64,000 bases of DNA from Elusimicrobiales bacterium (GTDB lineage Bacteria > Elusimicrobiota > Elusimicrobia > Elusimicrobiales > UBA9959): assembly GCA_028713125.1 (NCBI GenBank), contig JAQTOU010000003.1:328703-392702 (forward strand), written 5' to 3'. Below the pieces are notes generated by a model. The model was given only the letters and a program-made list of their open reading frames with translations, was not told the origin of the DNA and did no database searches. Shown in pieces: positions 1-64,000 of this stretch. Within the stretch, counting starts at the first letter, position 1, and every line of letters starts with the position of its first letter. A program made the translations under genes and the position numbers.

Positions 1-1420
1 TTTATATGATACGGTGTTTGGCTCGGTTAATTTACCGCCAACTCTTGCCTGGACCGGCGAGGCAGGTTATATTTCTGACGGTCTGAGTTCGAATGATGCT
101 GTTAGCACAACCACATTCGTCTACCGCGTGAAATATGCCGACGCTGATAACGACGCCCCTTTAAGCGGATATCCTAAATTGCATATAAAAAAAGGTGGAA
201 TAGAGATATCTGGCAGCCCGTTCGCCATGAGTTTCGTTTCAGGCACCAATAGTTCTGGTGCTATTTATGCATACTCCAAAACACTATCTGCGGGAACAGA
301 TTACACTTATTACTTTGAGGCTCAGGATGCAAATAGCGCTGTGGCTACGGGCGAGCCAGTCTCCGCGATTGATGCTCCGAATGTGTTTCCATTGAACAAT
401 TCTCCGACAATTGACTGGACTGGTGAAGCAGATTACATTGCTGATGGCTTGAGCCTTGAAGTCGGGGTAAGCACAACTACTTTCGTTTACCGCGTTAAAT
501 ACACTGACGCGGATAATGACGCGCCCTTAAGCGGTTATCCGAAGGTGCATATTAAAAAGGCCGGCTCTGAGATATCCGGAAGCCCTTTTGCGATGACTTT
601 TGTCTCGGGGGCCTACAATGCCGGGGCCATATACACCTACACTAAAACACTGCCGGCTATAGGAACGGATTACACATATTACTTTGAGGCGCAGGATGCA
701 AATAGCGCGGCGGCCACGCCCACTTCCTCGGTCGACGCCCCGGACGTAACCTCCGGTAATAGTTCGCCCGCGCTGGCCTGGACGGGAGAGAATGATTATG
801 TTTCAGACGGTTTAAATTTGGAAACCGGCGATCCTTCAACAAGTTTCGTGTATCACGTTAAATACACTGACGCGGATAATGACGCGCCCTTAAGCGGCTA
901 TCCTAAGGTTCATATCAAAAAGGGAGGAGTCGAGATATCCGGCAGTCCTTTTGCTATGACTTTTGTCTCAGGCGCTAATAATACCGGAGCCGTCTACGTC
1001 TACACTAAGGCGCTGTCCGCTATCGGAACAGATTACACATATTACTTTGAGGCGCAGGACGCAAATACTGCGGCTGCCACGGGTGTGGCGACGACACCTA
1101 TCGCCGCGCCGGCAGTTTCGGCTTTAGCACAAGAAGGGAATAAAACCACGCTTGGCGATAATTTGTTCAATCCAAGGGCTGGGGGAACTTCTAAAATAAA
1201 GTTAAGCGTTCCCTCTTCTGGCAGAGTGTCGCTTAAGATATACAACCTGGCAGGGAAGCCAATACGAACGCTTTTTGAAGGAGAGCTCGCCGCCGGGGAC
1301 GCCCATAAAGATTGGGACGGGAAGGATGACAGCGGGAGGTACGTGGTCCCAAGCGTGTATTTCCTCCACTATGTGTATCCGGGCGGAAAAGAAGTCAGGA
1401 AGATAGGGGTTAAGAGATGA
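1..1420 (+). CDS. Repeat-containing secreted protein with FlgD-like C-terminal domain (5' partial)
   Basis: The reading frame is open to the left edge, so the N-terminus, and any signal peptide, lies outside the window. Counting residues from the GTG at base 14, three near-identical units of about 120 residues follow, starting near residues 8, 131 and 252. Each has the signatures WTGE, YISDGL-like, KYxDADNDAPLSGYPK, EISGSPFAM and DYTYYFEAQDAN, which suggests tandem Ig/fibronectin-like surface modules. The last ~80 residues (SLKIYNLAGKPIRTL, GKDDSGRYVVPSVYF) match the FlgD-Ig type C-terminal domain seen on secreted proteins of several Gram-negative phyla. The stop overlaps the next start by 4 bp (ATGA), so the two are probably co-translated. 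Base composition is AT-richer than most of the window. An extracellular structural or adhesive role is inference. Confidence 0.8.
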   Translation, partial: LYDTVFGSVNLPPTLAWTGEAGYISDGLSSNDAVSTTTFVYRVKYADADNDAPLSGYPKLHIKKGGIEISGSPFAMSFVSGTNSSGAIYAYSKTLSAGTDYTYYFEAQDANSAVATGEPVSAIDAPNVFPLNNSPTIDWTGEADYIADGLSLEVGVSTTTFVYRVKYTDADNDAPLSGYPKVHIKKAGSEISGSPFAMTFVSGAYNAGAIYTYTKTLPAIGTDYTYYFEAQDANSAAATPTSSVDAPDVTSGNSSPALAWTGENDYVSDGLNLETGDPSTSFVYHVKYTDADNDAPLSGYPKVHIKKGGVEISGSPFAMTFVSGANNTGAVYVYTKALSAIGTDYTYYFEAQDANTAAATGVATTPIAAPAVSALAQEGNKTTLGDNLFNPRAGGTSKIKLSVPSSGRVSLKIYNLAGKPIRTLFEGELAAGDAHKDWDGKDDSGRYVVPSVYFLHYVYPGGKEVRKIGVKR

Positions 1421-2763
1421 AGAAAACTCTTTTTTCTATCTTTATCCTGTTCTCCGCGCTAGCTGTGTCCGCGCAGGAGAGCGGCGTTTTCCTGACTCTG
1501 CCTTTGTCTCCACGGGCCGGTGGCATGGGCGACGCTTCCGTCGCGCTGGCTGACGATCCCCTTGGCCTGTACTATAACCCTGCCGGGATGGTTTTTGCGA
1601 AGCGTCCGGCTCTATCCCTGGTTTACCACAAATATCTGCAGGATATTAACGGCAACTCATTCGCTTTCGTGTACCCGTTCAGGCATTGGGCTATAGGGGT
1701 CGCGCCGACCATCTATGCGATGAAAGAAGAGCCGATCTATGACTCGCTGGGGGCCGATATAGGTGAAAAGTTCGGGTATGAAGCTAAGATAATGGATGTC
1801 GCCCTGGCGGGAAGAATAGGGGGGTTGGCATTGGGCGTCGCAGGCAAATCATACAGCGAGGACATCGGCGGTCAAGGGTCCGCCACGACCGCCTATGATG
1901 TAGGCGCTATTTATAAATTGGGGAAGCTAAGTTTCGGGGCGGTAATGCAGAATCTGGGCGGAAAGATATTTGAGTATAAGGTGGCTAAAATCCAGAGGCT
2001 TGGCGCCGCTTATAACGGAGTTAAGTATTCCGCGGCGGTAGATCTGAAGAAAGAAGGGGAGAATAAGGGTTATCTTGGATTTGGCGGAGCCTATAATCTT
2101 TCCCGGGCGCTTAAACTACGCGGCGGCTGGCAGCTTAAAGATGAATTTGGCGGAATCACATTCGGGCTGGGCTTTGAACTCGGTGGATTTAATTTCGATT
2201 ATGCTTTCTTAAGCTATGGCGATCTTGGCGCAACGCATAAAGCGGGAATTTCTCTGGCTTTCGGGTCGAACGCTGATAGGACAACTGAGGTTGAAAAAGC
2301 CAGTATTGACGTCAAAGGTCCCGTTCAAGCTTCGACGAATACCGCGCCGGGTATTGTGAAAATAGCCGGCGGGACGAATATCGCCGTGGCGGAGTTCGTC
2401 GGCAAGAATGTGTCGCAGGCTGACGCCTCCATAGTAACTGATTTCCTGCGCACGGAGCTTGTGAGCAGCGGCCTGTTCAATGTAATGGACAGGAATAATA
2501 TGGATACCGTTCTTGCGGAACAGAAATTCCAGAACAGCGGCTGCACTGAGCAGGAATGCGCGGTGGAGATGGGGAAACTGCTGAATATCAAACAGGTCCT
2601 TGTGGGCTCGCTCTCAAAACTTCTGGACAGCTATTATGTTACGGTGAACGTGGTGGACGTGGAAACCGGAAAGATCTCCGTCTCATACAACAGCGACGCA
2701 GTCTCTTCGAAAGAACTTAAGGAAGTATGCAGAAAAATAGTAAAAAATCTGTCCCGGAAATAA
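1417..2763 (+). CDS. PorV/UPF0164-like outer-membrane protein fused to an LpoB/CsgG-like C-terminal module
   Basis: A 448-residue protein with a clear signal peptide (MKKTLFSIFILFSALAVSAQ). The next ~260 residues begin with SPRAGGMGDASVALADDPLGLYYNPAG, the hallmark opening of PorV/PorQ/UPF0164-type barrels, and continue with alternating beta-rich segments. A linker near residue 295-320 leads to a 128-residue module (321-448: NIAVAEFVGKN, LRTELVSSGLFNVMDRNNMD, SGCTEQECAVEMGKLLN) that resembles the CsgG/LpoB periplasmic fold. The same module ends the Kelch protein at 4128-5774. Its 4-bp overlap with the FlgD-tail protein upstream suggests the two work together at the outer membrane. The exact role is unknown. 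Confidence 0.75.
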   Translation: MKKTLFSIFILFSALAVSAQESGVFLTLPLSPRAGGMGDASVALADDPLGLYYNPAGMVFAKRPALSLVYHKYLQDINGNSFAFVYPFRHWAIGVAPTIYAMKEEPIYDSLGADIGEKFGYEAKIMDVALAGRIGGLALGVAGKSYSEDIGGQGSATTAYDVGAIYKLGKLSFGAVMQNLGGKIFEYKVAKIQRLGAAYNGVKYSAAVDLKKEGENKGYLGFGGAYNLSRALKLRGGWQLKDEFGGITFGLGFELGGFNFDYAFLSYGDLGATHKAGISLAFGSNADRTTEVEKASIDVKGPVQASTNTAPGIVKIAGGTNIAVAEFVGKNVSQADASIVTDFLRTELVSSGLFNVMDRNNMDTVLAEQKFQNSGCTEQECAVEMGKLLNIKQVLVGSLSKLLDSYYVTVNVVDVETGKISVSYNSDAVSSKELKEVCRKIVKNLSRK

Positions 2764-4061
2764 TTCTTGCGGGGTTGATGCTATTGCCTGTTTGCGCTTT
2801 CGCCGGCCTGTCGCCCGGGGACAGGGCTCCGGATTTTGAGCTGACGGACCTGGCGGGAGAAAACGTTTCGCTCGCGGATATTACTCGTCAGGGCAAGCCG
2901 GTCGTGCTTTCTTTCTTCGGAACCTGGTGCGAAAGCTGCCTTAAGGAAATGGGTGACTTGGCCGGAATGGTTAAGCAGTACGATATCGCGGTCTACCTGG
3001 TGGGGGTAGACGGGGATAAAGACCTTCTCTCTAAGTTCGTTACAAAAAACAGTATCCCTTTCCCTGTGCTTTGGGACCCCAAGGCCAAAATAATGAGCAG
3101 GAAGTATGACCTGATGCGCGGGGCCTACCTTGTCGTCCCTAAAACCTATATTATCTCACCTGACGGCAACATTGAGTATTCGGCCGAATCTTACGATGAT
3201 GCTAGGAAAGCTGCCCTGACCGCGAGGCTCGCGGCTTTAAGCGGTAAAAAATGGGAGAAGCCTGCCGAGGTCGCCGTCTACTTTACCGGTTCGGCTAATG
3301 GCTACCTTGAATCCTGCAACTGTTTCAAGCATCCGTACGGCGGCTTTATAAAACTGCTTTCATTTCTGAAGCAGCAGGCCGGCAAGTATTCAAGCCGGAT
3401 CCTCCTAGACTCAGGGGATTTCCTTCCTTATGGCGTGACCCCGGCGCAGGCCGGTCCAGTTTTTAAGGCGATGACCCTCGCGGGTTACGATGCCGTGGCT
3501 GTCGGTGACCAGGATCTGGCTTATAAAGGATTTATTTCGGAGGCTAAAAGGAGCAAGGAAACCTTCCTGGCTTCAAATATCATTTTCAAGGACGGGATCC
3601 CGGGCGCGGCTGATAAAACGATGGTGGCCGGCAGTCTTAAAGTGCGTATCGTGTCCTTTGCAGACCCGGAGACTTTTTCTCTCTATCCCGAAGAGTTCAC
3701 CTCCAAGCTGGCTTTTAAAGATGTAAAGGAAGTTCTAAAAGGCGGGAAGAACGCCGACTACCTAATACTTCTTTCCCATGCAGGGCTTGATGAGAACAGG
3801 AGAATTGCTACGGAGTTCGGGCAGATAGACCTGATAATCGCGGGGCACTCGCAGGAACTTCTTAAAAAGCCGGTAAAAGCTGGGAACGCGCTTATCGTTC
3901 AGTCCGGCGGCAATATCCAGAACTTGGGAAGGGTGGTACTGCGCTTTGACAGTAAAAAGAAAATGCTGGGTTATTCGCATGACGTTTTCCCCTTGACGAA
4001 CGATATTCCTGATTTCCCGCAGATAGCGGCACTTCTTAGGGATTCAAAAAATATAAAATAA
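2727..4061 (+). CDS. TlpA-like thioredoxin fused to a metallophosphoesterase/5'-nucleotidase-like domain
   Basis: A 444-residue exported protein. The ATG lies inside the previous gene (37-bp overlap). I keep it because it gives a proper signal peptide: KNSKK, then a hydrophobic run ending VCAFA. Residues ~27-165 are a TlpA/AhpC-type thioredoxin fold (GDRAPDFELTDL) with the redox pair C68-C71 in FFGTWCESC. From ~177 on is a calcineurin-like phosphoesterase domain of the 5'-nucleotidase type (YFTGSANGYLESCNCF, LLDSGD, VAVGDQDL, LILLSHAG, IIAGHS). The CxC followed by PYGG near residue 193 is the variant seen in a little-studied periplasmic branch. A redox-linked hydrolase is a plausible but untested reading. 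Confidence 0.75.
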   Translation: MQKNSKKSVPEIILAGLMLLPVCAFAGLSPGDRAPDFELTDLAGENVSLADITRQGKPVVLSFFGTWCESCLKEMGDLAGMVKQYDIAVYLVGVDGDKDLLSKFVTKNSIPFPVLWDPKAKIMSRKYDLMRGAYLVVPKTYIISPDGNIEYSAESYDDARKAALTARLAALSGKKWEKPAEVAVYFTGSANGYLESCNCFKHPYGGFIKLLSFLKQQAGKYSSRILLDSGDFLPYGVTPAQAGPVFKAMTLAGYDAVAVGDQDLAYKGFISEAKRSKETFLASNIIFKDGIPGAADKTMVAGSLKVRIVSFADPETFSLYPEEFTSKLAFKDVKEVLKGGKNADYLILLSHAGLDENRRIATEFGQIDLIIAGHSQELLKKPVKAGNALIVQSGGNIQNLGRVVLRFDSKKKMLGYSHDVFPLTNDIPDFPQIAALLRDSKNIK

Positions 4062-4127
4062 TATCGCTACTTCCACGATGATCTGGCAGAAGCCGGGGGG
4101 GCTTGAAAACAATTTATTAAGGGCAGA

Positions 4128-5774
4128 ATGGGCGGCACTATAAAAAAGATCGGCACATGCCTTAAAACCTGCGGTTTATTGATGCTTGCCTTCCTGTTTT
4201 CACAACAGCAGGCTGAAACAGCTTCGCCTGTCCAAATACAGGCCTGGCAGGCTACGGCCGGGCCTATGCGCTCGGAGAGGTATACTCATACCGCTACTTT
4301 GTTGCCGGGCGGTAAGGTGCTGGTGGCCGGAGGGGCTGATCGCGCCCGCGCCTCACTTTCCTCCGCCGAATTATACGACCCCGCAACCAGGACATTCACC
4401 CCCACAGGCTCATTGCTCGGAGCGAGAGCTTTTCATACCGCGACCTTGTTGCCGAACGGAAAAGTTTTACTAACCGGCGGCACTAATGGGCGTGCGCCTA
4501 TTTCTTCTGCTGAACTCTACGATCCTGAGGCTGGCACATTTTCCGCCACAGGTCCGATGACCGCGGTGAGGGAAGGTCATATCGCGGTCCTATTGCGCAG
4601 CGGCAAAGTGCTGGTGGCCGGCGGTGGAGGAGGCCATGGCTCCACGGCTGTTTCTTCGGCCGAGTTATACGACCCTGTAGCCGGCACATTTTCCGCCACG
4701 GGTTCAATGAACGGTTTGCGGCAGCAGTATGCCGCAGTACTGTTACCGAACGGCAAGGTCTTAGTGGTGGGGGGCACTCCTGACGGCACCGCTGGCCTTG
4801 CTTCGGCCGATTTATATGACCCGTCCGCCGGAACGTTTTCTCCCACTGGCCCCATGAGCGCTGCAAGGTGGAGGCATACCGCGGTATTGATGCCGAATGG
4901 AAAAGTCTTGGTGGCTGGTGGCGCTCACAATAGTGCAACCCTTTCATCTGCGGAAGTGTATAATCCCGCAGTCGGCACATTTTCACCCACAGGGGAGTTG
5001 GGCGGACTTAGACAAACTCCTGGCGCGGTCTTGCTTCCGAATGGGAAAGTGCTGCTGGCCGGAGGACATGATAGCCGTGTAAACCTTTCCCTGGCGGAGT
5101 TATACGATCCAGTTGCCGGCATGTTTTTTTCAACCGGTTCAATGGGCGCGGCGAGGAGCTCTCATTCTGTAACATTGCTACGTAACGGGAAAGTTCTGGT
5201 GACGGGCGGGCATGACGGGGTTTCGGCCGTTTCCTCAGCTGAGCTGTATGGCTTTTCTGTCGGAACTTTTACCTATTCCGCCGCGGCCTCAGCGGGCGCG
5301 GCGAAACAGGGCCGTGTCGAGGCATTGCCGCCGGCCATGTATCAGGCCCCTGTTCGCACCAGGATCGTGAAAATGCCGGACGCTAATAATGTGGCGGTGG
5401 CGGATTTCATTGGCAAGAATGTTTCGCAGGCCGACGCTTCGATAGTGTCCGGTTTTTTAAGGACCGAGTTGGTGAACACCCGGCTGTACAAGGTGATGGA
5501 CCGGAGCAATATGGACACCGTGCTGGCCGAGCAGAAATTCCAGAACAGCGGCTGCACCGAGCAGGAATGCGCGGTTGAAATGGGAAAACTGCTTAATGTC
5601 AGGCGGATGTATGTGGGTTCGCTTTCAAAGCTGCTGGACAGCTATTATATAACGGTCAACGAGGTCGACGTGGCGACCGGAGAGATAACGGAGTCCTATG
5701 ACAGCGATGCCGTATCCTCGAAGAAATTGAAAGACGCGTGTAAAAAAATAGTTGTAAGAATCTCAAAGAAATAA
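4128..5774 (+). CDS. Secreted Kelch-repeat propeller with LpoB/CsgG-like C-terminal module
   Basis: A 548-residue protein. After a signal-like N-terminus (GLLMLAFLFSQQQAETAS) come seven Kelch-type blades (~residues 50-400). Each has the pattern R..HTA.LLPNGKVLVAGG followed by SSAELYDP..GTFS.TG, and together they predict a beta-propeller. A short linker precedes a 128-residue tail (421-548) that is clearly homologous to the tail of the PorV-like protein at 1417-2763, including NMDTVLAEQKFQNSGC and the TEQECAVEMGKLLN block. At DNA level the two tails differ at many synonymous sites, so this is an old duplication under selection rather than recent conversion. It probably binds partners or glycans in the periplasm or at the surface; function is unknown. 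Confidence 0.8.
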   Translation: MGGTIKKIGTCLKTCGLLMLAFLFSQQQAETASPVQIQAWQATAGPMRSERYTHTATLLPGGKVLVAGGADRARASLSSAELYDPATRTFTPTGSLLGARAFHTATLLPNGKVLLTGGTNGRAPISSAELYDPEAGTFSATGPMTAVREGHIAVLLRSGKVLVAGGGGGHGSTAVSSAELYDPVAGTFSATGSMNGLRQQYAAVLLPNGKVLVVGGTPDGTAGLASADLYDPSAGTFSPTGPMSAARWRHTAVLMPNGKVLVAGGAHNSATLSSAEVYNPAVGTFSPTGELGGLRQTPGAVLLPNGKVLLAGGHDSRVNLSLAELYDPVAGMFFSTGSMGAARSSHSVTLLRNGKVLVTGGHDGVSAVSSAELYGFSVGTFTYSAAASAGAAKQGRVEALPPAMYQAPVRTRIVKMPDANNVAVADFIGKNVSQADASIVSGFLRTELVNTRLYKVMDRSNMDTVLAEQKFQNSGCTEQECAVEMGKLLNVRRMYVGSLSKLLDSYYITVNEVDVATGEITESYDSDAVSSKKLKDACKKIVVRISKK

Positions 5775-5825
5775 AGTTTTGCGCGGGTCTGCGACGAAGA
5801 GCCTGCGATCATTCAGCAGAATTTA

Positions 5826-6707
5826 TTATTTGAAATTATATTTGGCCGATAGGCCGAGGGTTGGCCCGCCGCGGAGGCGGGTTTTTGCTTTGTAGTCGTC
5901 GTAGCGCGCGCCGGTGTAATAGAGGCCGCGGAACTGCCAGCCGAGGGCGGGCGTCAGCTCGAAGGCGCGGGATAAAGACAGGGAAGGCTTGAGCGAAATA
6001 TAGGAGGCCTCGTAGTAGAGCGCCTGGCTTTTGTCTTTCCGCCCGGCGGGGAGGAACTGCTCGAGAGCCGTGCCTCCTTCGAGTTCGGCGCGGAAGAAGG
6101 GCCGCGGGCGCCAATTGAGGCCGGCTTTGAAATATTTCACTGGCTGGTAGGAGGCGGAGAGCGCGAGGGTCTTGGAGGCCTGCCAGCGGACCATGAAGGG
6201 GAGGGCGACTATCAGTGTTTTAGAGGTGTAGCGGTAGGTGATGAAGGGGAGCGGCATGCCGCGCAGGAAAGGGCGCCTGCTCGAATAGTTGAGGCCCCAG
6301 AGCCAGGCGCTGCCATTGTTCTCCGAGAGGAGGGCTATGTAGGTCAGGCCCAGGTCGGTTTCGGACGGGGAGTTGAAGGGACGGTCAGAATTAGAATTCA
6401 GGTTCAGCGCAAGGTGGGTCTCGCCCTTTTCCGCCGTCAGTTTAAAGCCGGTTTTGTAAAGCTCGCCGGGGAAATAGCCCGCGCCGAGGTTCCGCAGATG
6501 CTCCAGGTCAGCCGCCGAGCGCAGGCTGAAGCCGGCAGTCTTTCCCAAAGCCGCTTCGCCGGAAATGCCGGCCCGCCTGGAAATAAGTCCTTCCGGGGCG
6601 GAGTAAGAGAGGGAGGCGCCGAGCGAGGCCGCGGGCTTTGGCGGGCCGCCCTGCGCGGCGGCCGCCGCGGGCAGCAAGAGACACAGGGCCAGAGGGAGGT
6701 TCACCAT
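5826..6707 (-). CDS. Predicted outer-membrane beta-barrel protein, unknown function
   Basis: A 293-residue protein starting at the ATG at 6707, which overlaps the upstream stop by 7 bp. A longer reading from 6731 would put eight extra residues before the signal peptide MVNLPLALCLLLPAAAAAQ, so I prefer 6707. The mature part alternates short beta segments rich in aromatic and small residues (GASLSYSAPEGLISRRAGISGEAAL, LRGGPTLGLSAKYNFK) and ends in an aromatic-rich strand typical of outer-membrane barrels. It is probably co-transcribed with the zinc-ribbon membrane protein upstream. No family recognised. Confidence 0.6.
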   Translation of the reverse strand: MVNLPLALCLLLPAAAAAQGGPPKPAASLGASLSYSAPEGLISRRAGISGEAALGKTAGFSLRSAADLEHLRNLGAGYFPGELYKTGFKLTAEKGETHLALNLNSNSDRPFNSPSETDLGLTYIALLSENNGSAWLWGLNYSSRRPFLRGMPLPFITYRYTSKTLIVALPFMVRWQASKTLALSASYQPVKYFKAGLNWRPRPFFRAELEGGTALEQFLPAGRKDKSQALYYEASYISLKPSLSLSRAFELTPALGWQFRGLYYTGARYDDYKAKTRLRGGPTLGLSAKYNFK

Positions 6708-7426
6708 ACAGGTCCCTGCGTATTTCCCCATTCCAGAGGCTCGCGGTTTTTAGCGTCGAGGCCTATCAGGTATAAACTGTAAAAAATAATCGCGGAGCCG
6801 CCGAGGAAAATAACCCTGGCCACCCCGGCGGCATGCTCAATGAGCCCTGCCGCGGTCAAAAGGTAATTCCAGTCATGCTCGCCGCCGCCTACCAGCGGCA
6901 GGGCCTGGGTGACGGCGTCCCCGGCGTAGATGCTGATGCCGAGCAGGTTCTGGCCCAGCCAGAACAGGCAGAGCTGCCAGCCCAAATTAGCTCCGCGCCG
7001 CCGCAGGTGCACAAGGCAGACCGCCGGGATCAGCAGCTGGAAGACGGTCCCGCCCAGGAACATTATAAAGCGCCCGAAGAAGCCGAGAAAAACGTGGCCG
7101 GCCTCGTGGAAAGGCAGGTTGACGTAATCCAGCGGCGAGAAATAATTTTCCTTCCCGAGCCACCGGGTATAAAATAAAAAGAGGCCCGCTATCAGGGCCG
7201 CCCTGAGCCACAGCCGGACGGCCGGGCGCCCGCCCGCCGCCTCCGGGGCCGCCGCCGCGGCGGGGGAAGCGGCGGCGAGGATCTTTTTTACCTTTACGGC
7301 GGCGCGCACTTCCGCCGGGATGTGCATCAGCTTATAGCACGCGCCGCAGAACTCGTCTTCCAGCGAGTTAGCCGCGCCGCAGTAAGGGCAGGCGGTCTTC
7401 TCCGGTATTTCCGGATCGTTTTTCAT
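6701..7426 (-). CDS. Zinc-ribbon membrane protein with HEAGH motif (M50-like site)
   Basis: A 241-residue protein. The N-terminus is a four-cysteine zinc ribbon (C13, C16, C27, C30: CPYCG...CGAC). After an Ala-rich linker come about five hydrophobic segments. The second segment region holds H107-E108-A-G-H111, the HExxH signature of intramembrane zinc proteases, and a later GDAV could supply the third ligand as in site-2 proteases. Total length is short for an active S2P, and no PDZ or CBS domain is present. A membrane protease or a protease-like scaffold are both possible. It overlaps the barrel-protein gene downstream by 7 bp. Confidence 0.65.
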   Translation of the reverse strand: MKNDPEIPEKTACPYCGAANSLEDEFCGACYKLMHIPAEVRAAVKVKKILAAASPAAAAAPEAAGGRPAVRLWLRAALIAGLFLFYTRWLGKENYFSPLDYVNLPFHEAGHVFLGFFGRFIMFLGGTVFQLLIPAVCLVHLRRRGANLGWQLCLFWLGQNLLGISIYAGDAVTQALPLVGGGEHDWNYLLTAAGLIEHAAGVARVIFLGGSAIIFYSLYLIGLDAKNREPLEWGNTQGPVW

Positions 7427-7672
7427 AGGCCTGAAAATTATATTAATTATAAAGCGGGACTTTTCCGCTCCCTCCCGGCCACCGGCTGAAGCAAAACAAA
7501 AATATCGCTATTTTCCGTATTATTTAATATATTATTTAAAAGAGCGGCCATAGTTCCGCGTATTTCCGGGCGATTTGCAACTTCGGGCGCGGGATACCCG
7601 CGCTGACCGGCCCGGCGTACCCCCAGACCCAACCAGCCATGGACTTTCTCTCTCCCAGCGTAGAATAAATAA
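7427..7672. other. Divergent intergenic region with AT-rich tract and short hairpin
   Basis: This 246-bp gap separates the leftward zinc-ribbon gene from the rightward radical-SAM gene. It holds an AT-rich tract (about 7500-7545) where promoters for both directions could lie, and a perfect 7-bp-arm hairpin (GCGCGGG, loop ATA, CCCGCGC) at 7587-7603. I see no coding potential and no clear ribosome-binding site before 7673. Confidence 0.4.
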
Positions 7673-9070
7673 ATGCGCATACTGCTGGTAAACCCCTCGC
7701 AGCACGAGCTTTACGGCGGCCTTAAGGCCCCCGACCATCCGCCTATGGGCCTGGCATATATAGGCGCGGTGCTGGGGGTTGCCGGGCATGAGGTCGAGAT
7801 AGTCGACATGGACGCGGATGGAATGACGAAGGAGTCTTTCCTGGAGCTCCTGAAGGCGCGGAACTTCAAGATAGTCGGCGTGACCACCTTGACGCCGTCT
7901 TTCAGCAAAGCCGTAGAGATAACCAAACTGGTAAAAGAAACTACCGGCGCCCTGACGGTGCTTGGCGGCATCCACCCGACCATAATGCCGGACTCCTCGC
8001 TGGCGCCGGAAACCGTAGACTTCATCGTGAAGGGGGAGGGGGAGATCACGATGCGGGAGCTGGCCGCTTGCGTGGAAAGCGGCGGGGATCTCGCCCAAGT
8101 GGACGGCATCGGCTACAAGCTTTCCGGCAAGATCGTCATGAACAGGGCCAGGGCGCTCATACAGGACCTGGACAGCCTGCCTTTCCCGGCGCTGCACCTC
8201 TTTAAAACGCGCAGCTACACCTATCCCGACGCGCTTTATTCCCCGACCCTGCCCGTCATAACCAGCAGGGGCTGCCCGGGCAACTGCACTTACTGCAATA
8301 CCAAGGATATCTTCACCAAGCGGTTCCGGGCCAGGAGCGCGAAGAACGTCGTGGCGGAGTTCCGGCACCTGGTGGCGGATTACGGCGTCAAGGAAATACA
8401 TATCTGGGACGATAATTTCACCACCCTCAAGCCCCGGGTCCTCGAGATCAGGGACGAGGTGAAAAAGTGCGGGCTTGACGTGAAGTTCGCTTTCCCCAAC
8501 GGGCTCAGGATAGATTTCATCGACGAGGATGTCCTTAACGCCCTTAAGGACATGGGGACGTACAGCATAGCCGTCGGGATAGAATCGGGCAGCCAGAGAA
8601 TACTCGACGTCATAAAAAAGGGGATAAGCCTGGAAAAGATCAGGGAAAGGTTTTCCCTGATCAAGAAGGTCGGGCTGGAATCCTGGGGTTTCTTCATGAT
8701 AGGCCTCCCCGAGGAGACACCCGAAACCATCCTGGAGACGATAAAATTCGCCATCGAACTCGACCCGGACATAGCTAAATTCCATATCCTCAAGCCTTTC
8801 CCCGGGACCGAAGTTTTCGCGCAGCTTTCCAGCAAGGGGCTTATCACCAGCACCGACTACAAAGATTACGGTATCCATACCAAGCCCGCCCACCGCCTGG
8901 AAGCCCTTTCGGGCGATGACCTGGTGAGATGGCAGAACAAGGCCTACAGGATGTTCTACCTCCGCCCCGGGAAGATCCTTTCCCAGGTCCTGAGGCTCAG
9001 CACCTGGAACAGGATAAAACTGAACACCGTGACCGGGTTCACCCTGCTCAGGAAGGTGCTGGGCGGATGA
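7673..9070 (+). CDS. B12-binding-domain radical SAM protein
   Basis: A 465-residue protein. Residues 1-~150 form a cobalamin-binding type Rossmann domain (RILLVNPS, PPMGLAYIGAVL, LTVLGGIHPT, VDFIVKGEGE). The radical-SAM core follows, with the [4Fe-4S] ligands C201, C205 and C208 in RGCPGNCTYC, then the GIESGS block and GLPEETPE. This is the architecture of B12-dependent methylases and BchE-like enzymes that modify lipids, hopanoids or antibiotics. The next three genes (GT2, sugar epimerase, GT-C) suggest it modifies a surface glycan or glycolipid precursor; that substrate is inference. Confidence 0.85.
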   Translation: MRILLVNPSQHELYGGLKAPDHPPMGLAYIGAVLGVAGHEVEIVDMDADGMTKESFLELLKARNFKIVGVTTLTPSFSKAVEITKLVKETTGALTVLGGIHPTIMPDSSLAPETVDFIVKGEGEITMRELAACVESGGDLAQVDGIGYKLSGKIVMNRARALIQDLDSLPFPALHLFKTRSYTYPDALYSPTLPVITSRGCPGNCTYCNTKDIFTKRFRARSAKNVVAEFRHLVADYGVKEIHIWDDNFTTLKPRVLEIRDEVKKCGLDVKFAFPNGLRIDFIDEDVLNALKDMGTYSIAVGIESGSQRILDVIKKGISLEKIRERFSLIKKVGLESWGFFMIGLPEETPETILETIKFAIELDPDIAKFHILKPFPGTEVFAQLSSKGLITSTDYKDYGIHTKPAHRLEALSGDDLVRWQNKAYRMFYLRPGKILSQVLRLSTWNRIKLNTVTGFTLLRKVLGG

Positions 9071-9134
9071 GGATGAAAACGCGAGCTTTGCCGGCCGCTT
9101 CGGCGCAGGCGGGGTATAAAAGGGGAGCGATCCC

Positions 9135-9887
9135 GTGAAATTATCCATTGTGATGCCGGCCCACAACGAGGAGCAGGCGGTCGAGCCTACGATCCGCGCC
9201 CTCTACGAGCGCCTGAGCGCGGAGCGCATCGACCACGAGATCCTGGTCGTGAACGATAACTCCAGCGACGGCACGGAAGCCGTCCTGGGTCGCCTCCGGG
9301 GCGAGGTCAAGACGCTCCGGGTCGTGAACAATACCCCGCCGCACGGCTTCGGGTTCGCGGTGCGGCTGGGCCTGAAGCAGTTCACGGGGGACGCCGTGGT
9401 GATAATGATGGCGGACGGGTCGGATACCCCGGAGGACGTGGTCCGTTTTTTCCGGGTGCTTACGGAAAAGAACGTCGACTGCGTCTTCGGGACCCGCTTT
9501 TCGAAAGGAGGGAGGGTGGTCGACTACCCGCCCCATAAATACGTCCTGAACCGGCTGGCCAACAGGTTCCTCCAGGCGCTTTTTTTCCTGCCTTATGACG
9601 ACGTCACGAACGCTTTCAAGCTCTACCGCCGCCAGGTGATAGAGGGGCTGAACCCGCTCATCAGCTATCACTTCAACCTGACGGTGGAGCTGCCGCTGAA
9701 AGCCATCGTCCGCGGGTACACCTACGCCGTGGTCCCCAATGTCTGGATCAACAGGAAGTCCGGCGTCTCCAAGCTGCGGATCCAGGAGATGGGCTCCCGC
9801 TATCTCTTCATCACTCTTTACTGCCTCCTGGAAAAATGGCTTTCCAAGGGAGATTATCACCGGCGCGAGGGAGCGGGGCACTTATGA
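9135..9887 (+). CDS. Family 2 glycosyltransferase (dolichol-phosphate mannosyltransferase-like)
   Basis: A 250-residue GT-A enzyme starting at a GTG preceded by GGGGAG. It begins KLSIVMPAHNEEQAVEPTIRAL, with the nucleotide-binding VVNDNSSDGTE block and MMADGSD in place of the DxD metal motif, followed by FGTRFSKGG and a membrane-proximal amphipathic end. Similarity is to the soluble polyprenyl-phosphate hexose transferases that make lipid-linked sugar donors. The downstream GT-C-like membrane protein would be a fitting user of such a donor. The stop overlaps the epimerase start (ATGA). Confidence 0.85.
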   Translation: MKLSIVMPAHNEEQAVEPTIRALYERLSAERIDHEILVVNDNSSDGTEAVLGRLRGEVKTLRVVNNTPPHGFGFAVRLGLKQFTGDAVVIMMADGSDTPEDVVRFFRVLTEKNVDCVFGTRFSKGGRVVDYPPHKYVLNRLANRFLQALFFLPYDDVTNAFKLYRRQVIEGLNPLISYHFNLTVELPLKAIVRGYTYAVVPNVWINRKSGVSKLRIQEMGSRYLFITLYCLLEKWLSKGDYHRREGAGHL

Positions 9888-10954
9888 GAACAATATTACT
9901 GACCGGGGGCGCCGGCTTTGTCGGGTCCAACCTGGCGATACGGCTGAAAAGCGAGCTGGCCGGCCAGGCCCGCGTCGTCGCGCTGGATAACCTGAAGAGG
10001 CGCGGCTCCGAATTGAACGTCCCGCGCCTGCTCAAAGCGGGCGTGGAATACGTGCACGGGGACGTCCGCCAGCTCGCGGACCTTGAGGCCGTGGGAGAGG
10101 TCGGCGTCATCATCGACTGTTCAGCGGAGCCTTCCGTGCTCGCCGGGTTTTCCGGGTCGCCTCGCTACGTGGTCGACACCAACCTGAACGGGACTACGAA
10201 CTGCCTGGAGCTCGCCCGGAGGTATCACGCCGATTTTATCTTCCTGTCCACCAGCCGCGTCTACCCCACGGCGGCCATCAACGGCCTTAATTTCCGCGAG
10301 ACAGGCTCGCGGTTCGAGTGGACGGACGACCAGAAGCTCCCGGGCGCGTCTAGCCGCGGCTTGACGGAGGAGTTCACGCTCGAAGGCAACCGGTCCCTTT
10401 ACGGGGCGACCAAGTTCTGCTCCGAGCTGCTGGTCCGCGAATACCTGGAGATGTACGGGCTGCGCGGCGTTATCAACCGCTGCGGCGTGATCTCCGGCCC
10501 CTGGCAGATGGGGAAAGCGGACCAGGGCGTAGTGGTCCTCTGGCTGGCGAGCCACCTTTACGGCCGGCCGCTTAACTATATCGGCTTCGGGGGAACCGGA
10601 AAGCAGGTGCGCGACGCGCTGCACGTGGACGACCTCTATGAGCTGGTCCGGCTGCAGCTGAACGACCCGGGCCTTCATTCCGGGCAGGTCTATAACGTCG
10701 GCGGCGGCCCGCAGAACAGCTTTTCGCTCCTCGAGCTGACGGAGGCCTGCGCCCGCGTCACGGGCAAGCGCGTGCCGGTGGGAACGGTGCCGGAAAACCG
10801 GCCGGCCGATATCCGGTGTTACTTGACGGATAATTCCAAGATCTTCCGCGCCGCGGGCTGGGCGCCGAAAAAAAGCGGCGAGCAGCTTCTCGAGGAGACC
10901 GCCCGGTGGATCCGGGACAACCAGGAAGCGCTCCGCCCGATACTGGGCTCGTGA
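9884..10954 (+). CDS. NAD-dependent sugar epimerase/dehydratase (extended SDR)
   Basis: A 356-residue extended short-chain dehydrogenase starting at the ATG that overlaps the GT2 stop by 4 bp. The Rossmann motif is TGGAGFVGSNLA. The active-site serine region (FLSTSRVYP) and YGATKFCSE (YxxxK) are intact. RDALHVDDL and the VYNVGGG block are typical of CDP-/GDP-/UDP-sugar epimerases; the insert around FRETGSRFEWTDDQKLPG resembles CDP-paratose/CDP-tyvelose 2-epimerases. It should supply a modified nucleotide sugar for the neighbouring transferases. The exact sugar cannot be read from sequence alone. Confidence 0.85.
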   Translation: MRTILLTGGAGFVGSNLAIRLKSELAGQARVVALDNLKRRGSELNVPRLLKAGVEYVHGDVRQLADLEAVGEVGVIIDCSAEPSVLAGFSGSPRYVVDTNLNGTTNCLELARRYHADFIFLSTSRVYPTAAINGLNFRETGSRFEWTDDQKLPGASSRGLTEEFTLEGNRSLYGATKFCSELLVREYLEMYGLRGVINRCGVISGPWQMGKADQGVVVLWLASHLYGRPLNYIGFGGTGKQVRDALHVDDLYELVRLQLNDPGLHSGQVYNVGGGPQNSFSLLELTEACARVTGKRVPVGTVPENRPADIRCYLTDNSKIFRAAGWAPKKSGEQLLEETARWIRDNQEALRPILGS

Positions 10955-11000
10955 GACAGGGCCCGGCCCCCGGCCGTTCTGCCCCTGCCGCCTTTAATAA

Positions 11001-12446
11001 ATGATAAGTCCCTCTCTGCTTAAGAAACGCACGCTCTACCTGCTGGCCGCGGCCGGGTTGGTTATCCGGCTCGCGGGCGGCTTCGCCAAGGGAAGCCAGG
11101 ATATGGATTTCTGGAAAGCGTATGCCGTTTTCTGCGTGCAGCACGACGTTAAAGACATCTATGGTTCCGCGGATGAAGTCTTTGTCCGTTTATGGCGCTC
11201 AGGCAAGACCGCTAAAGAGATACAAGCGGCGACGCAAACCGTGATCCCTTACCAGTCCCCTGTTTCCGGGACCGTCCGCATTTATACTTTTCCGCAGCCT
11301 CCGGGTTATATTTACTCTATTTACCTGAGCGCGCTCGCGATGTCCTGGCTCGATCCTTCCTTTAAAAACGACCGGCTTTTTAATTTTGTGCTCAACCTGG
11401 AGCCACTGCTGTCTTCTTTGGCGATCGCGCTGTTCCTCTTCTGGTTCGTCGGGAAATTGACGGACCCGGGAACGGGCGCCGCGGCCGGGCTGGTGTACTG
11501 GCTTAACCCTGTAGTCTTCCTGAACGCTCCGATACAGGGCTTTAGGGACCCTCTCTGCGCCCTGTTTATCCTGCTGGCGGTGTGCGCCCTCCACCAGAAA
11601 AAACTTACGATCGCGTACGTGTGCGCGGTTGCCTGCTTCATGACCAAGCCTCAGGGGGTAGTGGTCGCGCCCCTGATCCTGTGCGTGGGGCTCGCGGAGC
11701 ATAACTGGCGCAGGAACGCGGCGGCGTTCCTTGCGGCTTGCGCGGCGGGCGTCGCGCTGTGTCTTCCTTTTATCCTGCAGGGCCGGTTCCTAAGCCTGCT
11801 TCAGGGCGTAGCCACGACCATGGGAACCTCGAACGACCTGTCGCGGCAGGCCATGAATATCTGGTGGCCGGTGCAGTATGTTCTTAACGCGGCCGAGCTG
11901 GTCCGGAGCGGCGTCCCGGCCTGGGCGGCCTGGCTCGGGCGGGACTGGCGGGTTTTTACGCCCTATCCTATCGCCCGCATCACGGAAGCCACGGGCGTCA
12001 ACCTGCGCCTGGTCGCTACCGGGCTGTTCGCTTTATTTACCGCGGCCAATATTTACTGGTGCCTGCGCGCGATCCGAGCCGACCGGAACAGGTTGTTCCT
12101 TTTCGCGGCCCTCCAGGCGTACGGCTATTTCATGCTGGCCGGGAGCGTGCACAATAACCACTACTTTATCCTGGTCCCCCTGCTGACCGCGGCCTGCGCG
12201 TTCAAGGTCATACCGGAAAAATATTATGCGGCCGTCTGCCTTGTTTTTTTCCTGCAGGACGGCCTCTTTTACGGCCTGGGCCGGGATTCTTTCTTCGGTC
12301 TGAGGCGGGATAACAATTACCTGACGCTTATCCTGAGCCACCTGTACCTGTCCTGGACCACGCTCCTCCTGGCGTTCGCGAACCTGGCCCTTTTCGCCGG
12401 GCTGTGCCGCCGCGCTTTTTCCCGCGGCCCGGCCGCTTCACGGTGA
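11001..12446 (+). CDS. Polytopic GT-C-type membrane glycosyltransferase candidate
   Basis: A 481-residue protein with about ten hydrophobic segments. The first extracytoplasmic loop carries QDMDFW (residues ~33-38), in the place where GT-C enzymes have a catalytic acidic pair. Later loops contain FPQPPGYIY, YWLNPVVFLNAPIQGFRDPL and MTKPQGVVVAP, patterns found in GT39/GT83/GT87-like transferases that use polyprenyl-phosphate sugars. The GT2 two genes upstream could make that donor. No good Shine-Dalgarno is visible. It ends before a perfect bidirectional terminator. Confidence 0.65.
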   Translation: MISPSLLKKRTLYLLAAAGLVIRLAGGFAKGSQDMDFWKAYAVFCVQHDVKDIYGSADEVFVRLWRSGKTAKEIQAATQTVIPYQSPVSGTVRIYTFPQPPGYIYSIYLSALAMSWLDPSFKNDRLFNFVLNLEPLLSSLAIALFLFWFVGKLTDPGTGAAAGLVYWLNPVVFLNAPIQGFRDPLCALFILLAVCALHQKKLTIAYVCAVACFMTKPQGVVVAPLILCVGLAEHNWRRNAAAFLAACAAGVALCLPFILQGRFLSLLQGVATTMGTSNDLSRQAMNIWWPVQYVLNAAELVRSGVPAWAAWLGRDWRVFTPYPIARITEATGVNLRLVATGLFALFTAANIYWCLRAIRADRNRLFLFAALQAYGYFMLAGSVHNNHYFILVPLLTAACAFKVIPEKYYAAVCLVFFLQDGLFYGLGRDSFFGLRRDNNYLTLILSHLYLSWTTLLLAFANLALFAGLCRRAFSRGPAASR

Positions 12447-12461
12447 AGGGGCAATATCAAT

Positions 12462-12493
12462 AAAAAGGCCGGGCCCTGGGGCCCGGCCTTTTT
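12462..12493. terminator. Perfect bidirectional intrinsic terminator
   Basis: Fifteen-base arms (AAAAAGGCCGGGCCC and its complement) around a 2-nt loop sit between the convergent genes ending at 12446 and 12508. The A-run on one side and T-run on the other let it work in both directions. Confidence 0.9.
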
Positions 12494-12507
12494 GCGGCTG
12501 TCGAGGC

Positions 12508-13992
12508 TTATCTGTAATACCCGTTGGGGTTATAGATGAAGTAGAAGTCGAACGGGGTCAGGCGGGGCAGGGAAACGAAGCGCTCGCCCTTCTCGTCAGT
12601 CTTTTCTTCCAGCCCCGCGTTGAACGAGAAGCGGCCCATCGGGCGGCCGGCGTCCTTCTCGTCGGGGTTCTTGACGAAGCCGGTCTCGTCTATCTCGTCC
12701 ACGGTGCTGGTGGCCCATTTATACTCCACCGCCTTGTCGCCGAATTCTTCCCAGTCGCCGTCGGAGTTCTTCTCGTACATCTTTTTGCGGAACTCGTCGG
12801 GCGAGATGCCCATCTTCTTGCTGACGGGGACGTGCAGGCGCCGCTCCCATTCCCTGCTCATTTCAAGCTGTTCCTTGAGCTGCGTCATATTGCCGCGGAA
12901 GCCGGTGGACATCTGGTGGTGCAGGATTATCGAGTTGGGATAGACGTAGGACTTGTCGGCAAGCGTGGTTATTACCGCGGCCATGCTGGCGGCGAAAGAC
13001 TTGACCACAACGTAGATAGGGGCCTTGCTGGCCTGCATGGCTTTGACTATGCGATAGCCCTCCATCACCGAACCGCCAGGGCAGACGTCGATCACGATGA
13101 AGATCGGCTGGGAGGAAATATTGTTGAAGTAGTGGATGCGCTCCGTGATATTGTCCGCCACGCCGGTGTAGATCGGCCCGTTGAGCGCTATGCGCCGGTC
13201 GCTTATCACGAGTTTCCCGTTGCTGAACGGGTTGGCGTTGTAGACCGGTTCGGTATTGCTCTCTTTTTTCCACTCCGCTTTCTTCATGCGCAGGTCCAGG
13301 TCGCTGTTGATCCTGTTCAGCCGGCTGTCCAGCGCCATCTTCTCTATCTTCAGCTTGCGCTCGACGAGGTCGAGCCGCTTCAGTTCGAGGTCTATGCCGT
13401 TCTTCTCTTTGCTGTCGGCCAGCAGGTCGGAGCGCTGTTGCTCCGCGCCTAGGTCGTTTACCGCTTTGAGCTTGGCTATCTGCAGGGCCAGGTCGGCCAT
13501 CAGTTTCTTGTTCTTTTCTTCCGCCAGTTTGTTTTCAAGGGTAAGCTTCGACAGCTCGTCGCCCTGGGCGGAGGTCAAAGCCCTGGCCTGCTCGGCCGAA
13601 AGCTTGTTCTGGGAGGCCAGCTTCTGGTACTCGGTCTCGAGCCTGGCTATTTCGCCCTTCCTTTTTTCATCGGCCAGCTTGTTCTCGGAGGCCGTGCGAG
13701 CCAGCTCGGCTTCCAGTTCGGCCGTTTTCGCCTTCTGTTTCTGGATGTCGAGTTCGTATTGGGCCCTGAGCTCCTCTTTATCGGAGTTCACCTGCTGGAG
13801 TTTTTTCTTCAGCCGCTGGTCGGCCAGCTGGTTCTCCGCGGTAAGCTTCGCGAGCTCGGTCTGTTCGGGCGAGGGGGCGGGGGCGGCCTGCATGGTTACT
13901 TTGGCATTAACCTGCTGCTCCTCCGCGGCTCCCGGCACGGCAAGGGCGCAGCAGAGCAGCGCGGCGGCTAAAATGAGATGTTTAGCGTTCAT
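12508..13992 (-). CDS. Exported ClpP-like serine protease with 25-residue coiled-coil repeats
   Basis: A 494-residue protein. The start at 13992 has a strong GGAGG and gives a signal peptide (MNAKHLILAAALLCCALAVPGAAEE). Residues ~46-200 are a charged coiled coil built on a 25-residue unit: ELxKLTxENKLAxE recurs at 46, 96, 121, 146 and 171. The C-terminal ~230 residues are a ClpP/crotonase-fold peptidase: IDVCPGGS, catalytic Ser336 in SFAASMAA, His359 in ILHHQ, and an acidic DGDWEEFGDKAVEY block in the place of the ClpP Asp. No Clp ATPase neighbour and an export signal indicate an ATP-independent periplasmic or SppA-like role. Confidence 0.8.
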   Translation of the reverse strand: MNAKHLILAAALLCCALAVPGAAEEQQVNAKVTMQAAPAPSPEQTELAKLTAENQLADQRLKKKLQQVNSDKEELRAQYELDIQKQKAKTAELEAELARTASENKLADEKRKGEIARLETEYQKLASQNKLSAEQARALTSAQGDELSKLTLENKLAEEKNKKLMADLALQIAKLKAVNDLGAEQQRSDLLADSKEKNGIDLELKRLDLVERKLKIEKMALDSRLNRINSDLDLRMKKAEWKKESNTEPVYNANPFSNGKLVISDRRIALNGPIYTGVADNITERIHYFNNISSQPIFIVIDVCPGGSVMEGYRIVKAMQASKAPIYVVVKSFAASMAAVITTLADKSYVYPNSIILHHQMSTGFRGNMTQLKEQLEMSREWERRLHVPVSKKMGISPDEFRKKMYEKNSDGDWEEFGDKAVEYKWATSTVDEIDETGFVKNPDEKDAGRPMGRFSFNAGLEEKTDEKGERFVSLPRLTPFDFYFIYNPNGYYR

Positions 13993-14114
13993 TATATTAA
14001 ACCTCCGTATTTTCACGTACCGGTAAATCATAACGGTTGTCAATCCCTCTGTCAATAAAAACCTCCTCCCGCGGGGCGCGCGCTATTTATCAGCGCGTTT
14101 AAAAGTAGTTTAAT
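13993..14114. promoter_or_regulatory. Divergent control region upstream of secA and the ClpP-like gene
   Basis: The gap holds the GGAGG of the leftward gene and, just before secA, a small hairpin at 14079-14097 (CGCGCT, 7-nt loop, AGCGCG) followed by an AT-rich leader. No SecM-like upstream reading frame is apparent. Confidence 0.35.
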
Positions 14115-16751
14115 ATGGGTACTATGCTTAAAAGACTCGTTGAATCCATCATAGGCTCAAAAAGCGAGCGCTCTCTCAAGACCGTGCAGCCCGTGGTCGA
14201 CCAGATAAACGCTTTCGAACCTGAAATTTCCAAGCTTTCCGACGCCGAGCTGCGCGCCAAGACCGACGAATTCAAAGGAAGGCTCGCCAAGGGCGAAACC
14301 CTCGACGACCTGCTGCCCGAGGCCTTCGCCTGCGTGCGCGAGGCGTCGAAGCGCGTGCTGAAAATGCGCCACTACGACGTGCAGCTCATCGGCGGCATAG
14401 TGCTGCACCGCGGCAAGATAGCCGAGATGCGCACCGGCGAGGGCAAGACCCTGGTGTCCACCCTGCCCGCCTACCTTAACGCTTTAAGCGGCAAAGGCGT
14501 CCATATCGTCACCGTGAACGACTACCTGGCCAAGCGCGACAGCCAGTGGATGGGCCCCGTGCACGAGTTCCTCGGCCTCACCGTCGGCTCGGTGCAGCAC
14601 GACATGAAGAACGAGGAGCGCCGCGAGATGTACAACCGCGACATCACCTATATCACCAATAACGAGGTCGGCTTCGACTATCTGCGCGACAATATGGTGA
14701 TGGAGAAGGACGAGCGCGTGATGCGCAACCGCAATTACGCCATCATCGACGAGGTTGACTCCATTCTGGTGGACGAGGCCCGCACCCCGCTCATCATCTC
14801 CGGCCCGGCCGAAGAATCCACCGACAAATATTACATCGTGAACCGCGTCATCCCGCTGCTGACCCCCCGCTTCATCACCGAGAAAGAGGAGATAGAGGCT
14901 AAGCGCGACGGCGTGGACCTGGGCAAGGGCTTCGACGCCGTGATAGACGAGAAAAGCCACACAGCCACCCTTACCGAAGAGGGCGTGCACAAGGCCGAGA
15001 AGATCCTCGGCGTGGGCAATATCTACGACGACGTCAATTCCGAGTGGTCCCACCATATCACGCAGGGCCTGCGCGCCCACCATTTGTTCCGCAAGGACGT
15101 GGAATACGTGGTGAAAGAGGGCGAGATCATGATCGTGGACGAGTTCACCGGCCGCCTGATGCCGGGCCGCCGCTGGTCCGACGGCCTGCACCAGGCCATA
15201 GAGGCCAAGGAGAACCTCCGGATCAAAGAGGAAAACCAGACGCTGGCCACCATCACCTTCCAGAATTACTTCAAGCTCTACAATAAGCTGTCCGGCATGA
15301 CCGGCACGGCGATGACCGAGGCCGACGAATTCTGGGAGATCTACCACCTGGAAGTGGTGGAGATCCCGCCGAACCGTCCCCTGGTCCGCAAGGACTCCCC
15401 GGACCGCATCTACCGCACCGAGCGCGAAAAGAACAACGCGATAGTGATGGAGATAGAGGAGCGCTGGCGCAAGGGCCAGCCGATGCTGGTGGGAACACGG
15501 TCCATAGAAAAATCCGAGAAGTTCGCCACGATGCTGCGCACCAAGGGTATCCCGCACCAGGTCCTGAACGCGAAGTACCACGAGATGGAGGCGCAGATCA
15601 TCGCGCAGGCGGGCCGCAAGGGCCAGGTGACGATCGCCACCAATATGGCCGGCCGCGGCACCGACATCGTGCTGGGCGGCAACCCGCCGCTGCCGGAAGA
15701 GCACGACTATGTAAGCAGCACCGGCGGCCTGTGCGTGATGGGCACCGAGCGCCACGAGAGCCGCCGCATCGACAACCAGCTGCGCGGCCGCTGCGCGCGC
15801 CAGGGCGACCCCGGTTCTTCCGTTTTCTACGTTTCCCTCGAGGACGAGCTGATGCGCCTGTTCGGCTCCGAGCGCATCTCCATGATCATGGAGAAGCTCG
15901 GGATGGAGGAGGGCGAGGTCATCGAGTCCGCGCTGGTCAGCCGCCAGATCGAGGGCGCCCAGAAGCGCGTGGAGGGCATGAACTTCGACGCCCGCAAGCA
16001 GCTGCTTGACTACGACAATGTGATGAATAAGCAGCGCCTTGCCGTCTACGAGCTGCGCAACGCGGTGCTGGACGGCCAGGGAGTTCCCGAGCGGGTGAAG
16101 AGCATGATCCACGAGGCGGTGGAAGAGCAGCTTGACCTTAACGCTCCGCAGGACCAGGCTTCGCAGCTGTGGAACATGGAGGCGCTCAATATTTTCCTGA
16201 AGAAGACGGCCGGCTTCGACCTGGCTTATACGGCGGACGAAGTGCACGGGCTTACGCGGCCCGCTCTTTACGACGAGGTGATGAAGCGGGTGGACGCGGC
16301 CTACGCGGCGCGCTTCGAGGCTTTCGCGGAGCGGAACGTGGATTTCGCGGAGCTGCAGCGGGTGCTCCTGCTGCAGATCATGGACCATATCTGGAAGAAC
16401 CACCTGTTCGAGCTGGACCATCTGAAGAAGGGCGTGGGCTTGCGCGCCTACGGGCAGAAGGACCCGCTGATCGAGTATCAGAAGGAGTCCTATTCTTTGT
16501 TCGAATCCATGCTGGCCCGGGTGCGCGACCAGATGGTGGAATATGTTTTCCGCATCCAGCTGCCGCCGCGCCCGGTGGCGCGCCCGGCGGTGACCGAGGT
16601 TTCTTCCGAGGAAGCCAAGCCCAGGCCGCAGGCCCAGGCCCCGGTGCCGAAGCCGGCGAATAAATTCATAGATTCCAAGACGGGGCGCAATGATCCCTGC
16701 CCTTGCGGATCTGGAAAAAAATACAAGAAGTGCCACGGGGTTAACGGATAG
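14115..16751 (+). CDS. secA: Preprotein translocase ATPase SecA
   Basis: An 878-residue protein of usual SecA length. SecA drives Sec-dependent export at the inner membrane by ATP hydrolysis. Visible marks are Walker A MRTGEGKT (residues ~105-112), the DEAD-type box [21 protein letters not shown], the preprotein-crosslinking region, [14 protein letters not shown] in the second nucleotide-binding fold, [19 protein letters not shown], and a C-terminal zinc SEC-C tail ([16 protein letters not shown]) preceded by a Pro/Ala linker. The start could instead be the internal ATG three codons later. The many exported proteins in this window would depend on it. Confidence 0.98.
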
Positions 16752-16752
16752 G

Positions 16753-16875
16753 CTGCCGAGGGGGCCGGAACGCAAAACACGTTCGGCCACACCGTGGCCT
16801 CACTCGGTATTCGCCCGCCGGGCTATGCAACCGGCGGGCTCAACGACGGTTTTGCTAACCCGGCCCCCTCGTCAG
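16753..16875. repeat. 105-bp multi-hairpin repeat, copy A (core 16762-16866)
   Basis: The core is identical to copy C and has six differences from copy B. It folds as an outer stem (GGGCCGG/CCGGCCC), a second stem GCAAAAC/GTTTTGC, and two internal hairpins at 16785-16799 (GGCCAC/GTGGCC) and 16813-16839 (GCCCGCCGG/CCGGCGGGC). The flanks extend the outer stem: bases 16753-16768 pair with 16860-16875 at 15 of 16 positions. It lies just after the secA stop and just before lnt. Confidence 0.9.
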
Positions 16876-16913
16876 CCCGCTAATTGCTTAAGGGCTTCCG
16901 GAAAAACTACAGG

Positions 16914-18419
16914 ATGTTGAAAAAAATTCCTCCCGCGCTTTTCCCTGTATTGACGGCGCTGCTGCTTATTCTCAGCTATCCCAAGTTTAACCAGGGGTGG
17001 CTGGCTTGGTTCGCGCTGGCGCCGCTTTCTTTTTACATACTCAAGTCTAAAACGTATAAAGCGGCGGCGGCCGGGGGGGCTGCCTGCGGCTTCCTGTTTT
17101 ATTCCGGGATCCTTTACTGGATCTATCCTACTATGCGGGCGGGCGGGGTAAGTCCGGCGGTTTCGGCGCTTGGGCTGGTCTTGCTTAGTCTTGTTCTTTC
17201 GGCCGAGTTCGCGCTGGTCGCGCTCTATGGCTTCCGGATAAAAAGGATAGGGGTGAAGCGGTGGCCTTATCTTTTCGCGCTGGGCTGGCTGCTTCTGGAG
17301 TACGGGAAGGTCTATTTAAATCTGAAGGCTGTCTGGTTCCCCTGGTTCATGCTGGGGTATACGCAATGGGACTATGCGCCGCTGATACAGATCGCTTCTG
17401 TTACGGGTGTTTATGGTTTAAGCGCGGCTTTGTGTTTGTCAGGGGCGCTTCTTGGTTCCTTGTTCGCGCTGGAGGCTTCGGTACTTAAAAAACTTCTACG
17501 CTTCAGCCCGGCTGCGCTGATTTTCGCGGGAATACTTCTCTTCGGGCGGCAGGAACTTGACCGGTCCGGGGATCTTCTTCCGGAGACGACGATAAAGGCC
17601 GCTCTGCTTCAGCCTTCCGTGGACCTTTACGCGAAGTGGGACGCCTCCCAGGCCGTGGACGTTAAAGCTAATATCGAGGGGCTGCTGGGGGAAGTTAAAG
17701 ACGCGGATTTGGTGGTCTGGCCGGAGAACGCTCTGCCCTGCTGGCTGAACGGGCCGGGCTGTTACAATTGGCTTAAAGCGGCGGTTTCATCGGGTACCGC
17801 TCCCGGGAATCTTGTCGGATCGGTTTCGAGGGACGGCGGCCAGTATGTCTCGGCTTTCCTGCTGGACGGGAAAGGCGCTATTACGGCTTCCTATAATAAG
17901 CGGCAGCTCGTGCCTTTCGGTGAATATGTGCCGTTCCGGGATCTTCTCGGCAGATATATAAAGCCGGTGGCAGCGCTGGGGGAATTCCTTCCCGGCGACC
18001 CGGAGCAGAAGCTGTTCGAGTTTAATGGGGCGAAGCTTGGAACCGCTATCTGCTACGAGTCTATCTTCCCGTACCTTTTCGCCGGGGATACCCGCGCCGG
18101 GGCCGGGCTTCTCGTCAATATAACCAATGACGGCTGGTACCTGGACACGGCCGCGCCCTACCAGCATTTTATAGCCAATATTTTCAGGGCGGTGGAGAGC
18201 CGGCGCACGGTCCTGCGGGCGGCTAATAACGGGATCTCGGCTATGATAGACCCCTGGGGCAGGGTGCAGGCGAAAACCCGGCTGAATGAGCGGACTGTCC
18301 TCTATGTTTCCGCTCCCGTTTACTCCGCGCAGGCCCTCTTCCCGCTTTACGGCTACTGGGCGGCTGTGGCGGCTCTGCTTATAGTATCGGCTTTCCTGAT
18401 CGCGGTTATCTTTCTTTGA
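16914..18419 (+). CDS. lnt: Apolipoprotein N-acyltransferase Lnt
   Basis: A 501-residue inner-membrane enzyme that adds the third acyl chain to outer-membrane lipoproteins. About eight hydrophobic segments precede a periplasmic nitrilase domain with the catalytic triad Glu271 (VVWPENALP), Lys329 (YNKRQLVPFGEY) and Cys380 (GTAICYESIFP), and a final membrane helix follows. I chose the ATG at 16914; a TTG ten codons earlier (16884) is also in frame, and neither has a good Shine-Dalgarno. The stop overlaps the next start as TGATG. Its presence supports a diderm cell with triacylated lipoproteins. Confidence 0.95.
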   Translation: MLKKIPPALFPVLTALLLILSYPKFNQGWLAWFALAPLSFYILKSKTYKAAAAGGAACGFLFYSGILYWIYPTMRAGGVSPAVSALGLVLLSLVLSAEFALVALYGFRIKRIGVKRWPYLFALGWLLLEYGKVYLNLKAVWFPWFMLGYTQWDYAPLIQIASVTGVYGLSAALCLSGALLGSLFALEASVLKKLLRFSPAALIFAGILLFGRQELDRSGDLLPETTIKAALLQPSVDLYAKWDASQAVDVKANIEGLLGEVKDADLVVWPENALPCWLNGPGCYNWLKAAVSSGTAPGNLVGSVSRDGGQYVSAFLLDGKGAITASYNKRQLVPFGEYVPFRDLLGRYIKPVAALGEFLPGDPEQKLFEFNGAKLGTAICYESIFPYLFAGDTRAGAGLLVNITNDGWYLDTAAPYQHFIANIFRAVESRRTVLRAANNGISAMIDPWGRVQAKTRLNERTVLYVSAPVYSAQALFPLYGYWAAVAALLIVSAFLIAVIFL

Positions 18420-19312
18420 TGAAAATAGTTTTTTCCAAATATTATACGGCGGTAAGCCCCGGGCACGTTTTCAGGGCGGACAAGTTCGAGGCCGCGCTGA
18501 AGCTTCTTTTGAAAGAGGGCGTGGTACTGAAAAAGGACGTGCTCGCGCCGGAGGAGCCTTCGAAAGCGGACCTGCTCCTGGCCCATAGCCCCGGCTGGGT
18601 TAATAAAAATCTGAACTTCAAATTCACCGCGGAAGACGGCGCGAAAGCGGAGCTGAAGATCACCCGCGGCGTGGCGCGCGCGCATTTGATGAACGTAGGC
18701 GGAACGATACTCGCGGCCCGGCTGGCCCTGGAAAACGGGATAGGCGTGAATTGCGGCGGCGGCTCCCACCACGCCTTTCATGACCACGGGGAAGGGTTCT
18801 GCCTTTTGAACGATATAGCGGTGGCCGTGAAAAAACTCCTGAAGGAGCGGCGGATAAAGCGCGCGATGGTGATAGACCTGGACGCGCACCAGGGCAACGG
18901 GACCGCCGCCATCTTCAGCGGAGATAAAAGAGTTTTTACCTTCTCCATGCACGGCGCCGGGACCTACCCGGAGAAAAAAGAAAAGAGCTCTTTGGATATC
19001 GGTCTGCGTCCCGGAACCGGGGACGCGGCGTATCTTTCTGCCCTCGGGCGGGAGCTGCCCCGGGCGCTGGATAAATTCGGGCCGGATCTTGCCGTCTATG
19101 TGGCGGGCGCGGACGTCTACAGGAACGACCTTTTGGGCGGGCTGGGGCTTACCGTGGAAGGGATAAAAAAGCGCGACGCTTTTGTCTTCGGTGAGTGCCG
19201 CGCGCGCGGAGTTCCGGCGGCGCTGGTACTCAGCGGCGGCTACGCGAAAAAATTTTCAGATACGGTCCGCATCCACGCGAACACGATAAAGACCGGGGCC
19301 CGCTTCGCCTGA
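18419..19312 (+). CDS. Histone deacetylase/acetoin-utilisation family amidohydrolase
   Basis: A 297-residue arginase-fold enzyme starting at an ATG that overlaps the lnt stop by 1 bp. Zinc and catalytic motifs are present: GGGSHHAFHDHGEGFCLLNDIAVA (tandem His), VIDLDAHQGNGTA (the DxH zinc ligands), FSMHGAGTYP and the late YVAGADVYRNDLLGGLGLT block (second Asp). In bacteria this family deacetylates small molecules or proteins such as acetylpolyamines or acetyl-CoA synthetase. Nothing in the neighbourhood fixes the substrate. Confidence 0.9.
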   Translation: MKIVFSKYYTAVSPGHVFRADKFEAALKLLLKEGVVLKKDVLAPEEPSKADLLLAHSPGWVNKNLNFKFTAEDGAKAELKITRGVARAHLMNVGGTILAARLALENGIGVNCGGGSHHAFHDHGEGFCLLNDIAVAVKKLLKERRIKRAMVIDLDAHQGNGTAAIFSGDKRVFTFSMHGAGTYPEKKEKSSLDIGLRPGTGDAAYLSALGRELPRALDKFGPDLAVYVAGADVYRNDLLGGLGLTVEGIKKRDAFVFGECRARGVPAALVLSGGYAKKFSDTVRIHANTIKTGARFA

Positions 19313-19334
19313 GGCCGGAAGCTCGGGGCGCGGC

Positions 19335-20702
19335 TCAGCCGCCCTTTTTGTTTTCGGGCGTTTTTTCTTCATAATATTTGCCGTAAAGCTTTACGCCGCA
19401 ATCGGGGCAGACGCCGTGCGAGAACTTGGCGTCGCTGTGCGCGGTCACGTAATGCTCCACGGTCTCCCATTCGCCCTTGTCGTTGCGGATCTTCTTGCAG
19501 GAGGCGCAGATCGGGATGAGCCCGCTCAGGTACTTTACCTGGGCCAGGGTCTCCTTCAGCTCGGCCAGCAGGGCTTCGCGCTTAGCCTGCTCCTGCTTGC
19601 GCTCGGAAATGTCGCGGACGGTGGCCTGCAGGAACACCTTGTCCCCCAGGTTCATGCGGGTAAGGAGCACGTCGGCGGGGAAATCCTCGCCGGTGATCCG
19701 CCTGTGCGTCCATTCGAAAAGGTTGGCCCCGCGGGCCAACGCCGCCGCTATCATCTCCCTGGCTTTTTCGGAAGAAAGCCTGCCGTCCGGCTGCCGCTCG
19801 GGGGACAGGTCCTGCGGCCCTTTCGAGATAAACTCGGTCTCGCTCCCGGCCCTGAACATGGCCAGCGTTGCGGTGTTCCCGGAAGTGAAGGCCCAGGAAG
19901 GCGGGGCCAGGGTCATAAGCGCGTCCTGGGAGGTTTCGAATAAATTCCGGTATTTATCCTCGCTTTCGCTCAGGTCTTTTTCAGACCGCTTGAGATGTTT
20001 ATAGGCGAGCAGGATGCCTAAAAGACCGGAGAGCCAGAGCAGGGCATGCCCTATTATCCAGTGCCGGCGCAATCCGCCCCCGATGGCGTTAAGGTCGCCA
20101 AGCGGAACTTCTACGCTGATGGCGCCGCGGACGCCACCAGGGCTTTCCTCTGCTGTGTGGCAGGAAAGGCAGGTCGCGTCCAGGCGGAAGGCGCGGATAA
20201 AGCGCACGCGGGAGCCGGTATGCAGGGATAAGGTTTCCTCCCGGCCGCTTTCGAAGCCTGCCAGGGCCGATCTTTCCCACTCGTCCGGAGCGTTGGATGG
20301 ATCTTTGGGCTTGCTTGATACGAGGCGGCCGTAGGGCAGCCCCTGTTTAGCCCTGGCCTCGGAAAGCTGGCGCATCGCGTAAGCGTGACTTATGAGAGAA
20401 AGACTCTGCCCGGACCTGGTTTTAATCTCCTGCGCCCGCGCGCCCAGGAAGGTGTCCGAAGGAGTGCTGCCGGCATTTGGCACGTAAATGCCGCCGTGGC
20501 CTATTATCCAGTTGCGGAAAGAGAGATCCATGCCCGCCGTGGTTTGCGCTTCTTCCTCCGCCTGCTTCATTATATTCTTTTGCTGCTCGCGGAGGCCTAA
20601 TGTCAGAGACATGGCGATAAGGACGGTCCAGAGAGAGACGGAGATGCCGGCGAGTTTGCCGATCTCTCTTGCGGGCGCGTTGGCAGGGGAAGGGGTGAGC
20701 AT
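19335..20702 (-). CDS. Membrane PAS sensor with single-haem CxxCH domain and no kinase
   Basis: A 455-residue protein. A first membrane segment (ISVSLWTVLIAMSLTLGL) is followed by a periplasmic domain of the Tll0287/DUF3365 type carrying one haem-attachment site CLSCH, then a second membrane helix (HALLWLSGLLGILLAYKHL). The cytoplasmic part is a PAS domain (SEDKYRNLFETSQDALM) and a tail with the pattern ICASCKKIRNDKGEWETVEHYV...FSHGVCPDCG that often ends PAS-containing bacterial regulators. No HisKA, GGDEF or other output is present. It may sense redox or NO and signal through a partner protein. Maturation needs a cytochrome c system outside the window. Confidence 0.75.
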   Translation of the reverse strand: MLTPSPANAPAREIGKLAGISVSLWTVLIAMSLTLGLREQQKNIMKQAEEEAQTTAGMDLSFRNWIIGHGGIYVPNAGSTPSDTFLGARAQEIKTRSGQSLSLISHAYAMRQLSEARAKQGLPYGRLVSSKPKDPSNAPDEWERSALAGFESGREETLSLHTGSRVRFIRAFRLDATCLSCHTAEESPGGVRGAISVEVPLGDLNAIGGGLRRHWIIGHALLWLSGLLGILLAYKHLKRSEKDLSESEDKYRNLFETSQDALMTLAPPSWAFTSGNTATLAMFRAGSETEFISKGPQDLSPERQPDGRLSSEKAREMIAAALARGANLFEWTHRRITGEDFPADVLLTRMNLGDKVFLQATVRDISERKQEQAKREALLAELKETLAQVKYLSGLIPICASCKKIRNDKGEWETVEHYVTAHSDAKFSHGVCPDCGVKLYGKYYEEKTPENKKGG

Positions 20703-20751
20703 GCCCTAATTCTATAAGTGTGACCGGCTATTGTCAAGGCGGCCTGAAAAT

Positions 20752-20780
20752 AAAAAACAGCCGGCTCCCGGCCGGCTGTT
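20752..20780 (-). terminator. Intrinsic terminator for the gene at 20801-21541
   Basis: Ten-base arms (AACAGCCGGC, 5-nt loop, GCCGGCTGTT), followed on the minus strand by a TTTTTATT run. Confidence 0.85.
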
Positions 20781-20800
20781 CCTTTTTGCGCGCCGCGCCT

Positions 20801-21541
20801 TCAGCGGGCGAGCTTGAACTTGAAGTTGTGGGAGCCGTTCACCGGGTCGGTAAGCCAGTTCCCGTTCACGGACACGGCGATTTCCTGCCTGAAAGTGTGG
20901 GTCCAGGCATGGTGGCCTTCGTAGATGCTCACTTCCGGCCCCTGGGCCTGGAAAGCGGTCCCGTTATAGGGCAGGTTCAGCTCCTTCGTTTCTTTAAGCG
21001 AGTCGGCCGAGCTGGCTGTGGCCTCGTAGTAGGTCATCAGCGCCACGCGCACTTTTTCGCTGCCGGTGAATTTCCGGCCGCCTACGGTTATCCAGAGGGG
21101 GTTCGCCATCATGGTCCCGCCCAGGTCCATGGGGGCGTAGTCTATTTTTATTTTGGTCCCGTCGGCAGCCTGCAGGGTCAGGTTCTTCCAGGCCAGGTCG
21201 GCTCGGTTCGTCTTGAAAGCCGGGGCAGGAAGGGGGCGGATTATATAGGAGGCGCACTGGGCGGCCGGCTCACCGGTGCTGAAGTCAGGCTTGATAGCCG
21301 GCTCTATAAGGATAGCGCCGCTCTGGCATTTGAAGTAGCACTTGTTATTCTTGAACCCGGTCATCACGCAGGTATCCAGCGTCGTCTGGACGGGCGGGGG
21401 GAAGGGATGCTGGTTATTTATCTGGTTGAGTATGGTCCCCGCGTCTATGGGCGGGAGCTGGGGGGCCCGGTCGGGGGCGTCCGCGGCCAGCAGCGGCGCG
21501 GCCATAGCAAGCAGGATAAGGAGGGGCGTAGCTTTTTTCAT
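20801..21541 (-). CDS. Secreted protein of unknown function
   Basis: A 246-residue protein. The start at 21541 is preceded by GGAGG and gives the signal peptide MKKATPLLILLAMAAPLLAA; an upstream in-frame ATG four codons earlier lacks these features. The mature protein has two cysteines close together (DTCVMTGFKNNKCYFKC) and several beta-rich stretches (DGTKIKIDYAPMDLGGTMMANPLWITVGGRKFTGSEKVRVALMTY). It ends YPVNGSHNFKF-like, suggesting a periplasmic or surface beta-sandwich. I do not recognise the family. It has its own terminator and is transcribed alone. Confidence 0.6.
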   Translation of the reverse strand: MKKATPLLILLAMAAPLLAADAPDRAPQLPPIDAGTILNQINNQHPFPPPVQTTLDTCVMTGFKNNKCYFKCQSGAILIEPAIKPDFSTGEPAAQCASYIIRPLPAPAFKTNRADLAWKNLTLQAADGTKIKIDYAPMDLGGTMMANPLWITVGGRKFTGSEKVRVALMTYYEATASSADSLKETKELNLPYNGTAFQAQGPEVSIYEGHHAWTHTFRQEIAVSVNGNWLTDPVNGSHNFKFKLAR

Positions 21542-21913
21542 GAGAACCTCCAAGACAAGTTACTTGTAGTCTAGAAAAAATACGCGCCCGGCTTTAGAGG
21601 CAAAGGGCCCCTGGAACAGGATTAATCGGCCCATCCGCGAGGGCCTACTTGGCCCGTCCATTAGACTAATGTCATAGGCCCTTTAGTCGAAGCCCCGTAA
21701 TAAATAAAAAAAAGGAATTTAATATTTTCGCTGAAAATATACATTTCTCCTATGAAGCCTTGACAAGTCCATGGGCCTTAAGGCCCAAAAAGCAATAGGC
21801 CTAAAGACTTTTACTTGACTAGGCCCTTTGGTCTTGATTATAATCAAGATAGAGATTAAACTCTAAGTGTAGCGCACACTACACAAGACCAAACCGCAGT
21901 ACGGGAGGAAGTA
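21542..21913. promoter_or_regulatory. Long control region dense in GGCC-centred motifs
   Basis: A 372-bp non-coding, AT-rich stretch between divergent genes. GGGCC/GGCCC/AGGCCT motifs recur at 21602-21610, 21628, 21641, 21651, 21675, 21772-21787, 21796-21803 and 21821. Two are palindromes: TGGGCCTTAAGGCCCA (21772-21787, perfect 16 bp) and TAGGCCTA. A 14-bp direct repeat TAGGCCCTTTRGTC occurs at 21675-21688 and 21820-21833. It probably binds a repressor or activator of the downstream protease gene. No small gene is visible. Confidence 0.7.
21815..21844 (+). promoter_or_regulatory. Sigma70-type promoter of the first C11 protease gene, overlapped by operators
   Basis: TTGACT at 21815-21820, an 18-bp spacer, and TATAAT at 21839-21844. 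One copy of the TAGGCCCTTTGGTC repeat fills much of the spacer. The -10 lies at the centre of the perfect 18-bp palindrome TCTTGATTATAATCAAGA (21832-21849). A further inverted repeat (GTGTAG, 6-nt gap, CTACAC) lies in the leader near 21868-21885. Confidence 0.75.
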
Positions 21914-23167
21914 ATGTTCAGGAAAGCAACCGCAGCGTTAGCGATAATCGCCGCAGTCTCCGCCCAGGTGTCAGCAGGCATCAACTTCGACACCAACAAT
22001 AACTCGACCCTGCAGGACCAGATAGCCAGCCTCGAACTGAGCGTCCCCGCTCCGGTCGCGGACAAGGCTTATTCCCCCAAGGTTGACAAAGAATGGACCA
22101 TAATGGTCTTCGTGAACGGCAAGAACAATCTTGAGCCGTATGCGCTTAAAGACATGAACGAGATGGAGATGATAGGCTCCTCCGACAAGGTCAACGTGGT
22201 AACCGAAGTGGGCCGCATCGCCGGCTACGACTCCACTGACGGCGACTGGAAGACCGCCCGCCGCTACCTTGTAAAGAAAGACAATGATATCAAGAAGATT
22301 ACTTCTCCTGTAGTGCAGGAGATCGCCAAGGTTGACATGGGCGACTGGAACCACCTGGTCGAATTCACCAAGTGGGCCCAGACCAACTACCCCGCCAAGC
22401 GCTACATGCTGATAGTCTGGAACCATGGCGCCGGCTGGATCAAGTCCCGCGGCATGAACGACCCCAAGGGCATCTCCTACGATGACCAGACCGGCAACCA
22501 CATCACCACCCCCCAGTTCGGGATGGCGATGAAGGCTATCGGCAAAATAGACGTGATCGGAACCGACGCCTGCCTCATGCAGATGCCGGAAGTGAACTAC
22601 GAGATCAAAGACTATGTGGACTATATAGTGGCCTCCGAAGAGACCGAACCCGGCGACGGTTATACCTATAACCTGATGCTCGGACCCCTCGTAGCGAAGC
22701 CCACCATGCTCGGCGCCGAACTCGGCAAACTGGCCGTGGACGCTTACTCCGACCATTACGGGACCCAGGATCACACTCAGAGCCTCGTGCTGGCCTCGGC
22801 CATGAACGGCTTCATCCCCGTAGTCAATAAATTCGTGGCCGCCGCGATGGCCGCCAACGAGAAAGCCCTGATCAAGACCGCCATGGGCAGCGCGCAGTCC
22901 TATGCCTATGCCGAGAACAAAGACCTGGTGCACTTCCTCAGCCTCTACGCCGCTTCCTCCAAGGACGCGAACGTTAAGGCGACGGCGAAAGCCCTGCAGG
23001 ATTATGTTACCGGAACCCTGGTTCTCCACAACCGCGTGAACAGCAACTACAGCGACTCACACGGCCTGGCGATCTATATGCCCAACTACACTAACTCCTC
23101 TTATGCCGAACTGGCCTGGTCCAGGGACGGGCAGTGGGACGAGTTCATCGGTTGGTACACTAAATAA
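21914..23167 (+). CDS. Secreted clostripain-family (C11) cysteine protease, paralogue 1
   Basis: A 417-residue protein with GGAGG before the ATG and a signal peptide (MFRKATAALAIIAAVSAQVSAG). The C11 caspase-like fold is shown by EWTIMVFVNGKNNLEPYALKDMNEMEMIGS, catalytic His171 in WNHGAGW and Cys220 in GTDACLMQM, followed by VASEETEPGDGYTY. Clostripains cleave after Arg or Lys and self-process. It shares its whole length and the GGCC-type upstream motifs with the next gene, but each has its own terminator. Target proteins are unknown. Confidence 0.9.
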   Translation: MFRKATAALAIIAAVSAQVSAGINFDTNNNSTLQDQIASLELSVPAPVADKAYSPKVDKEWTIMVFVNGKNNLEPYALKDMNEMEMIGSSDKVNVVTEVGRIAGYDSTDGDWKTARRYLVKKDNDIKKITSPVVQEIAKVDMGDWNHLVEFTKWAQTNYPAKRYMLIVWNHGAGWIKSRGMNDPKGISYDDQTGNHITTPQFGMAMKAIGKIDVIGTDACLMQMPEVNYEIKDYVDYIVASEETEPGDGYTYNLMLGPLVAKPTMLGAELGKLAVDAYSDHYGTQDHTQSLVLASAMNGFIPVVNKFVAAAMAANEKALIKTAMGSAQSYAYAENKDLVHFLSLYAASSKDANVKATAKALQDYVTGTLVLHNRVNSNYSDSHGLAIYMPNYTNSSYAELAWSRDGQWDEFIGWYTK

Positions 23168-23186
23168 GCTGTCAGACAGCTGAATC

Positions 23187-23221
23187 GGAGGGCCGGCTTA
23201 ACAGCCGGCCCTCCTTTTTTT
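23187..23221 (+). terminator. Intrinsic terminator after C11 paralogue 1
   Basis: Hairpin GGAGGGCCGGCT / AGCCGGCCCTCC with a 4-nt loop, followed by seven T residues. Confidence 0.9.
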
Positions 23222-23226
23222 GGGGC

Positions 23227-23244
23227 ATAGGCCCAAGGGCCTAT
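23227..23244. promoter_or_regulatory. GGCC palindrome upstream of C11 paralogue 2
   Basis: ATAGGCCCAAGGGCCTAT has perfect 8-bp arms around AA. It matches the motif family upstream of the first C11 gene. A weak promoter candidate (TTGTAG at 23267, 17-bp spacer, TAAACT at 23290) lies just downstream. Confidence 0.65.
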
Positions 23245-23337
23245 AAAACTAAGGGTCCCCTGTACCTTGTAGCTTATCTCCGGGCAGGCTAAACTATGTA
23301 TATGAAACGCAACATATGCAAAGTCCTGGAGGAATCC

Positions 23338-24666
23338 ATGTTACGCAAACTCTCACTGTCGGCCGTGGCCGTTTCCATGTTCGCCTCGCTGGCTTCCGCC
23401 GAAGTTAACTTCGACGGCGGCAAGAACCTCAATATAAAGGAAGAGATCGCCAATTCCGGCGTCGCTGTTCCCGAACCCACCCAGGACAAGAGCGGAATAC
23501 TCGACTGGTTCTTCGGCAAGCCGCCCGCGGCGCCTAAAGCCGGGGCCGAGTGGACCATAATGTTCTTCGAGAACGCGAAGAACGACCTTGAGCCCTATTT
23601 GCTCAAAGACCTCAACGAGATGGAGATGATCGGCTCCACCGACAAGATCAATTTGGTAGCCCAGGTAGGCCGCATAGACGGCTACGACGATTCCGACGGG
23701 GACTGGAAAGGCGTGCGCCGCTACCTTATAACCAAAGATACCGACACCACCACGATGGGCTCCAAAATGCTGCAGGACCTGGGCCAGTCCGACATGGGCG
23801 ACTATAAAACCCTGGCCGAGTTCGGCAAATGGGCCAAGGCGACCTACCCCGCCAAGAAATACATGCTGGTTATCTCCAATCACGGCGCCGGCTGGACCAA
23901 GAGCCTCACCCGCCCCATAACCAAGGGCATCTCTTACGACGAGCAGTCCGGCAACCACATCAATACCGTGCAGCTGGGCCTGGCCATGAAAGATATCGGC
24001 AAACTGGACGTGCTGGGCACCGACGCCTGCCTGATGCAGATGGCCGAAGTGGACTATGAGATCAAAGATTACGTCACCTATATAGTCGGTTCGGAAGAGA
24101 CCGAGCCCGGCGACGGCTATACCTACAACGACATGCTCGGCCCCCTTGCCAAGAAACCCGCGATGAGCGGCGCCGAACTCGCCAAGCTGACCGTGGACGC
24201 TTACAGCGACCACTACGCGGCGCAGAAGACCGGCTCCACCCAGAGCTACGTGCTGTCCGCTTCCGTGCCCAGGCTGCTGACCCTGACCAACGCCTTCACC
24301 GCCGCTATGACGGCTTCCGGCGACAAAGCGCTCGCCAGGAAAGCCCGCGACGGCGCGGTCAAGTTCGCGATGGACGAGAACAAGGACCTCTACGACTTCC
24401 TCCGCCTGGTTATCGCCGAGACCAAGAGCGCGGACGTGAAGACCGCCGGCCAGACCCTGATGACCTTCATCACCGGCGAGCTTGTGGCGCATAACCGCAC
24501 CAATGACTCCGCCGGCGGCTACTGGAGCGGCCCGGTGGCTTACTCTCCCGCCAAGGGCATAGCGGCCTACTTCCCTAACGGCGCTCTCGGCGACGGCTAC
24601 GCCGACCTGCAGTGGGCGAAAGCCTCGCAGTGGGACGAGTTCGTGACCTGGATGAACCAGCCTTAA
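23338..24666 (+). CDS. Secreted clostripain-family (C11) cysteine protease, paralogue 2
   Basis: A 442-residue protein. I chose the ATG at 23338 because it has GGAGG 7 bases upstream and opens a signal peptide (MLRKLSLSAVAVSMFASLASA); an in-frame ATG at 23296 would hide it. Catalytic His182 (SNHGAGW) and Cys231 (GTDACLMQM) are intact. Compared with paralogue 1 it has an extra ~20-residue linker after the signal (GILDWFFGKPPAAPKAG) and an insert near the C-terminus (SAGGYWSGPVAYSP). It is a tandem duplicate with a shared control motif. Confidence 0.9.
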   Translation: MLRKLSLSAVAVSMFASLASAEVNFDGGKNLNIKEEIANSGVAVPEPTQDKSGILDWFFGKPPAAPKAGAEWTIMFFENAKNDLEPYLLKDLNEMEMIGSTDKINLVAQVGRIDGYDDSDGDWKGVRRYLITKDTDTTTMGSKMLQDLGQSDMGDYKTLAEFGKWAKATYPAKKYMLVISNHGAGWTKSLTRPITKGISYDEQSGNHINTVQLGLAMKDIGKLDVLGTDACLMQMAEVDYEIKDYVTYIVGSEETEPGDGYTYNDMLGPLAKKPAMSGAELAKLTVDAYSDHYAAQKTGSTQSYVLSASVPRLLTLTNAFTAAMTASGDKALARKARDGAVKFAMDENKDLYDFLRLVIAETKSADVKTAGQTLMTFITGELVAHNRTNDSAGGYWSGPVAYSPAKGIAAYFPNGALGDGYADLQWAKASQWDEFVTWMNQP

Positions 24667-24680
24667 TAAGCGGATAAATA

Positions 24681-24716
24681 AAGAAAGAGCCGGCCTAACA
24701 GCCGGCTCTTTCTTTT
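24681..24716 (+). terminator. Intrinsic terminator after C11 paralogue 2
   Basis: Hairpin AAGAAAGAGCCGGC / GCCGGCTCTTTCTT with a CTAACA loop and a T-run. Confidence 0.9.
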
Positions 24717-24720
24717 TGGA

Positions 24721-24769
24721 AAAAGGGGACAGGCTACTTTATCCCGGATAAAGTAGCCTGTCCCCTTTT
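24721..24769. repeat. Perfect 49-bp palindrome of the GGGGACAG family
   Basis: Twenty-four-base arms (24721-24744 and 24746-24769) around a single C. The arm begins AAAAGGGGACAGGCTACTTT. It abuts the stop codon of the kinase gene to its right. Related half-sites occur at 48171-48191 and 48854-48874. Confidence 0.9.
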
Positions 24770-26289
24770 CACTTAAGAACCTCGCCCAGGGCTTCCTGGA
24801 GGGCTTCGAAGCTGAACGGTTTGGCAAGCACCGGGCGGCCGGTCGTTGAAAGCTCTTCGCCGCCGCTGGAACCGGAGATGAAGATCCAGCGTTTTTCGAG
24901 TTCCGGCTTCAGGTTTTTCGCCCACTTGAACAGGTCCAGGCCGTTCTGGCCGGGCAGCCTGTAGTCGCACACTACCGCGTCGTAGTTCCCGGACGCGATC
25001 TTTTTTCTCGCGGTCTCGGAATCGCGCGCCGTATCGGGGGAAAGGTTCAGGGTGCGCAGTATCCTTACTGTGACGTCCATTACGCATTGCTCGTCGTCTA
25101 TTATCAGTACGCGCTGGCCTTTCAGGGCCGCGGGCTCCGCGCCCGCGGTCTTTTTATCTCCGGGGGCCGGTTCTTCGGCGATAGGCAGCTCAATTGAAAA
25201 GCGCGCCCCGCCGCCGGGTATATTTTCCGCCCAGATCCTGCCGCCGTGCCCCGCGATTATACCGAAAGAGATGGATAGCCCCAGCCCCGTGCCCTTGCCG
25301 GGCTCCTTGGTGGTAAAGAAAGGCTCGAAGATGTTCCCTAGGCAGTCCGCCGGTATCCCGGGGCCGCTGTCCGCAAGTTCGACGCGGATAAAGCCGCCTA
25401 TTTTCCTGGTTTTTATCGCCAGCAGTTTCTTCGCGGTTTGCTGCCCCATCGCGTCCTGGGCATTGCCGATCAGGTTCATCAGCACCTGCTGGAGCTGGTG
25501 AAAATCCGCCATCGTCTTAGGGAGGTCCGGCTCCAGCTCTTTGGTAACGGTAATATTGTGCAGGTCGAGCTGGTGCTGCTGCAGGCGCAGGGAATCCTCC
25601 AGCAGGCCGTTCAGGCCTATAAAGGTCTTTTCCGGCTTGTGCTTCCTGGCAAAAGTGGTGAGGTTGCGCACTATTTTCTGGCAGCGCTCCGCCTCGCGGA
25701 AGATAGTGTCTATATCCTCCCGGTGGCGGGAATTCTCCTGTATGGCCTCGTCGCGCAGCAGAAGCTGGCAGAAGCCCATGATCCCGGTGAGCGGGTTGTT
25801 CAGCTCGTGGGCCACTCCGGAAATAGTCTTCCCCAGCGAATTAAGCTTATCCGCCTGGAACAGCTGCATCTCCAGGGCTTTTTGCTTTTCGGCCGCATCT
25901 TTGGCCTCGGTTATATCCCTGGAAACGATTATCACCTTTTCCACTTTGCCGTCCGGGGCTTTGACCGCTATCCCCTGCGACTGTATATGCCTGACGCTGC
26001 CGTCTTTCAGGAGAAGGCGGTACTGCGTGCTCTGGCCTATGCCCGAGCGCACCGTTTCGAAGAAAATACCCTTGATCCTTTCTTTGTCCTCGGGGTGTAT
26101 GTCGATGAAGGAATCAGTCCCGGTCATTTTCTCCGGGTCGCCCAGGAAGCTGTAGTTCGGCGTGCAGTAAAGCCTGCGGCCGGTGATGTCCACCAGCGCT
26201 ATCATGTCGGTCAGGTTTTCCGCTATAAGGCGGAAATATTTGTCGGCCTCGCCCTGCCCGCCATTCCCGCTTTTTGCTTCATTTGACAT
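24769..26289 (-). CDS. PAS hybrid histidine kinase with C-terminal receiver
   Basis: A 506-residue cytoplasmic kinase with no membrane segment. Domain order: PAS with PAC tail (~20-145: YFRLIAENLTDMIALVD, RYCTPNYSFLG-like), HisKA with the phospho-accepting His in GVAHELNNPLTGIMGF, HATPase (NLIGNAQDAM, DSGPGIPADCLGNIFEPFFTTK, GKGTGLGLS) and a receiver (VLIIDDEQCVMD, phospho-acceptor Asp in VVCDYRLPGQNG, late Lys in VLAKPFSFE). It likely passes phosphate on to one of the stand-alone receivers nearby. Divergent from the next kinase gene. Confidence 0.92.
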   Translation of the reverse strand: MSNEAKSGNGGQGEADKYFRLIAENLTDMIALVDITGRRLYCTPNYSFLGDPEKMTGTDSFIDIHPEDKERIKGIFFETVRSGIGQSTQYRLLLKDGSVRHIQSQGIAVKAPDGKVEKVIIVSRDITEAKDAAEKQKALEMQLFQADKLNSLGKTISGVAHELNNPLTGIMGFCQLLLRDEAIQENSRHREDIDTIFREAERCQKIVRNLTTFARKHKPEKTFIGLNGLLEDSLRLQQHQLDLHNITVTKELEPDLPKTMADFHQLQQVLMNLIGNAQDAMGQQTAKKLLAIKTRKIGGFIRVELADSGPGIPADCLGNIFEPFFTTKEPGKGTGLGLSISFGIIAGHGGRIWAENIPGGGARFSIELPIAEEPAPGDKKTAGAEPAALKGQRVLIIDDEQCVMDVTVRILRTLNLSPDTARDSETARKKIASGNYDAVVCDYRLPGQNGLDLFKWAKNLKPELEKRWIFISGSSGGEELSTTGRPVLAKPFSFEALQEALGEVLK

Positions 26290-26415
26290 AAGATATCCGC
26301 CCCGTTTTAGCCTGGTTCAGAGCCTTTTCCGATCTTTAAAATCAGGGAATATATTACAAAATTTACGACTTGGGGAAGCTCGTGTTTTGCGGGGTTAGTT
26401 TATAGCTATTAATTG

Positions 26416-26421
26416 TATAAT
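26416..26421 (+). promoter_or_regulatory. Possible -10 element upstream of the large hybrid kinase
   Basis: TATAAT in the AT-rich divergent gap 26290-26468, 48 bases before the chosen start. No convincing -35 is at the usual distance. Confidence 0.35.
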
Positions 26422-26468
26422 AAGTTTTGATATTTGGGTCCGCTGGCGGCGGGCTAAGCGGGGGGGAA

Positions 26469-29315
26469 ATGGCAAATAAGGGCGATATACTTGTAGTAGA
26501 CGATAGCGCTGCTTCATTGCAGCTGATATCTTCTATGCTTACCGGCGAGGGCTATTCGGTCCGCATCGTGGAAAGCGGGGAGCTGGCCCTTTCCGCGGCG
26601 GAGGGGCAGCCGCCTGAGCTGATCCTGCTGGACGTGCGCATGCCGGGACTGGACGGCTTCGAGGTTTTCAACCGCCTTAAAGCCAAGCCGAAAACCAGCG
26701 AAACTCCGGTAATTTTTCTGACGGGCGCCACGGACCCGGATGAATGTGTCGCCGGCCTTAAATTGGGGGCCGTGGACTTTATCGCAAAATCCTTCGACCG
26801 CGAAAGCCTGCTGGCCAAGGTCCGCACCCATATAGAGCTCTACCGCCTGAGAAAAAAACTGGAACAGCAGACGGTCAAGTACAAGACGCTGTTCGAAAAC
26901 TCCAACGACGCGATCTTTGTGCACGGCATGGTCAATAGCGGCGAGGCGGGGAAGTTTATCGAGGTTAATGATATAGCCTGCTCCCGTCTCGGCTATAGCC
27001 GGGAAGAATTGCTGAAGCTGACCCCGCCGGGTATCGACGCGCCGGGCATGGAGGAGAAGCACCGGGCGGCGCTGGAGGAACTGGCGCGCACCGGGCACGC
27101 GGTCTTTGAAATCGAGCATGCCGGAAAAGACGGCCGAAACATGCCCGTGGAAATTTCCAGCCGGGTGTTCGATTACGGCGGCCTGCCCCATGTCCTGTCC
27201 ATAGCGCGGGATATCGCCGAGCGCAAGCGCGCGGAAGCCGCGCTGCTGGCCAGGGAAAAACTGGCCTGCGAAACGAATATCGCTTTTTCCGAACTGCTGG
27301 TAAACACGGAGCTTAAAACAGGAAATATCGGGACGTCAAAATCCCTGCTCACGGAGACGGCCGCGCGCCTGGCCGGGGTCGCCCGCGCCAGCATCTGGGA
27401 ATATTCCGCCGACGGCAGGGAGCTGCGCTGCCTAGATCTCTATGAATCCGGGCCACAAAAACATTCGGAGGGCCTGGTCTTAAGCTGCGTGGACTATCCG
27501 CGCTATTTTAAAAGCCTGCAGGAAAAATCCCATATCGCGGCGGCTGATGCCAGAACCCATCCCGGCACAAGCGAGTTCACGGCCGGTTACCTTGTCCCGC
27601 TTGGTATCACTTCGATGCTTGATGGGATAATCCCTGGCAGCGCAGGCCTGGCGGGAGTATTTTGCCTGGAGCATGTCGGTGAGTGCCGGGAATGGCTCCC
27701 TGAGGAAGAAAATCTTTTAAGCACGCTCTCCGCACTGACCGCCATGGTTTTCGATGTCGCCAAGCAAAAAAAGGCGGAGGCGGGGCACGAAAGGCTGCTG
27801 AAGGCTATAGAGCAGGCAGGGGAGGTGATCGTGATCGCCGACCCTGAAGGCACTATCCAATATGTAAACCCGGCCTTTGAAAAGGTTACCGGCTATACCA
27901 GACTGGAGGCTATAGGCAATAACCCGCGCATACTCAAGAGCGGCCAGCAGGACGAGGACTTTTATAAGAACATGTGGGGGAAAGTAACTTCCGGGAAAAC
28001 CTGGGAAGGCCGCATGGTGAACAAGCGCAAGGACGGGACCTTGTATACTGAAGAGGCGACAATTTCCCCGGTGCGCGACCAGCAGGGCCGGATCGTCAAC
28101 TATGTGGCGGTAAAGCGCGATATCACGGAGCAGTTGAAGCTGGAGAACCGGCTGAGACAGTCCCAGAAGATGGAGACCGTCGGCCTGCTGGCCGGCGGGG
28201 TGGCCCATGATTTCAATAATATCCTGAGCGCTATAATGTGCAATGCGGGCTTCCTCGCCAAAGATATAGCGCCCGGGGACCCAAAACATAAAGATGTAAA
28301 AGAAATCATAATAGCCAGCGAGCGCGCGGCCGCGCTTACCCGCCAGCTGCTCGCTTTCAGCCGGCGCCAGATAATGGCGACGCGGGTGGTGGACATAAAC
28401 GGGCTTGTAGGCGGCATGACCAGGCTGCTTAAACGCGTTATCGGTGAACAGACAAATGTGGCGGTAAAGCTGCATCCATCGCCGTGTACCGCCATCGTAG
28501 ACCCCGGGCAGATAGAGCAGGTGATAATGAATCTGGCCCTGAACGCGCGCGACGCGATGAATGGCGGCGGAACCATAACCCTTGAAACGGAAATAATCAA
28601 CCCGCCCGAAGAATTCTTCGATACCCGCCCGGACCTGCCTAAAGGGCCGCTGGTCTGTATGAAAGTGTCCGATACCGGCAGCGGCATGAGCCAGGAAATT
28701 AAAGACCACCTTTTCGAGCCCTTCTTTACCACGAAAGAGCAGGGCAAGGGCACCGGCCTGGGGCTTTCCACCGCTTTCGGAATTGTAAAGCAGAGCTGCG
28801 GGGATATAGAGGTTAAAAGCGAACAGGGTAAAGGCTCCGTTTTCACCGTATATCTGCCGCTTGTAGAAGCTCAACCCCGGGGCAAGGACAAGGATAAGGA
28901 TAAGGACGACCGCCCGCTGGGAAAAGGCCATGAGACCGTCCTGTTCGTGGAAGATGAAGAGAGCCTGCGCCGCCTCGGGGAGCGTATTCTGCTCACCAGC
29001 GGCTATAAAGTCCTTGTCGCCACGGATGGCCAGGCGGCCCTGAAGTTAATGGAGGAGCGCGGCAAGCCGGTGGACCTGCTAATGTCCGACGTCGTAATGC
29101 CCGGGATGAGCGGCCGCGAATTGGGGCTGGAGCTCGCGCGCAGGAAGCTTGTCGACCGGGCGCTCTATATGTCCGGCTATACCGACGAGGCCATAGTCAG
29201 GCACGGGGTTCTTGAGCCGGGCATAGCTTTCATCTACAAGCCGTATACGGTGGAGGCGCTGCTGAAGAAACTGCGGGAAGCCCTGGACGGACCCGCCGGG
29301 CAGGCGAAAGTTTAA
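26469..29315 (+). CDS. Large hybrid histidine kinase (REC-PAS-GAF-PAS-HK-REC)
   Basis: A 948-residue cytoplasmic protein. The ATG at 26469 follows a G-rich ribosome-binding site and opens directly into the first receiver (ILVVDDSAAS, Asp in LILLDVRMPG). Next are a PAS domain (YKTLFENSNDAIFVHG), a GAF-like region (~270-440), a second PAS (AIEQAGEVIVIADPEG, with PAC VAVKRDITEQ), HisKA (GVAHDFNNILSAIM), HATPase (NLALNARDAM, DTGSGMSQEIKDHLFEPFFTTKEQGKGTGLGLS) and a C-terminal receiver (VLFVEDEESL, LLMSDVVMPGMSG, IYKPYTVEALLKKLREALD). Having receivers at both ends suggests it both takes input from and hands phosphate to other proteins. Confidence 0.93.
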   Translation: MANKGDILVVDDSAASLQLISSMLTGEGYSVRIVESGELALSAAEGQPPELILLDVRMPGLDGFEVFNRLKAKPKTSETPVIFLTGATDPDECVAGLKLGAVDFIAKSFDRESLLAKVRTHIELYRLRKKLEQQTVKYKTLFENSNDAIFVHGMVNSGEAGKFIEVNDIACSRLGYSREELLKLTPPGIDAPGMEEKHRAALEELARTGHAVFEIEHAGKDGRNMPVEISSRVFDYGGLPHVLSIARDIAERKRAEAALLAREKLACETNIAFSELLVNTELKTGNIGTSKSLLTETAARLAGVARASIWEYSADGRELRCLDLYESGPQKHSEGLVLSCVDYPRYFKSLQEKSHIAAADARTHPGTSEFTAGYLVPLGITSMLDGIIPGSAGLAGVFCLEHVGECREWLPEEENLLSTLSALTAMVFDVAKQKKAEAGHERLLKAIEQAGEVIVIADPEGTIQYVNPAFEKVTGYTRLEAIGNNPRILKSGQQDEDFYKNMWGKVTSGKTWEGRMVNKRKDGTLYTEEATISPVRDQQGRIVNYVAVKRDITEQLKLENRLRQSQKMETVGLLAGGVAHDFNNILSAIMCNAGFLAKDIAPGDPKHKDVKEIIIASERAAALTRQLLAFSRRQIMATRVVDINGLVGGMTRLLKRVIGEQTNVAVKLHPSPCTAIVDPGQIEQVIMNLALNARDAMNGGGTITLETEIINPPEEFFDTRPDLPKGPLVCMKVSDTGSGMSQEIKDHLFEPFFTTKEQGKGTGLGLSTAFGIVKQSCGDIEVKSEQGKGSVFTVYLPLVEAQPRGKDKDKDKDDRPLGKGHETVLFVEDEESLRRLGERILLTSGYKVLVATDGQAALKLMEERGKPVDLLMSDVVMPGMSGRELGLELARRKLVDRALYMSGYTDEAIVRHGVLEPGIAFIYKPYTVEALLKKLREALDGPAGQAKV

Positions 29316-29344
29316 TTTACAGTCTTCATGAGCATCATTGAAAT

Positions 29345-30103
29345 ATGAACCAACAAATAAAAAAAGAAGATAACGGCCTGCCGGAAAAGAAAAAAATGGA
29401 GGCGCTCGGGCGGCTCTCCTGCAAGGTGGCCCACGATTTCAATAATATCCTGGGCGCCATAGAGGGCTACGCCACGCTCGCGATGGGCGCGCTTAAGGCC
29501 GATGACCCGGTCAGGGCCGATCTGCAGGAGATACGCATTTCCGTGGCCAAAGCCGCCGCTATCGGGAAACACCTTACCGCTTTCGGCGGCAGGCAGCTGC
29601 TGCACAAGGCGCGGTGCGAAGTGAGAGAATTGGTCGCGAATACGCTCAAGAGGGCGGAGCTGGCGCAGGATGAAAAATTTAAGATAGAAGAGCGCCTCGA
29701 GGCCGGGCTGCCCGGGCTGATAGCCGACGCCGCGCAGCTGGAGCAGGCGCTCGCCGGCCTGCTGGTCAATGCGCGCGAGGCCATGCCGGGCGGCGGGACC
29801 GCCGTGATAAGCTCCTGCGCAAGTAAGCTGGAGGCCGGGGACATCGGCTCGCCGAAACCGGAAGAGGCAGGCTCATTGTTCATAAAAATAACCGTAAGCG
29901 ACAGCGGCGCGGGAATAAGCGCTGAGGCTCTCGAGCATCTATTCGAGCCGATGTTTTCTACTACCAAAAAAGGCCTTGGGACGGGGTTCGGGCTCGCGCT
30001 GGTTTACGGCCTGGCCAGGCAGCATAATGGCTGGGTGGAGGCAAAAAGCGAACCCGGCCGGGGCAGCGAGTTCACGCTGTACCTGCCAGCCTCCGGTATT
30101 TAA
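29345..30103 (+). CDS. Sensorless histidine kinase
   Basis: A 252-residue protein made only of HisKA (KVAHDFNNILGAIEGYA) and HATPase (LVNAREAMPGGG, DSGAGISAEALEHLFEPMFSTTKKGLGTGFGLALVYG). It lacks a sensor, membrane segment and receiver. It closely resembles the kinase core of the preceding gene. The 3' flank contains a decayed receiver C-terminus (30149-30264), so it was probably once a hybrid kinase. The next gene, a double receiver, is a likely phosphotransfer partner. Confidence 0.9.
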   Translation: MNQQIKKEDNGLPEKKKMEALGRLSCKVAHDFNNILGAIEGYATLAMGALKADDPVRADLQEIRISVAKAAAIGKHLTAFGGRQLLHKARCEVRELVANTLKRAELAQDEKFKIEERLEAGLPGLIADAAQLEQALAGLLVNAREAMPGGGTAVISSCASKLEAGDIGSPKPEEAGSLFIKITVSDSGAGISAEALEHLFEPMFSTTKKGLGTGFGLALVYGLARQHNGWVEAKSEPGRGSEFTLYLPASGI

Positions 30104-30148
30104 GAAATATCTAAGCCTGGCCGGAGGTTTATTTCATCCGTTCAGGGT

Positions 30149-30264
30149 ATGATATTCGTGCTGGCGGGGAATCTGCCCTTTATTTATAAACAGTTCGCCG
30201 CGGAGAGCTGGCTGCGAAGGCGCGCACCGTGCTGGACGCCCCGGCCGGACAGGCAAAGGCTTAG
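30149..30264 (+). pseudogene. Relic of a receiver-domain C-terminus with one frameshift
   Basis: In one frame this reads VLAGNLPFIYKQFAAESWLR. After a one-base shift near 30217 the next frame reads KARTVLDAPAGQAKA and then stops. Joined, this matches the end of the large hybrid kinase upstream (GIAFIYKPYTVEALLKK, then LREALDGPAGQAKV and stop) and typical receiver ends. No start codon or N-terminal receiver half remains. Confidence 0.75.
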
Positions 30265-30287
30265 CGGAATAATATACAATCACAAAT

Positions 30288-31091
30288 ATGGCAAAGATAC
30301 TCATTATAGACGACGACGGCATAGTGCGGGACGCGCTTTCGGTTTTCCTTATGCGCGCCGGGCACGAGGTTCTTACCGCGGCCGACGGGGCCAACGGGGT
30401 GCAGGCCTTCAAGAGCGCTTTGCCGGACCTGGTGGTGCTGGACCGCGACCTGCCCGTTCTGTCCGGCTCCGGGGTTTTCGACAAAATACGCGAGGTCTCG
30501 AAAAGCGTCCCTATACTGATCCTCAGCGGCTATGACGACCCGGAGGAGGTCGGCGCCTACCTCCGCGGCGGCGCGGCCGCTTTCCTTTCCAAAAGCGACG
30601 GCCTTTCCCCCGTGCTGGAGGCGGTGGACCGCCTTCTGGGGGCGCCGCCAGCGGCGGATGCGTCCGCGGCGGCTAAATCCGCGCCGCGGCCTGCGGCCAA
30701 AAACGCGCCGGCGGCTCCAGGCGCTGCCGTTATCCTCGTTGCCGACGACGACGACGAGATAAGGAGAGTGCTGAACCGCTACCTGTCTTCGCTGGCCTAT
30801 GAAGTTCTGGAGGCGAGGGACGGGGCCGAGGCGCTAGAGATAGCGCGCGCCCGCAGGCCTAAAATAGTCCTGCTTGATATAGCCATGCCGAAAAAAGACG
30901 GAGTGGAAGTGCTTAAAGAGCTGGCGCCGGAAATGCCGGGGACGGGTTTTATTATGATAACCGGCAACGAGGACGAAGAGCTTGCGCGCGAATGCCTGGG
31001 CTTGGGAGCTTTTGACTACGTCTCGAAGCCGATAAACATCGAGTCCCTCGGCAAATCGATAAAGGCCAGGCTGCTGCTCCAGGGAACTTAA
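30288..31091 (+). CDS. Tandem double-receiver response regulator
   Basis: A 267-residue protein with two CheY-like domains and no output domain. The first (ILIIDDDGIVRDAL) has its acceptor Asp region as VVLDRDLPVLSG and ends LSKSDG. An Ala/Pro linker (residues ~120-150) leads to the second (VILVADDDDEIRRVL, Asp in IVLLDIAMPKKDG, Lys in YVSKPINIESL). Such proteins act as phosphate sinks or relays between kinases. It follows two kinase genes and ends at a perfect terminator. Confidence 0.9.
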   Translation: MAKILIIDDDGIVRDALSVFLMRAGHEVLTAADGANGVQAFKSALPDLVVLDRDLPVLSGSGVFDKIREVSKSVPILILSGYDDPEEVGAYLRGGAAAFLSKSDGLSPVLEAVDRLLGAPPAADASAAAKSAPRPAAKNAPAAPGAAVILVADDDDEIRRVLNRYLSSLAYEVLEARDGAEALEIARARRPKIVLLDIAMPKKDGVEVLKELAPEMPGTGFIMITGNEDEELARECLGLGAFDYVSKPINIESLGKSIKARLLLQGT

Positions 31092-31111
31092 GGCGGGGCG
31101 GCTCCTGCTAT

Positions 31112-31152
31112 AAAATGGAACCGGCCGGGTTAAACCCGGCCGGTTCCATTTT
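31112..31152. terminator. Perfect bidirectional intrinsic terminator
   Basis: Nineteen-base arms (AAAATGGAACCGGCCGGGT and its complement) around TAA, between convergent genes. Confidence 0.92.
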
Positions 31153-31168
31153 TGGCCGCTGTCTGTGA

Positions 31169-31540
31169 TTACTTGCCGGCGGCTTCGGGCTTCTTGGCCT
31201 CGGCTTTCTTGCCCTCGTGCTTGCCCTCGTGTTTCTGTATGGGCTTCACGGAGGCTTTGCCGTCTTTCACGGTGACTTTCACCTTGGCGCCTACGGTCAG
31301 GCCGGCCAGCTTGGCGGCTTCAAGGGTGAACTGCTTCTCGACGCCCTTGGCGTCCTTCACGGTGATCATGCTGGTGGCGGCGTCGATGGCGCTGATGTCG
31401 CCGGTGAAGTTTTCAACGACTACTTTCGCGTGCTTGGCGGCGGCGGGCTTCTCGGCCTTGGCCGGGGCGGCCGGGGCCTGCGCGAAGCTCATCCCTGCGA
31501 AAGCGGCGAGGGTTACGACTGCGAGTATGTACTTTTTCAT
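31169..31540 (-). CDS. Small exported Lys/Ala-rich protein
   Basis: A 123-residue protein. The ATG at 31540 has GGAGG upstream and gives the signal peptide MKKYILAVVTLAAFAGMSFAQ. The core (VVVENFTGDISAIDAATSMITVKDAKGVEKQFTLEA, GAKVKVTVKDGKASVKPI) looks like a small OB-fold or beta-barrel domain of the kind found in short periplasmic proteins. It is flanked by Ala/Lys-rich ends (KHEGKHEGKKAEAKKPEA). The basic tail could bind metal or polyanions. Family not recognised with certainty. Confidence 0.7.
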   Translation of the reverse strand: MKKYILAVVTLAAFAGMSFAQAPAAPAKAEKPAAAKHAKVVVENFTGDISAIDAATSMITVKDAKGVEKQFTLEAAKLAGLTVGAKVKVTVKDGKASVKPIQKHEGKHEGKKAEAKKPEAAGK

Positions 31541-31627
31541 TTTAGTTTCCTCCAAAAGATTTTCTGCCTGCACACATAGTCTAGCAACACCCCCATTAAA
31601 GGAACCTTAGAACAACATTAAAAGATT

Positions 31628-33091
31628 CTAATGTTGAGGAGGGGGGAAGATCACGGTGAAGGTGGAGCCTTGGCCGGGGGGGCTTTCGGCTTTTATTTCG
31701 GCGCCGTGGGCGTCGGCTATGGATTTGGCTATGGCGAGGCCGAGGCCGAAGCCGGAGGAGCTGCGCGAGGAGTCGGCGCGGTAGAAGCGTTTGAAGATGT
31801 GCGGCAGGTCCCCGGCCGGTATGCCGGGGCCGCTGTCGGAGACGCTTACGGCCGGCCGCCCGGCCTCCATGGAGATATTGACCTTTATTTTGCCTCCGGG
31901 GCCGCCGTATTTCAGGGCATTGTCGAGCAGGTTTAAAAAAAGCCGGCCGAGCTGGCCCTGGTCCGCCTCGACTTCTATGGAGTCCGCCGCCCGGGACAGC
32001 TCGATGGAGGCCCCGGACTTTTCGGCCAGGCCGGAGAGGCTGCCGGCCGCGCCCCCCAGAAGCGTCTTCAGGTTAACGCGGGAGCGCTCGAGGCGAACTT
32101 CCCTGTTGTCGAAGCGGGCAAGGGTAAGGAGATCCCCGACGATCTTGGACATCTTCTCGGTCTCTTCCAGGTTGCTCTGAAGCACGGCGGTATATTCGCC
32201 TACGGAGCGGGCTTTCTTCAGCGCCACCTCCAGCTCGCCTTTCAGGATGGTCAGCGGCGTCTTCAGCTCGTGTGAAACGTCCTGGATGAAGCGCCGCTCC
32301 GAAAGGAAAGAATCCTCGAGGCGCGCCAACATAGCGTTGAAGAGGTCGGCCAGCTCGCGGATCTCGTCGCGGGTCTCCGGCGGCTTTATCCGCAGGCTCA
32401 GGTTCTCGGCCGTTATCTGGCGGAGGGTGCGCGCCATGTTCGCCACCGGCCGCAGCGCCACGCGCGCGAAGAACATGCCGAAAGCCCCCGTCAGCAGCAC
32501 TATCAGCGGAACCATGGCCGCCATCATCACGCGCAATTTTTTAAGCGCGAACTGGGTGTGGTAGGTAGAGCGGTAGGCCTGCACTATATAAACGGCTCCG
32601 CCGGTCCCGGAGGCCGGGGTGGCATAGGAGCGGTAGGTGGCTTCCGGTCCTTCTCCCTGGGAGATCTTGATCGTATCGTATACGGCATTGCCTTTCAGGG
32701 CGTCCTTCAGCGTGCGGTCCGGCAGTTCCGGCGCTCCGGCAGAGCCGCGCGAGTTCTCCAGCTCGGCCCCGGAGGCGTCGAGGATGCGCAGCTCGACGGC
32801 GGCCTGCTTCGGATCCTCGGTGTGCAGGCGCACCAGCTCGGGGGCTATCTTGAAGAAAGCGCCGCCTTTCGCCGCCGAAGCGGAATACCTGCCCACCTCT
32901 ATGCGCTCGGTCTCCAGGTAGGCCTCCAGCGCGTCGGCCACTCCCTCCGCCCGGACCGCCAGCAGCTGGTCCAGGTTCTCGTCCAGGCTTCTTTCCAGGT
33001 TATTGTAGACCACTACGCTGAAAAGGGCTAGCGTAACGGCCAGAGCCGCCGCGTACCAGAGAGTTATCCTGAACCTGACGGAATTGAACAT
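31628..33091 (-). CDS. Membrane sensor histidine kinase (EnvZ/CusS type)
   Basis: A 487-residue protein with two membrane helices (ITLWYAAALAVTLALFSVVVY and MMAAMVPLIVLLTGAFGMFFA) enclosing a ~150-residue periplasmic sensor. Then come HAMP (LRPVANMARTLRQITAENLSLRI), HisKA (DVSHELKTPLTILKGE) and HATPase (NLLDNALKYGG, DSGPGIPAGDLPHIFKRFYRADSSRSSSGFGLGLAIAKSI). It starts within the stop of the response regulator (TGATG), so the pair is translationally coupled. The linkage to uxs and ugd upstream suggests it reports on envelope or glycan state. Confidence 0.94.
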   Translation of the reverse strand: MFNSVRFRITLWYAAALAVTLALFSVVVYNNLERSLDENLDQLLAVRAEGVADALEAYLETERIEVGRYSASAAKGGAFFKIAPELVRLHTEDPKQAAVELRILDASGAELENSRGSAGAPELPDRTLKDALKGNAVYDTIKISQGEGPEATYRSYATPASGTGGAVYIVQAYRSTYHTQFALKKLRVMMAAMVPLIVLLTGAFGMFFARVALRPVANMARTLRQITAENLSLRIKPPETRDEIRELADLFNAMLARLEDSFLSERRFIQDVSHELKTPLTILKGELEVALKKARSVGEYTAVLQSNLEETEKMSKIVGDLLTLARFDNREVRLERSRVNLKTLLGGAAGSLSGLAEKSGASIELSRAADSIEVEADQGQLGRLFLNLLDNALKYGGPGGKIKVNISMEAGRPAVSVSDSGPGIPAGDLPHIFKRFYRADSSRSSSGFGLGLAIAKSIADAHGAEIKAESPPGQGSTFTVIFPPPQH

Positions 33092-33759
33092 CAGCTCTTG
33101 AGGAGGTAGCCCTTGCCCCTGACCGTCTGTATGACTTTTTTCGCGGGATTCTTTTCAAGCTTGCGCCGCAAATAGTTTATATAAACGTCTATCACGTTGG
33201 TACCGGTGTCGAAATTTATATCCCACACGTGCTCCGCTATCATGGTGCGGGTAACTATCTTTCCCTTGTTGCGCACCAGGTATTCCAGCAGCGAGAATTC
33301 CTTGGCGCTCAGGTCCAGCTCCTTGCCGGCGAGGCGCGCCTTATGCGCGGCCAGGTCTATCTCTATATCGCCGGCGCTGAGCAGCGTGGAGGGCTCCGCG
33401 GGCTTGGTGCGGAGCAGGGCCCTGATGCGGGCGAGCAGCTCCTCGAAGGCGAAGGGCTTGGTGAGATAATCGTTGGCCCCGGCGTCCAGGCCCTTGACCT
33501 TGTCTTCGACCCTGTCTTTGGCCGTGAGCATCAAAATGGGCGCCGCGAAGCCGGAAGCGCGCAGGCGGGAGCAGACGGCCACGCCGTCGAGGCCCGGGAG
33601 CATTACGTCGAGGAGCAGCAGATCGTAGGGATTCTCTTCGGCCAGGGTCAGGGCTTCCTGGCCGGTGGAGGCGATGTCCGCCGCATAGCCTTCCTCTTTA
33701 AGCCCGCGCCTGATGAAGTCGGCTATTTTCTTTTCGTCTTCGGCTATCAGGACGCGCAT
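33091..33759 (-). CDS. OmpR/PhoB-family response regulator
   Basis: A 222-residue regulator with a receiver (RVLIAEDEKKIADF, Asp in LLLLDVMLPGLDG, Lys in YLTKPFAFEE) and a winged-helix DNA-binding domain (IEIDLAAHKARLAGKELDLSAKEFSLLEYLVRNKGKIVTR, VIDVYINYLRRKLEK, TVRGKGYLL). It starts 4 bases after the uxs stop and overlaps the kinase start by 1 base, so uxs, regulator and kinase form one operon. It is the only classical DNA-binding response regulator in the window. Confidence 0.95.
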   Translation of the reverse strand: MRVLIAEDEKKIADFIRRGLKEEGYAADIASTGQEALTLAEENPYDLLLLDVMLPGLDGVAVCSRLRASGFAAPILMLTAKDRVEDKVKGLDAGANDYLTKPFAFEELLARIRALLRTKPAEPSTLLSAGDIEIDLAAHKARLAGKELDLSAKEFSLLEYLVRNKGKIVTRTMIAEHVWDINFDTGTNVIDVYINYLRRKLEKNPAKKVIQTVRGKGYLLKS

Positions 33760-33763
33760 GGGT

Positions 33764-34693
33764 TCAGACCCTGGCTTTGAAATAGGAGATGGTGCGCTTC
33801 AGGCCCTCTGCCAGGTCCACCTTGGGCTGCCACTTAAGTATCTTCTTCGCCCGGGTGATATCGGGGCGGCGGACCTTGGGGTCGTCCTCGGGGAGGGGGC
33901 GGAAAACTATTTTGGACTTGCTGCCGGACAGGCGCTTTATCGTCTCGGCCAGCTCGAGCAGCGAGATCTCGTGCGGATTCCCGATGTTGACCGGGTCGTT
34001 CTCCTTGCTCATCAGCAGGCGGTAGATCCCGTCTATCAGGTCCGACACGTAGCACAGGCTGCGGGTCTGGCTTCCGTCGCCGTAAACGGTGATGGGCTTG
34101 CCTTTCAGCGCCTGCGTCATGAAGTTGGGCACAGCGCGGCCGTCCTCCAGGCGCATGTTGGGCCCGTAGGTGTTGAAGATGCGCAGCATGCGCACCTGCA
34201 TGCCGTGGTAGCGGTGGTAGGCCATGGTCATGGCTTCGGCGAAACGCTTGGCCTCGTCGTAGACCCCGCGCGGTCCTATTGGATTCACATTTCCCCAGTA
34301 GCCTTCGTGCTGCGGGTTGATCAGCGGGTCGCCGTAAACTTCCGAAGTGGAGGCGATCATGAAGATGGCCTTCTTCTCCTTGGCAAGCCCCAGCGCTTTA
34401 TGCGTCCCCAGCGCGCCGACTTTCAGGGTCGGTATCGGGAACTTCAAATAATCTATGGGGGAAGCGGGGCTGGCGAAGTGCAGCACCGCGTCCAGCTTGC
34501 CCGGCACGTGCAGGTAATTGGTGACGTCGTACTTCGTAAATCCGAACTTCGGATTCTTGAGCAGGTCCTCGATATTGGCGATATTGCCGGTGATAAAATT
34601 ATCTATGCCGATCACCGAATGGCCCTTCCCCAGCAAGTAGCGCGAAAGGTGGCTCCCCAAAAAACCCGCCGCGCCGGTGACAAGTATTCTCAT
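33764..34693 (-). CDS. uxs: UDP-glucuronate decarboxylase (UDP-xylose synthase)
   Basis: A 309-residue extended SDR. The start at 34693 follows GGAG and opens on [24 protein letters not shown] signatures are present: [71 protein letters not shown] (YxxxK), [15 protein letters not shown] and [16 protein letters not shown]. It converts UDP-glucuronate to UDP-xylose. Ugd, upstream in the same direction, makes UDP-glucuronate. A repeat element and a heptamer tract separate the two genes. Confidence 0.93.
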
Positions 34694-34725
34694 GTGAAAA
34701 TCTCCAGGTCCTGAATATCTGTTTT

Positions 34726-34856
34726 GCGGCCGCCCTGTGGGCCGGAACGCAAAACGCGTTCGGCCACACCGTGGCCTCACTCCGTGTTCGCCCGCCGGGC
34801 TATGCAACCGGCGGGCTCTCCGAGGGTTTTGCTAACCCGGCCCGCAGGTCGGCCGC
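34726..34856. repeat. 105-bp multi-hairpin repeat, copy B (core 34739-34843)
   Basis: Same length, orientation on the + strand and hairpin layout as copies A and C, with six base differences. The outer stem extends to 20 bp: 34726-34745 pairs with 34837-34856 at 18 of 20 positions. The extension sequence is unlike that of the other copies. It lies between ugd and uxs, inside an apparent operon. Confidence 0.9.
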
Positions 34857-34868
34857 GGTCTGCCCGAT

Positions 34869-34945
34869 GATTCTGGATTTTCGACTTTCGATCTTCGATT
34901 CCCGATTCTCGATTCTCGACTCCCGATTCCCGACTCTCGATTTTT
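34869..34945. repeat. Heptamer tandem repeat (GAYTYYY), 11 units
   Basis: Eleven consecutive 7-bp units from GATTCTG through GACTTTC, GATTCCC, GATTCTC (twice) and GACTCTC to GATTTTT. The first two bases are GA in every unit while the rest varies among pyrimidines. The tract ends exactly at the base before the ugd stop codon. A short version is at 40580-40607. Confidence 0.85.
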
Positions 34946-36277
34946 CTACGGCCGGCCGACGGACTTGTAGCTCCAGCCCATTTCGCGCATCTTCGCGGGG
35001 TCGTACAGGTTGCGGCCGTCCACCATGATCGGGTGCTTCAGGACGCCCTGCAGCTTGTTCTGGTCGAGCTTGGCGAATTCCTTCCACTCCGTCACCAGGC
35101 AGACGCAGTCCGCGTCTTTCGCGCAGTCGTAGGCGTCCTTGGCGAAATAGATCCCCTTGATGCACTTCTTCGCGTTCTCCTGCGAAACGGGGTCGTAGGC
35201 GCGCACTTTGGCGCCCCGCTTCAAAAGCTCGCGGATGATGTCGATGGAGGGCGCGAAGCGCATGTCGTCGGTCTCCGGCTTGAAGGCCAGGCCCAGCAGC
35301 GCCACGGTCTTGCCCTCGATGTTCCAAAGCTCCTCTTCGATCTTCTTGAGCAGCCACATCTTCTGGCTCTCGTTGATGTCTTTTACCGATTTAAGCAGCG
35401 CGAAGTCGTAGCCCACCTGCGAGCTCAGCCAGTAGAAAGCTTCCAGGTCCTTGGGGAAGCAGAAGCCGCCGAAGCCGATGCCGGCTTTCAGGAAGGAAGC
35501 GCCGATCCGCTTGTCGAGCCCCATGCCGCGGGCCACGTCCTCGACATTGGCTCCGGTCCTCTCGCAGACGTTCGCCACGGCGTTGATGAAAGAGATCTTG
35601 GTGGACAGGAAAGAGTTCGAGGCGTGCTTGATGAGCTCGGCGCTCTTTACGCTGGTCACCACTATCGGCGCGCCCTTCATAGGCTTGTAGACGCGGCGCA
35701 TCAGCGCTTCGGCTTCTTTGGACGAGACGCCTACTACGACGCGGTCCGGCTCCAGGAAGTCCCACACCGCGGTGCCTTCGCGCAGGAACTCGGGGTTGGA
35801 GGCCACGTCGAAGGGCAGGTTCTTCTTGTTATGGCGTTTCACCGTCTTGATGATCCAGTCGCAGGTGGCCACGGGTACGGTGGACTTCTCCACTATCACC
35901 GTGTAGTCGGTCATGTTCCTGGCCACTTCCTCGGAAACTTTTTCTATCGCGCTCAGGTCGGCGGAACCGTCCTCGCGGGGCGGCGTGCCCACGGCGATGA
36001 ACACGGCTTCGGCGCGGTGGCCGCCGTGGTGCATCCCGTCCTTTATGGAATTGGCGAAGTGCAGGCGCCCGGCCTTCACGTTCTTTTTGACGACGCGCTC
36101 CAGGTCGTCCTCGTAGATAGGCATCACGCCTTTCTCGAGCATCTTGATCTTGGCGGGGTCGCTGTCCACGCAGACCACGCGGTGGCCGACCTCGGCGAGG
36201 CAGGCCCCGCTGACCAGGCCGACGTAGCCCGCGCCGACGATGCAGATATTTACTTTTTCGTTCTTGGTTTTTTTCAT
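34946..36277 (-). CDS. ugd: UDP-glucose 6-dehydrogenase
   Basis: A 443-residue enzyme that oxidises UDP-glucose to UDP-glucuronate with NAD. Motifs: NICIVGAGYVGLVSGACLAEVGH (NAD fold), VDSDPAKI, STVPV, NPEFLREG, ELIKHASNSFLSTKISFINA, the catalytic Cys in GFGGFCFPKDLEAF, and LLGLAFKPETDDMRFAPS. GGAG precedes the ATG, and the upstream membrane-protein gene ends only 13 bp away. With uxs it gives a two-step route to UDP-xylose. Confidence 0.96.
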   Translation of the reverse strand: MKKTKNEKVNICIVGAGYVGLVSGACLAEVGHRVVCVDSDPAKIKMLEKGVMPIYEDDLERVVKKNVKAGRLHFANSIKDGMHHGGHRAEAVFIAVGTPPREDGSADLSAIEKVSEEVARNMTDYTVIVEKSTVPVATCDWIIKTVKRHNKKNLPFDVASNPEFLREGTAVWDFLEPDRVVVGVSSKEAEALMRRVYKPMKGAPIVVTSVKSAELIKHASNSFLSTKISFINAVANVCERTGANVEDVARGMGLDKRIGASFLKAGIGFGGFCFPKDLEAFYWLSSQVGYDFALLKSVKDINESQKMWLLKKIEEELWNIEGKTVALLGLAFKPETDDMRFAPSIDIIRELLKRGAKVRAYDPVSQENAKKCIKGIYFAKDAYDCAKDADCVCLVTEWKEFAKLDQNKLQGVLKHPIMVDGRNLYDPAKMREMGWSYKSVGRP

Positions 36278-36290
36278 GATGTAGCTCCGG

Positions 36291-37805
36291 TTATTTTATC
36301 TCGCTGCCCTTTTCCGGCTTGAGCTCATGCGCTTTGATCAGCTCGTGGGCGCGCCGTTTCTCCGACTTCCCTATGAAATAGATAGCCAGGAACATCAGGA
36401 CGAGGCCTATCCAGTCCTCTGTCTTGGGCGGCTTCTGGTCCTTTATAAGCCACCAGACCATTATGGTGGCGCCCGTGCCGGCGACCAGCGAGGTGAGGCG
36501 GTTGACCAGACCGGCGAAGGTGGCGGTGCGGCCCTTGAACATGAACAGGAACACCGAGAAGAAGGCCGCCATGCCGAAAGGTACACCGGAACCGAGCGCG
36601 AGCAGCCATTTCGGGGTGGGATTCTTGGCCGCGTCCGAGAACTGGTAGGCGAAAGTCTTCTTTACGGCGCTGACGGGCTTGTCCAGGCTGGCGGCAACTT
36701 CCTTCAGTTCCTCCGGCTTGGACTTGGGGTCGTCCAGCAGGGCCGCTGCGGAGGCCAGCGCCGCCCCGGTGGTTTCGCGCTGCGCCGGGGAGAACTTGGA
36801 AGCGTCGGAGAGCAGCAGGTCCTTGGCCCGTCGCGCCGAGCCGGCTAGGACTTCGCATTCAGGGGTCGAGCGGTATCTGTCCAGGCGCGCGGCTTCCGAC
36901 TTCCTCTGCGCGGCCTGGCTGGCCGGCGCGGCGGCCTGCGCCGGAGTGCTTTCGTCCGGCAGGAGGGGGAGCTGCGGCATGGCGGCGGGCCTGTTCATAA
37001 CCTGGAAGAAGATGAAGCCGGCCAGGAGCAGGGCGGTGGTGCTGGATATCTGCTCCACCGCGAAGAAGCCCTTGGTGTCGTAGACCGCGCCGGGCTTCCG
37101 GGTGTTCTTATAGTAGTTCATTATATAGATGCGGATGGTGTAGGCGACCAGGTAGAAAGTCAGGATGGTCATCGCCGCGGAGTTGCCGAGGAAGTCGAAA
37201 CTGCTCTTGTCGAAGACGAACAGCTGGCCGAAGAAGGCGGCGTAGTTGCCGGTGGCCTGGACCATCGCGGCGGCGCCTTTGAAGTTCAGCATCTGCAGCG
37301 CCACGGCGCAGAGAGCGATGACCACGGCGACGTTCTCTTCCCAGTAAACTTTTTTCTTCAATATGCCCTGGCGGATCTGCGCCTCGTCGATAAGGCGGCT
37401 GATCACGATGATGCTGGCCCGCATGATGATCATGGCCACCATGACGGAGATGGGCAGGGTGTACATCAGCGTGGTGGTGGGGATGACGATGCCGGTGCAG
37501 ATGCCGGAGGGTATGATGTAGAAGAACTCGCGGGGCATATTCATGCCCAGGAACTTTATTTTATCGGTGGAGTGGAATTTATACCAGCCCCAGATGATGA
37601 CCACGGCGTTGCAGATCAGCATCCCGGCGATGGTATTGTAGAAGGTATATTGTATGCCGCCGACGCCAAGGACTTTTTCGAAATATTTGGCCAGGAAGCC
37701 GGTGATCACGTAGAGGAAGAAATAGCTGAAGGAAAGCTGCAGCAGCCTTTCAGTCGTTCCTTCGTGGGTTTTTTGGGTAAATACGGTTTTAAGAGTTTTT
37801 ATCAT
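36291..37805 (-). CDS. Polytopic membrane protein, DMT/EamA-like, unknown function
   Basis: A 504-residue protein with about nine to ten hydrophobic segments. The first half (SYFFLYVITGFLAKYF, TFYNTIAGMLICNAVVIIWGWY, PTTTLMYTLPISVMVAMIIMRASIIVISRLIDE) resembles drug/metabolite or nucleotide-sugar transporter folds. A charged ~110-residue cytoplasmic insert rich in Ala, Ser and Lys (residues ~285-395) separates it from the last segments (WLLALGSGVPFGMAAFFSVFLFMF, LVLMFLAIYFIG). It is probably the first gene of the ugd-uxs operon. A nucleotide-sugar or glycan transporter is a reasonable guess, not shown. Confidence 0.65.
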   Translation of the reverse strand: MIKTLKTVFTQKTHEGTTERLLQLSFSYFFLYVITGFLAKYFEKVLGVGGIQYTFYNTIAGMLICNAVVIIWGWYKFHSTDKIKFLGMNMPREFFYIIPSGICTGIVIPTTTLMYTLPISVMVAMIIMRASIIVISRLIDEAQIRQGILKKKVYWEENVAVVIALCAVALQMLNFKGAAAMVQATGNYAAFFGQLFVFDKSSFDFLGNSAAMTILTFYLVAYTIRIYIMNYYKNTRKPGAVYDTKGFFAVEQISSTTALLLAGFIFFQVMNRPAAMPQLPLLPDESTPAQAAAPASQAAQRKSEAARLDRYRSTPECEVLAGSARRAKDLLLSDASKFSPAQRETTGAALASAAALLDDPKSKPEELKEVAASLDKPVSAVKKTFAYQFSDAAKNPTPKWLLALGSGVPFGMAAFFSVFLFMFKGRTATFAGLVNRLTSLVAGTGATIMVWWLIKDQKPPKTEDWIGLVLMFLAIYFIGKSEKRRAHELIKAHELKPEKGSEIK

Positions 37806-37858
37806 AATTTCAATTCAAGCCCGGGCACGATTTCCTTTTATATTATCATAAATAATAA

Positions 37859-37883
37859 GGGCCGCCTGCAAATCAGGCGGCCC
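37859..37883 (-). terminator. Probable terminator after the receiver gene at 37905-38321
   Basis: Ten-base arms GGGCCGCCTG / CAGGCGGCCC, followed on the minus strand by TTATTATTT. Confidence 0.65.
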
Positions 37884-37904
37884 GGGGATCCGGCTTCGGC
37901 CGGG

Positions 37905-38321
37905 TCAGTGCTTCGGGGCGCGTTTGCGCGAGAGTTCGGCGGCCTTCTTTATCTTGCCGACCAGCGCGTCCAGTTCAAAGGGTTTTACCAGGTAGTCCAT
38001 GGCGCCGAAGAGCAGAGCGTCGTTGAGGGTGGCGGCGTCGTTCAGGCCGCTTACGGCTATTATGGGGATATGGGCCGCGGCGTCGTGAGTGCGGATGTCC
38101 CCCATGAGGCTGATGCCGTCCACGCCGGGCATCATGATGTCCATGAGGATGACGTCGGGCATCTCTTCAGGCTTGGCGGCGGCGAAGAAGTCCCTGGCTT
38201 TCTTGGGGTCGACGAAGGTGCGCACCTCGCAGCCGGCCGTGGCGAGCCCCGTCTCGTAGATCTCGAGTATGGTTTCGTCGTCGTCGACCGCGGTCACTTT
38301 TATCCTGGGTTCTTCTGCCAT
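37905..38321 (-). CDS. Stand-alone receiver (CheY-like) protein
   Basis: A 138-residue single receiver: VTAVDDDETILEIYETGL, phospho-acceptor Asp in VILMDIMMPGVDG, and Lys in YLVKPFELDALVGKIKKA. There is no output domain. The short basic tail (SRKRAPKH) is unusual. It is transcribed alone, with no clear Shine-Dalgarno. It could take phosphate from the orphan kinases at 24.8-30.1 kb. Confidence 0.9.
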   Translation of the reverse strand: MAEEPRIKVTAVDDDETILEIYETGLATAGCEVRTFVDPKKARDFFAAAKPEEMPDVILMDIMMPGVDGISLMGDIRTHDAAAHIPIIAVSGLNDAATLNDALLFGAMDYLVKPFELDALVGKIKKAAELSRKRAPKH

Positions 38322-38392
38322 AGGTTTATTCTAACAAAAATACCGGTGTTTTTCCCGCCCCGCGCTTCGGCAGCGGCCGGGAGAGGCCGGGG

Positions 38393-39217
38393 CTATCGGC
38401 CGGCTTTTTCCGCGGCGGCCGGCTTTTTGGCGCCCTTCTTCTGGGCCGGCGCGGCCTGGGGCGCCTCTTTCCTGTCGGTTTCAAGCAGCTGGCACTTGAA
38501 AGTCCCGCGCGTGCTGGGCACGTAAAAAAGGGTCCTGAGGCCGTAAAGGCGGCGGCTGGAGATGAATTCCTGCAGTTCCTTAAGCTCCGCGGCCGTTTCG
38601 ATTGGGATCAGGCGGTGAGGTTCTTTTACGGCGGCCATCAGCGGCTTTATCGTCCGCAGGTCCTCGGTCTCTATGTTCTTCACTTCCCCGTCCACTTCCA
38701 CTTTTCCCCTGAAAGCGTCGAGCGCTTCGCCTTCCACCGTTTCGGCCCGCAGGAAAGAAAGGACTTTTTTTTCCTGCGGAAGAACGGACACGGCTTTCTT
38801 CACCTCGTTGAAGGCGTAGGAGAAGGCTTCGCCGAAATTATTGAGCGGGGCGACGGTGCGGGTGAGCTCGCCGCTGATATAGGCGGAGATCTTGAGCATG
38901 TCGCCGCGGTAGAAGACCATCTTGCTCTGCTTTACGTTCTGGGAGTTGATGATCTCGGAATTCTCGATCTCGCGGAAGAAATCTTTTACTAATTGCGGCT
39001 TTATGCTGCCGCGCCGGGTTATGACGCTTTTAGAGGTTTCTTCGCGCAGGATAGCCTGGCCGTCCTGGGCTACCTCCAGGTAATATTCCTGGCCGGTCTT
39101 TATGGCGGAAACCGTCATCCAGGCGGCCTTCGAACGCGCGCCCTGGCTGTAAGGCCTGAAGGCGGTCAGCGCGGCGGCGGAGGCGGCGAGCGCCGCCAGC
39201 AGCAGGAGCTTTTTCAT
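38393..39217 (-). CDS. Exported protein of unknown function in the DsbA-MauE operon
   Basis: A 274-residue protein with signal peptide MKKLLLLAALAASAAALTAF. The body is beta/alpha mixed (QEYYLEVAQDGQAILREETSKSVITRRGSIKPQLVKDFFREIENSEII, DFYRGDMLKISAYISGELTR-like) and ends in a low-complexity basic Ala/Lys/Pro tail (APAQKKGAKKPAAAEKAGR). The start overlaps the stop of the MauE-like gene by 4 bp, so it belongs to that operon. The single cysteine near the end argues against a disulfide substrate. No family recognised. Confidence 0.6.
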   Translation of the reverse strand: MKKLLLLAALAASAAALTAFRPYSQGARSKAAWMTVSAIKTGQEYYLEVAQDGQAILREETSKSVITRRGSIKPQLVKDFFREIENSEIINSQNVKQSKMVFYRGDMLKISAYISGELTRTVAPLNNFGEAFSYAFNEVKKAVSVLPQEKKVLSFLRAETVEGEALDAFRGKVEVDGEVKNIETEDLRTIKPLMAAVKEPHRLIPIETAAELKELQEFISSRRLYGLRTLFYVPSTRGTFKCQLLETDRKEAPQAAPAQKKGAKKPAAAEKAGR

Positions 39218-39672
39218 AGGGTTTCAGCCGCCTTGTCCGCGGACCAGGCGGAGCCGTATTTGAAGGCCGCCCAGGACAGCGCCAGGAAGACCAAATTCTG
39301 CGTGAATTCGCGGGCGATGGAGTTGCCGCCGCCGCTGCCGAAGCAGCCGCAGGAGGTGATAGGCAGGCCGCGGAGCCAGGCCTGGGCCAGCATCGCCTCG
39401 AAGCCGAGCAGCATGAGCCCGGAGAGGACGGCGTTGAGGCGCGTGAAAACGCCGGCGGCCAGAAGCAGGCCGGTCCAAAGCTCTATCCAGGGCATGACAT
39501 AGGCCGTCCAGAGCGAGAGTTGGGCGTTCAGGACGCGGTAGGTTTCTATGGCGTAGCCGAATTCCTCCACCGGGGCGAGGGCTTTCATCAGCCCGGCGTA
39601 GATGAGCACGCCGCCGACCGTGAGCCGCGCAAGGAGCCCCAATATATCCGCGGTTTCAGTTTTGCCGTTCAT
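39214..39672 (-). CDS. MauE/DoxX-family membrane protein
   Basis: A 152-residue protein with four hydrophobic segments (LARLTVGGVLIYAGLMKAL, WTAYVMPWIELWTGLLLAAGV, VLSGLMLLGFEAMLAQAWL, FTQNLVFLALSWAAFKYG). Between the third and fourth lies TSCGCFGSGGGNS, a CxC motif typical of MauE-type proteins thought to move electrons to or from periplasmic thiol oxidoreductases. It overlaps the DsbA-like gene upstream and the exported-protein gene downstream by 4 bp each. It probably recycles the DsbA-like protein. Confidence 0.85.
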   Translation of the reverse strand: MNGKTETADILGLLARLTVGGVLIYAGLMKALAPVEEFGYAIETYRVLNAQLSLWTAYVMPWIELWTGLLLAAGVFTRLNAVLSGLMLLGFEAMLAQAWLRGLPITSCGCFGSGGGNSIAREFTQNLVFLALSWAAFKYGSAWSADKAAETL

Positions 39673-40307
39673 GGTTTTGCCGCCCTGAGGATATTATCGA
39701 ACTTCCTGGCCTGGTCCACCAGCTGGCCGCCGCCCACGGCGCGCCTGCCGTTAATGAAGAAGGTGGGGGTCGCGTTCACACCCTTCAGGTCGCCCTCGGC
39801 TATATCCAGTTTCAGGCGCTTGAGGGTTTCAGGCGAGTCGGCGCAGGCAACTATTTTGGGCCAGTCCAGCTTCAGCTGGACGGCGTAAGCTTCGAACTCC
39901 TTCGGTTTTTCCTTGGCCTGGGCCCATTTCTCCTGGTTTTCGAACAACAGGTCCGCGTATTCCTTGAACTTGCCCTGCTCTCCGGCGCAGTCGGCGTAGG
40001 CCGCGGCGTGGAACGACCAGGGGTGGATATCCATCAGGGGGTAATGCTTGAAGCTTACTCGCAGGCCGGGTCCGTAGATCTTCATCATTTCGTCTATCTT
40101 CCCGGCGGCGTGGCGGCAGGCGGGGCAGGCGAAGTCGGTGTACTCATAGATCTGCACGGGGGCGGTTTTGGGCCCGAAGGTTCGGAAATCCGGGGAGGGC
40201 CGCTCGGGGCCTATATTGAACTGGCGGGCCAGCAGCACCGCTACGGTGGAGATAAAAACTGTCATTGCGGCCAAAGCGAGCAGGCGCGCGTTTTTGCGGT
40301 CTATCAT
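39669..40307 (-). CDS. Membrane-anchored DsbA-like thiol oxidoreductase (thioredoxin_4)
   Basis: A 212-residue protein anchored by one N-terminal helix (LLALAAMTVFISTVAVLLA). The thioredoxin fold has the redox pair in DFACPACRHAAGK (CPAC), a helical insert, and the cis-Pro loop in NATPTFFINGRRAVGG. It belongs to the DsbA/BdbD/ScsC-type family that forms or isomerises disulfides outside the inner membrane. The coupled MauE-like gene is the likely electron partner. No DsbB or VKOR is nearby. Confidence 0.88.
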   Translation of the reverse strand: MIDRKNARLLALAAMTVFISTVAVLLARQFNIGPERPSPDFRTFGPKTAPVQIYEYTDFACPACRHAAGKIDEMMKIYGPGLRVSFKHYPLMDIHPWSFHAAAYADCAGEQGKFKEYADLLFENQEKWAQAKEKPKEFEAYAVQLKLDWPKIVACADSPETLKRLKLDIAEGDLKGVNATPTFFINGRRAVGGGQLVDQARKFDNILRAAKP

Positions 40308-40340
40308 ATAAGAATTATACAGTAAGTCCCTCGTGGAAAT

Positions 40341-40577
40341 CTATTTTTTTATTTCCGGCGAGATGATCTTCACTATTTTGGCGGGGGAGGTGGCGCCTTT
40401 TATCAGCATTATTTTTTTTGCGTCTATGCCGAGCACGACCGAGAGCTGGCGCAGGGCGGAGGCGTTGGCCAGGCCGCGCTCCGCCGGGGACTTCGTCCAG
40501 ATCTCGTAAGCGTCGGGGGCCTTTTTAAAGACCTTGTCCCGCCTGGAGTCGGGGTGTACTTTGAGCTTTATGAACAT
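40341..40577 (-). CDS. DUF167/YggU-family protein
   Basis: A 78-residue protein. The ATG at 40577 opens MFIKLKVHPDSRRDKVFKKAPDAYEIWTKSPAERGLANASALRQLS, the usual start of this family; conserved features are the VHP..R pattern, PAERGLAN and a C-terminal IVKIISPE strand. A longer upstream reading runs through repeats and the gpmI end and is not credible. No Shine-Dalgarno is visible, and a heptamer repeat tract lies immediately upstream. Function of the family is unknown. Confidence 0.8.
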   Translation of the reverse strand: MFIKLKVHPDSRRDKVFKKAPDAYEIWTKSPAERGLANASALRQLSVVLGIDAKKIMLIKGATSPAKIVKIISPEIKK

Positions 40578-40579
40578 AA

Positions 40580-40607
40580 ATAAATCGAGGATCGAAAGTC
40601 GGAAATC
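40580..40607. repeat. Short heptamer tract (four units)
   Basis: ATAAATC, GAGGATC, GAAAGTC and GGAAATC on the + strand, which is the complement register of the GAYTYYY units at 34869-34945. It sits between gpmI and the DUF167 gene. Confidence 0.6.
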
Positions 40608-40654
40608 GAAACCGGCGGTCTGCGGAAGAGATTTCTCTCTGTGATCTTCGATCG

Positions 40655-42208
40655 TTACGCTATCAGCGATTTTGACGTCATGTCTTTGGGCTGCTCCAGG
40701 CCCATCACCTGCAGGACCGTGGGGGCGATGTCCGACAGTATGCCGTGGGGGCGCAGCTTCACTGTATCCGCGTCCTTCGCTATATAAATGAATTCCACCG
40801 GGTTGGTGGTGTGGGAGGTTTTTGGCATGTTTATCTTGTAGTCCCACATCTCCTCGGCGTTCCCGTGGTCGGAGCTGACCATGACGGTGTAGTTGTGCTT
40901 CAGCGCCGCGGCCACAAGCAGCTCTACGCTGGAGTCTGTCACTTCCACGGCTTTCACCGTGGCGGGGTAGATGCCGGTGTGGCCCACCATGTCGCAGTTG
41001 GCGAAGTTGACGACTATGAAGTCGTATTTTTCGGAGGTAATTTCCTTGACCGCGCGCTCACGGACCTGGGGGGCGTTCATCTCGGGATGCTCGCCGAAGC
41101 TGGAGGGGTCCCAAGTCCCTTTTATCTCCACCTGGTCCTCGTCCTTGTAGGGTTCGGTCCGCTTGCCGTTGAAGAAGGAGGTGACGTGCTTGAACTTCTG
41201 GGTCTCGGCGAGGCGCAGCTGCTTGAGGCCTCGTTCGGAGATGATCTGGCCCAGCAGATTGTCCATTCCGCCGCCCTCGTCCATAGGGGGAAGGGCGCTG
41301 AATTTGAACTCGTCGTAATAGCGGGTCAGGCCGCAATAAACCACGTCCGGTCTCACCCAGCGCTTGCCGGGATAGCTGTCCTCTACGAAGGCCTTGGTCA
41401 GTTCTATGGCGCGGTCCTGGCGGAAGTTGAAGTGGATCACCGAGTCGCCGTCCTGCATGCCGGCGTAATCGCCGATGATGGTGGGGGGGATGTACTCGTC
41501 GACGATGGGGAGGCCGTTGGGATTGGTGAGGCTGGCGTAAGCGTCGTTGATGGCGGCTTCCGCGGTTTCTGCCCTGGCGCCCGCGGCTTTGGTGATGGCA
41601 TTATAGGTCCGGTCCACGAGCTCCCATTTTTCGCCCCGGTCCATGGCGTAGTAGCGGCCCATTATGGTCGCGACCGAGGCTATTTCGACTTCTTTTATGA
41701 CCTCTTCCAGCATTTTGAGGAAAGAGAGAGCGCTGCGCGGGGGCGTGTCGCGGCCGTCGGCGAAGAAGTGGATGTAGACTTTTTTTATGCCGCGCTTTTT
41801 GGCTTCGCGCATAATGGCGTACATATGGTCCTGGTGGGCGTGCACGCCTTCGTCCTGGACGAGCCCCATCAGGTGCAGGGCGCTGCCTTTGGCGACGCAG
41901 TTGTCGAGGGCGGCTTTAAGGGCCGGCCGGCCGAAGAAGGTCCCGTCCTCTATCATATCCATGATGCGCTTGAGTTCCTGTATGACGATGCGCCCGGCGC
42001 CCATATTGAGGTGGCCGACTTCGGAGGAGCCCTGGTAGCCTTTGGGAAGGCCGACGGATTCGCCGGCGGGTTCGAGGACCGTGTTCGGGTATTGCTGCAG
42101 ATAGCGCTTCATGTTGGGCGTCTTCGCGTTGCGCACGGCGTTGAACTTGTCGGGCCTGTACATCCCCCAACCGTCCCTGACGATAAGAAGAACTTTTTTG
42201 TTGGCCAT
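40655..42208 (-). CDS. gpmI: 2,3-bisphosphoglycerate-independent phosphoglycerate mutase
   Basis: A 517-residue cytoplasmic glycolytic enzyme that interconverts 3- and 2-phosphoglycerate using two manganese ions. The N-terminus carries the metal Asp12 (IVRDGWG) and the phospho-acceptor Ser62 in GSSEVGHLNMGAGR. Later blocks include HFFADGRDTPP, GRYYAMDRGEKWELVDRTY, FNFRQDRAIELT and the second metal site NFANCDMVGHTG and SSDHGNAEEM. Length is normal. Copy C of the 105-bp repeat lies in its upstream region. Confidence 0.97.
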   Translation of the reverse strand: MANKKVLLIVRDGWGMYRPDKFNAVRNAKTPNMKRYLQQYPNTVLEPAGESVGLPKGYQGSSEVGHLNMGAGRIVIQELKRIMDMIEDGTFFGRPALKAALDNCVAKGSALHLMGLVQDEGVHAHQDHMYAIMREAKKRGIKKVYIHFFADGRDTPPRSALSFLKMLEEVIKEVEIASVATIMGRYYAMDRGEKWELVDRTYNAITKAAGARAETAEAAINDAYASLTNPNGLPIVDEYIPPTIIGDYAGMQDGDSVIHFNFRQDRAIELTKAFVEDSYPGKRWVRPDVVYCGLTRYYDEFKFSALPPMDEGGGMDNLLGQIISERGLKQLRLAETQKFKHVTSFFNGKRTEPYKDEDQVEIKGTWDPSSFGEHPEMNAPQVRERAVKEITSEKYDFIVVNFANCDMVGHTGIYPATVKAVEVTDSSVELLVAAALKHNYTVMVSSDHGNAEEMWDYKINMPKTSHTTNPVEFIYIAKDADTVKLRPHGILSDIAPTVLQVMGLEQPKDMTSKSLIA

Positions 42209-42575
42209 ATCATTGTCCTCAGGCTGAAGTATCGGTTGAAAAATCGGTGAGACTGCTTCCTATATTTTATGAAATATGGGAGGCTTTGGGTAAAGACCGC
42301 GTGTGGAGCGAAGCGACACAATTCAACTGTATCCAGCAGGATGCGAAGTCGGGGCCTACCGCGAGGGCCGGAACGCAAAACACGTTCGGCCACACCGTGG
42401 CCTCACTCGGTATTCGCCCGCCGGGCTATGCAACCGGCGGGCTCAACGACGGTTTTGCTAACCCGGCCCCCGCGGTCTCCCCTCCGGGAGCTGCTTCCAG
42501 ATTGACATTGTTGGTTATGTCTGCAAGAATATGACAGTAAGGCGGACCTGTACAGGCAAAGGGACGGGAATAAAC
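42209..42575. other. Divergent intergenic region between gpmI and the cyclase gene
   Basis: This 367-bp gap contains copy C of the 105-bp repeat and, closer to gpmI, an imperfect inverted repeat at 42259-42280 (CCTATATTT, 4-nt gap, AAATATGGG) that could be an operator. A short GTGT/ACAC stem lies near 42300-42320. No coding potential. Confidence 0.5.
42358..42476. repeat. 105-bp multi-hairpin repeat, copy C (core 42365-42469)
   Basis: The core is identical to copy A. The outer stem is extended by local sequence: 42358-42371 pairs with 42463-42476 at 13 of 14 positions. The added bases (ACCGCGA) differ from those at the other two sites. Confidence 0.9.
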
Positions 42576-43547
42576 ATGGAAACCAGGAACATCGCGATAA
42601 TGCTCACGGATATCAAGGGGTTCACCTCCAAGACGGCGAGCTTCTCCAGGGCGGAGACGCAGGAGCTGCTCTCCAAGCACCGCGATCTGGTGCTGCCGGT
42701 GCTGGAGAAGTTCCATGGCCGCCTGGTCAAGACCATCGGCGACGCCTTCCTGGTGGCTTTCAACAGTCCCACCGACGCGGTGATCTGCGGGGTGGAGATC
42801 CAGGACGTCCTGAAGGACCACAATGCCGCGAAACTCCAGCGGGAAAAGATAGAGATACGCATCGCCATTAATTCCGGAGAGGTCGCCATCCACGACGACG
42901 GCGACATCTACGGCGACGCCGTCAATATCACCGCGCGGCTGGAAAGCATCGCGGAGGCCGGGGAGGTGTTCTTCACCGAATCCGTCTACCTGTCCATGAA
43001 CAAGAAGGAAGTCCCGTCCAGCGAGATCGGCTACCGGCAGTTCAAGGGCATCCCGGAGAAAATAAAGGTTTTCCGCGTGCTGAGGGAAGTCCCTGTGGGC
43101 GCCCAGCCCCCGGAAGAGGCGCCGGAGCCCGCGCAGCCCGCCGCGGCAGGGGCTGCCCAGCCGGTGCCGGTGGTCCTTTTGCCGGCGCTCGGTTCCGCCG
43201 GGCTGCTCCAGCGGGCCGCCGCCCTGCTGATAGACGCTTTTTTGTTCGCGGTGATCTATCATTTTCTTTTCAAGGGCCTCTCCGGCATGCTTTTCGCGGC
43301 GCTGTTCTGGGCGGTCTACCAGACCGTGTTCATCAAAAAGAAAGGCGCGACCCCGGGGATGCTGATAATGAAGCTCCGGCTGATAGACCTGGCCACCGGG
43401 ACCGCCCCTAAAAGGGCCTTCTGGCGCGGAATTCTCGGCGTAGTGTCGCTGCTGCCCGTCGGGCTGGGCTACTTCTGGGCCATCTGGGAAAAGGACCACC
43501 GCACCTGGCACGACCTGCTGACCGGCACGCAGGTGGTAAAAGCCTGA
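42576..43547 (+). CDS. Class III adenylate/guanylate cyclase domain fused to an RDD membrane domain
   Basis: A 323-residue protein. The ATG at 42576 follows GGGA and opens METRNIAIMLTDIKGFTSKTASFSR. The cyclase domain (~1-165) keeps both metal Asp positions (LTDIKGF and TIGDAFLVAF), the Lys in LVKTIGDA that normally reads the purine, and VNITARLES. A Pro/Ala linker (~170-205) leads to an RDD domain with three hydrophobic segments (LLQRAAALLIDAFLFAVIYHFL, ALFWAVYQTVF, GILGVVSLLPVGLGYFWAIW). The cyclase lies before, not after, the membrane part. It should make cyclic nucleotide at the inner membrane. Confidence 0.85.
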   Translation: METRNIAIMLTDIKGFTSKTASFSRAETQELLSKHRDLVLPVLEKFHGRLVKTIGDAFLVAFNSPTDAVICGVEIQDVLKDHNAAKLQREKIEIRIAINSGEVAIHDDGDIYGDAVNITARLESIAEAGEVFFTESVYLSMNKKEVPSSEIGYRQFKGIPEKIKVFRVLREVPVGAQPPEEAPEPAQPAAAGAAQPVPVVLLPALGSAGLLQRAAALLIDAFLFAVIYHFLFKGLSGMLFAALFWAVYQTVFIKKKGATPGMLIMKLRLIDLATGTAPKRAFWRGILGVVSLLPVGLGYFWAIWEKDHRTWHDLLTGTQVVKA

Positions 43548-43667
43548 CGTCCGGTCCCCGAAAGGAATTTAGGCGGGGCAGCTCCCAAGTGCGGCGCAGG
43601 CTGCTCGCGCTGGTAAAAGGCCGTAAAGGGAAGAGGCTGCTTTTTATTTAAGGCAGGGAATGGACCT

Positions 43668-44120
43668 ATGCAAAGCTATAAACATACGGAGACGGGGTGG
43701 ATATTGATAGCGATACTGGGAACTGTGACGGTGTTTTCCCTGGGCGTGGGCGCGCTTGTTCAGTCTGCCGGGCACAGCCCGGCCGCGTACTTCGTGCCGG
43801 TAATCCTGGTCGCCGCACTGGCGAATTTTTATAAATTGATGGTTACCGTGGACGACCAGGCCGTGCGCATTTCTATGGGGATAGGCCTTATCAGGAAGAA
43901 ATTCCTCCTGGCCGATATCGTCGCCGCCGGGGTAAACAAGAACCCGATGTACTGCGGCTGGGGCATTCACCTTACTAAAGACGGGTGGCTCTATAACGTG
44001 AATAGCCAGGAAGCCGTGAAGCTGGAAATGAAGAGCGGCAGCAGCTGTCAGATAGGCACTGACGAACCGCAGGCTTTTCTTGCGGCCCTTTTGAACGCCG
44101 GCGTCCCGCCCAGGAATTAA
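43668..44120 (+). CDS. Small membrane protein with PH-like domain
   Basis: A 150-residue protein with two N-terminal membrane helices (GWILIAILGTVTVFSLGVGALVQSA and SPAAYFVPVILVAALANFYKLM) and a cytoplasmic part (VDDQAVRISMGIGLIRKKFLLADIVAAGVNKNP, GWLYNVNSQEAVKLEMKSGSSCQIGTDEPQAFLAAL) that resembles bacterial PH-like domains placed after paired helices. Function unknown. The neighbours give no clue. Confidence 0.65.
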   Translation: MQSYKHTETGWILIAILGTVTVFSLGVGALVQSAGHSPAAYFVPVILVAALANFYKLMVTVDDQAVRISMGIGLIRKKFLLADIVAAGVNKNPMYCGWGIHLTKDGWLYNVNSQEAVKLEMKSGSSCQIGTDEPQAFLAALLNAGVPPRN

Positions 44121-44145
44121 TTTCGATACAGAGAGTCTTAGAAAT

Positions 44146-45219
44146 ATGTTTTTGGATAAAATTTTCGAGATGCCCGGGAGGGCCGAGGTTGACGGCGAAG
44201 CCCTGGAGGCTTTGGGGCGGCTGCCTTTTGTGCTTTACGGGGACGGGTGGTATACTCCCTACATGAGGGAGTACCTGGCCAGCTTCGGGCTGAAGCCGGC
44301 GGCTTGTTTTGTGGACGACGGGTGTGCTGCCTCGCCAGGGACCGTCAACTTCGAAGAGGTGAAGCGCCGGTTTGAAAAGTTCAGCGTGGTCATAGCTTTC
44401 GCGAATTCCAGGCTGGCCGGGGAAAAGCTGCGAAAAAAGAATTGCGGCCAGATCGCGGGGATCTATGCCTTCGACGTGATGGGCGCGCTGCTGGATTATA
44501 AGATCGACCGCGCCTATGTGGAGCGGCATAAAGATCAGTTCAGCGCGGTTAACGAAATGCTCTGTGATGAACTGTCCAGGGAAACCTACGCGGCGTTCCT
44601 GGGCTCGAAGCTGGGCGCCGGCGCGGACCTCCTTCACGATGTCCTGCGAAAGGACCAATATTTCCCGGAAGGGATAATAAAGCTTTCGGACCGCGAAGTG
44701 TTCGTCGACGGCGGAGCTTATACCGGGGATACGCTGCTGACCTTCATCAGAAAAATGGACGGCAAGTACGCAAAGTGCTATGCCTTCGAGCCTGAGCCGG
44801 CGGCTGCCGCCAAGCTGAGCGCTATGGTCTCCAGGCGGGAGTTCCCCGCGGTCCGCGTTATCGCCAAGGGGCTTTGGGACAAAGCTGCCACGCTGCGTTT
44901 CTCCGCTTCCGAAGGGACCAGGGCTTCTGCTGTTTCCGGGGCGGGGAGCACGTCTATTGAAGCGGACACTATAGACAGCCAGGCCCCCGACGCTACCTAT
45001 ATCAAGATGGACGTCGAGGGCGCGGAGCTCGAGGCTTTAAAAGGCGCGGCCGCGACTATAAAGCGCAACCGGCCTAAGCTCGCGATCTGTCTTTATCACA
45101 AGCCCGGGGACCTGTTCGAAATACCGCTGTTCATCAAGTCGCTGGTTCCGGAGTACAGGTTCTACCTGCGCCAGCATCAGCCTGTTTCCTGCGAGCTGGT
45201 CCTGTACGCGGTGCCCTGA
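44146..45219 (+). CDS. FkbM-family methyltransferase
   Basis: A 357-residue protein. Residues 1-~170 have no clear family (FVLYGDGWYTPYMREYLASFGLKPAACFVDD resembles a Rossmann-like sensing region). The C-terminal half is an FkbM SAM-dependent methyltransferase: VFVDGGAYTGDTLLTFI, YAFEPEPAAAAKL, the middle block ending TYIKMDVEGAELEALKGA, and LAICLYHKPGDLFEIPLFI. Family members O-methylate sugars or polyketides, so this one may methylate a surface glycan. It stands alone. Confidence 0.85.
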   Translation: MFLDKIFEMPGRAEVDGEALEALGRLPFVLYGDGWYTPYMREYLASFGLKPAACFVDDGCAASPGTVNFEEVKRRFEKFSVVIAFANSRLAGEKLRKKNCGQIAGIYAFDVMGALLDYKIDRAYVERHKDQFSAVNEMLCDELSRETYAAFLGSKLGAGADLLHDVLRKDQYFPEGIIKLSDREVFVDGGAYTGDTLLTFIRKMDGKYAKCYAFEPEPAAAAKLSAMVSRREFPAVRVIAKGLWDKAATLRFSASEGTRASAVSGAGSTSIEADTIDSQAPDATYIKMDVEGAELEALKGAAATIKRNRPKLAICLYHKPGDLFEIPLFIKSLVPEYRFYLRQHQPVSCELVLYAVP

Positions 45220-45343
45220 GGGCGCAACCATTCAGGGGAGGCGTCCGTAATACGGATAAGGGGCGCCGTGAGCCATGCTCATGGCGTCACCGGATAGGGT
45301 AAAATATCAGGTGTAAACTCGTTAGAGCTACTATAGGTAAGGC
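45220..45343. promoter_or_regulatory. Leader region of prc with two inverted repeats
   Basis: The gap has a 13-bp palindrome TCCGTAATACGGA (45244-45256) and a second inverted repeat at 45268-45290 (GTGAGCCATG, CT, CATGGCGTCAC, with one bulged base). They could be operators or an unusual terminator for the FkbM gene; no T-run follows. Confidence 0.4.
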
Positions 45344-47620
45344 ATGAAAACACTTATTAGAATCTCGTTCTCCTTTTTTCTTCTCCTCTCCCTGGCGGCG
45401 CGCCCCTGCGCCGCGGCCTCCACCGGGACCGTAGAGGCCTGGCCCGCGGCGCCCGCCACGGCCCAGCTTACGACGCGCATCCTGGAGGAGGCCCATTACG
45501 ACCACAAGCCCGTCACTATCGAGACTTCCCGGGAGCTACTGAAGCTTTACCTGCGGATGTACGATCCCAACCGCCTTTTCTTCCTGGCCTCGGATATCAG
45601 GGAATTCGATTCCCGCTTCGGGTACGGCCTGGCCCCGCTCCTGAAGAACGGCGACGTGGAGCCGGCCTACTTCATCTTCAACCGCTTCATGACGCGCCTC
45701 CGCGAGCGGGTAGGCTGGACGCATGAGCTGGTCCGCTCCACCTTCACCTTCGCCTCGGACGAGACCATTCTCGCGGACCGGCGCGAGGCCGCCTGGCCCG
45801 CGGACGAGGCCGCGGCGCGCGGGCTTTGGCGCAAAAGGATAGGGTTCGACCTGCTCCAGGGAAAGCTCGACGGCGCCAAGCCCGAGGACAGCGCCAGGGA
45901 CGTGCGGAAGAATTACGACAGGCTCCTGGACAATTACAATGAATTCGATTCGGTGGACGTGCTCCAGAGCTACCTTACCGCCCTGGCCGGCTGCTACGAT
46001 CCCCACAGCGGCTATATGGCCGCCCCGGCGGAGGAGAATTTCGATATCGGCCTGGGGATTTCCCTGGTGGGCATCGGCGTGACCCTGCAGACCGAGGAGG
46101 GCTACGCCAAGATCATCGCCGTGATCCCGGGCGGCCCGGCGGCGAGAAGCAACGCTTTCCACGTAAACGACCGGATAGAGGCGGTGGCCCAGGGTTCCGA
46201 CGGCATTTTTGCGGAAGCCGCGGGCATGAAGCTCGACCGCCTGGTCAAGCTTATCCGTGGGGAGAAAGGGACCACCGTCCGCCTAAGGCTCATCCCCGCC
46301 GACGCCCTGGACCCGACGGCCCGGGTTACCGTGACCCTCGTTCGCGAGAAGATAGTGCTCCGCGACCAGCAGGCCCGGGCCCAGATAGTCCTGGTGCCGG
46401 GGAAGAGCGGCGCGGACCTTCGGCTCGGAGTGATCAAGCTGCCCACTTTTTACGCGAAGATCGGCCCCTCCGGCGAGGAGAGCACGACGCGCGACGTCAG
46501 GACCCTGCTGGAATACTTAAAGCGGCAGAACGTGGCGGGTGTGATACTGGACCTGCGGGACAATGGCGGGGGCTCGCTGGAGGAAGCCGTCAATATGACG
46601 GGACTTTTTTTCGGCGGGGGGGCGGTGGTGCAGGTGCGGGATTCCGGCGGTAATGTCCGCGTTTTAAGAGCGCCGGGGAACGGTCCGGGCTATGCCGGGC
46701 CCATGGTGGTCCTCTCTTCGCGGTTCTCCGCCTCGGCCTCCGAAATAGTTTCCGCCGCGCTAAAGGATTACCGCCGCGCCGTGCTGGTCGGGGATAAAAG
46801 CACCTACGGGAAGGGCACGGTGCAGACCGTGGTGGACCTGGACCAATATATGCCGCAGGCCCTGCGCCAGTACAAAGCGGGAGGGGTGCGGGTTACCATC
46901 CAGAAATTCTACCGGATCTCCGGCGGCTCCACCCAGAACCGCGGCGTGGTTCCCGATATAGTCCTGCCCTCCCTGAACGATTACCTGGACCTGGCCGAGT
47001 CCTCGCTGCCCAACGCCATGGCTTACGACCAGATCCCGCCGGCTTCCTATGCTCCGGGCGGCTTCGTGGACGCCGCGGAGATACCCAGGCTGCGTGAGGC
47101 TTCTTCCAAAAGGGTGGCGGCTTCGCCGGATTTCAGGTTCACGAAGCAGGACATCGAACTTTATGTGGAGCGCAAGAAGGATAAGACCGTCTCCCTTAAC
47201 TACGCCAGGCGCCTCGCCGAACGCAAAGAGGACGAGGCAAGGAAGCTCGCGCGCAATAAAGAGCGGGCGGCGCGCAGGGTCCCGCCTCTTTCCGTCACCG
47301 ATATCACTCTGCAGGATATCGAGTCCGGAAAACCGCTGGTGCTCAATTCTACCGCCGCTATGGTCGTGGATTATTCCACGGGAACCGCGCAAAGCGCTGC
47401 AGCCGCCGCGCCGGCCTCTCCCGGCGCCGCCGGGGAGGGCGTAAAGGTCTCCTCCTCCGCGGCGGAAGGCGGCGGTTACGCCCGGGCCCCGGCCGCCGGG
47501 GATTTCGTGCTCGAAGAAGCCGCGCGCGTCCTCGCGGATATGACGGCGCCCCGGTCCGCGGCGTCCCCTGCCGGCGAGAAAAAAAGGACGTTCAGGAAAA
47601 GAGCTTTAGCGGTGAAATAG
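45344..47620 (+). CDS. prc: Periplasmic C-terminal processing protease (Tsp/Prc, family S41)
   Basis: A 758-residue protein with a signal peptide (LIRISFSFFLLLSLAARPCAAAS). An N-terminal Tsp-type helical domain (TAQLTTRILEEAHYDHKPV, LKLYLRMYDPNRLFFLASDI) is followed by PDZ (LGISLVGIGVTLQTEEGYAKIIAVIPGGPAARS) and the S41 core: GVILDLRDNGGGSLEEAV, nucleophile Ser in SSRFSASASEIVSAAL and general-base Lys in DKSTYGKGTVQ. A C-terminal Prc-type region and a ~90-residue Ala/Ser-rich tail make it longer than E. coli Prc. It degrades or trims periplasmic proteins from their C-termini. Confidence 0.93.
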   Translation: MKTLIRISFSFFLLLSLAARPCAAASTGTVEAWPAAPATAQLTTRILEEAHYDHKPVTIETSRELLKLYLRMYDPNRLFFLASDIREFDSRFGYGLAPLLKNGDVEPAYFIFNRFMTRLRERVGWTHELVRSTFTFASDETILADRREAAWPADEAAARGLWRKRIGFDLLQGKLDGAKPEDSARDVRKNYDRLLDNYNEFDSVDVLQSYLTALAGCYDPHSGYMAAPAEENFDIGLGISLVGIGVTLQTEEGYAKIIAVIPGGPAARSNAFHVNDRIEAVAQGSDGIFAEAAGMKLDRLVKLIRGEKGTTVRLRLIPADALDPTARVTVTLVREKIVLRDQQARAQIVLVPGKSGADLRLGVIKLPTFYAKIGPSGEESTTRDVRTLLEYLKRQNVAGVILDLRDNGGGSLEEAVNMTGLFFGGGAVVQVRDSGGNVRVLRAPGNGPGYAGPMVVLSSRFSASASEIVSAALKDYRRAVLVGDKSTYGKGTVQTVVDLDQYMPQALRQYKAGGVRVTIQKFYRISGGSTQNRGVVPDIVLPSLNDYLDLAESSLPNAMAYDQIPPASYAPGGFVDAAEIPRLREASSKRVAASPDFRFTKQDIELYVERKKDKTVSLNYARRLAERKEDEARKLARNKERAARRVPPLSVTDITLQDIESGKPLVLNSTAAMVVDYSTGTAQSAAAAAPASPGAAGEGVKVSSSAAEGGGYARAPAAGDFVLEEAARVLADMTAPRSAASPAGEKKRTFRKRALAVK

Positions 47621-47631
47621 GAGCTTTTAAT

Positions 47632-48168
47632 ATGGATAACGCTGCCGACACTCTGTTGATACGCGCCGAGGCCGCCGATGATATCCGCGACGTGCGGAAG
47701 CTGAACAAAAAGGCTTTTAAAGGGAACGACGAAGCCAGGCTGGTGGACGCCGTCCGGGAAGCGGATTATTTTATCCCGGCGCTCTCGCTCGTGGCTGAAA
47801 AAGGCGGAAGGATAGTGGGGCATATCCTGTTCACCCCGGTCAGGATCGAGGACGCGGGCGGCGCGACGCCGGCCCTGGCGCTCGCCCCGATGGCCGTCAT
47901 GCCTTCCTGTCAGAACCAGGGGATAGGCTCCGAGCTCGTAAAGCACGGGCTGGACGAATGCAGGAAACTGGGGCATAAAATAGTAGTGGTGGTCGGGCAC
48001 CCGGAATATTATCCGCGCTTCGGCTTCGTAAAAGCCGGGGAAAAAGGGCTGAAGCTCCCTTTCGAGGCGCCGGACGAGGTGTTCATGGTTATCGAACTTG
48101 TACCGGGCGCTTTGAGCGGCGTTAAAGGAACGATCGAGTACCCGCCGGCCTTCCACGCGGTTACATAG
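47632..48168 (+). CDS. GNAT N-acetyltransferase (YhbS-like)
   Basis: A 178-residue protein. The acetyl-CoA binding core is APMAVMPSCQNQGIGSELVKHGLDECRKLG, followed by VVVVGHPEYYPRFGF, a pattern of the YhbS subgroup (GHPxYYPRFGF). N-terminal RAEAADDIRDVRKLNKKAF is typical GNAT. Substrate unknown. It starts 12 bases after prc with a weak GGAG and may be co-transcribed. Confidence 0.88.
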   Translation: MDNAADTLLIRAEAADDIRDVRKLNKKAFKGNDEARLVDAVREADYFIPALSLVAEKGGRIVGHILFTPVRIEDAGGATPALALAPMAVMPSCQNQGIGSELVKHGLDECRKLGHKIVVVVGHPEYYPRFGFVKAGEKGLKLPFEAPDEVFMVIELVPGALSGVKGTIEYPPAFHAVT

Positions 48169-48170
48169 GG

Positions 48171-48191
48171 AAAAGGGGACAGCCTGCTTTT
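48171..48191. repeat. GGGGACAG half-site left of the pentapeptide gene
   Basis: AAAAGGGGACAG followed by CCTGCTTTT. It is related to one arm of the palindrome at 24721-24769 and forms an inverted pair with the site at 48854-48874. Confidence 0.6.
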
Positions 48192-48196
48192 GACCG

Positions 48197-48225
48197 CCGC
48201 CGGGAAAGCCCGGCGGTTTTGTTTT
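48197..48225. terminator. Hairpin terminator between GNAT and pentapeptide genes
   Basis: CCGCCGGG, loop AAAG, CCCGGCGG then TTTTGTTTT. Nearly the same sequence terminates the pepF region at 50855-50880. Confidence 0.8.
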
Positions 48226-48227
48226 GG

Positions 48228-48836
48228 TCAGATTATTTTTACGTCGAGGCAGTAGAGCAGGGACATCGCTTCCGGCAGGGAGAACCTGGCGCCTTTAACC
48301 TTGTTCTCTTTCGCGTTTATCGCGTAGTTCCTGGCTCCGGCCAGGTTCGCGCCGCCCAGGTCGGTACCGCCGAAAAGGGCGCCGGCGAAGTCCGTGCCGG
48401 CCAGGTCCGCTTTTGAAAGGACCGCTTCGCGGAAATCGGCCTCTTTGGCCAGACAGTCCTTTATCGCGGCGCCGGCCAGCGGCAGGCCGAGGAAGCTGCA
48501 GTCGGTCAGCACGCAGTTGAAGAAACCGGGAGGGCCGGAGAGCGTGATCTTCGGCCACTCCGCCTCGGTCCAGTTCACCCCTGCCAGCTTGGAGTTCTTG
48601 AAAGATGTCCCGTCGAATACCGAGGCGCCGAGCTTCACGAGGCTCAGATTGCAGCTTTCGAAGCTGCAGTCCCGGAACTTGCAGAAGCGTAACGCGGCGC
48701 CGGTAAAGTCGCAGTTCCTGAAGCTGCAGGAGTAGAAAGTCCTGGATTCTATCCGGGCGCCTTTGAGCTGGAGCTTGTCGAAAACGCGCTCGGAGTGTTC
48801 TTTTTCATCGCCGATGTCCCGGCCTGTATTTTCCAT
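48228..48836 (-). CDS. Pentapeptide-repeat protein
   Basis: A 202-residue protein made largely of pentapeptide units (A(D/N)LXX pattern): SCSFRNCDFTGAALRFCKFRDCSFESCNLSL in part, then CVLTDCSFLGLPL, ADFREAVLSKADLAGTDFAGALFGG and TDLGGANLAGA. These build a right-handed square beta-helix. It is cytoplasmic by sequence. Some relatives mimic DNA against gyrase, most have no known role. The gene is bracketed by inverted GGGGACAG half-sites. Confidence 0.88.
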   Translation of the reverse strand: MENTGRDIGDEKEHSERVFDKLQLKGARIESRTFYSCSFRNCDFTGAALRFCKFRDCSFESCNLSLVKLGASVFDGTSFKNSKLAGVNWTEAEWPKITLSGPPGFFNCVLTDCSFLGLPLAGAAIKDCLAKEADFREAVLSKADLAGTDFAGALFGGTDLGGANLAGARNYAINAKENKVKGARFSLPEAMSLLYCLDVKII

Positions 48837-48853
48837 ATCCGGGATATTCTAAC

Positions 48854-48874
48854 AAAAGTAGCCTGTCCCCTTAA
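48854..48874. repeat. GGGGACAG half-site right of the pentapeptide gene (inverted)
   Basis: AAAAGTAGCCTG followed by TCCCCTTAA, the reverse complement of the arm form at 24721 apart from its outermost bases. Confidence 0.6.
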
Positions 48875-48933
48875 TTTGCTTATATATAGTGCCGCCGGGC
48901 CGCGCCAGGCCCGCGAATATCTTAGGAGCCGCA

Positions 48934-50820
48934 ATGAAAAAGTTATTGAACACTATCGTCCTGATCTTCGCCGCCTTCGCCTGCCTTTCCGGTCTTTCTC
49001 CTTCCCGCGCGGGGGCGCAGGCCGTGAAGCAGCGCTCGGAAATAGACGCGAAGTATAAATGGGACCTTTCAAGCATCTTCCCGGACGACGCCGCCTGGCA
49101 GAAGTCTTTGGAGCAGGTCAAAGCCGGCCTGGGAGGGTTCGAGCAGTACAGGGGAAAGCTGTCCTCTTCGGCTGCCAATGTCAGGGAGGCGCTCAAGCTC
49201 AGCGACAGCCTCTCCGTGATAGCCGGCAATTTGTCCGTCTACGCCGGCCTCAAGCTGGACGAGGACAACAGGGCGAGCAAGTACCAGGAGATGCAGAGCC
49301 AGGCCTCGGACCTGTATTCAAAACTGAGCAAAGCTTCCTCTTTTATCCAGCCGGAACTGCTGGCCATGGACAGCGCCACGCTGATGGGCTACGCGGCGTC
49401 CGATCCCGGGCTGAAGGCTTACACTTTCATGCTGACCGACCTGGTCAGGTCCAAGGCGCATATACTTTCCGACAAAGAGGAAGCCCTCCTGTCCGGCGCC
49501 GGCCCCGTCCTGGACGCGCCCTCGCGTATCTTCAATATGATCGACGACGCCGACATCTCGTTCGGCTCCATCAAGGACGAGAACGGCAAAGACGTGCAGC
49601 TCACGCGGGAGCGCTACAGCACCATACTGGACGGCCCGGACCGGCGGATGCGCCGCGACGCTTCCGAGCTTTACAACGGAACCTACCTGAAATATATCAA
49701 CGGGATGGCGGCCACGCTCTCGTCTTCGGTCAAGAAAGATTATTTCCTGTCCGTCTCCAGGAAATACCCGGGCTGCCTGGAAGCCTCGCTGGACGGGGAC
49801 AATATCCCGGTGAGCGTTTTCAAGAGCCTGATAGCCGCCGCTGGCGCCAACCTGGCCCCGCTCCACAAATGGACCGCGCTGCGCAAGAAGATCCTGGGCG
49901 TGGACACGCTCTACACTTACGACCTGAGCGCGACGCTGATGAAAGAGAAGCCGAAAGAGTACGCCTGGGAGGAAGCCCGGGCCATGGTGCTGGCGGGCCT
50001 CTCGCCGCTCGGGAAGACCTACCTCGACGATTTCAGCAAAGGCCTCGACGGGGGCTGGATAGACGTTTATGAGACGCAGGGAAAAGGCTCCGGCGGGTAC
50101 GCCTGGGGCACCTATACTTCCCATCCCTATATCCTGCTGAACTATAACGGCTCGCTGGACCATGTCTCGACCTTGGCGCACGAGATGGGGCACTCCATGA
50201 ATAATCTGTGGACCAACAGGAACGAGCCCTACCAGTACAGCGGGCATTCCCTGTTCACGGCGGAAGTGGCCTCCACCTGCAACGAGGCCATCCTGATGAA
50301 ATACATGATCGCCAACGCGAAGGACAAGCGGGAGAAAGAATACCTGCTGATGAAATATATCGAGCAGATAGTGGGAACTTTCTACACGCAGGTCATGTTC
50401 TCCGAGTTCGAGCTGGCCATACACGAGCGGGTGGAAAAAGGGGGGTCTCTCTCCGTTGATTTCTTCCGCAAGACCTACCGCGGCATCTACCAGAAATACT
50501 GGGGCCCGGACCTGGTGATAGGGCCTAACAATGACCTCGGCGGGATGCGGATCAGCCACTTCTACCGCGAATATTACGTCTACCAGTACGCGACCTCTTA
50601 CGCCGCGGCGCAGGTGCTTTCGGACAAGATAGTGCGCAAAGAGCCGGGCGCGCTGGAGGCTTATTACCGGTTCCTCAGGACCGGTTCCTCCGACTATCCC
50701 GTGGAAGTTCTGAAGAAGGCCGGGGTGGATATGACGACCCCCGAGCCGGTAGCCAGGACCATCAAGCTTTTCGGAGAGCTGGTAGACCAGCTGGACCAGC
50801 TCCTGAATGAGAAAGTGTAG
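48934..50820 (+). CDS. pepF: Oligoendopeptidase F (M3B) with export signal
   Basis: A 628-residue zinc peptidase. The ATG at 48934 has GGAG upstream and starts a signal peptide (MKKLLNTIVLIFAAFACLSGLSPSRAGAQA), unlike most PepF proteins, which are cytoplasmic. The mature start (AKYKWDLSSIFPDDAAWQKSLE) and the zinc site LAHEMGHSMNN with the downstream Glu in HSLFTAEVASTCNEA are classic for M3B. The C-terminal FRKTYRGIYQKYWGPDL block is also typical. It probably trims peptides in the periplasm or outside the cell, downstream of the C11 proteases. Confidence 0.93.
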   Translation: MKKLLNTIVLIFAAFACLSGLSPSRAGAQAVKQRSEIDAKYKWDLSSIFPDDAAWQKSLEQVKAGLGGFEQYRGKLSSSAANVREALKLSDSLSVIAGNLSVYAGLKLDEDNRASKYQEMQSQASDLYSKLSKASSFIQPELLAMDSATLMGYAASDPGLKAYTFMLTDLVRSKAHILSDKEEALLSGAGPVLDAPSRIFNMIDDADISFGSIKDENGKDVQLTRERYSTILDGPDRRMRRDASELYNGTYLKYINGMAATLSSSVKKDYFLSVSRKYPGCLEASLDGDNIPVSVFKSLIAAAGANLAPLHKWTALRKKILGVDTLYTYDLSATLMKEKPKEYAWEEARAMVLAGLSPLGKTYLDDFSKGLDGGWIDVYETQGKGSGGYAWGTYTSHPYILLNYNGSLDHVSTLAHEMGHSMNNLWTNRNEPYQYSGHSLFTAEVASTCNEAILMKYMIANAKDKREKEYLLMKYIEQIVGTFYTQVMFSEFELAIHERVEKGGSLSVDFFRKTYRGIYQKYWGPDLVIGPNNDLGGMRISHFYREYYVYQYATSYAAAQVLSDKIVRKEPGALEAYYRFLRTGSSDYPVEVLKKAGVDMTTPEPVARTIKLFGELVDQLDQLLNEKV

Positions 50821-50854
50821 CCTGGAATAGCGGACAGTCTTTTGTCCTTTTTCA

Positions 50855-50882
50855 CCGCCGGGAAAGCCCGGCGGTTTTGCTT
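50855..50882. terminator. Hairpin terminator between pepF and the barrel gene
   Basis: CCGCCGGG, loop AAAG, CCCGGCGG then TTTTGCTTT. It is a near copy of the terminator at 48197 and is likewise preceded by a degenerate GGACAG stretch. Confidence 0.8.
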
Positions 50883-50896
50883 TGGGCGAGGCCGGT

Positions 50897-51640
50897 TCAG
50901 ATCCTGAGCGTGAGCCCGGCTACCAGGCCCTCGCTGATTGCGGCGCGCGTGAGGCCCAGCCTCAGGCCGGCGTCCAGGTCCAGAGTGGGATAGGGGGACC
51001 AGACCAGCCCGAATACGGAAGTTATAGGATTGGATGACGAGCTTTTGTCCTTGTTGGTGGAGGCGTCGACGCCGGCCGCGGCCAGGAGCTTGGGATGCAC
51101 CTTCAGAAGCGCGGCCACGGAGGCTTTCAGGATATTTATCTTTTCGTCGAGCGAATTCCGGTTCAAAACAAAACCGGCGTTCAGGTAGAGCTGCCATGGC
51201 CCCAGGGATTTTCCGGCTATGCCGTAGATCCAGACGCCGCCCTTGCCGGCCCCGAGGCTCTTTGCCTCGTCCCCGGCGGGCAGGGAAAAACCCGGCTTCA
51301 GCGCCAGGGCCCAATCCTGTTTCTTCGCCACCTGGAACTTCGCCTCGAGCAGGGCGTCGCCAAGGCCGCTTTCGGAGATCCCGTGAGAGTTCCAGCCGTG
51401 CCAGGGCACCGTGACCATCAGGTCCAGGTTTTCCCATAAGCCGTAGGTGAGTTTCGCCGAAGCGCTCGTATTATAGCGGTCCGGCCCCTCGCGTGAGACC
51501 GAGTAGTCCACCCAGCCTTCCATCTGTTTTTCGTCCCTGCCGAGGAAGCGCGTATCCTCGCCGGCCAGATGGGTGAAAGCCGCCGCAGGCGCGGAGAAAT
51601 ATAAGACCGCCAGAACAGCAGCCGCAAAGGATATTTTCAT
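50897..51640 (-). CDS. Outer-membrane barrel protein (MetA-type transporter fold candidate)
   Basis: A 247-residue protein with signal peptide MKISFAAAVLAVLYFSAPAAAF. Strands alternate with turns: KLTYGLWENLDLMVTVPWHGWNSHGISESGLGDALLEAKFQV, LALKPGFSLPAGDEAKSLGAGKGGVWIYGIAGK and the last strand GLVAGLTLRI. The SGLGDALLEAKF pattern matches the MetA-pathway/putative phenol transporter barrels (PF13557-like). Substrate unknown. Single gene facing the pepF terminator. Confidence 0.65.
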   Translation of the reverse strand: MKISFAAAVLAVLYFSAPAAAFTHLAGEDTRFLGRDEKQMEGWVDYSVSREGPDRYNTSASAKLTYGLWENLDLMVTVPWHGWNSHGISESGLGDALLEAKFQVAKKQDWALALKPGFSLPAGDEAKSLGAGKGGVWIYGIAGKSLGPWQLYLNAGFVLNRNSLDEKINILKASVAALLKVHPKLLAAAGVDASTNKDKSSSSNPITSVFGLVWSPYPTLDLDAGLRLGLTRAAISEGLVAGLTLRI

Positions 51641-51703
51641 GTCCCCCTCCCAATACCCGTATTATATACCAGATATGAGCGCCGGGGAAAGCGCGGCGGT
51701 TTA

Positions 51704-52279
51704 TTACAGGGGCGGCTCTTGCGCGGTAAGCGGCGGGGGGAGGAAGGCGAGGATCTCCGCGCCGGCCGAGCGGCCTTCGCGCTCCATGGTGAACCTGGCG
51801 GAAATTATAGTGAAGGCCCCGGGGCCGGCGCCCAGCCATTTCTCCACGGAGGCACAGTCCCCGTGGAAATGCGCCGGCACGGAGGGGACGGCGCTCCTTT
51901 TCAGGCCCCTGAGCAGCGCGTTGACCAGCGCATTGAGCAGGATATTGCCTATCTCGATAACGGTGACATCGGGCTGCCCGTCGCTTATCGGCCCGAAATA
52001 GATCTCCTCTGCGAAACACCTTGAAATATGTTTTATGTCCTCCGGGTCGAAGATAATAGCGGTGACGAACGGTATATCCCCCTTTATCTTTATCCTGATA
52101 GCGGCGACGGGCTTTCCCTCTCTCTCGCTCCGCCTGATCGCGCCGCGGGCTTCGCCGCTGAAAACGCGCACGCCGGCCAGCTGCCAGGCGCCGGGGGAAA
52201 CCTCCGTCATCCTCTGCATGCATTTTTCAAGGCCGGCCGTGGTCAGCCTGGCGAGCGTGTCTTCATCGATGTGGTTCAT
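51704..52279 (-). CDS. CheC/CheX-like phosphatase-fold protein
   Basis: A 191-residue protein. The segment DVTVIEIGNILLNALVNALLRGL matches the conserved ExxN helix of CheC/CheX/FliY phosphatases; a second ExxN helix is not clear in the N-terminal half. Beta-rich stretches (IKGDIPFVTAIIFDPEDIKHI, AFTIISARFTM) fit the same fold. The start overlaps the CheY-like gene by 4 bp, so it probably dephosphorylates that receiver. No other chemotaxis genes are in the window. Confidence 0.75.
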   Translation of the reverse strand: MNHIDEDTLARLTTAGLEKCMQRMTEVSPGAWQLAGVRVFSGEARGAIRRSEREGKPVAAIRIKIKGDIPFVTAIIFDPEDIKHISRCFAEEIYFGPISDGQPDVTVIEIGNILLNALVNALLRGLKRSAVPSVPAHFHGDCASVEKWLGAGPGAFTIISARFTMEREGRSAGAEILAFLPPPLTAQEPPL

Positions 52280-52629
52280 TTGAGCAGTTCAAAGGCCTTT
52301 TTAAGGTCCTGCTGGGAAAAGGGTTTGAAGATTATCGCCGCCGCGCCTTTGCGCTTGAGTTCCAGCGTCACATGGTCCTGGTCCACCGCGGTCAGCATGA
52401 TTATTTTGGCCGCGGGGGATATTTTCCGCATTTCTTCCAGGACCTCGATCCCGGAGATCCCGGGCATAATTATGTCCAGAAGCACCACCTCGGGGCGAAG
52501 CTCCGTAAAAGCCTTCAGGGCGCTTTGTCCGTCCTCAGCCTCGCCAAGGACCTGGTGCCCGGCCCTTTCCAGGCTTATCCTGAGCATTTCCCTGGTGCTC
52601 TCGTTATCATCTACAATAAGCACTTTCAT
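52276..52629 (-). CDS. CheY-like stand-alone receiver
   Basis: A 117-residue single receiver: KVLIVDDNESTREMLRISL, acceptor Asp in VVLLDIIMPGISG, Thr in IIMLTAVD and Lys in IIFKPFSQQDLKKAF. All catalytic positions are present. It is translationally coupled to the CheC-like gene downstream, forming a signal and off-switch pair. Confidence 0.93.
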   Translation of the reverse strand: MKVLIVDDNESTREMLRISLERAGHQVLGEAEDGQSALKAFTELRPEVVLLDIIMPGISGIEVLEEMRKISPAAKIIMLTAVDQDHVTLELKRKGAAAIIFKPFSQQDLKKAFELLK

Positions 52630-52775
52630 CTGTTCCCCCGTAAATATATGCGGCTGAAATTAGCCGGAAAAGCCACGCCGATAATGCATAGCCTAACAGG
52701 CCCGGACCGGTTTGTCAATGGAGGGAAAGGCGGCCCGGTTCTAAATGCGCCGTTCTTTTTTGTATTATAAGGCTT

Positions 52776-53465
52776 ATGCATAAAAAATTTACCCTGGTTC
52801 TGTCCCTGATCCTCCTGGCAGGCTGCTTTGGGTCCAGAAAGCCCAAAAGCGGCGGCAGCGCGGCTAAAAACCCGCGCGAGAAAGCCGCCCCCGAGTTCGC
52901 CCTCCCTGGCGTTCCGATGAAGAGCGATTCCGAGGCCCTCCTGCCCGAGGAAAAGAAACCTGAACTCGCGGCCGAGCCGGTCGAGGCAGTGAAGCCGGAG
53001 GAAGCAAAGCCCGCCGAAGCAAAGCCCGCGGAAACAGCTGCCGCCGCCGGCGGGGACCTGGAGTTCCACCTCGCCGCAGCCTCTAAATATTTCGCGAAGA
53101 GGCGTTACCGTTCCGCAGCCGCCGAATACGGGGCCGCGGTCCCGTTCCTCCCCGCCGGAGACGCGCGCGCCGTGCGCCTGCTGGAGCGGCAGGGCGCCAT
53201 GATGCTGAAGGCCGGGAACGAGGCCAAGGCGCAGGAGCATTTCCTCTCCGCCGTAAATAAGGCCAAGGAGCTCAAGAGCTCCGGAAAAGATCTCGCCGAT
53301 GCCTATCTCGGCCTCGGCTATTGCCAGGAAAAAGCCAATAAGGTGGCCGAAGCCGTGGACAGCTACGAAAAGGCGCGCGCGCTTTCCGACAGCAAGAAAG
53401 TAAAAGACAGGATAACCAAGACCATAAGCGACCTGAAAGCCAAGGCGAAGCCGGCCGGGAAATAA
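52776..53465 (+). CDS. TPR-like lipoprotein
   Basis: A 229-residue protein with a lipobox (MHKKFTLVLSLILLAGC; Cys18 would be acylated, and Lnt is encoded in the window). A charged Pro/Ala/Glu/Lys linker (~25-85, with PAEAKPAET repeats) precedes helical repeats (LEFHLAAASKYFAKRRYRSAAAEYGAAVPFL, GNEAKAQEHFLSAVNKAKEL, ADAYLGLGYCQEKANKVAEAVDSYEKARAL) that read as three TPR units. It is likely a periplasmic scaffold at the outer or inner membrane. Confidence 0.85.
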   Translation: MHKKFTLVLSLILLAGCFGSRKPKSGGSAAKNPREKAAPEFALPGVPMKSDSEALLPEEKKPELAAEPVEAVKPEEAKPAEAKPAETAAAAGGDLEFHLAAASKYFAKRRYRSAAAEYGAAVPFLPAGDARAVRLLERQGAMMLKAGNEAKAQEHFLSAVNKAKELKSSGKDLADAYLGLGYCQEKANKVAEAVDSYEKARALSDSKKVKDRITKTISDLKAKAKPAGK

Positions 53466-53511
53466 GCCGGCCTGGCCGCCGGGCGTTCGCCGGGGTTCGG
53501 CACAGGAAAAA

Positions 53512-53742
53512 ATGAAAATTAAAAGGTTTTACGCGCATTGCGACGCGATAGAGGGAACCCCTGGCGTGTATTACTGCAGCTTCTGCAACGAGCTCGTCAA
53601 AGAGAAGCACTTCAACGAAGAACATCCTAACAAGAACCACGTCCACAAATTCAACGCGACGCTGGCGGAGTGGAAACAGAAAGAGGCCAGGGGAACCACC
53701 AGGGTGCGTCCCGACAACGCCCCGAACAGGCTTATGAAGTAG
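53512..53742 (+). CDS. Small cysteine/histidine-rich protein
   Basis: A 76-residue protein: MKIKRFYAHCDAIEG followed by VYYCSFCNELVKEKHFNEEH, giving C10, a CxxC and several His residues that could form one zinc site. The N-terminal half looks like a small zinc ribbon, the C-terminal half is basic. No family recognised. It follows the lipoprotein gene by 46 bases. Confidence 0.65.
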   Translation: MKIKRFYAHCDAIEGTPGVYYCSFCNELVKEKHFNEEHPNKNHVHKFNATLAEWKQKEARGTTRVRPDNAPNRLMK

Positions 53743-53754
53743 CGGTGGGCGGGT

Positions 53755-54534
53755 TCATTTCCCGCCGGCCTTCTGCTTCTCGAATTCGAATTTAGCCTTC
53801 TCCAGGTCCAGCTTCTGCTTTTCTATTTCTAATTTTTGTTTCTCCAGTTCCAGGGCGCCGCTTTCAGGCTCTTCGTAAGCCGGGACGCGCGCGGGTCTTT
53901 CCTGCCGGTCCTCGTCCTTTTTCTTCGCGCTCCCGCCCCAGTGATAACCGACCAGGAGGCCGCCGTGCCCGCCGCCGGCCTTGATCTCCTGGCCGAAGAG
54001 CTTCGCTTTCCCGGAGGAAGTCCTGAATTCAAAGCCGATATTGAACGAGTCCCCCAGGGTCCAGTAAACCCCGCCCCCAAGCCAGGAGCCGGTTCCTGAG
54101 CCGGAATCTTCGACCGTGACCCCGAGCACCGTGACCCTGGCCGTGGCTTTGATCATGGAGATCCCGCCCCCGATGAAAGGCCTGACGCTCGGCGAGCCGT
54201 CCCAGACCTTGCGGACGCCGAGGCATAATTCGGAAGTTTCGCTCTGCATTTTGGCCTCGCCGAAAAAGGGATCGTATATTTTGCCTTCTCCGGCCGCGCC
54301 GAGCACATCGATGGCGACGCTCAGCGGCCAATCCCGCCTCCGGAAGTCGGTTTCCACGCCGGCCTCGCCCTGTTCGTTAGCCGGTTCCCAATCGTTTTTA
54401 TCCAGGGCTTTGGCGCCAAGGAGCAGGTTCGCGTTGCCGGTCCATTGGTTTCCCGCGGCCGCCCGGGCCGGCGGGAGTATGGAAAGAAATACGGCAAGAG
54501 ACATTGCCCCCGTATAAAGAGATAAGGTTTTCAT
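53755..54534 (-). CDS. Exported beta-barrel-like protein with charged coiled-coil tail
   Basis: A 259-residue protein with signal peptide MKTLSLYTGAMSLAVFLSILPPARAAA. Residues ~30-190 show porin-like strands (WPLSVAIDVLGAAGEGKIYD, SVRPFIGGGISMIKATARVTVLGV, GGGVYWTLGDSFNIGFEFRTSSG, GGLLVGYHWGG). The last ~45 residues are a tandem of EKQKLEIEKQKLDLEKAKFE type units, predicted to form a helical coiled coil. A barrel with a periplasmic coiled coil could tether to a partner or to peptidoglycan. Possible operator upstream at 54595. Confidence 0.6.
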   Translation of the reverse strand: MKTLSLYTGAMSLAVFLSILPPARAAAGNQWTGNANLLLGAKALDKNDWEPANEQGEAGVETDFRRRDWPLSVAIDVLGAAGEGKIYDPFFGEAKMQSETSELCLGVRKVWDGSPSVRPFIGGGISMIKATARVTVLGVTVEDSGSGTGSWLGGGVYWTLGDSFNIGFEFRTSSGKAKLFGQEIKAGGGHGGLLVGYHWGGSAKKKDEDRQERPARVPAYEEPESGALELEKQKLEIEKQKLDLEKAKFEFEKQKAGGK

Positions 54535-54594
54535 TTACAGCGCCCCCTGTAAGATATATGAGGTTGATCACTGAAGCAGGATAGCCTTCGGTCA

Positions 54595-54612
54595 GCATAA
54601 CAAATGTTATGC
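54595..54612. promoter_or_regulatory. Operator-like palindrome
   Basis: GCATAACAAATGTTATGC: perfect 8-bp arms around AA, 61 bases upstream of the leftward start at 54534. Confidence 0.5.
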
Positions 54613-54661
54613 CCGCAAGCCAACCGGGCCTGCCCGCGGTAAAAAAACATTATTGTTCGCG

Positions 54662-54690
54662 CCGCCGGGAGGAACCCGGCGGTCCGCTTT
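54662..54690. terminator. Hairpin near the end of the gene at 54700
   Basis: CCGCCGGG, loop AGGAA, CCCGGCGG. A T-run is close on the + side (TCCGCTTTTT), while on the minus side it lies about 17 bases away, so the direction of termination is uncertain. Confidence 0.45.
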
Positions 54691-54699
54691 TTGGCAGGT

Positions 54700-55185
54700 T
54701 TAAGGGAGAGGGAGCCAGGCGAAGTCTTTATCCACGCTGCCCTCGCCGTAGGCCACCGCGACGCCCGCCGCGTTGAAGAGATAGACGCGCATGCTGTCGC
54801 TGTAGATGTAGCTCTGCACCACGAAGGCGGTCCTGCCGTTGACCAGCATCTTGAAGGCTTCCGAACTGTTGCCGGGACCCTGCGGCAGGGTCTGCAGTTC
54901 CTTCTCGAGGCGGCTGCGCGCGCCGGGAGGGAGTTCGAGCAGGTCGGCGTAAGTGGTCAGGCCGCCGGCGTCGAGCTCGCGCTCGAAGGCGGCTTTGGCT
55001 GCTTCGGCCCAGTTCTGCGCCGGCGCTTTTACGGCTTCCGGCGCCGGGACCGCCGTTAAAGCTGCGGCCGGAGCGGACAGGGAAGCCAGGGATGCCAGCG
55101 GCCCCGCGGCCTGCTTTCCGGAGTCAGCGGCGATAGCCGCGGAGCAGCCGGCCGCGAGCAGAACGATATTGATCAATATTTTCAT
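54700..55185 (-). CDS. Small exported protein, unknown function
   Basis: A 161-residue protein with a signal peptide (MKILINIVLLAAGCSAAIAADS; the AAGC may alternatively be a lipobox). An Ala/Pro-rich stretch to residue ~60 is followed by a compact domain (WAEAAKAAFERELDAGGLTTYADLLELPPGARSRLEKEL, AFVVQSYIYSDSMRVYLFNAAGVAVAYGEGSVDKDFAWL). Not recognised. A good GGAG precedes the start. Confidence 0.6.
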   Translation of the reverse strand: MKILINIVLLAAGCSAAIAADSGKQAAGPLASLASLSAPAAALTAVPAPEAVKAPAQNWAEAAKAAFERELDAGGLTTYADLLELPPGARSRLEKELQTLPQGPGNSSEAFKMLVNGRTAFVVQSYIYSDSMRVYLFNAAGVAVAYGEGSVDKDFAWLPLP

Positions 55186-55452
55186 TTGTATCTCCTTGAA
55201 TAGGCGCGGCAGGCCGGCCTCATTGGGAACAGGGTTAGTTTATTATTTAGGCGGCAGCGCCGTATAAGGCTTTATGCCCAAGCTTCCGGCGTATATGGTC
55301 CCAGTCCCGGCTGGGCCGTCGGCCCTTGCCGGTCCGCCCGCCGCTTATTGACGGCGCAAGGCCCGGGGGGTCCCGGCCTCTCCCCCAAGGACGGATATTC
55401 CCGGGACTCTTTATGGAGCTTTTGTTTTTGCCGTTTTGGTAGAATAGCTGGT
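55186..55452. other. Divergent non-coding gap with GC hairpins
   Basis: These 267 bases contain several short GC-rich inverted repeats around 55305-55345 and an AT-rich stretch just before 55453. I see no recognisable gene. Confidence 0.35.
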
Positions 55453-56064
55453 ATGAAGATCACCGCCATATTCGGCAGCCCGGTCGGCAAGGGCAACACG
55501 GAGACCATGGCGGAAGCCTTCCTGGCGGAATGCTCCGCGGCCGGCGCCGGGATAGACCGCTGGCGCCTTGACGAGCTGGACTATAAAGGGTGCAGCGGCT
55601 GCATGGCCTGCAAGACCAGGCTGGAGGAATGCGCGCTGAGGGACGGGCTCACCCCGCTGCTGAAGGCCGTCCACGGCGCCGACGTCGTCCTCATCGCCAC
55701 CCCCGTATATTTTTTCGACGTGACCTCGCAGATGAAAGGTTTTATAGACAGGTGCTATTCTTTCCTGACCCCCGACTGGTATAAGAAAAAGAAAATGAGC
55801 CGGCTCAAGCCCGGAAAAGAGCTGGTTTTTGTCGTGGCGCAGGGCGGGGCCGAGAGGGTCTTTCACGATATGCTCCAGCGCTACAGCGCTATCTTCGCTA
55901 CCCTGGGCTTCAAGCCGCTGCACCTGATAAGGGGCGGCCGCCTCCGCGGACCCGCGGATATCGCCGCGCGGCCCGAGCTCCTGGAGCTGGCGCGGGAGAA
56001 AGCCCGCCTGGTGCTCGCCGGTTCGCCGTCCGCGGACACTATTCCCGTATACGACCTGGACTAA
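55453..56064 (+). CDS. NADPH-dependent FMN reductase/flavodoxin-family protein
   Basis: A 203-residue flavoprotein starting at the ATG at 55453. The FMN phosphate loop is [26 protein letters not shown] after YKGC is the cysteine-containing loop of the iron-sulfur flavoprotein/multimeric flavodoxin group. [21 protein letters not shown] is the second flavin loop. It likely reduces quinones or metals, or passes electrons within the cytosol. The next gene, cysteine synthase, is 34 bases away. Confidence 0.88.
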
Positions 56065-56098
56065 ATTTAAAGCCGGCGGTTACATCAGAGAGGATCAA

Positions 56099-57202
56099 AT
56101 GACTAAAGTCGATATCCGCACCCGTTTCCGCGAGCTGGGCCATTTGGTGGGGAACACCCCGCTAATGGCCATCGATTACACCTATAAGGGCGAGCCGCGG
56201 CGCATCTACGCCAAGGCGGAGAATTTCAACCTGACCGGCAGTATAAAGGATCGGATGGCCCTTTATATCCTGAGCAAGGCCAGCGAGTGCGGGGCGCTGA
56301 AGCCCGGGGCGCCCATAGCCGAGGCCACCAGCGGCAATACCGGAATCTCCTTCGCCGCCATCGGGCGCGCGCTCGGGCATCCGGTAACTATCTTCATGCC
56401 GGACTGGATGAGCCAGGAACGGAAGGATATCATAAGGAGCCTGGGCGCTAAAATACGCCTGGTCAGCAACCAGGAAGGCGGCTTTCTTGGAAGTATAAAG
56501 CTGTCAGAGGAATTCGCCGCGGCCGAGCCCGGCTGCTTCCTGCCCCGCCAGTTCTCCAACGAGGATAATGTCGCGGCGCACGAGCGGACTACCGGCCCCG
56601 AGATCTGGTCGCAGCTCGGTTTCCAGGGGCTTAAGCCTGACGCTTTCGTGGCGGGGGTCGGGACCGGGGGCACGATAATGGGGGTGGGGCGCTATCTCAA
56701 AAGCGTGCACCCGGCCGTAAAGATCCACCCTCTCGAGCCAGCCAATTCTCCCACTTTAAGCACCGGCTGCAAGATAGGAAAGCACCGCATCCAGGGGATC
56801 TCGGATGAATTCATCCCCGCCATAGTCCGGCTCGATAAGCTCGACGAAATAGTAAGCGTCGACGACGGTGACGCTATCGGCATGGCCGGCAAGCTGGCCG
56901 CGGAGCTGGGCCTGGGGGTGGGCATCTCCAGCGGGGCTAATTTCCTGGGCGCGCTAATGCTGCAGAACAGGCTCGGCAAAGACGCGGTGGTGGTGACGGT
57001 ATTCCCGGATGATAATAAAAAATACCTGAGCACCGACCTCCTGAAGGAACAGCCGCTCAAGGCCGGCATGCTGTTTCCCGACGTGGAGCTGAAAGCTTTC
57101 AGCGCGCTGAAGCGCGTCTGCACCACCTGCTGCGAGCCGGAGACCTGCCGCGAGCAGCTTTTGTGCCGCGGGAAAAAACAGGAAGGAAAAGTTTCAGGCT
57201 GA
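56099..57202 (+). CDS. PLP-dependent cysteine synthase with Cys-rich C-terminal tail
   Basis: A 367-residue fold-type II PLP enzyme: [15 protein letters not shown] (PLP Lys), [10 protein letters not shown] (substrate loop), [18 protein letters not shown] (phosphate loop) and [14 protein letters not shown]. It makes cysteine from O-acetyl- or O-phosphoserine. Its tail, after residue ~335, holds [16 protein letters not shown], six cysteines in sixteen residues, which is not part of classic CysK and suggests a metal or redox site. It may be co-transcribed with the flavin reductase and YjbQ genes. Confidence 0.9.
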
Positions 57203-57235
57203 CGAATTGGGAAGGGTTGGGAAGGGGGAGGGAAA

Positions 57236-57634
57236 ATGCTGCATAAATTCAAGGTCAAGACTTCGGCCAAGTCGGAGATGGCCGATATTACGCGCGAGGT
57301 GCAGGGGATAGTCCGTGAAAACGGTCTGGAAAGCGGGGTCTGCCATATCTTCGCGCCGCATACCACCTGCGGGCTGGCCATAAACGAGAACGCCGATCCC
57401 GACGTAAAGCGCGACATCATAGCCAAGCTTAACGAGAGCGTGTCGGCCGATTTTCCTTACCGCCACGCCGAGGGTAATTCGCCCGCGCATATCAAGGCGG
57501 TCCTGGTCGGGCCGTCGCTTACGGTTTTCGTGGAGGATGGGGCGCTTCAGCTTGGGACCTGGCAGGGGCTCTACCTGTGCGAATATGACGGCCCGCGGAA
57601 CCGGGAAGTCTGGGTCAAGCTTGTAAAAGCCTAA
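57236..57634 (+). CDS. yjbQ: YjbQ/UPF0047-family protein
   Basis: A 132-residue protein with G-rich ribosome-binding sequence upstream. Conserved features: GVCHIFAPHTTCGLAINENADPDV, FPYRHAEGNSPAHIKAVLVGPSLTVFV and LGTWQGLYLCEYDGPRNREVWVK. The His residues form a metal or phosphate site. Members rescue thiamine-phosphate synthase loss but their true role is unclear. Confidence 0.94.
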   Translation: MLHKFKVKTSAKSEMADITREVQGIVRENGLESGVCHIFAPHTTCGLAINENADPDVKRDIIAKLNESVSADFPYRHAEGNSPAHIKAVLVGPSLTVFVEDGALQLGTWQGLYLCEYDGPRNREVWVKLVKA

Positions 57635-57648
57635 GGAGCCGCCGGCTT

Positions 57649-58338
57649 TTACGCCCGGTCTTTTTCCGAGAGGATATATTCTTTGGTCGGGCGGGACTGG
57701 TCTATGGTCATGGTGACCATTTTGGCGAAAACGTCCAGGATGATCACGGCGTTATTGTTCGCGTCCTTCGCGTAGGTCCTGCTGAGCCTTTCAACTATAG
57801 CCAGGTTAAGTACCCCGATGTCCTCATAGGCCTTGGTGAGCTTTTTAAACTCCCAGTCCGGCTCGAGCCCCAGCCTTTTCCTGAAATACTGCTGAAGCAG
57901 GTACGAGGACATCGACCTGTAGATGGTCTCGTCCAGCGACGAGAAAGGCAGGTGGTGCCTGGCCATCGGCTTGAGGATGTTCATCACCGGGCAGCCGCTG
58001 ATCACCATGTACAAGCCTATGATCGAGCTCAGCACGTTCTGAAGGCTGGTTCTCTTGAAATACTCCCGCTGCGGGGAAACGACGCGCGCGTCCACGACCA
58101 CGGTCGAGGCCTTGTCGCGGAACATCGTCGTCACCTCGGCCAGGTTCATCGCGAGGGGGCAGTATTTATGCTCGGCGCTGTCGTAAGGGCAGACGGAGCA
58201 TTTGCAGCAGTCCAGGAGCGCCCAATCCGGGAAACCGGCCTCCTGCCTTGACTGGATGTTCAGCGTGGAGGGATCGATCTCGATGCTGACCGTTTTCTCT
58301 TCCCCGTCATCGAATTTGATGATATATTTGTAGAGCAT
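57649..58338 (-). CDS. Conserved cysteine-motif protein, unknown function
   Basis: A 229-residue protein. A beta-rich start (YKYIIKFDDGEEKTVSIEIDP) is followed by LLDCCKCSVCPYDSAEHKYCPLAMNLAEV, a compact cluster of five cysteines that could bind metal, then GLYMVISGCPVMNILKPMARHHLPFSSLDETIYR and a helical rest. I associate this layout with an uncharacterised family (possibly DUF6901), but cannot confirm it. Convergent with yjbQ. Confidence 0.7.
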   Translation of the reverse strand: MLYKYIIKFDDGEEKTVSIEIDPSTLNIQSRQEAGFPDWALLDCCKCSVCPYDSAEHKYCPLAMNLAEVTTMFRDKASTVVVDARVVSPQREYFKRTSLQNVLSSIIGLYMVISGCPVMNILKPMARHHLPFSSLDETIYRSMSSYLLQQYFRKRLGLEPDWEFKKLTKAYEDIGVLNLAIVERLSRTYAKDANNNAVIILDVFAKMVTMTIDQSRPTKEYILSEKDRA

Positions 58339-58477
58339 TGTTGTCTTTGCGCCTGGAGTGCTGTCTTCCTGCCCGGTACAGTGAATATTCTACATAAAAG
58401 CGCGGTTATATTGGAGCCGTTCCCGTAAGGCCGGGAATATTTATTAGGCTATAATATCAGGGTTCGGATGATCTTCT

Positions 58478-60067
58478 ATGGCCCAGGAACTTATAGTAGG
58501 CGGATTGCTCATCCCCGTTGAAAAAGACGGGGCCGGGGAATATTTAAAAGCCGCCGCGCTCAGGCTTAAGCTCCCTGAAACGCAGATCCGGGCGGTCAGG
58601 ACACTCTCCAAGTCCCTTGTGACCCGGGACCCGGAGCAGTTCTTCTACGAAGTCGCGCTGGCAATAAGCGTCCCCGCCGGCTACGAGAACAAAGACAATT
58701 TTCCCCTCTATTCCGCAAGGCCGGCCCCCTCCTATGCCGGTGCCCCGGCGGGCCGGCGGCCCGTAATTATAGGGTTCGGCCCGGCCGGTATGTTCGCCGC
58801 CCTCGAGCTTATCGAGTACGGGCTCAGGCCGCGGATATTTGAAAGAGGGAAAAAGCTGGAGGAGCGCCACGCGGACGTGCAGGCCTTTATCCTCGTCCGG
58901 AAGCTGGACCCCGAGTCCAATATCCAGTTCGGAGAAGGCGGTGCGGGCTCCTATTCCGACGGAAAACTGTTTTCCAGGCCCAATAATTCCGTTTACGCGA
59001 GCAAGGTGCTCGACACCTTTATCAAGTTCGGCGCGCCGCCCGAGATCGGGTATATAAGCAAGCCCCACCTCGGCACCGACGTGCTGCGCAAAATAGTGGC
59101 CAATATCAGGAATTACGTCCTTGAGCGGGGCGGGGAGATAAACTACGGCTCCAGGATGACGGACCTCCTTCTTTCAGAGGGCAGGGTTTCCGGAGTGGAA
59201 ATAAACGGCGCGGAGCAGCACCAGGCCTCCTGCGTATACCTGGCCGTCGGAAATTCGGCGCGGGATACCTTCGGGCTGCTGCATAAAAAAGGCCTCGCCC
59301 TCGAGGCAAAGCCTGTCTCGGTGGGCGTGCGCTTGGAGCACCCGGCCGCGACGATCAACCTTATCAGGTACGGCGGCAAGTACAGGGACTTCCCCGGCCT
59401 GGGCGCCGCCACTTATTCTTTCAACTTCACTAACAGGAAAACCGGCCGCGGGGCGTACACCTTCTGCATGTGTCCCGGCGGAGAGGTGGTGAACGCTTCC
59501 TCCGGGGAAGGCCTGCTGGCGCTTAACGGGATGAGCTATGCGGCCAGGAGCTCCGTTTTTTCCAACTCCGCAATAGCGGTAACCTGCACGCCGGCGGATT
59601 ACGGCTCGGCGCACCCGCTGGCGGGGATCGAGTTCCAGAAGGAGATAGAGAGCAAAGCCTTCAGGGCGGGCGGCGGAAACTGGAAAGCCCCGGCGCAGAA
59701 CCTGAGGGATTTCCTGGGCGGGTCTCTTTCAAAGGATTTAAATAAAAATTCCTATAAAATGGGCGCGCAGAGCGCGGACCTGAAAACCGTCTTCCCGGCC
59801 TTTATCAATGAAACGCTTATGTCCGCTTTCAGGCAATGGGAAGCCGAGTGCCCGCTGTTCGTAGCTGACGACGCTATTCTCCTGGGCCCGGAAACGAGGA
59901 CTTCTTCCCCCGTAAAGATGCTGCGCGGGAAAAATTTCGAAGCTGAAAATATACGCGGCCTCTACCCCATAGGCGAAGGCTCCGGCTACAGCGGCGGCAT
60001 CACCAGCTCCGCCGTCGACGCCCTGAAAGCCGTTAACGCCGTGCAGCAAGGCTCAGGCCTTTCCTGA
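58478..60067 (+). CDS. FAD-dependent dehydrogenase of the COG2509 type
   Basis: A 529-residue flavoprotein. Residues 1-~85 form a small N-terminal domain (LKLPETQIRAVRTLSKSLVTRD) typical of this family. The dinucleotide fold is PVIIGFGPAGMFAALELIEYGLRPRIFERGK, with later VYLAVGNSARDTF, GAYTFCMCPGGEVVNAS and IRGLYPIGEGSGYSGGITSSAVDALKA. The family is widespread but its substrate is not established. Ordinary gene, standing alone. Confidence 0.92.
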   Translation: MAQELIVGGLLIPVEKDGAGEYLKAAALRLKLPETQIRAVRTLSKSLVTRDPEQFFYEVALAISVPAGYENKDNFPLYSARPAPSYAGAPAGRRPVIIGFGPAGMFAALELIEYGLRPRIFERGKKLEERHADVQAFILVRKLDPESNIQFGEGGAGSYSDGKLFSRPNNSVYASKVLDTFIKFGAPPEIGYISKPHLGTDVLRKIVANIRNYVLERGGEINYGSRMTDLLLSEGRVSGVEINGAEQHQASCVYLAVGNSARDTFGLLHKKGLALEAKPVSVGVRLEHPAATINLIRYGGKYRDFPGLGAATYSFNFTNRKTGRGAYTFCMCPGGEVVNASSGEGLLALNGMSYAARSSVFSNSAIAVTCTPADYGSAHPLAGIEFQKEIESKAFRAGGGNWKAPAQNLRDFLGGSLSKDLNKNSYKMGAQSADLKTVFPAFINETLMSAFRQWEAECPLFVADDAILLGPETRTSSPVKMLRGKNFEAENIRGLYPIGEGSGYSGGITSSAVDALKAVNAVQQGSGLS

Positions 60068-60175
60068 TGTTTCCCGCGCACTATCTCATTCCGGCTTTTT
60101 CCTGAAGATTACCCCGCCGCCTTTCCCCATGTCCCTGCCGGCGGTCCCAAGCGACCGTAAGCGCCCCCTATGCCG

Positions 60176-60871
60176 CTAATCGCCTTTAAAAACAACGCCT
60201 TCGAGCGCCCCGTCGTTTACTTCCACCCAGCCTTCCTTGCCTGCGCCGCGCACCAGCGCGCGGTCCGCGCCGCTGCCGGAGGCCGGGAGGGAATAACCCA
60301 GAACGGTAAGCGCCGTGCCGGGCGGCAGGGAGCCATTGGCCTCAGCGGCATCCTTGCCCGGGAACAGGGGAGCAGTCTTCATAGTCCTGGTATGTTTTTT
60401 GACCCGGTAGAATTCCGGCTTCTTCTCCGCCGGCCTGCCGTTCTCCCAGACAAAATTACGCACTATGGGGAAATACAGGTTGAACGCCTGCCTTACCGTG
60501 AACCCCCGGGCGGCAGTCAGGCGCAGCGTTTCACCATAGGCCTCCGTCTGCTTCCTGCCGTCGGGGCCGCTGGAGACGAAGAGAAAGTAGGGGTCGCAGC
60601 TGGGGCCCAGCGCGCCGTAGAGGTACCAGGCGCGGCCGGTTCCAGGTTCTTTAAATACGCCTATCCCGTACAGGCCGCTATCTTCTATCATGCCCGCAAG
60701 CTCCGGCCCGCCCGCGGCCAACGCGCCCTTCGGGTCTATTTTAAGCAGGGCGGGATCGAACACCACCTTCATGGGGCAGCCGGCCGCCTTTCCGTCAAGT
60801 TCCAGGGCGGCTTCGCGGGCGCCGGCCGAAGCCGGCAGCAGCAGCGAGAGCGCTATTAATATTTTTTTCAT
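60176..60871 (-). CDS. Exported protein with possible SH3-like C-terminus
   Basis: A 231-residue protein; GGAGG precedes the start and MKKILIALSLLLPASAGA is a signal peptide. The middle part (LYGIGVFKEPGTGRAWYLYGALGPSCDPYFLFVSSGPDGRKQT) is not recognised. The last ~60 residues (TAPLFPGKDAAEANGSLPPGTALTVLGYSLP, REGKEGWVEVNDGALEG-like) read like a bacterial SH3 domain, often a peptidoglycan or surface module. Function unknown. Confidence 0.6.
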   Translation of the reverse strand: MKKILIALSLLLPASAGAREAALELDGKAAGCPMKVVFDPALLKIDPKGALAAGGPELAGMIEDSGLYGIGVFKEPGTGRAWYLYGALGPSCDPYFLFVSSGPDGRKQTEAYGETLRLTAARGFTVRQAFNLYFPIVRNFVWENGRPAEKKPEFYRVKKHTRTMKTAPLFPGKDAAEANGSLPPGTALTVLGYSLPASGSGADRALVRGAGKEGWVEVNDGALEGVVFKGD

Positions 60872-60898
60872 GATTCCTCCGGTTCGATAAAGCGTGTA

Positions 60899-61096
60899 TT
60901 AGCCGGTTTTACGCGAAACATTGCTTCTGCATGATTCCGATGCCGACTTGGTCTTCAAGCGCCCGACGGGTGTTTCCCCGTGCAGCGCCATGTGTCCTCT
61001 TTCTGGATTATAATATTTTCCCCATGCCGGCAGCTTCCTTTTCACGTCTTCCAAATCCTGGGACTGTTGTTTTGAATATAATTCCTGCCCAAAAAC
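60899..61096 (-). pseudogene. C-terminal relic of an IS3/IS481-type transposase (rve integrase core)
   Basis: Read leftward, a 65-codon open segment between two stops contains VFGQELYSKQQSQDLE, then LPAWGKYYNPERGHMALHG and ETPVGRL. This matches the end of DDE integrase-core transposases, where the pattern is L..W..YYN.ER.H.AL.G.TP..RL. No start codon, DDE residues or terminal repeats remain. It lies directly downstream of gsk. Confidence 0.75.
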
Positions 61097-61140
61097 TTAC
61101 TGTGTAACCAGCGATAATCGCTTTTATATTTCCAAACAGA

Positions 61141-62439
61141 TCACGCGTCCCAGTAGGCTTGCTGGAGGCTGTCTTCTTTTTCGGGGAGGGCGCGCATCAG
61201 GCGCGGCGAGTTCTGGGCCAGGACTTCGAAGCTCACTCGGTTGGCGTATTTCGAGATCTGGGAGAGGGAAGAATAGCTTAAAGAATTTATCAGGTTCTTC
61301 GGGGAATTCGGGACTTTGGCCTGGTGGTACTTCCTGGCGCCCAGGTCGTGCAGGAGGGCCGCGAGGGCGCCGTCGCCGGCGCCGTTGGTGTTCTTGATTA
61401 TCATCGGGCCGCCCAGGAAGGGATTGATATGCGTGTAGATCTTAACCGGCTTCGCGCAATCTTCTTTCCTCATCGGGCGGCTGAACTCGTAGATATTGTA
61501 ATCCACGATGGACTTGGTGTGCAGCTTATGGGTGGTCCTCCTGGCGTACTGTTCGTCCACGTAGCCGCCAAGGTAAAGACCGTGCTGCCCTACCGTCAAC
61601 AGCACGAGGTCCGCAAGCTCCAGCGCGCTTTCCGCCGCCAGGAGCGGGTCGTTCAGGCCGGTGAGGGCCAGCGCCTCGAGGTCGTTCATAGCCACGCAGG
61701 TCACATACTTCTTTATGAATTCAAGGAAGAAATCTTTTTTGGACTCTATCAGGAAGCTGGTCCCAAGCGTCATCACCACCGGGACTTTCGCCTTCAGGGC
61801 CGTCTCGCAGGCTTTGAGGGTGGCGCTGAAGATCGGGTCTTTCTCGTCCCGCAGGATATAGGCCGAGATGAGCAGGGCGGAGGCTTTTTCTATCACGTCC
61901 ACGGGTATGAATTCCGGGGCCAGGTCGTTCATGCAGCCCTTGCTGATGCCGAAAGTGCGTTCCCCGTCGGAAGTCACGAAGCACATCGCGCGCCCCATCG
62001 CGTTCTCCGAGGGCTGCAGGTAGGAAAGGTCGACCTTCGCGCTGGTATTGCGGATATATTTGAAAGCGTAGTCGCCGACCGTGATATTCTTGGTGATAGC
62101 GCCGAGCGTTACGGAGCGCTCCTCGGACAGGACCGAATAGTTGTGCAGGGTGTTCCCTACCGAGCCGCCGGCGTATTCGCCCAGGATCTTTCCCCCGGAC
62201 TTCAGCTCCCGGTAGATGGCTTCGGCGGCCTTATCGTCCAGGATCTGCGACTGGCCTTTATTGATGCGGTTCCGGACCAGGAAGTCGTCGTCGACGCCGC
62301 ATTCTATATCCACCAGCAGCTGGTCTATGCCGACCAGGTAAAAAGGCTCGGTCTGCAGGAAATGCGGGTCGGCGCTTTCGCGCCCTTTCTCGGTGACGGG
62401 GAAATAATGCTTGTTCTTTCTTTTTCCGGGAAATTTCAT
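61141..62439 (-). CDS. gsk: Inosine-guanosine kinase
   Basis: A 432-residue PfkB-family nucleoside kinase that phosphorylates guanosine and inosine in purine salvage. It follows the enterobacterial Gsk sequence along its full length: N-terminal MKFPGKRKNKHYFPV, VGIDQLLVDIE, GGSVGNTLHNYSVL, DGERTFGIS, VPVVMTLGTSF, FSRPMRKEDC, IKNTNGAGDGALAALLHD (anion hole and catalytic Asp), YANRVSFEVL and the end LPEKEDSLQQAYWD. Such close agreement is unusual outside Proteobacteria and suggests acquisition by transfer; a transposase relic lies next to it. Confidence 0.93.
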   Translation of the reverse strand: MKFPGKRKNKHYFPVTEKGRESADPHFLQTEPFYLVGIDQLLVDIECGVDDDFLVRNRINKGQSQILDDKAAEAIYRELKSGGKILGEYAGGSVGNTLHNYSVLSEERSVTLGAITKNITVGDYAFKYIRNTSAKVDLSYLQPSENAMGRAMCFVTSDGERTFGISKGCMNDLAPEFIPVDVIEKASALLISAYILRDEKDPIFSATLKACETALKAKVPVVMTLGTSFLIESKKDFFLEFIKKYVTCVAMNDLEALALTGLNDPLLAAESALELADLVLLTVGQHGLYLGGYVDEQYARRTTHKLHTKSIVDYNIYEFSRPMRKEDCAKPVKIYTHINPFLGGPMIIKNTNGAGDGALAALLHDLGARKYHQAKVPNSPKNLINSLSYSSLSQISKYANRVSFEVLAQNSPRLMRALPEKEDSLQQAYWDA

Positions 62440-62533
62440 GGGGCCTTTCAGTCAGCTGCCTGGGAAATATTATAGAAAACTTAGGGGCGGGACCGGGATA
62501 CCGGCGGCTTGCTATAATAGTGGTTGGCGATTT

Positions 62534-63142
62534 ATGTTCAATACGAAACCGGGTTTTATTTTAGGCGCTTTATCCATCGTCATGATGGTCTGCTCCCGGA
62601 CCGGGTATTTCGCCGGGATCTTCCGCGGCAAGACCCGCCCGCACGTTTTCTCCTGGCTCATCTGGGGCACGATCTCCGGCATCGGCTTCGCCGCGCAGGT
62701 CGCGGAGGGCGCGGGCCCCGGTTCCTGGGCGCGCGGCTTCGGTTCCGCCACCTGTTTCCTCCTGGTGGTCATCAGTTATTTCAAGGGCGAAAAAGATATA
62801 AAGCGAAGCGACTGGGTAACCCTGGCCGTCGCCCTGTCGGCGATCCCTCTCTGGATCCTGACCAAAACTCCTTTCTGGTCGGTGCTTATAGTCTGCTTCA
62901 TAGACACCATAGGCTACATTCCGACCGTGCGCAAATCGTGGCTGAAGCCGCAGGAGGAACTGGCCGTCAGCTATTTGTTCTCCTGCCTCGGCGCGGCTTT
63001 CTCTCTGCTCGCTATCAGGCAGTACACGCCTTCCACCTGGCTTTACCCGCTGGTTTTGACCTTCTCTAACGGCGGAATGTGGCTGTTCCTGCTTGCGCGG
63101 CGGCGCGCCGCGGTCGCGGAACCTGCGGTCTTAAAGTCTTAA
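62534..63142 (+). CDS. Small polytopic membrane protein, PQ-loop-like
   Basis: A 202-residue protein with about seven hydrophobic segments. The ATG at 62534 starts MFNTKPGFILGALSIVMMVCSRTGYFAGIFRGKTRPHVFSWLIWG. A second similar pattern (FWSVLIVCFIDTIGYIPTVRKSWLKPQEE) gives the two-fold feel of PQ-loop/SWEET-type carriers, but the PQ dipeptides are not in the classic place. A small-solute carrier is a guess. Confidence 0.6.
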   Translation: MFNTKPGFILGALSIVMMVCSRTGYFAGIFRGKTRPHVFSWLIWGTISGIGFAAQVAEGAGPGSWARGFGSATCFLLVVISYFKGEKDIKRSDWVTLAVALSAIPLWILTKTPFWSVLIVCFIDTIGYIPTVRKSWLKPQEELAVSYLFSCLGAAFSLLAIRQYTPSTWLYPLVLTFSNGGMWLFLLARRRAAVAEPAVLKS

Positions 63143-63155
63143 ACGGAGGTTTATC

Positions 63156-63734
63156 ATGGACGTGAAAGAAGCTATCGAAACAAGGCGGTCCTACCGGGCC
63201 CTGGGGCCGGCGGAGATAACGGACGGCATAGTTAAAGAGCTGGCGACGGCCGCGCAGCTGACGGCGTCGTGCTTTAACAACCAGCCGTGGAAGTTCGTTT
63301 TTGCCAGGTCGAAAGGATCCCTGGCGAAGTTGCACGACTGCCTGAGTAAGGGCAATGACTGGGCGAAGACCGCCCCGGTCATAATAGCCGCTTTCGCCAA
63401 AAAAGACTATGACTGCGTGATAAAGGAAAGGGAATATTACCTTTTCGACCTGGGCATGGCCGTTTCCGCCCTGGTGCTGCGCGCGACCGAACTTGGGCTG
63501 GTCGCCCACCCGATCGCCGGCTTCGATAATGAGAAAGTACGCCTGGCCCTGGGGATCCCGGAAGGGAATATGGTCCTTACGCTTATTATCCTGGGAAAAA
63601 AGATCGGCGACCTGAGCGCCCTTACCCCGCAGCAGGCAGGCGGGGAGGCCGATCGCCCTCCGAGGCTGGCCTTGGAAAATATTTACAGCGTTGACGCCTA
63701 CGATGAAAAGCTGGCCGTGAAGCCGGCGCGCTGA
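63156..63734 (+). CDS. Nitroreductase-family FMN oxidoreductase
   Basis: A 192-residue protein with GGAGG before the ATG. FMN-binding marks: ETRRSYRAL (Arg pair at the phosphate), AQLTASCFNNQPWKFVFA, DLGMAVSALVLRATELGL and the late GNMVLTLIILGKK. It is in the short nitroreductase group that reduces nitro or quinone compounds with NAD(P)H. Physiological substrate unknown. Confidence 0.92.
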   Translation: MDVKEAIETRRSYRALGPAEITDGIVKELATAAQLTASCFNNQPWKFVFARSKGSLAKLHDCLSKGNDWAKTAPVIIAAFAKKDYDCVIKEREYYLFDLGMAVSALVLRATELGLVAHPIAGFDNEKVRLALGIPEGNMVLTLIILGKKIGDLSALTPQQAGGEADRPPRLALENIYSVDAYDEKLAVKPAR

Positions 63735-63782
63735 TAATTTTGGTATTATTGCCGTAAGCTGCGGTACAAAAGGAGACCTATC

Positions 63783-64000
63783 ATGGCCGAGGAAATAGTT
63801 TTAAAGTCGGGTTTGAAATATATCGACGTCGAAGTGGGCGAGGGCCCCGCCGCCGTCAGCGGTAAAGAAGTGACCGTGCACTATACCGGTACTTTTCCCA
63901 ACGGCAAGAAATTCGACAGCTCCGTGGACCGCAACGAGCCTTTCGCTTTCAAGCTGGGCGCGGGCCATGTCATAAAGGGCTGGGACGAAGGCGTGGCCGG
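63783..64000 (+). CDS. FKBP-type peptidyl-prolyl isomerase (3' partial)
   Basis: Runs off the right edge; 72 codons are visible after a strong [44 protein letters not shown], then [20 protein letters not shown], is the classic FKBP core with the conserved YTG, FDSS and VIKGWDEG motifs. No signal peptide, so probably a cytoplasmic folding factor. Confidence 0.96.

Follow-up and report, generated by a model that had tools for sequence, protein, structure and literature searches.

The window, i.e., the whole stretch of 64,000 nucleotides analysed here, belongs to an uncultured Elusimicrobiota bacterium and holds three copies (A, B, and C) of a small hairpin-forming DNA element (Table 1). The gene contexts given in an earlier, sequence-only reading were confirmed: secA (+) and lnt (+) flank copy A, two minus-strand genes flank B, and C is bordered by iPGM (-) and a plus-strand gene. 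All three cores are 105 bp long, with A and C identical and B 94% identical (six differences), and the stems and two inner hairpins claimed for them are present. The flanks were likewise confirmed to be complementary within each site and unrelated between sites. The number of flanking pairs previously given (15/16, 18/20, and 13/14) was not reproduced, however, when Watson-Crick pairs were recounted without gaps outward from the core edge: the arms of A formed 10/11 pairs (left arm against 16867-16877), those of B 11/13 plus one G.T, and those of C 6/7 followed by a CCT/CT internal loop and four G-C pairs. Among 48 copies from the genome, arm complementarity scores averaged 8.60 for arms of the same site vs. 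5.02 for arms taken from different sites, while 1905 random intervals of 105 bp gave a mean of 4.07 and a maximum of 9; scores below 7 were found in 10/48 copies, including C. An assembly error is unlikely to lie behind the identical cores, given that the two arms of every site fit one another and that the flanks are collinear with those of the closest relative (G026).

Table 1. Coordinates of the element copies and element-free sites in the window.
Feature	Position	Strand	Remarks
Copy A, left outer arm	16751..16761	+	GGCTGCCGAGG; resembles G026 counterpart
Copy A, core (105 bp)	16762..16866	+	P1 inner stem, P2, P3 hairpin, P4 hairpin
Copy A, P2 stem	16772-16778 / 16849-16855	+	GCAAAAC/GTTTTGC
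Copy A, P3 hairpin	16785-16799	+	
Copy A, P4 hairpin	16813-16839	+	
Copy A, right outer arm	16867..16877	+	CCTCGTCAGCC
Site X	31643	.	Element absent; G026 has full element and truncated inverted partner at same point
Copy B, left outer arm	34726..34738	+	
Copy B, core (105 bp)	34739..34843	+	
Copy B, right outer arm	34844..34856	+	
Site Y	40347	.	Element absent; about 414 bp at this point in G026, comprising an inverted element pair
Copy C, first part of alpha frame	42295-42301		Separated by 38-bp insert
Copy C, left outer arm	42340..42364	+	Alpha-frame end GATGCGAAGTCGGGG, slot arm CCTACCGCGA
Copy C, core (105 bp)	42365..42469	+	Identical to copy A core
Copy C, right outer arm	42470..42485	+	CCGCGGTCT, frame CCCCTCC

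The three repeats are genuine members of a large family. A search of the full genome and its relatives returned at least 61 scattered copies in this genome (0 matches in the reversed control) and matches in 31 of the 32 genomes of the genus, and a structure model found the element in four sister genera. The elements include core types I, Ib, II, and IV, the alpha slot is filled by different types of cargo, and the stretches GGAACGCAAAAC and GTTTTGCTAACC are common in type I copies. Alpha and beta elements are frequently arranged as inverted pairs, although solitary copies, e.g., A, are also present. The inner core is often near-identical between sites; the outer arms differ between sites but remain complementary within each. 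In one chimera (L243/L034), a type I core sits inside type II arms.

The predicted fold is a three-way junction with a basal stem, a second stem, and two hairpins, and both sides have changed in 18 of its 36 pairs. Covariation in the genome's copies was 0.289 vs. 0.078 in shuffles (none of 500 as high) and at most 0.043 in slid structures; in relatives it was 0.402 vs. 0.107 (130 distinct matches). These values support one of the two options originally raised for the repeat, namely a structured element with a covarying basal stem. Stem covariation is usually taken as strong evidence of functional RNA, but by itself it is no proof of RNA, and in this family the part enclosed by the stem seems, in addition, to be exchanged between sites. 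Both the mismatches and the predicted energies favour the complement of the reported strand as the one that folds. On that strand, tolerated mismatches are G.U rather than A.C (91 vs. 33 cells) and G.A rather than C.T (86 vs. 16), a preference that persists when related copies are merged at 90% identity (75 vs. 33 and 77 vs. 15) or at 80% (50 vs. 28, p 0.017, and 61 vs. 13). The opposite strand is also predicted to be more stable in 35/38 clusters, and on it the TC/TC loops beside both hairpins in this genome's copies become tandem G.A. Together with preservation of the predicted structure across genera, these features would suit a structured RNA transcribed from the opposite strand, its fold kept by selection, its copies spreading as other repeats do, and its covariation being ordinary compensatory mutation. 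We nevertheless consider such an RNA family possible but rather unlikely. The mismatch preference is equally expected of single-stranded DNA, and the mean energy difference, -7.3 kcal/mol in relatives and -3.0 in copies from this genome, does not exceed the spread seen for random 145-mers (sd 7.8), leaving only its consistency as informative. Integron attC sites were considered as well, because they too fold as one strand. No Rfam family was matched at its cut-off, the window yielding 0 matches at the gathering score and two weak ones, far below cut-off, around copy A. Copies also occur in all gene orientations, any bias among them being weakly supported: the upstream gene was co-directional in 61/99, and convergent settings numbered 28 vs. 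13 divergent, as counted with a crude ORF caller that misjudged copy A and with 14 further copies dropped at locus edges. Finally, a transcribed RNA does not account for cores that match other sites inside arms that follow their own site.

Covariation could also arise without function if the arms of neutral hairpins were made copies of each other by template switching during replication. According to one report, stems can both originate from template switching and be maintained by it, with multi-base compensatory change (PMC8794818); another describes template switching as able to invert the spacer (PMC8604942). In keeping with such an origin, wobble intermediates are rare (G.T in 33/4521 cells, reported strand). 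However, the asymmetric internal loops and loop letters are near-invariant, e.g., the ACC loop and the GC.TA.GCAA tip, and since arm correction alone would tend to erase them, and the mismatch preference is strand-specific, we regard neutral hairpins as an unlikely explanation.

To compare the histories of core and arms, we examined seven sites in one species pair, this genome and G026, using G026 stretches chosen for containing element matches (Table 2). At six of the seven sites, the core was closer to another copy in its own genome than to its G026 counterpart (at one of them only through a short insert), while at the same six the arms were closer to the counterpart than to the core-matching copy. 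Measured against all 47 other copies, the counterpart's arms fit best at 5/7 sites; C and B are the exceptions, leaving only five at which the arms track their site whichever other copy they are compared with. The counterpart's arm score at C (28) is exceeded by that of other alpha-frame copies (42), and the arms of B fit nothing well. A and L032 show a clear split between core and arms, L023 a narrower one, and C a partial one; the split is unclear at B, absent at L042, which is vertical in both core and arms, and hardly present at L050, where a short insert is the main difference from the counterpart. The L023 site holds type II in G026 and type Ib in this genome, and in G026 the sites A, C, L032, and L023 hold another core inside arms like those of this genome.

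Table 2. Core identity and arm similarity at seven sites shared with G026.
Site	Core identity, counterpart	Core identity, best copy elsewhere	Arm score, counterpart	Arm score, that copy	Arm score, best of 47 others
A	0.69	1.00	32	10	16
C	0.89	1.00	28	12	42
B	0.84	1.00	16	13	17
L050	0.80	0.94	50	9	22
L042	0.98	0.95	49	20	20
L032	0.71	0.98	32	15	22
L023	0.78	0.99	37	10	35

The reading that we prefer, and to which we give about even credence, is that of a dispersed non-coding repeat whose core and arms have different histories at several sites, resident cores likely having been overwritten by other copies, most likely by ectopic gene conversion or template switching. Cores come to lie in older arms, seemingly via replacement of the resident core. 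An exchange might begin with stalling or a cut of the hairpin at the replication fork; ectopic gene conversion or replication template switching would then write the core of one resident element over that of another, as the arms stay with the site. GGAACGCAAAAC and GTTTTGCTAACC may supply the homology, which is short for gene conversion (about 12-15 bp on each side). After divergence, arm complementarity could be kept by template switching between the arms and/or by selection on the folded lower strand. New sites probably arose when single elements or inverted pairs transposed, through some enzyme. In G026, the gap that corresponds to copy B carries the element in the opposite orientation, as template switching between inverted arms can give (PMC8604942).

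Core exchange could be mimicked by loss and re-insertion at the same gap. The arms show reassortment among their levels: segments that pair with each other are locked (normalised mutual information 0.83-1.0), whereas segments at different heights are less coupled (0.004-0.785), and in 15/28 level pairs the two commonest states occur in all four combinations. A third combination is also present in three of eight same-level arm pairs. Since this table could equally come from recurrent compensatory mutation, we rejected reassortment as sole proof of swapping. Distinctly improbable, in our judgment, is a mobile element of hairpin tops, in which an enzyme cuts the folded stem and swaps everything above it between resident copies; if true, the genome would hold a set of docking arms, among which a pool of cores, with types I, Ib, II, and IV among them, circulates. 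The family offers a natural test of whether compensatory change reflects selection, template-switch correction of arms, or exchange of folded tops, and it could serve as a marker with which gene conversion between scattered hairpins is readable from sequence in about thirty related genomes.

Presence or absence of the element differs between this genome and G026 at three sites (X, Y, and L011), which accords with the mobility earlier proposed from gene context; the secA-lnt position, on the other hand, is an old element site, with a strong model match in 15/30 loci across the genus. The other option originally raised, a mobile core inserting into loops of existing palindromes such as terminators, would fit the cores at A, B, and C, whose enclosing arms are unrelated, and the chimera with type I in type II arms. 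A palindrome does lie beside the junction at X, and a 6-pair repeat spans that at Y. The former (CAACATTAGAATCTTTTAATGTTG), however, is AT-rich, unrelated to the element's arms, and whole in both species, the G026 element adjoining it outside its loop; the latter is equalled at 26% of random points, and the L011 junction has no palindrome above chance. In the element-free sequences at X, Y, and L011, we saw no joined element arms, i.e., no empty site carrying only the palindrome, and at A, C, L032, and L023 another core already occupies similar arms in G026. Insertion into palindromes is therefore not supported as stated, and we hold it to be very improbable. Site X is element-free in three more species, and since G021 and G003 retain remnants of the alpha-frame end at this site, the element there seems to have been lost from this genome. 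The idea that site Y is a recent insertion was rejected: elements are present there in further species (L188, L191, and L202, judged by eye), making a loss from this genome as likely. CAACA at X and TAT at Y might be direct repeats, and L011 showed none; these are too few for a target site duplication to be called.

Searches for a partner gene covered several candidates. The Y1 transposase domain PF01797 occurs in 27/32 genomes of the genus (86 matches); of the five genomes that lack one, G016 and G003 have at least 12 and at least 14 element matches, respectively, and in 0 of 30 transposase loci scanned, some cut by contig ends, was the element motif found within about 1.5 kb. SbcD was rejected as the hairpin nuclease, being over cut-off in only 1/32 genomes; some match was present in 27/32, those below cut-off weak and mostly limited to the N-terminal third. 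An autonomous copy, with a gene inside the loop, was not seen among the six pairs of element halves separated by over 160 bases: a second left half lies in five of them, and the remaining one measures 197 bases. A further 37 left halves had no right half within 6 kb. Viral contigs gave 0 exact matches to the hairpin-1 pattern.

A literature search of non-subscription papers found no published description of the repeat, although several known systems resemble it in part. The element shares with REP/REPIN sequences the many non-coding, intergenic hairpin copies per genome and an often, though not always, paired inverted arrangement with a spacer. However, it is a three-way junction of 105-145 nt rather than a palindromic unit of 20-40 bp (PMC3733652); its core and arms differ in history, and none of the 30 Y1 (RAYT) transposase loci scanned had the repeat beside the gene. 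The double-hairpin and repetitive hairpin elements of mitochondrial genomes are also multi-hairpin repeats scattered through intergenic DNA, some of them GC-rich in sponges, but they are organellar and, as described, nearly opposite in pattern, with conserved stems, changes mainly in loops, and a few complementary substitutions in some copies (PMC2800124). Template-switch (quasi-palindrome) correction accounts for matched arm changes and spacer inversion (PMC8794818, PMC8604942), yet it acts within one hairpin, whereas here the core also matches copies at other sites. Like MITEs, the element is small, non-coding, repeated, and polymorphic in presence, but no parent transposon was seen for it and its ends in this genus are not constant terminal repeats, the arms varying by site; in the sister genera, both ends were common to four of the seven copies examined.

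The 105-bp cores of the three element copies in the window (A, B, and C) were found at exactly the positions that the sequence-only reading had given them, and A and C were identical in sequence. That reading had also described the flanks, or arms, of each core as palindromic and unrelated between sites. Pairing was indeed present at each site, but pair counts were lower than claimed: copy A had 10 of 11 positions paired, copy B had 11 of 13 and a G.T pair, and copy C had 6 of 7, followed by a CCT/CT internal loop and four further G-C pairs. Across 48 copies from this genome, the mean arm score was 8.60 within sites, as compared with 5.02 between sites and 4.07 in 1905 random intervals. Ten of the 48 had same-site scores <7. 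For the 25 copies that lack the recurrent CCTACC arm, a foreign right arm scored as well as the copy's own in 7.8% of cases.

These copies belong to a dispersed family with a covarying predicted fold and with gain or loss of sites. A 20-base hairpin motif (≤3 mismatches) had 61 matches in this genome and none in the reversed control, and BLAST gave at least 40 near-full-length copies at 91-100% identity (40 of 79 candidates scored). Among 61 genomes searched, element matches occurred in 31 of the 32 from the genus vs. 0 of 29 others. A covariance model built on 48 copies from this genome matched, under strict filters, 37 of 294 phylum genomes: 22 within the genus, 12 of 24 listed elsewhere in the family (four other genera), and three outside the family, with one weaker match each. 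Both outer ends, GTTCGCGGG...CCCGCTCCA, were common to four of seven sister-genus copies from four genera, and the other three differed. Viral contigs gave no exact match to the hairpin-1 pattern.

In the predicted consensus fold, P1 is the basal stem, an internal loop leads from it to a second stem (P2, GCAAAAC/GTTTTGC), and P3 and P4 are hairpins. Paired cells amounted to 97.7%, two-sided changes occurred at 18 of 36 pairs, and covariation was 0.289 vs. 0.078 in shuffles and ≤0.043 for a slid structure. In relatives it was 0.402 vs. 0.107 (130 distinct of 133 matches, in an alignment fitted to the model). On the reported strand, A.C mismatches outnumbered G.T (91 vs. 33) and C.T outnumbered G.A (86 vs. 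16), as they did when related copies were merged at 80% identity (50 vs. 28 and 61 vs. 13, respectively). Read on the opposite strand, the commoner mismatches become G.U and G.A, which are tolerated better. Predicted stability also favored that strand for 118 of the 130 rows, 35 of the 38 clusters, and 34 of the 48 own-genome copies, by a margin within the spread of random 145-mers. Since mismatches there are of tolerated kinds and predicted stability is higher, the folding strand is likely the one opposite to that reported, as RNA or single-stranded DNA.

Core and arms differ in history at several sites. The closest genome was G026, by lnt (92%) and iPGM (96%), from which about 397 kb were sampled, picked for containing element matches. 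We scored the seven own-genome elements with a same-site G026 element alignable by model, a set without L031 (rearranged), L039, L235, and L244. Cores were closer to another site than to the G026 counterpart at six of seven sites, the L050 difference coming mainly from a short P4 insertion in G026. Arms were closer to the counterpart than to the best-core copy at all seven, narrowly at B, and than to any of 47 other copies at five. Copies A and L032 clearly showed both patterns together, and L023 did so narrowly. Core and arms were both vertical at L042, copy C has a recurrent frame (alpha) common to other copies, and copy B is inverted relative to G026, with arms scarcely alike.

Features, with core identity (G026 counterpart / best copy elsewhere in this genome) and arm score (counterpart / best-core copy elsewhere / best of 47 other copies)
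Feature	Position	Core	Arms
Copy A, core	16762-16866	0.69/1.00	32/10/16
Copy B, core	34739-34843	0.84/1.00	16/13/17
Copy C, core	42365-42469	0.89/1.00	28/12/42
L050		0.80/0.94	50/9/22
L042		0.98/0.95	49/20/20
L032		0.71/0.98	32/15/22
L023		0.78/0.99	37/10/35
X, element-free here	31643		
Y, element-free here	40347		
Palindrome at X	about 31619-31643		
REP-like sequence at C	42302-42339		
Repeat run near B	34870-34945		
L296	G000:C11:519591-519818		

The alpha frame (ACCGCGAGATGCGAAGTCGGGG...CCCCTCC) encloses many copies and had 32 matches in this genome and none in the reversed control. Its slot holds varying cargo, hairpin types I, Ib, II, and IV (names coined here), and those that were folded are predicted to branch; at L243, a type I top lies within type II arms in one slot. 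A second frame, beta, often follows ~45 bp after alpha in inverted orientation (by eye). At copy C, the alpha-frame end is split by a 38-bp REP-like sequence (GTGGAGCGAAGCGACAC...) absent from the G026 counterpart, and similar copies or parts were seen by eye within elements L023, L036, L198, L244, and L245. Short CGATTC/CGACTC-like repeats form a degenerate run just downstream of copy B.

End-to-end comparison covered one contig, G026 C8, on which, by model, four of five element sites of this genome were shared, L011 was not in G026, and G026 had two additional element sites, X and Y. Joined element arms were seen at none of the three element-free junctions (X, Y, and L011). An unrelated AT-rich palindrome, intact in both species, adjoins the X junction, a 6-pair repeat equaled by 26% of random points lies across that of Y, and the palindrome check gave nothing above chance at L011. 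Direct repeats around the insert were CAACA at X and TAT at Y, two cases being too few to call target duplication. By eye, X was without any element in G002, G011, and G023, retained part of the alpha end in G021 (13 bases) and G003 (20 bases), and held a type IV hairpin in G030. The X palindrome is intergenic, is kept in several species, and adjoins the element in G026.

The element behaves like a miniature interspersed hairpin repeat; however, defining features of REP/REPIN (a Y1 transposase partner, a 20-40 bp palindrome unit) and of MITEs (constant terminal inverted repeats, within this genus) were not found in it. We infer that ectopic gene conversion or template switching overwrites cores with those of other copies. 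Template switching is described as able to fix stems (PMC8794818) and to invert spacers (PMC8604942). None of 30 Y1 transposase loci carried the element, and SbcD (TIGR00619) was above cut-off in just one of 32 genus genomes; missing this hairpin nuclease might allow long hairpins to persist. L296, the genome's only listed PF01797 match, has its own palindrome around it (CTATTGAGGTTGAGCCTCAATAG), unrelated to the element.

Of 30 secA-lnt loci across the genus, 15 had a strong model match in the gap (E below 1e-9) and another three had a weak match; among these loci, L179 begins within lnt and the L176 match lies outside the gap. A few further gaps held other element types (by eye). At L160 (G006) the gap is very short (TAGGCTCCCCCGGCAGGCCGCGGAATTG) and is perhaps a deletion scar of the element. 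In four species (L159, L181, L182, and L183), this gap holds no element but a different, terminator-like hairpin, as judged by eye.
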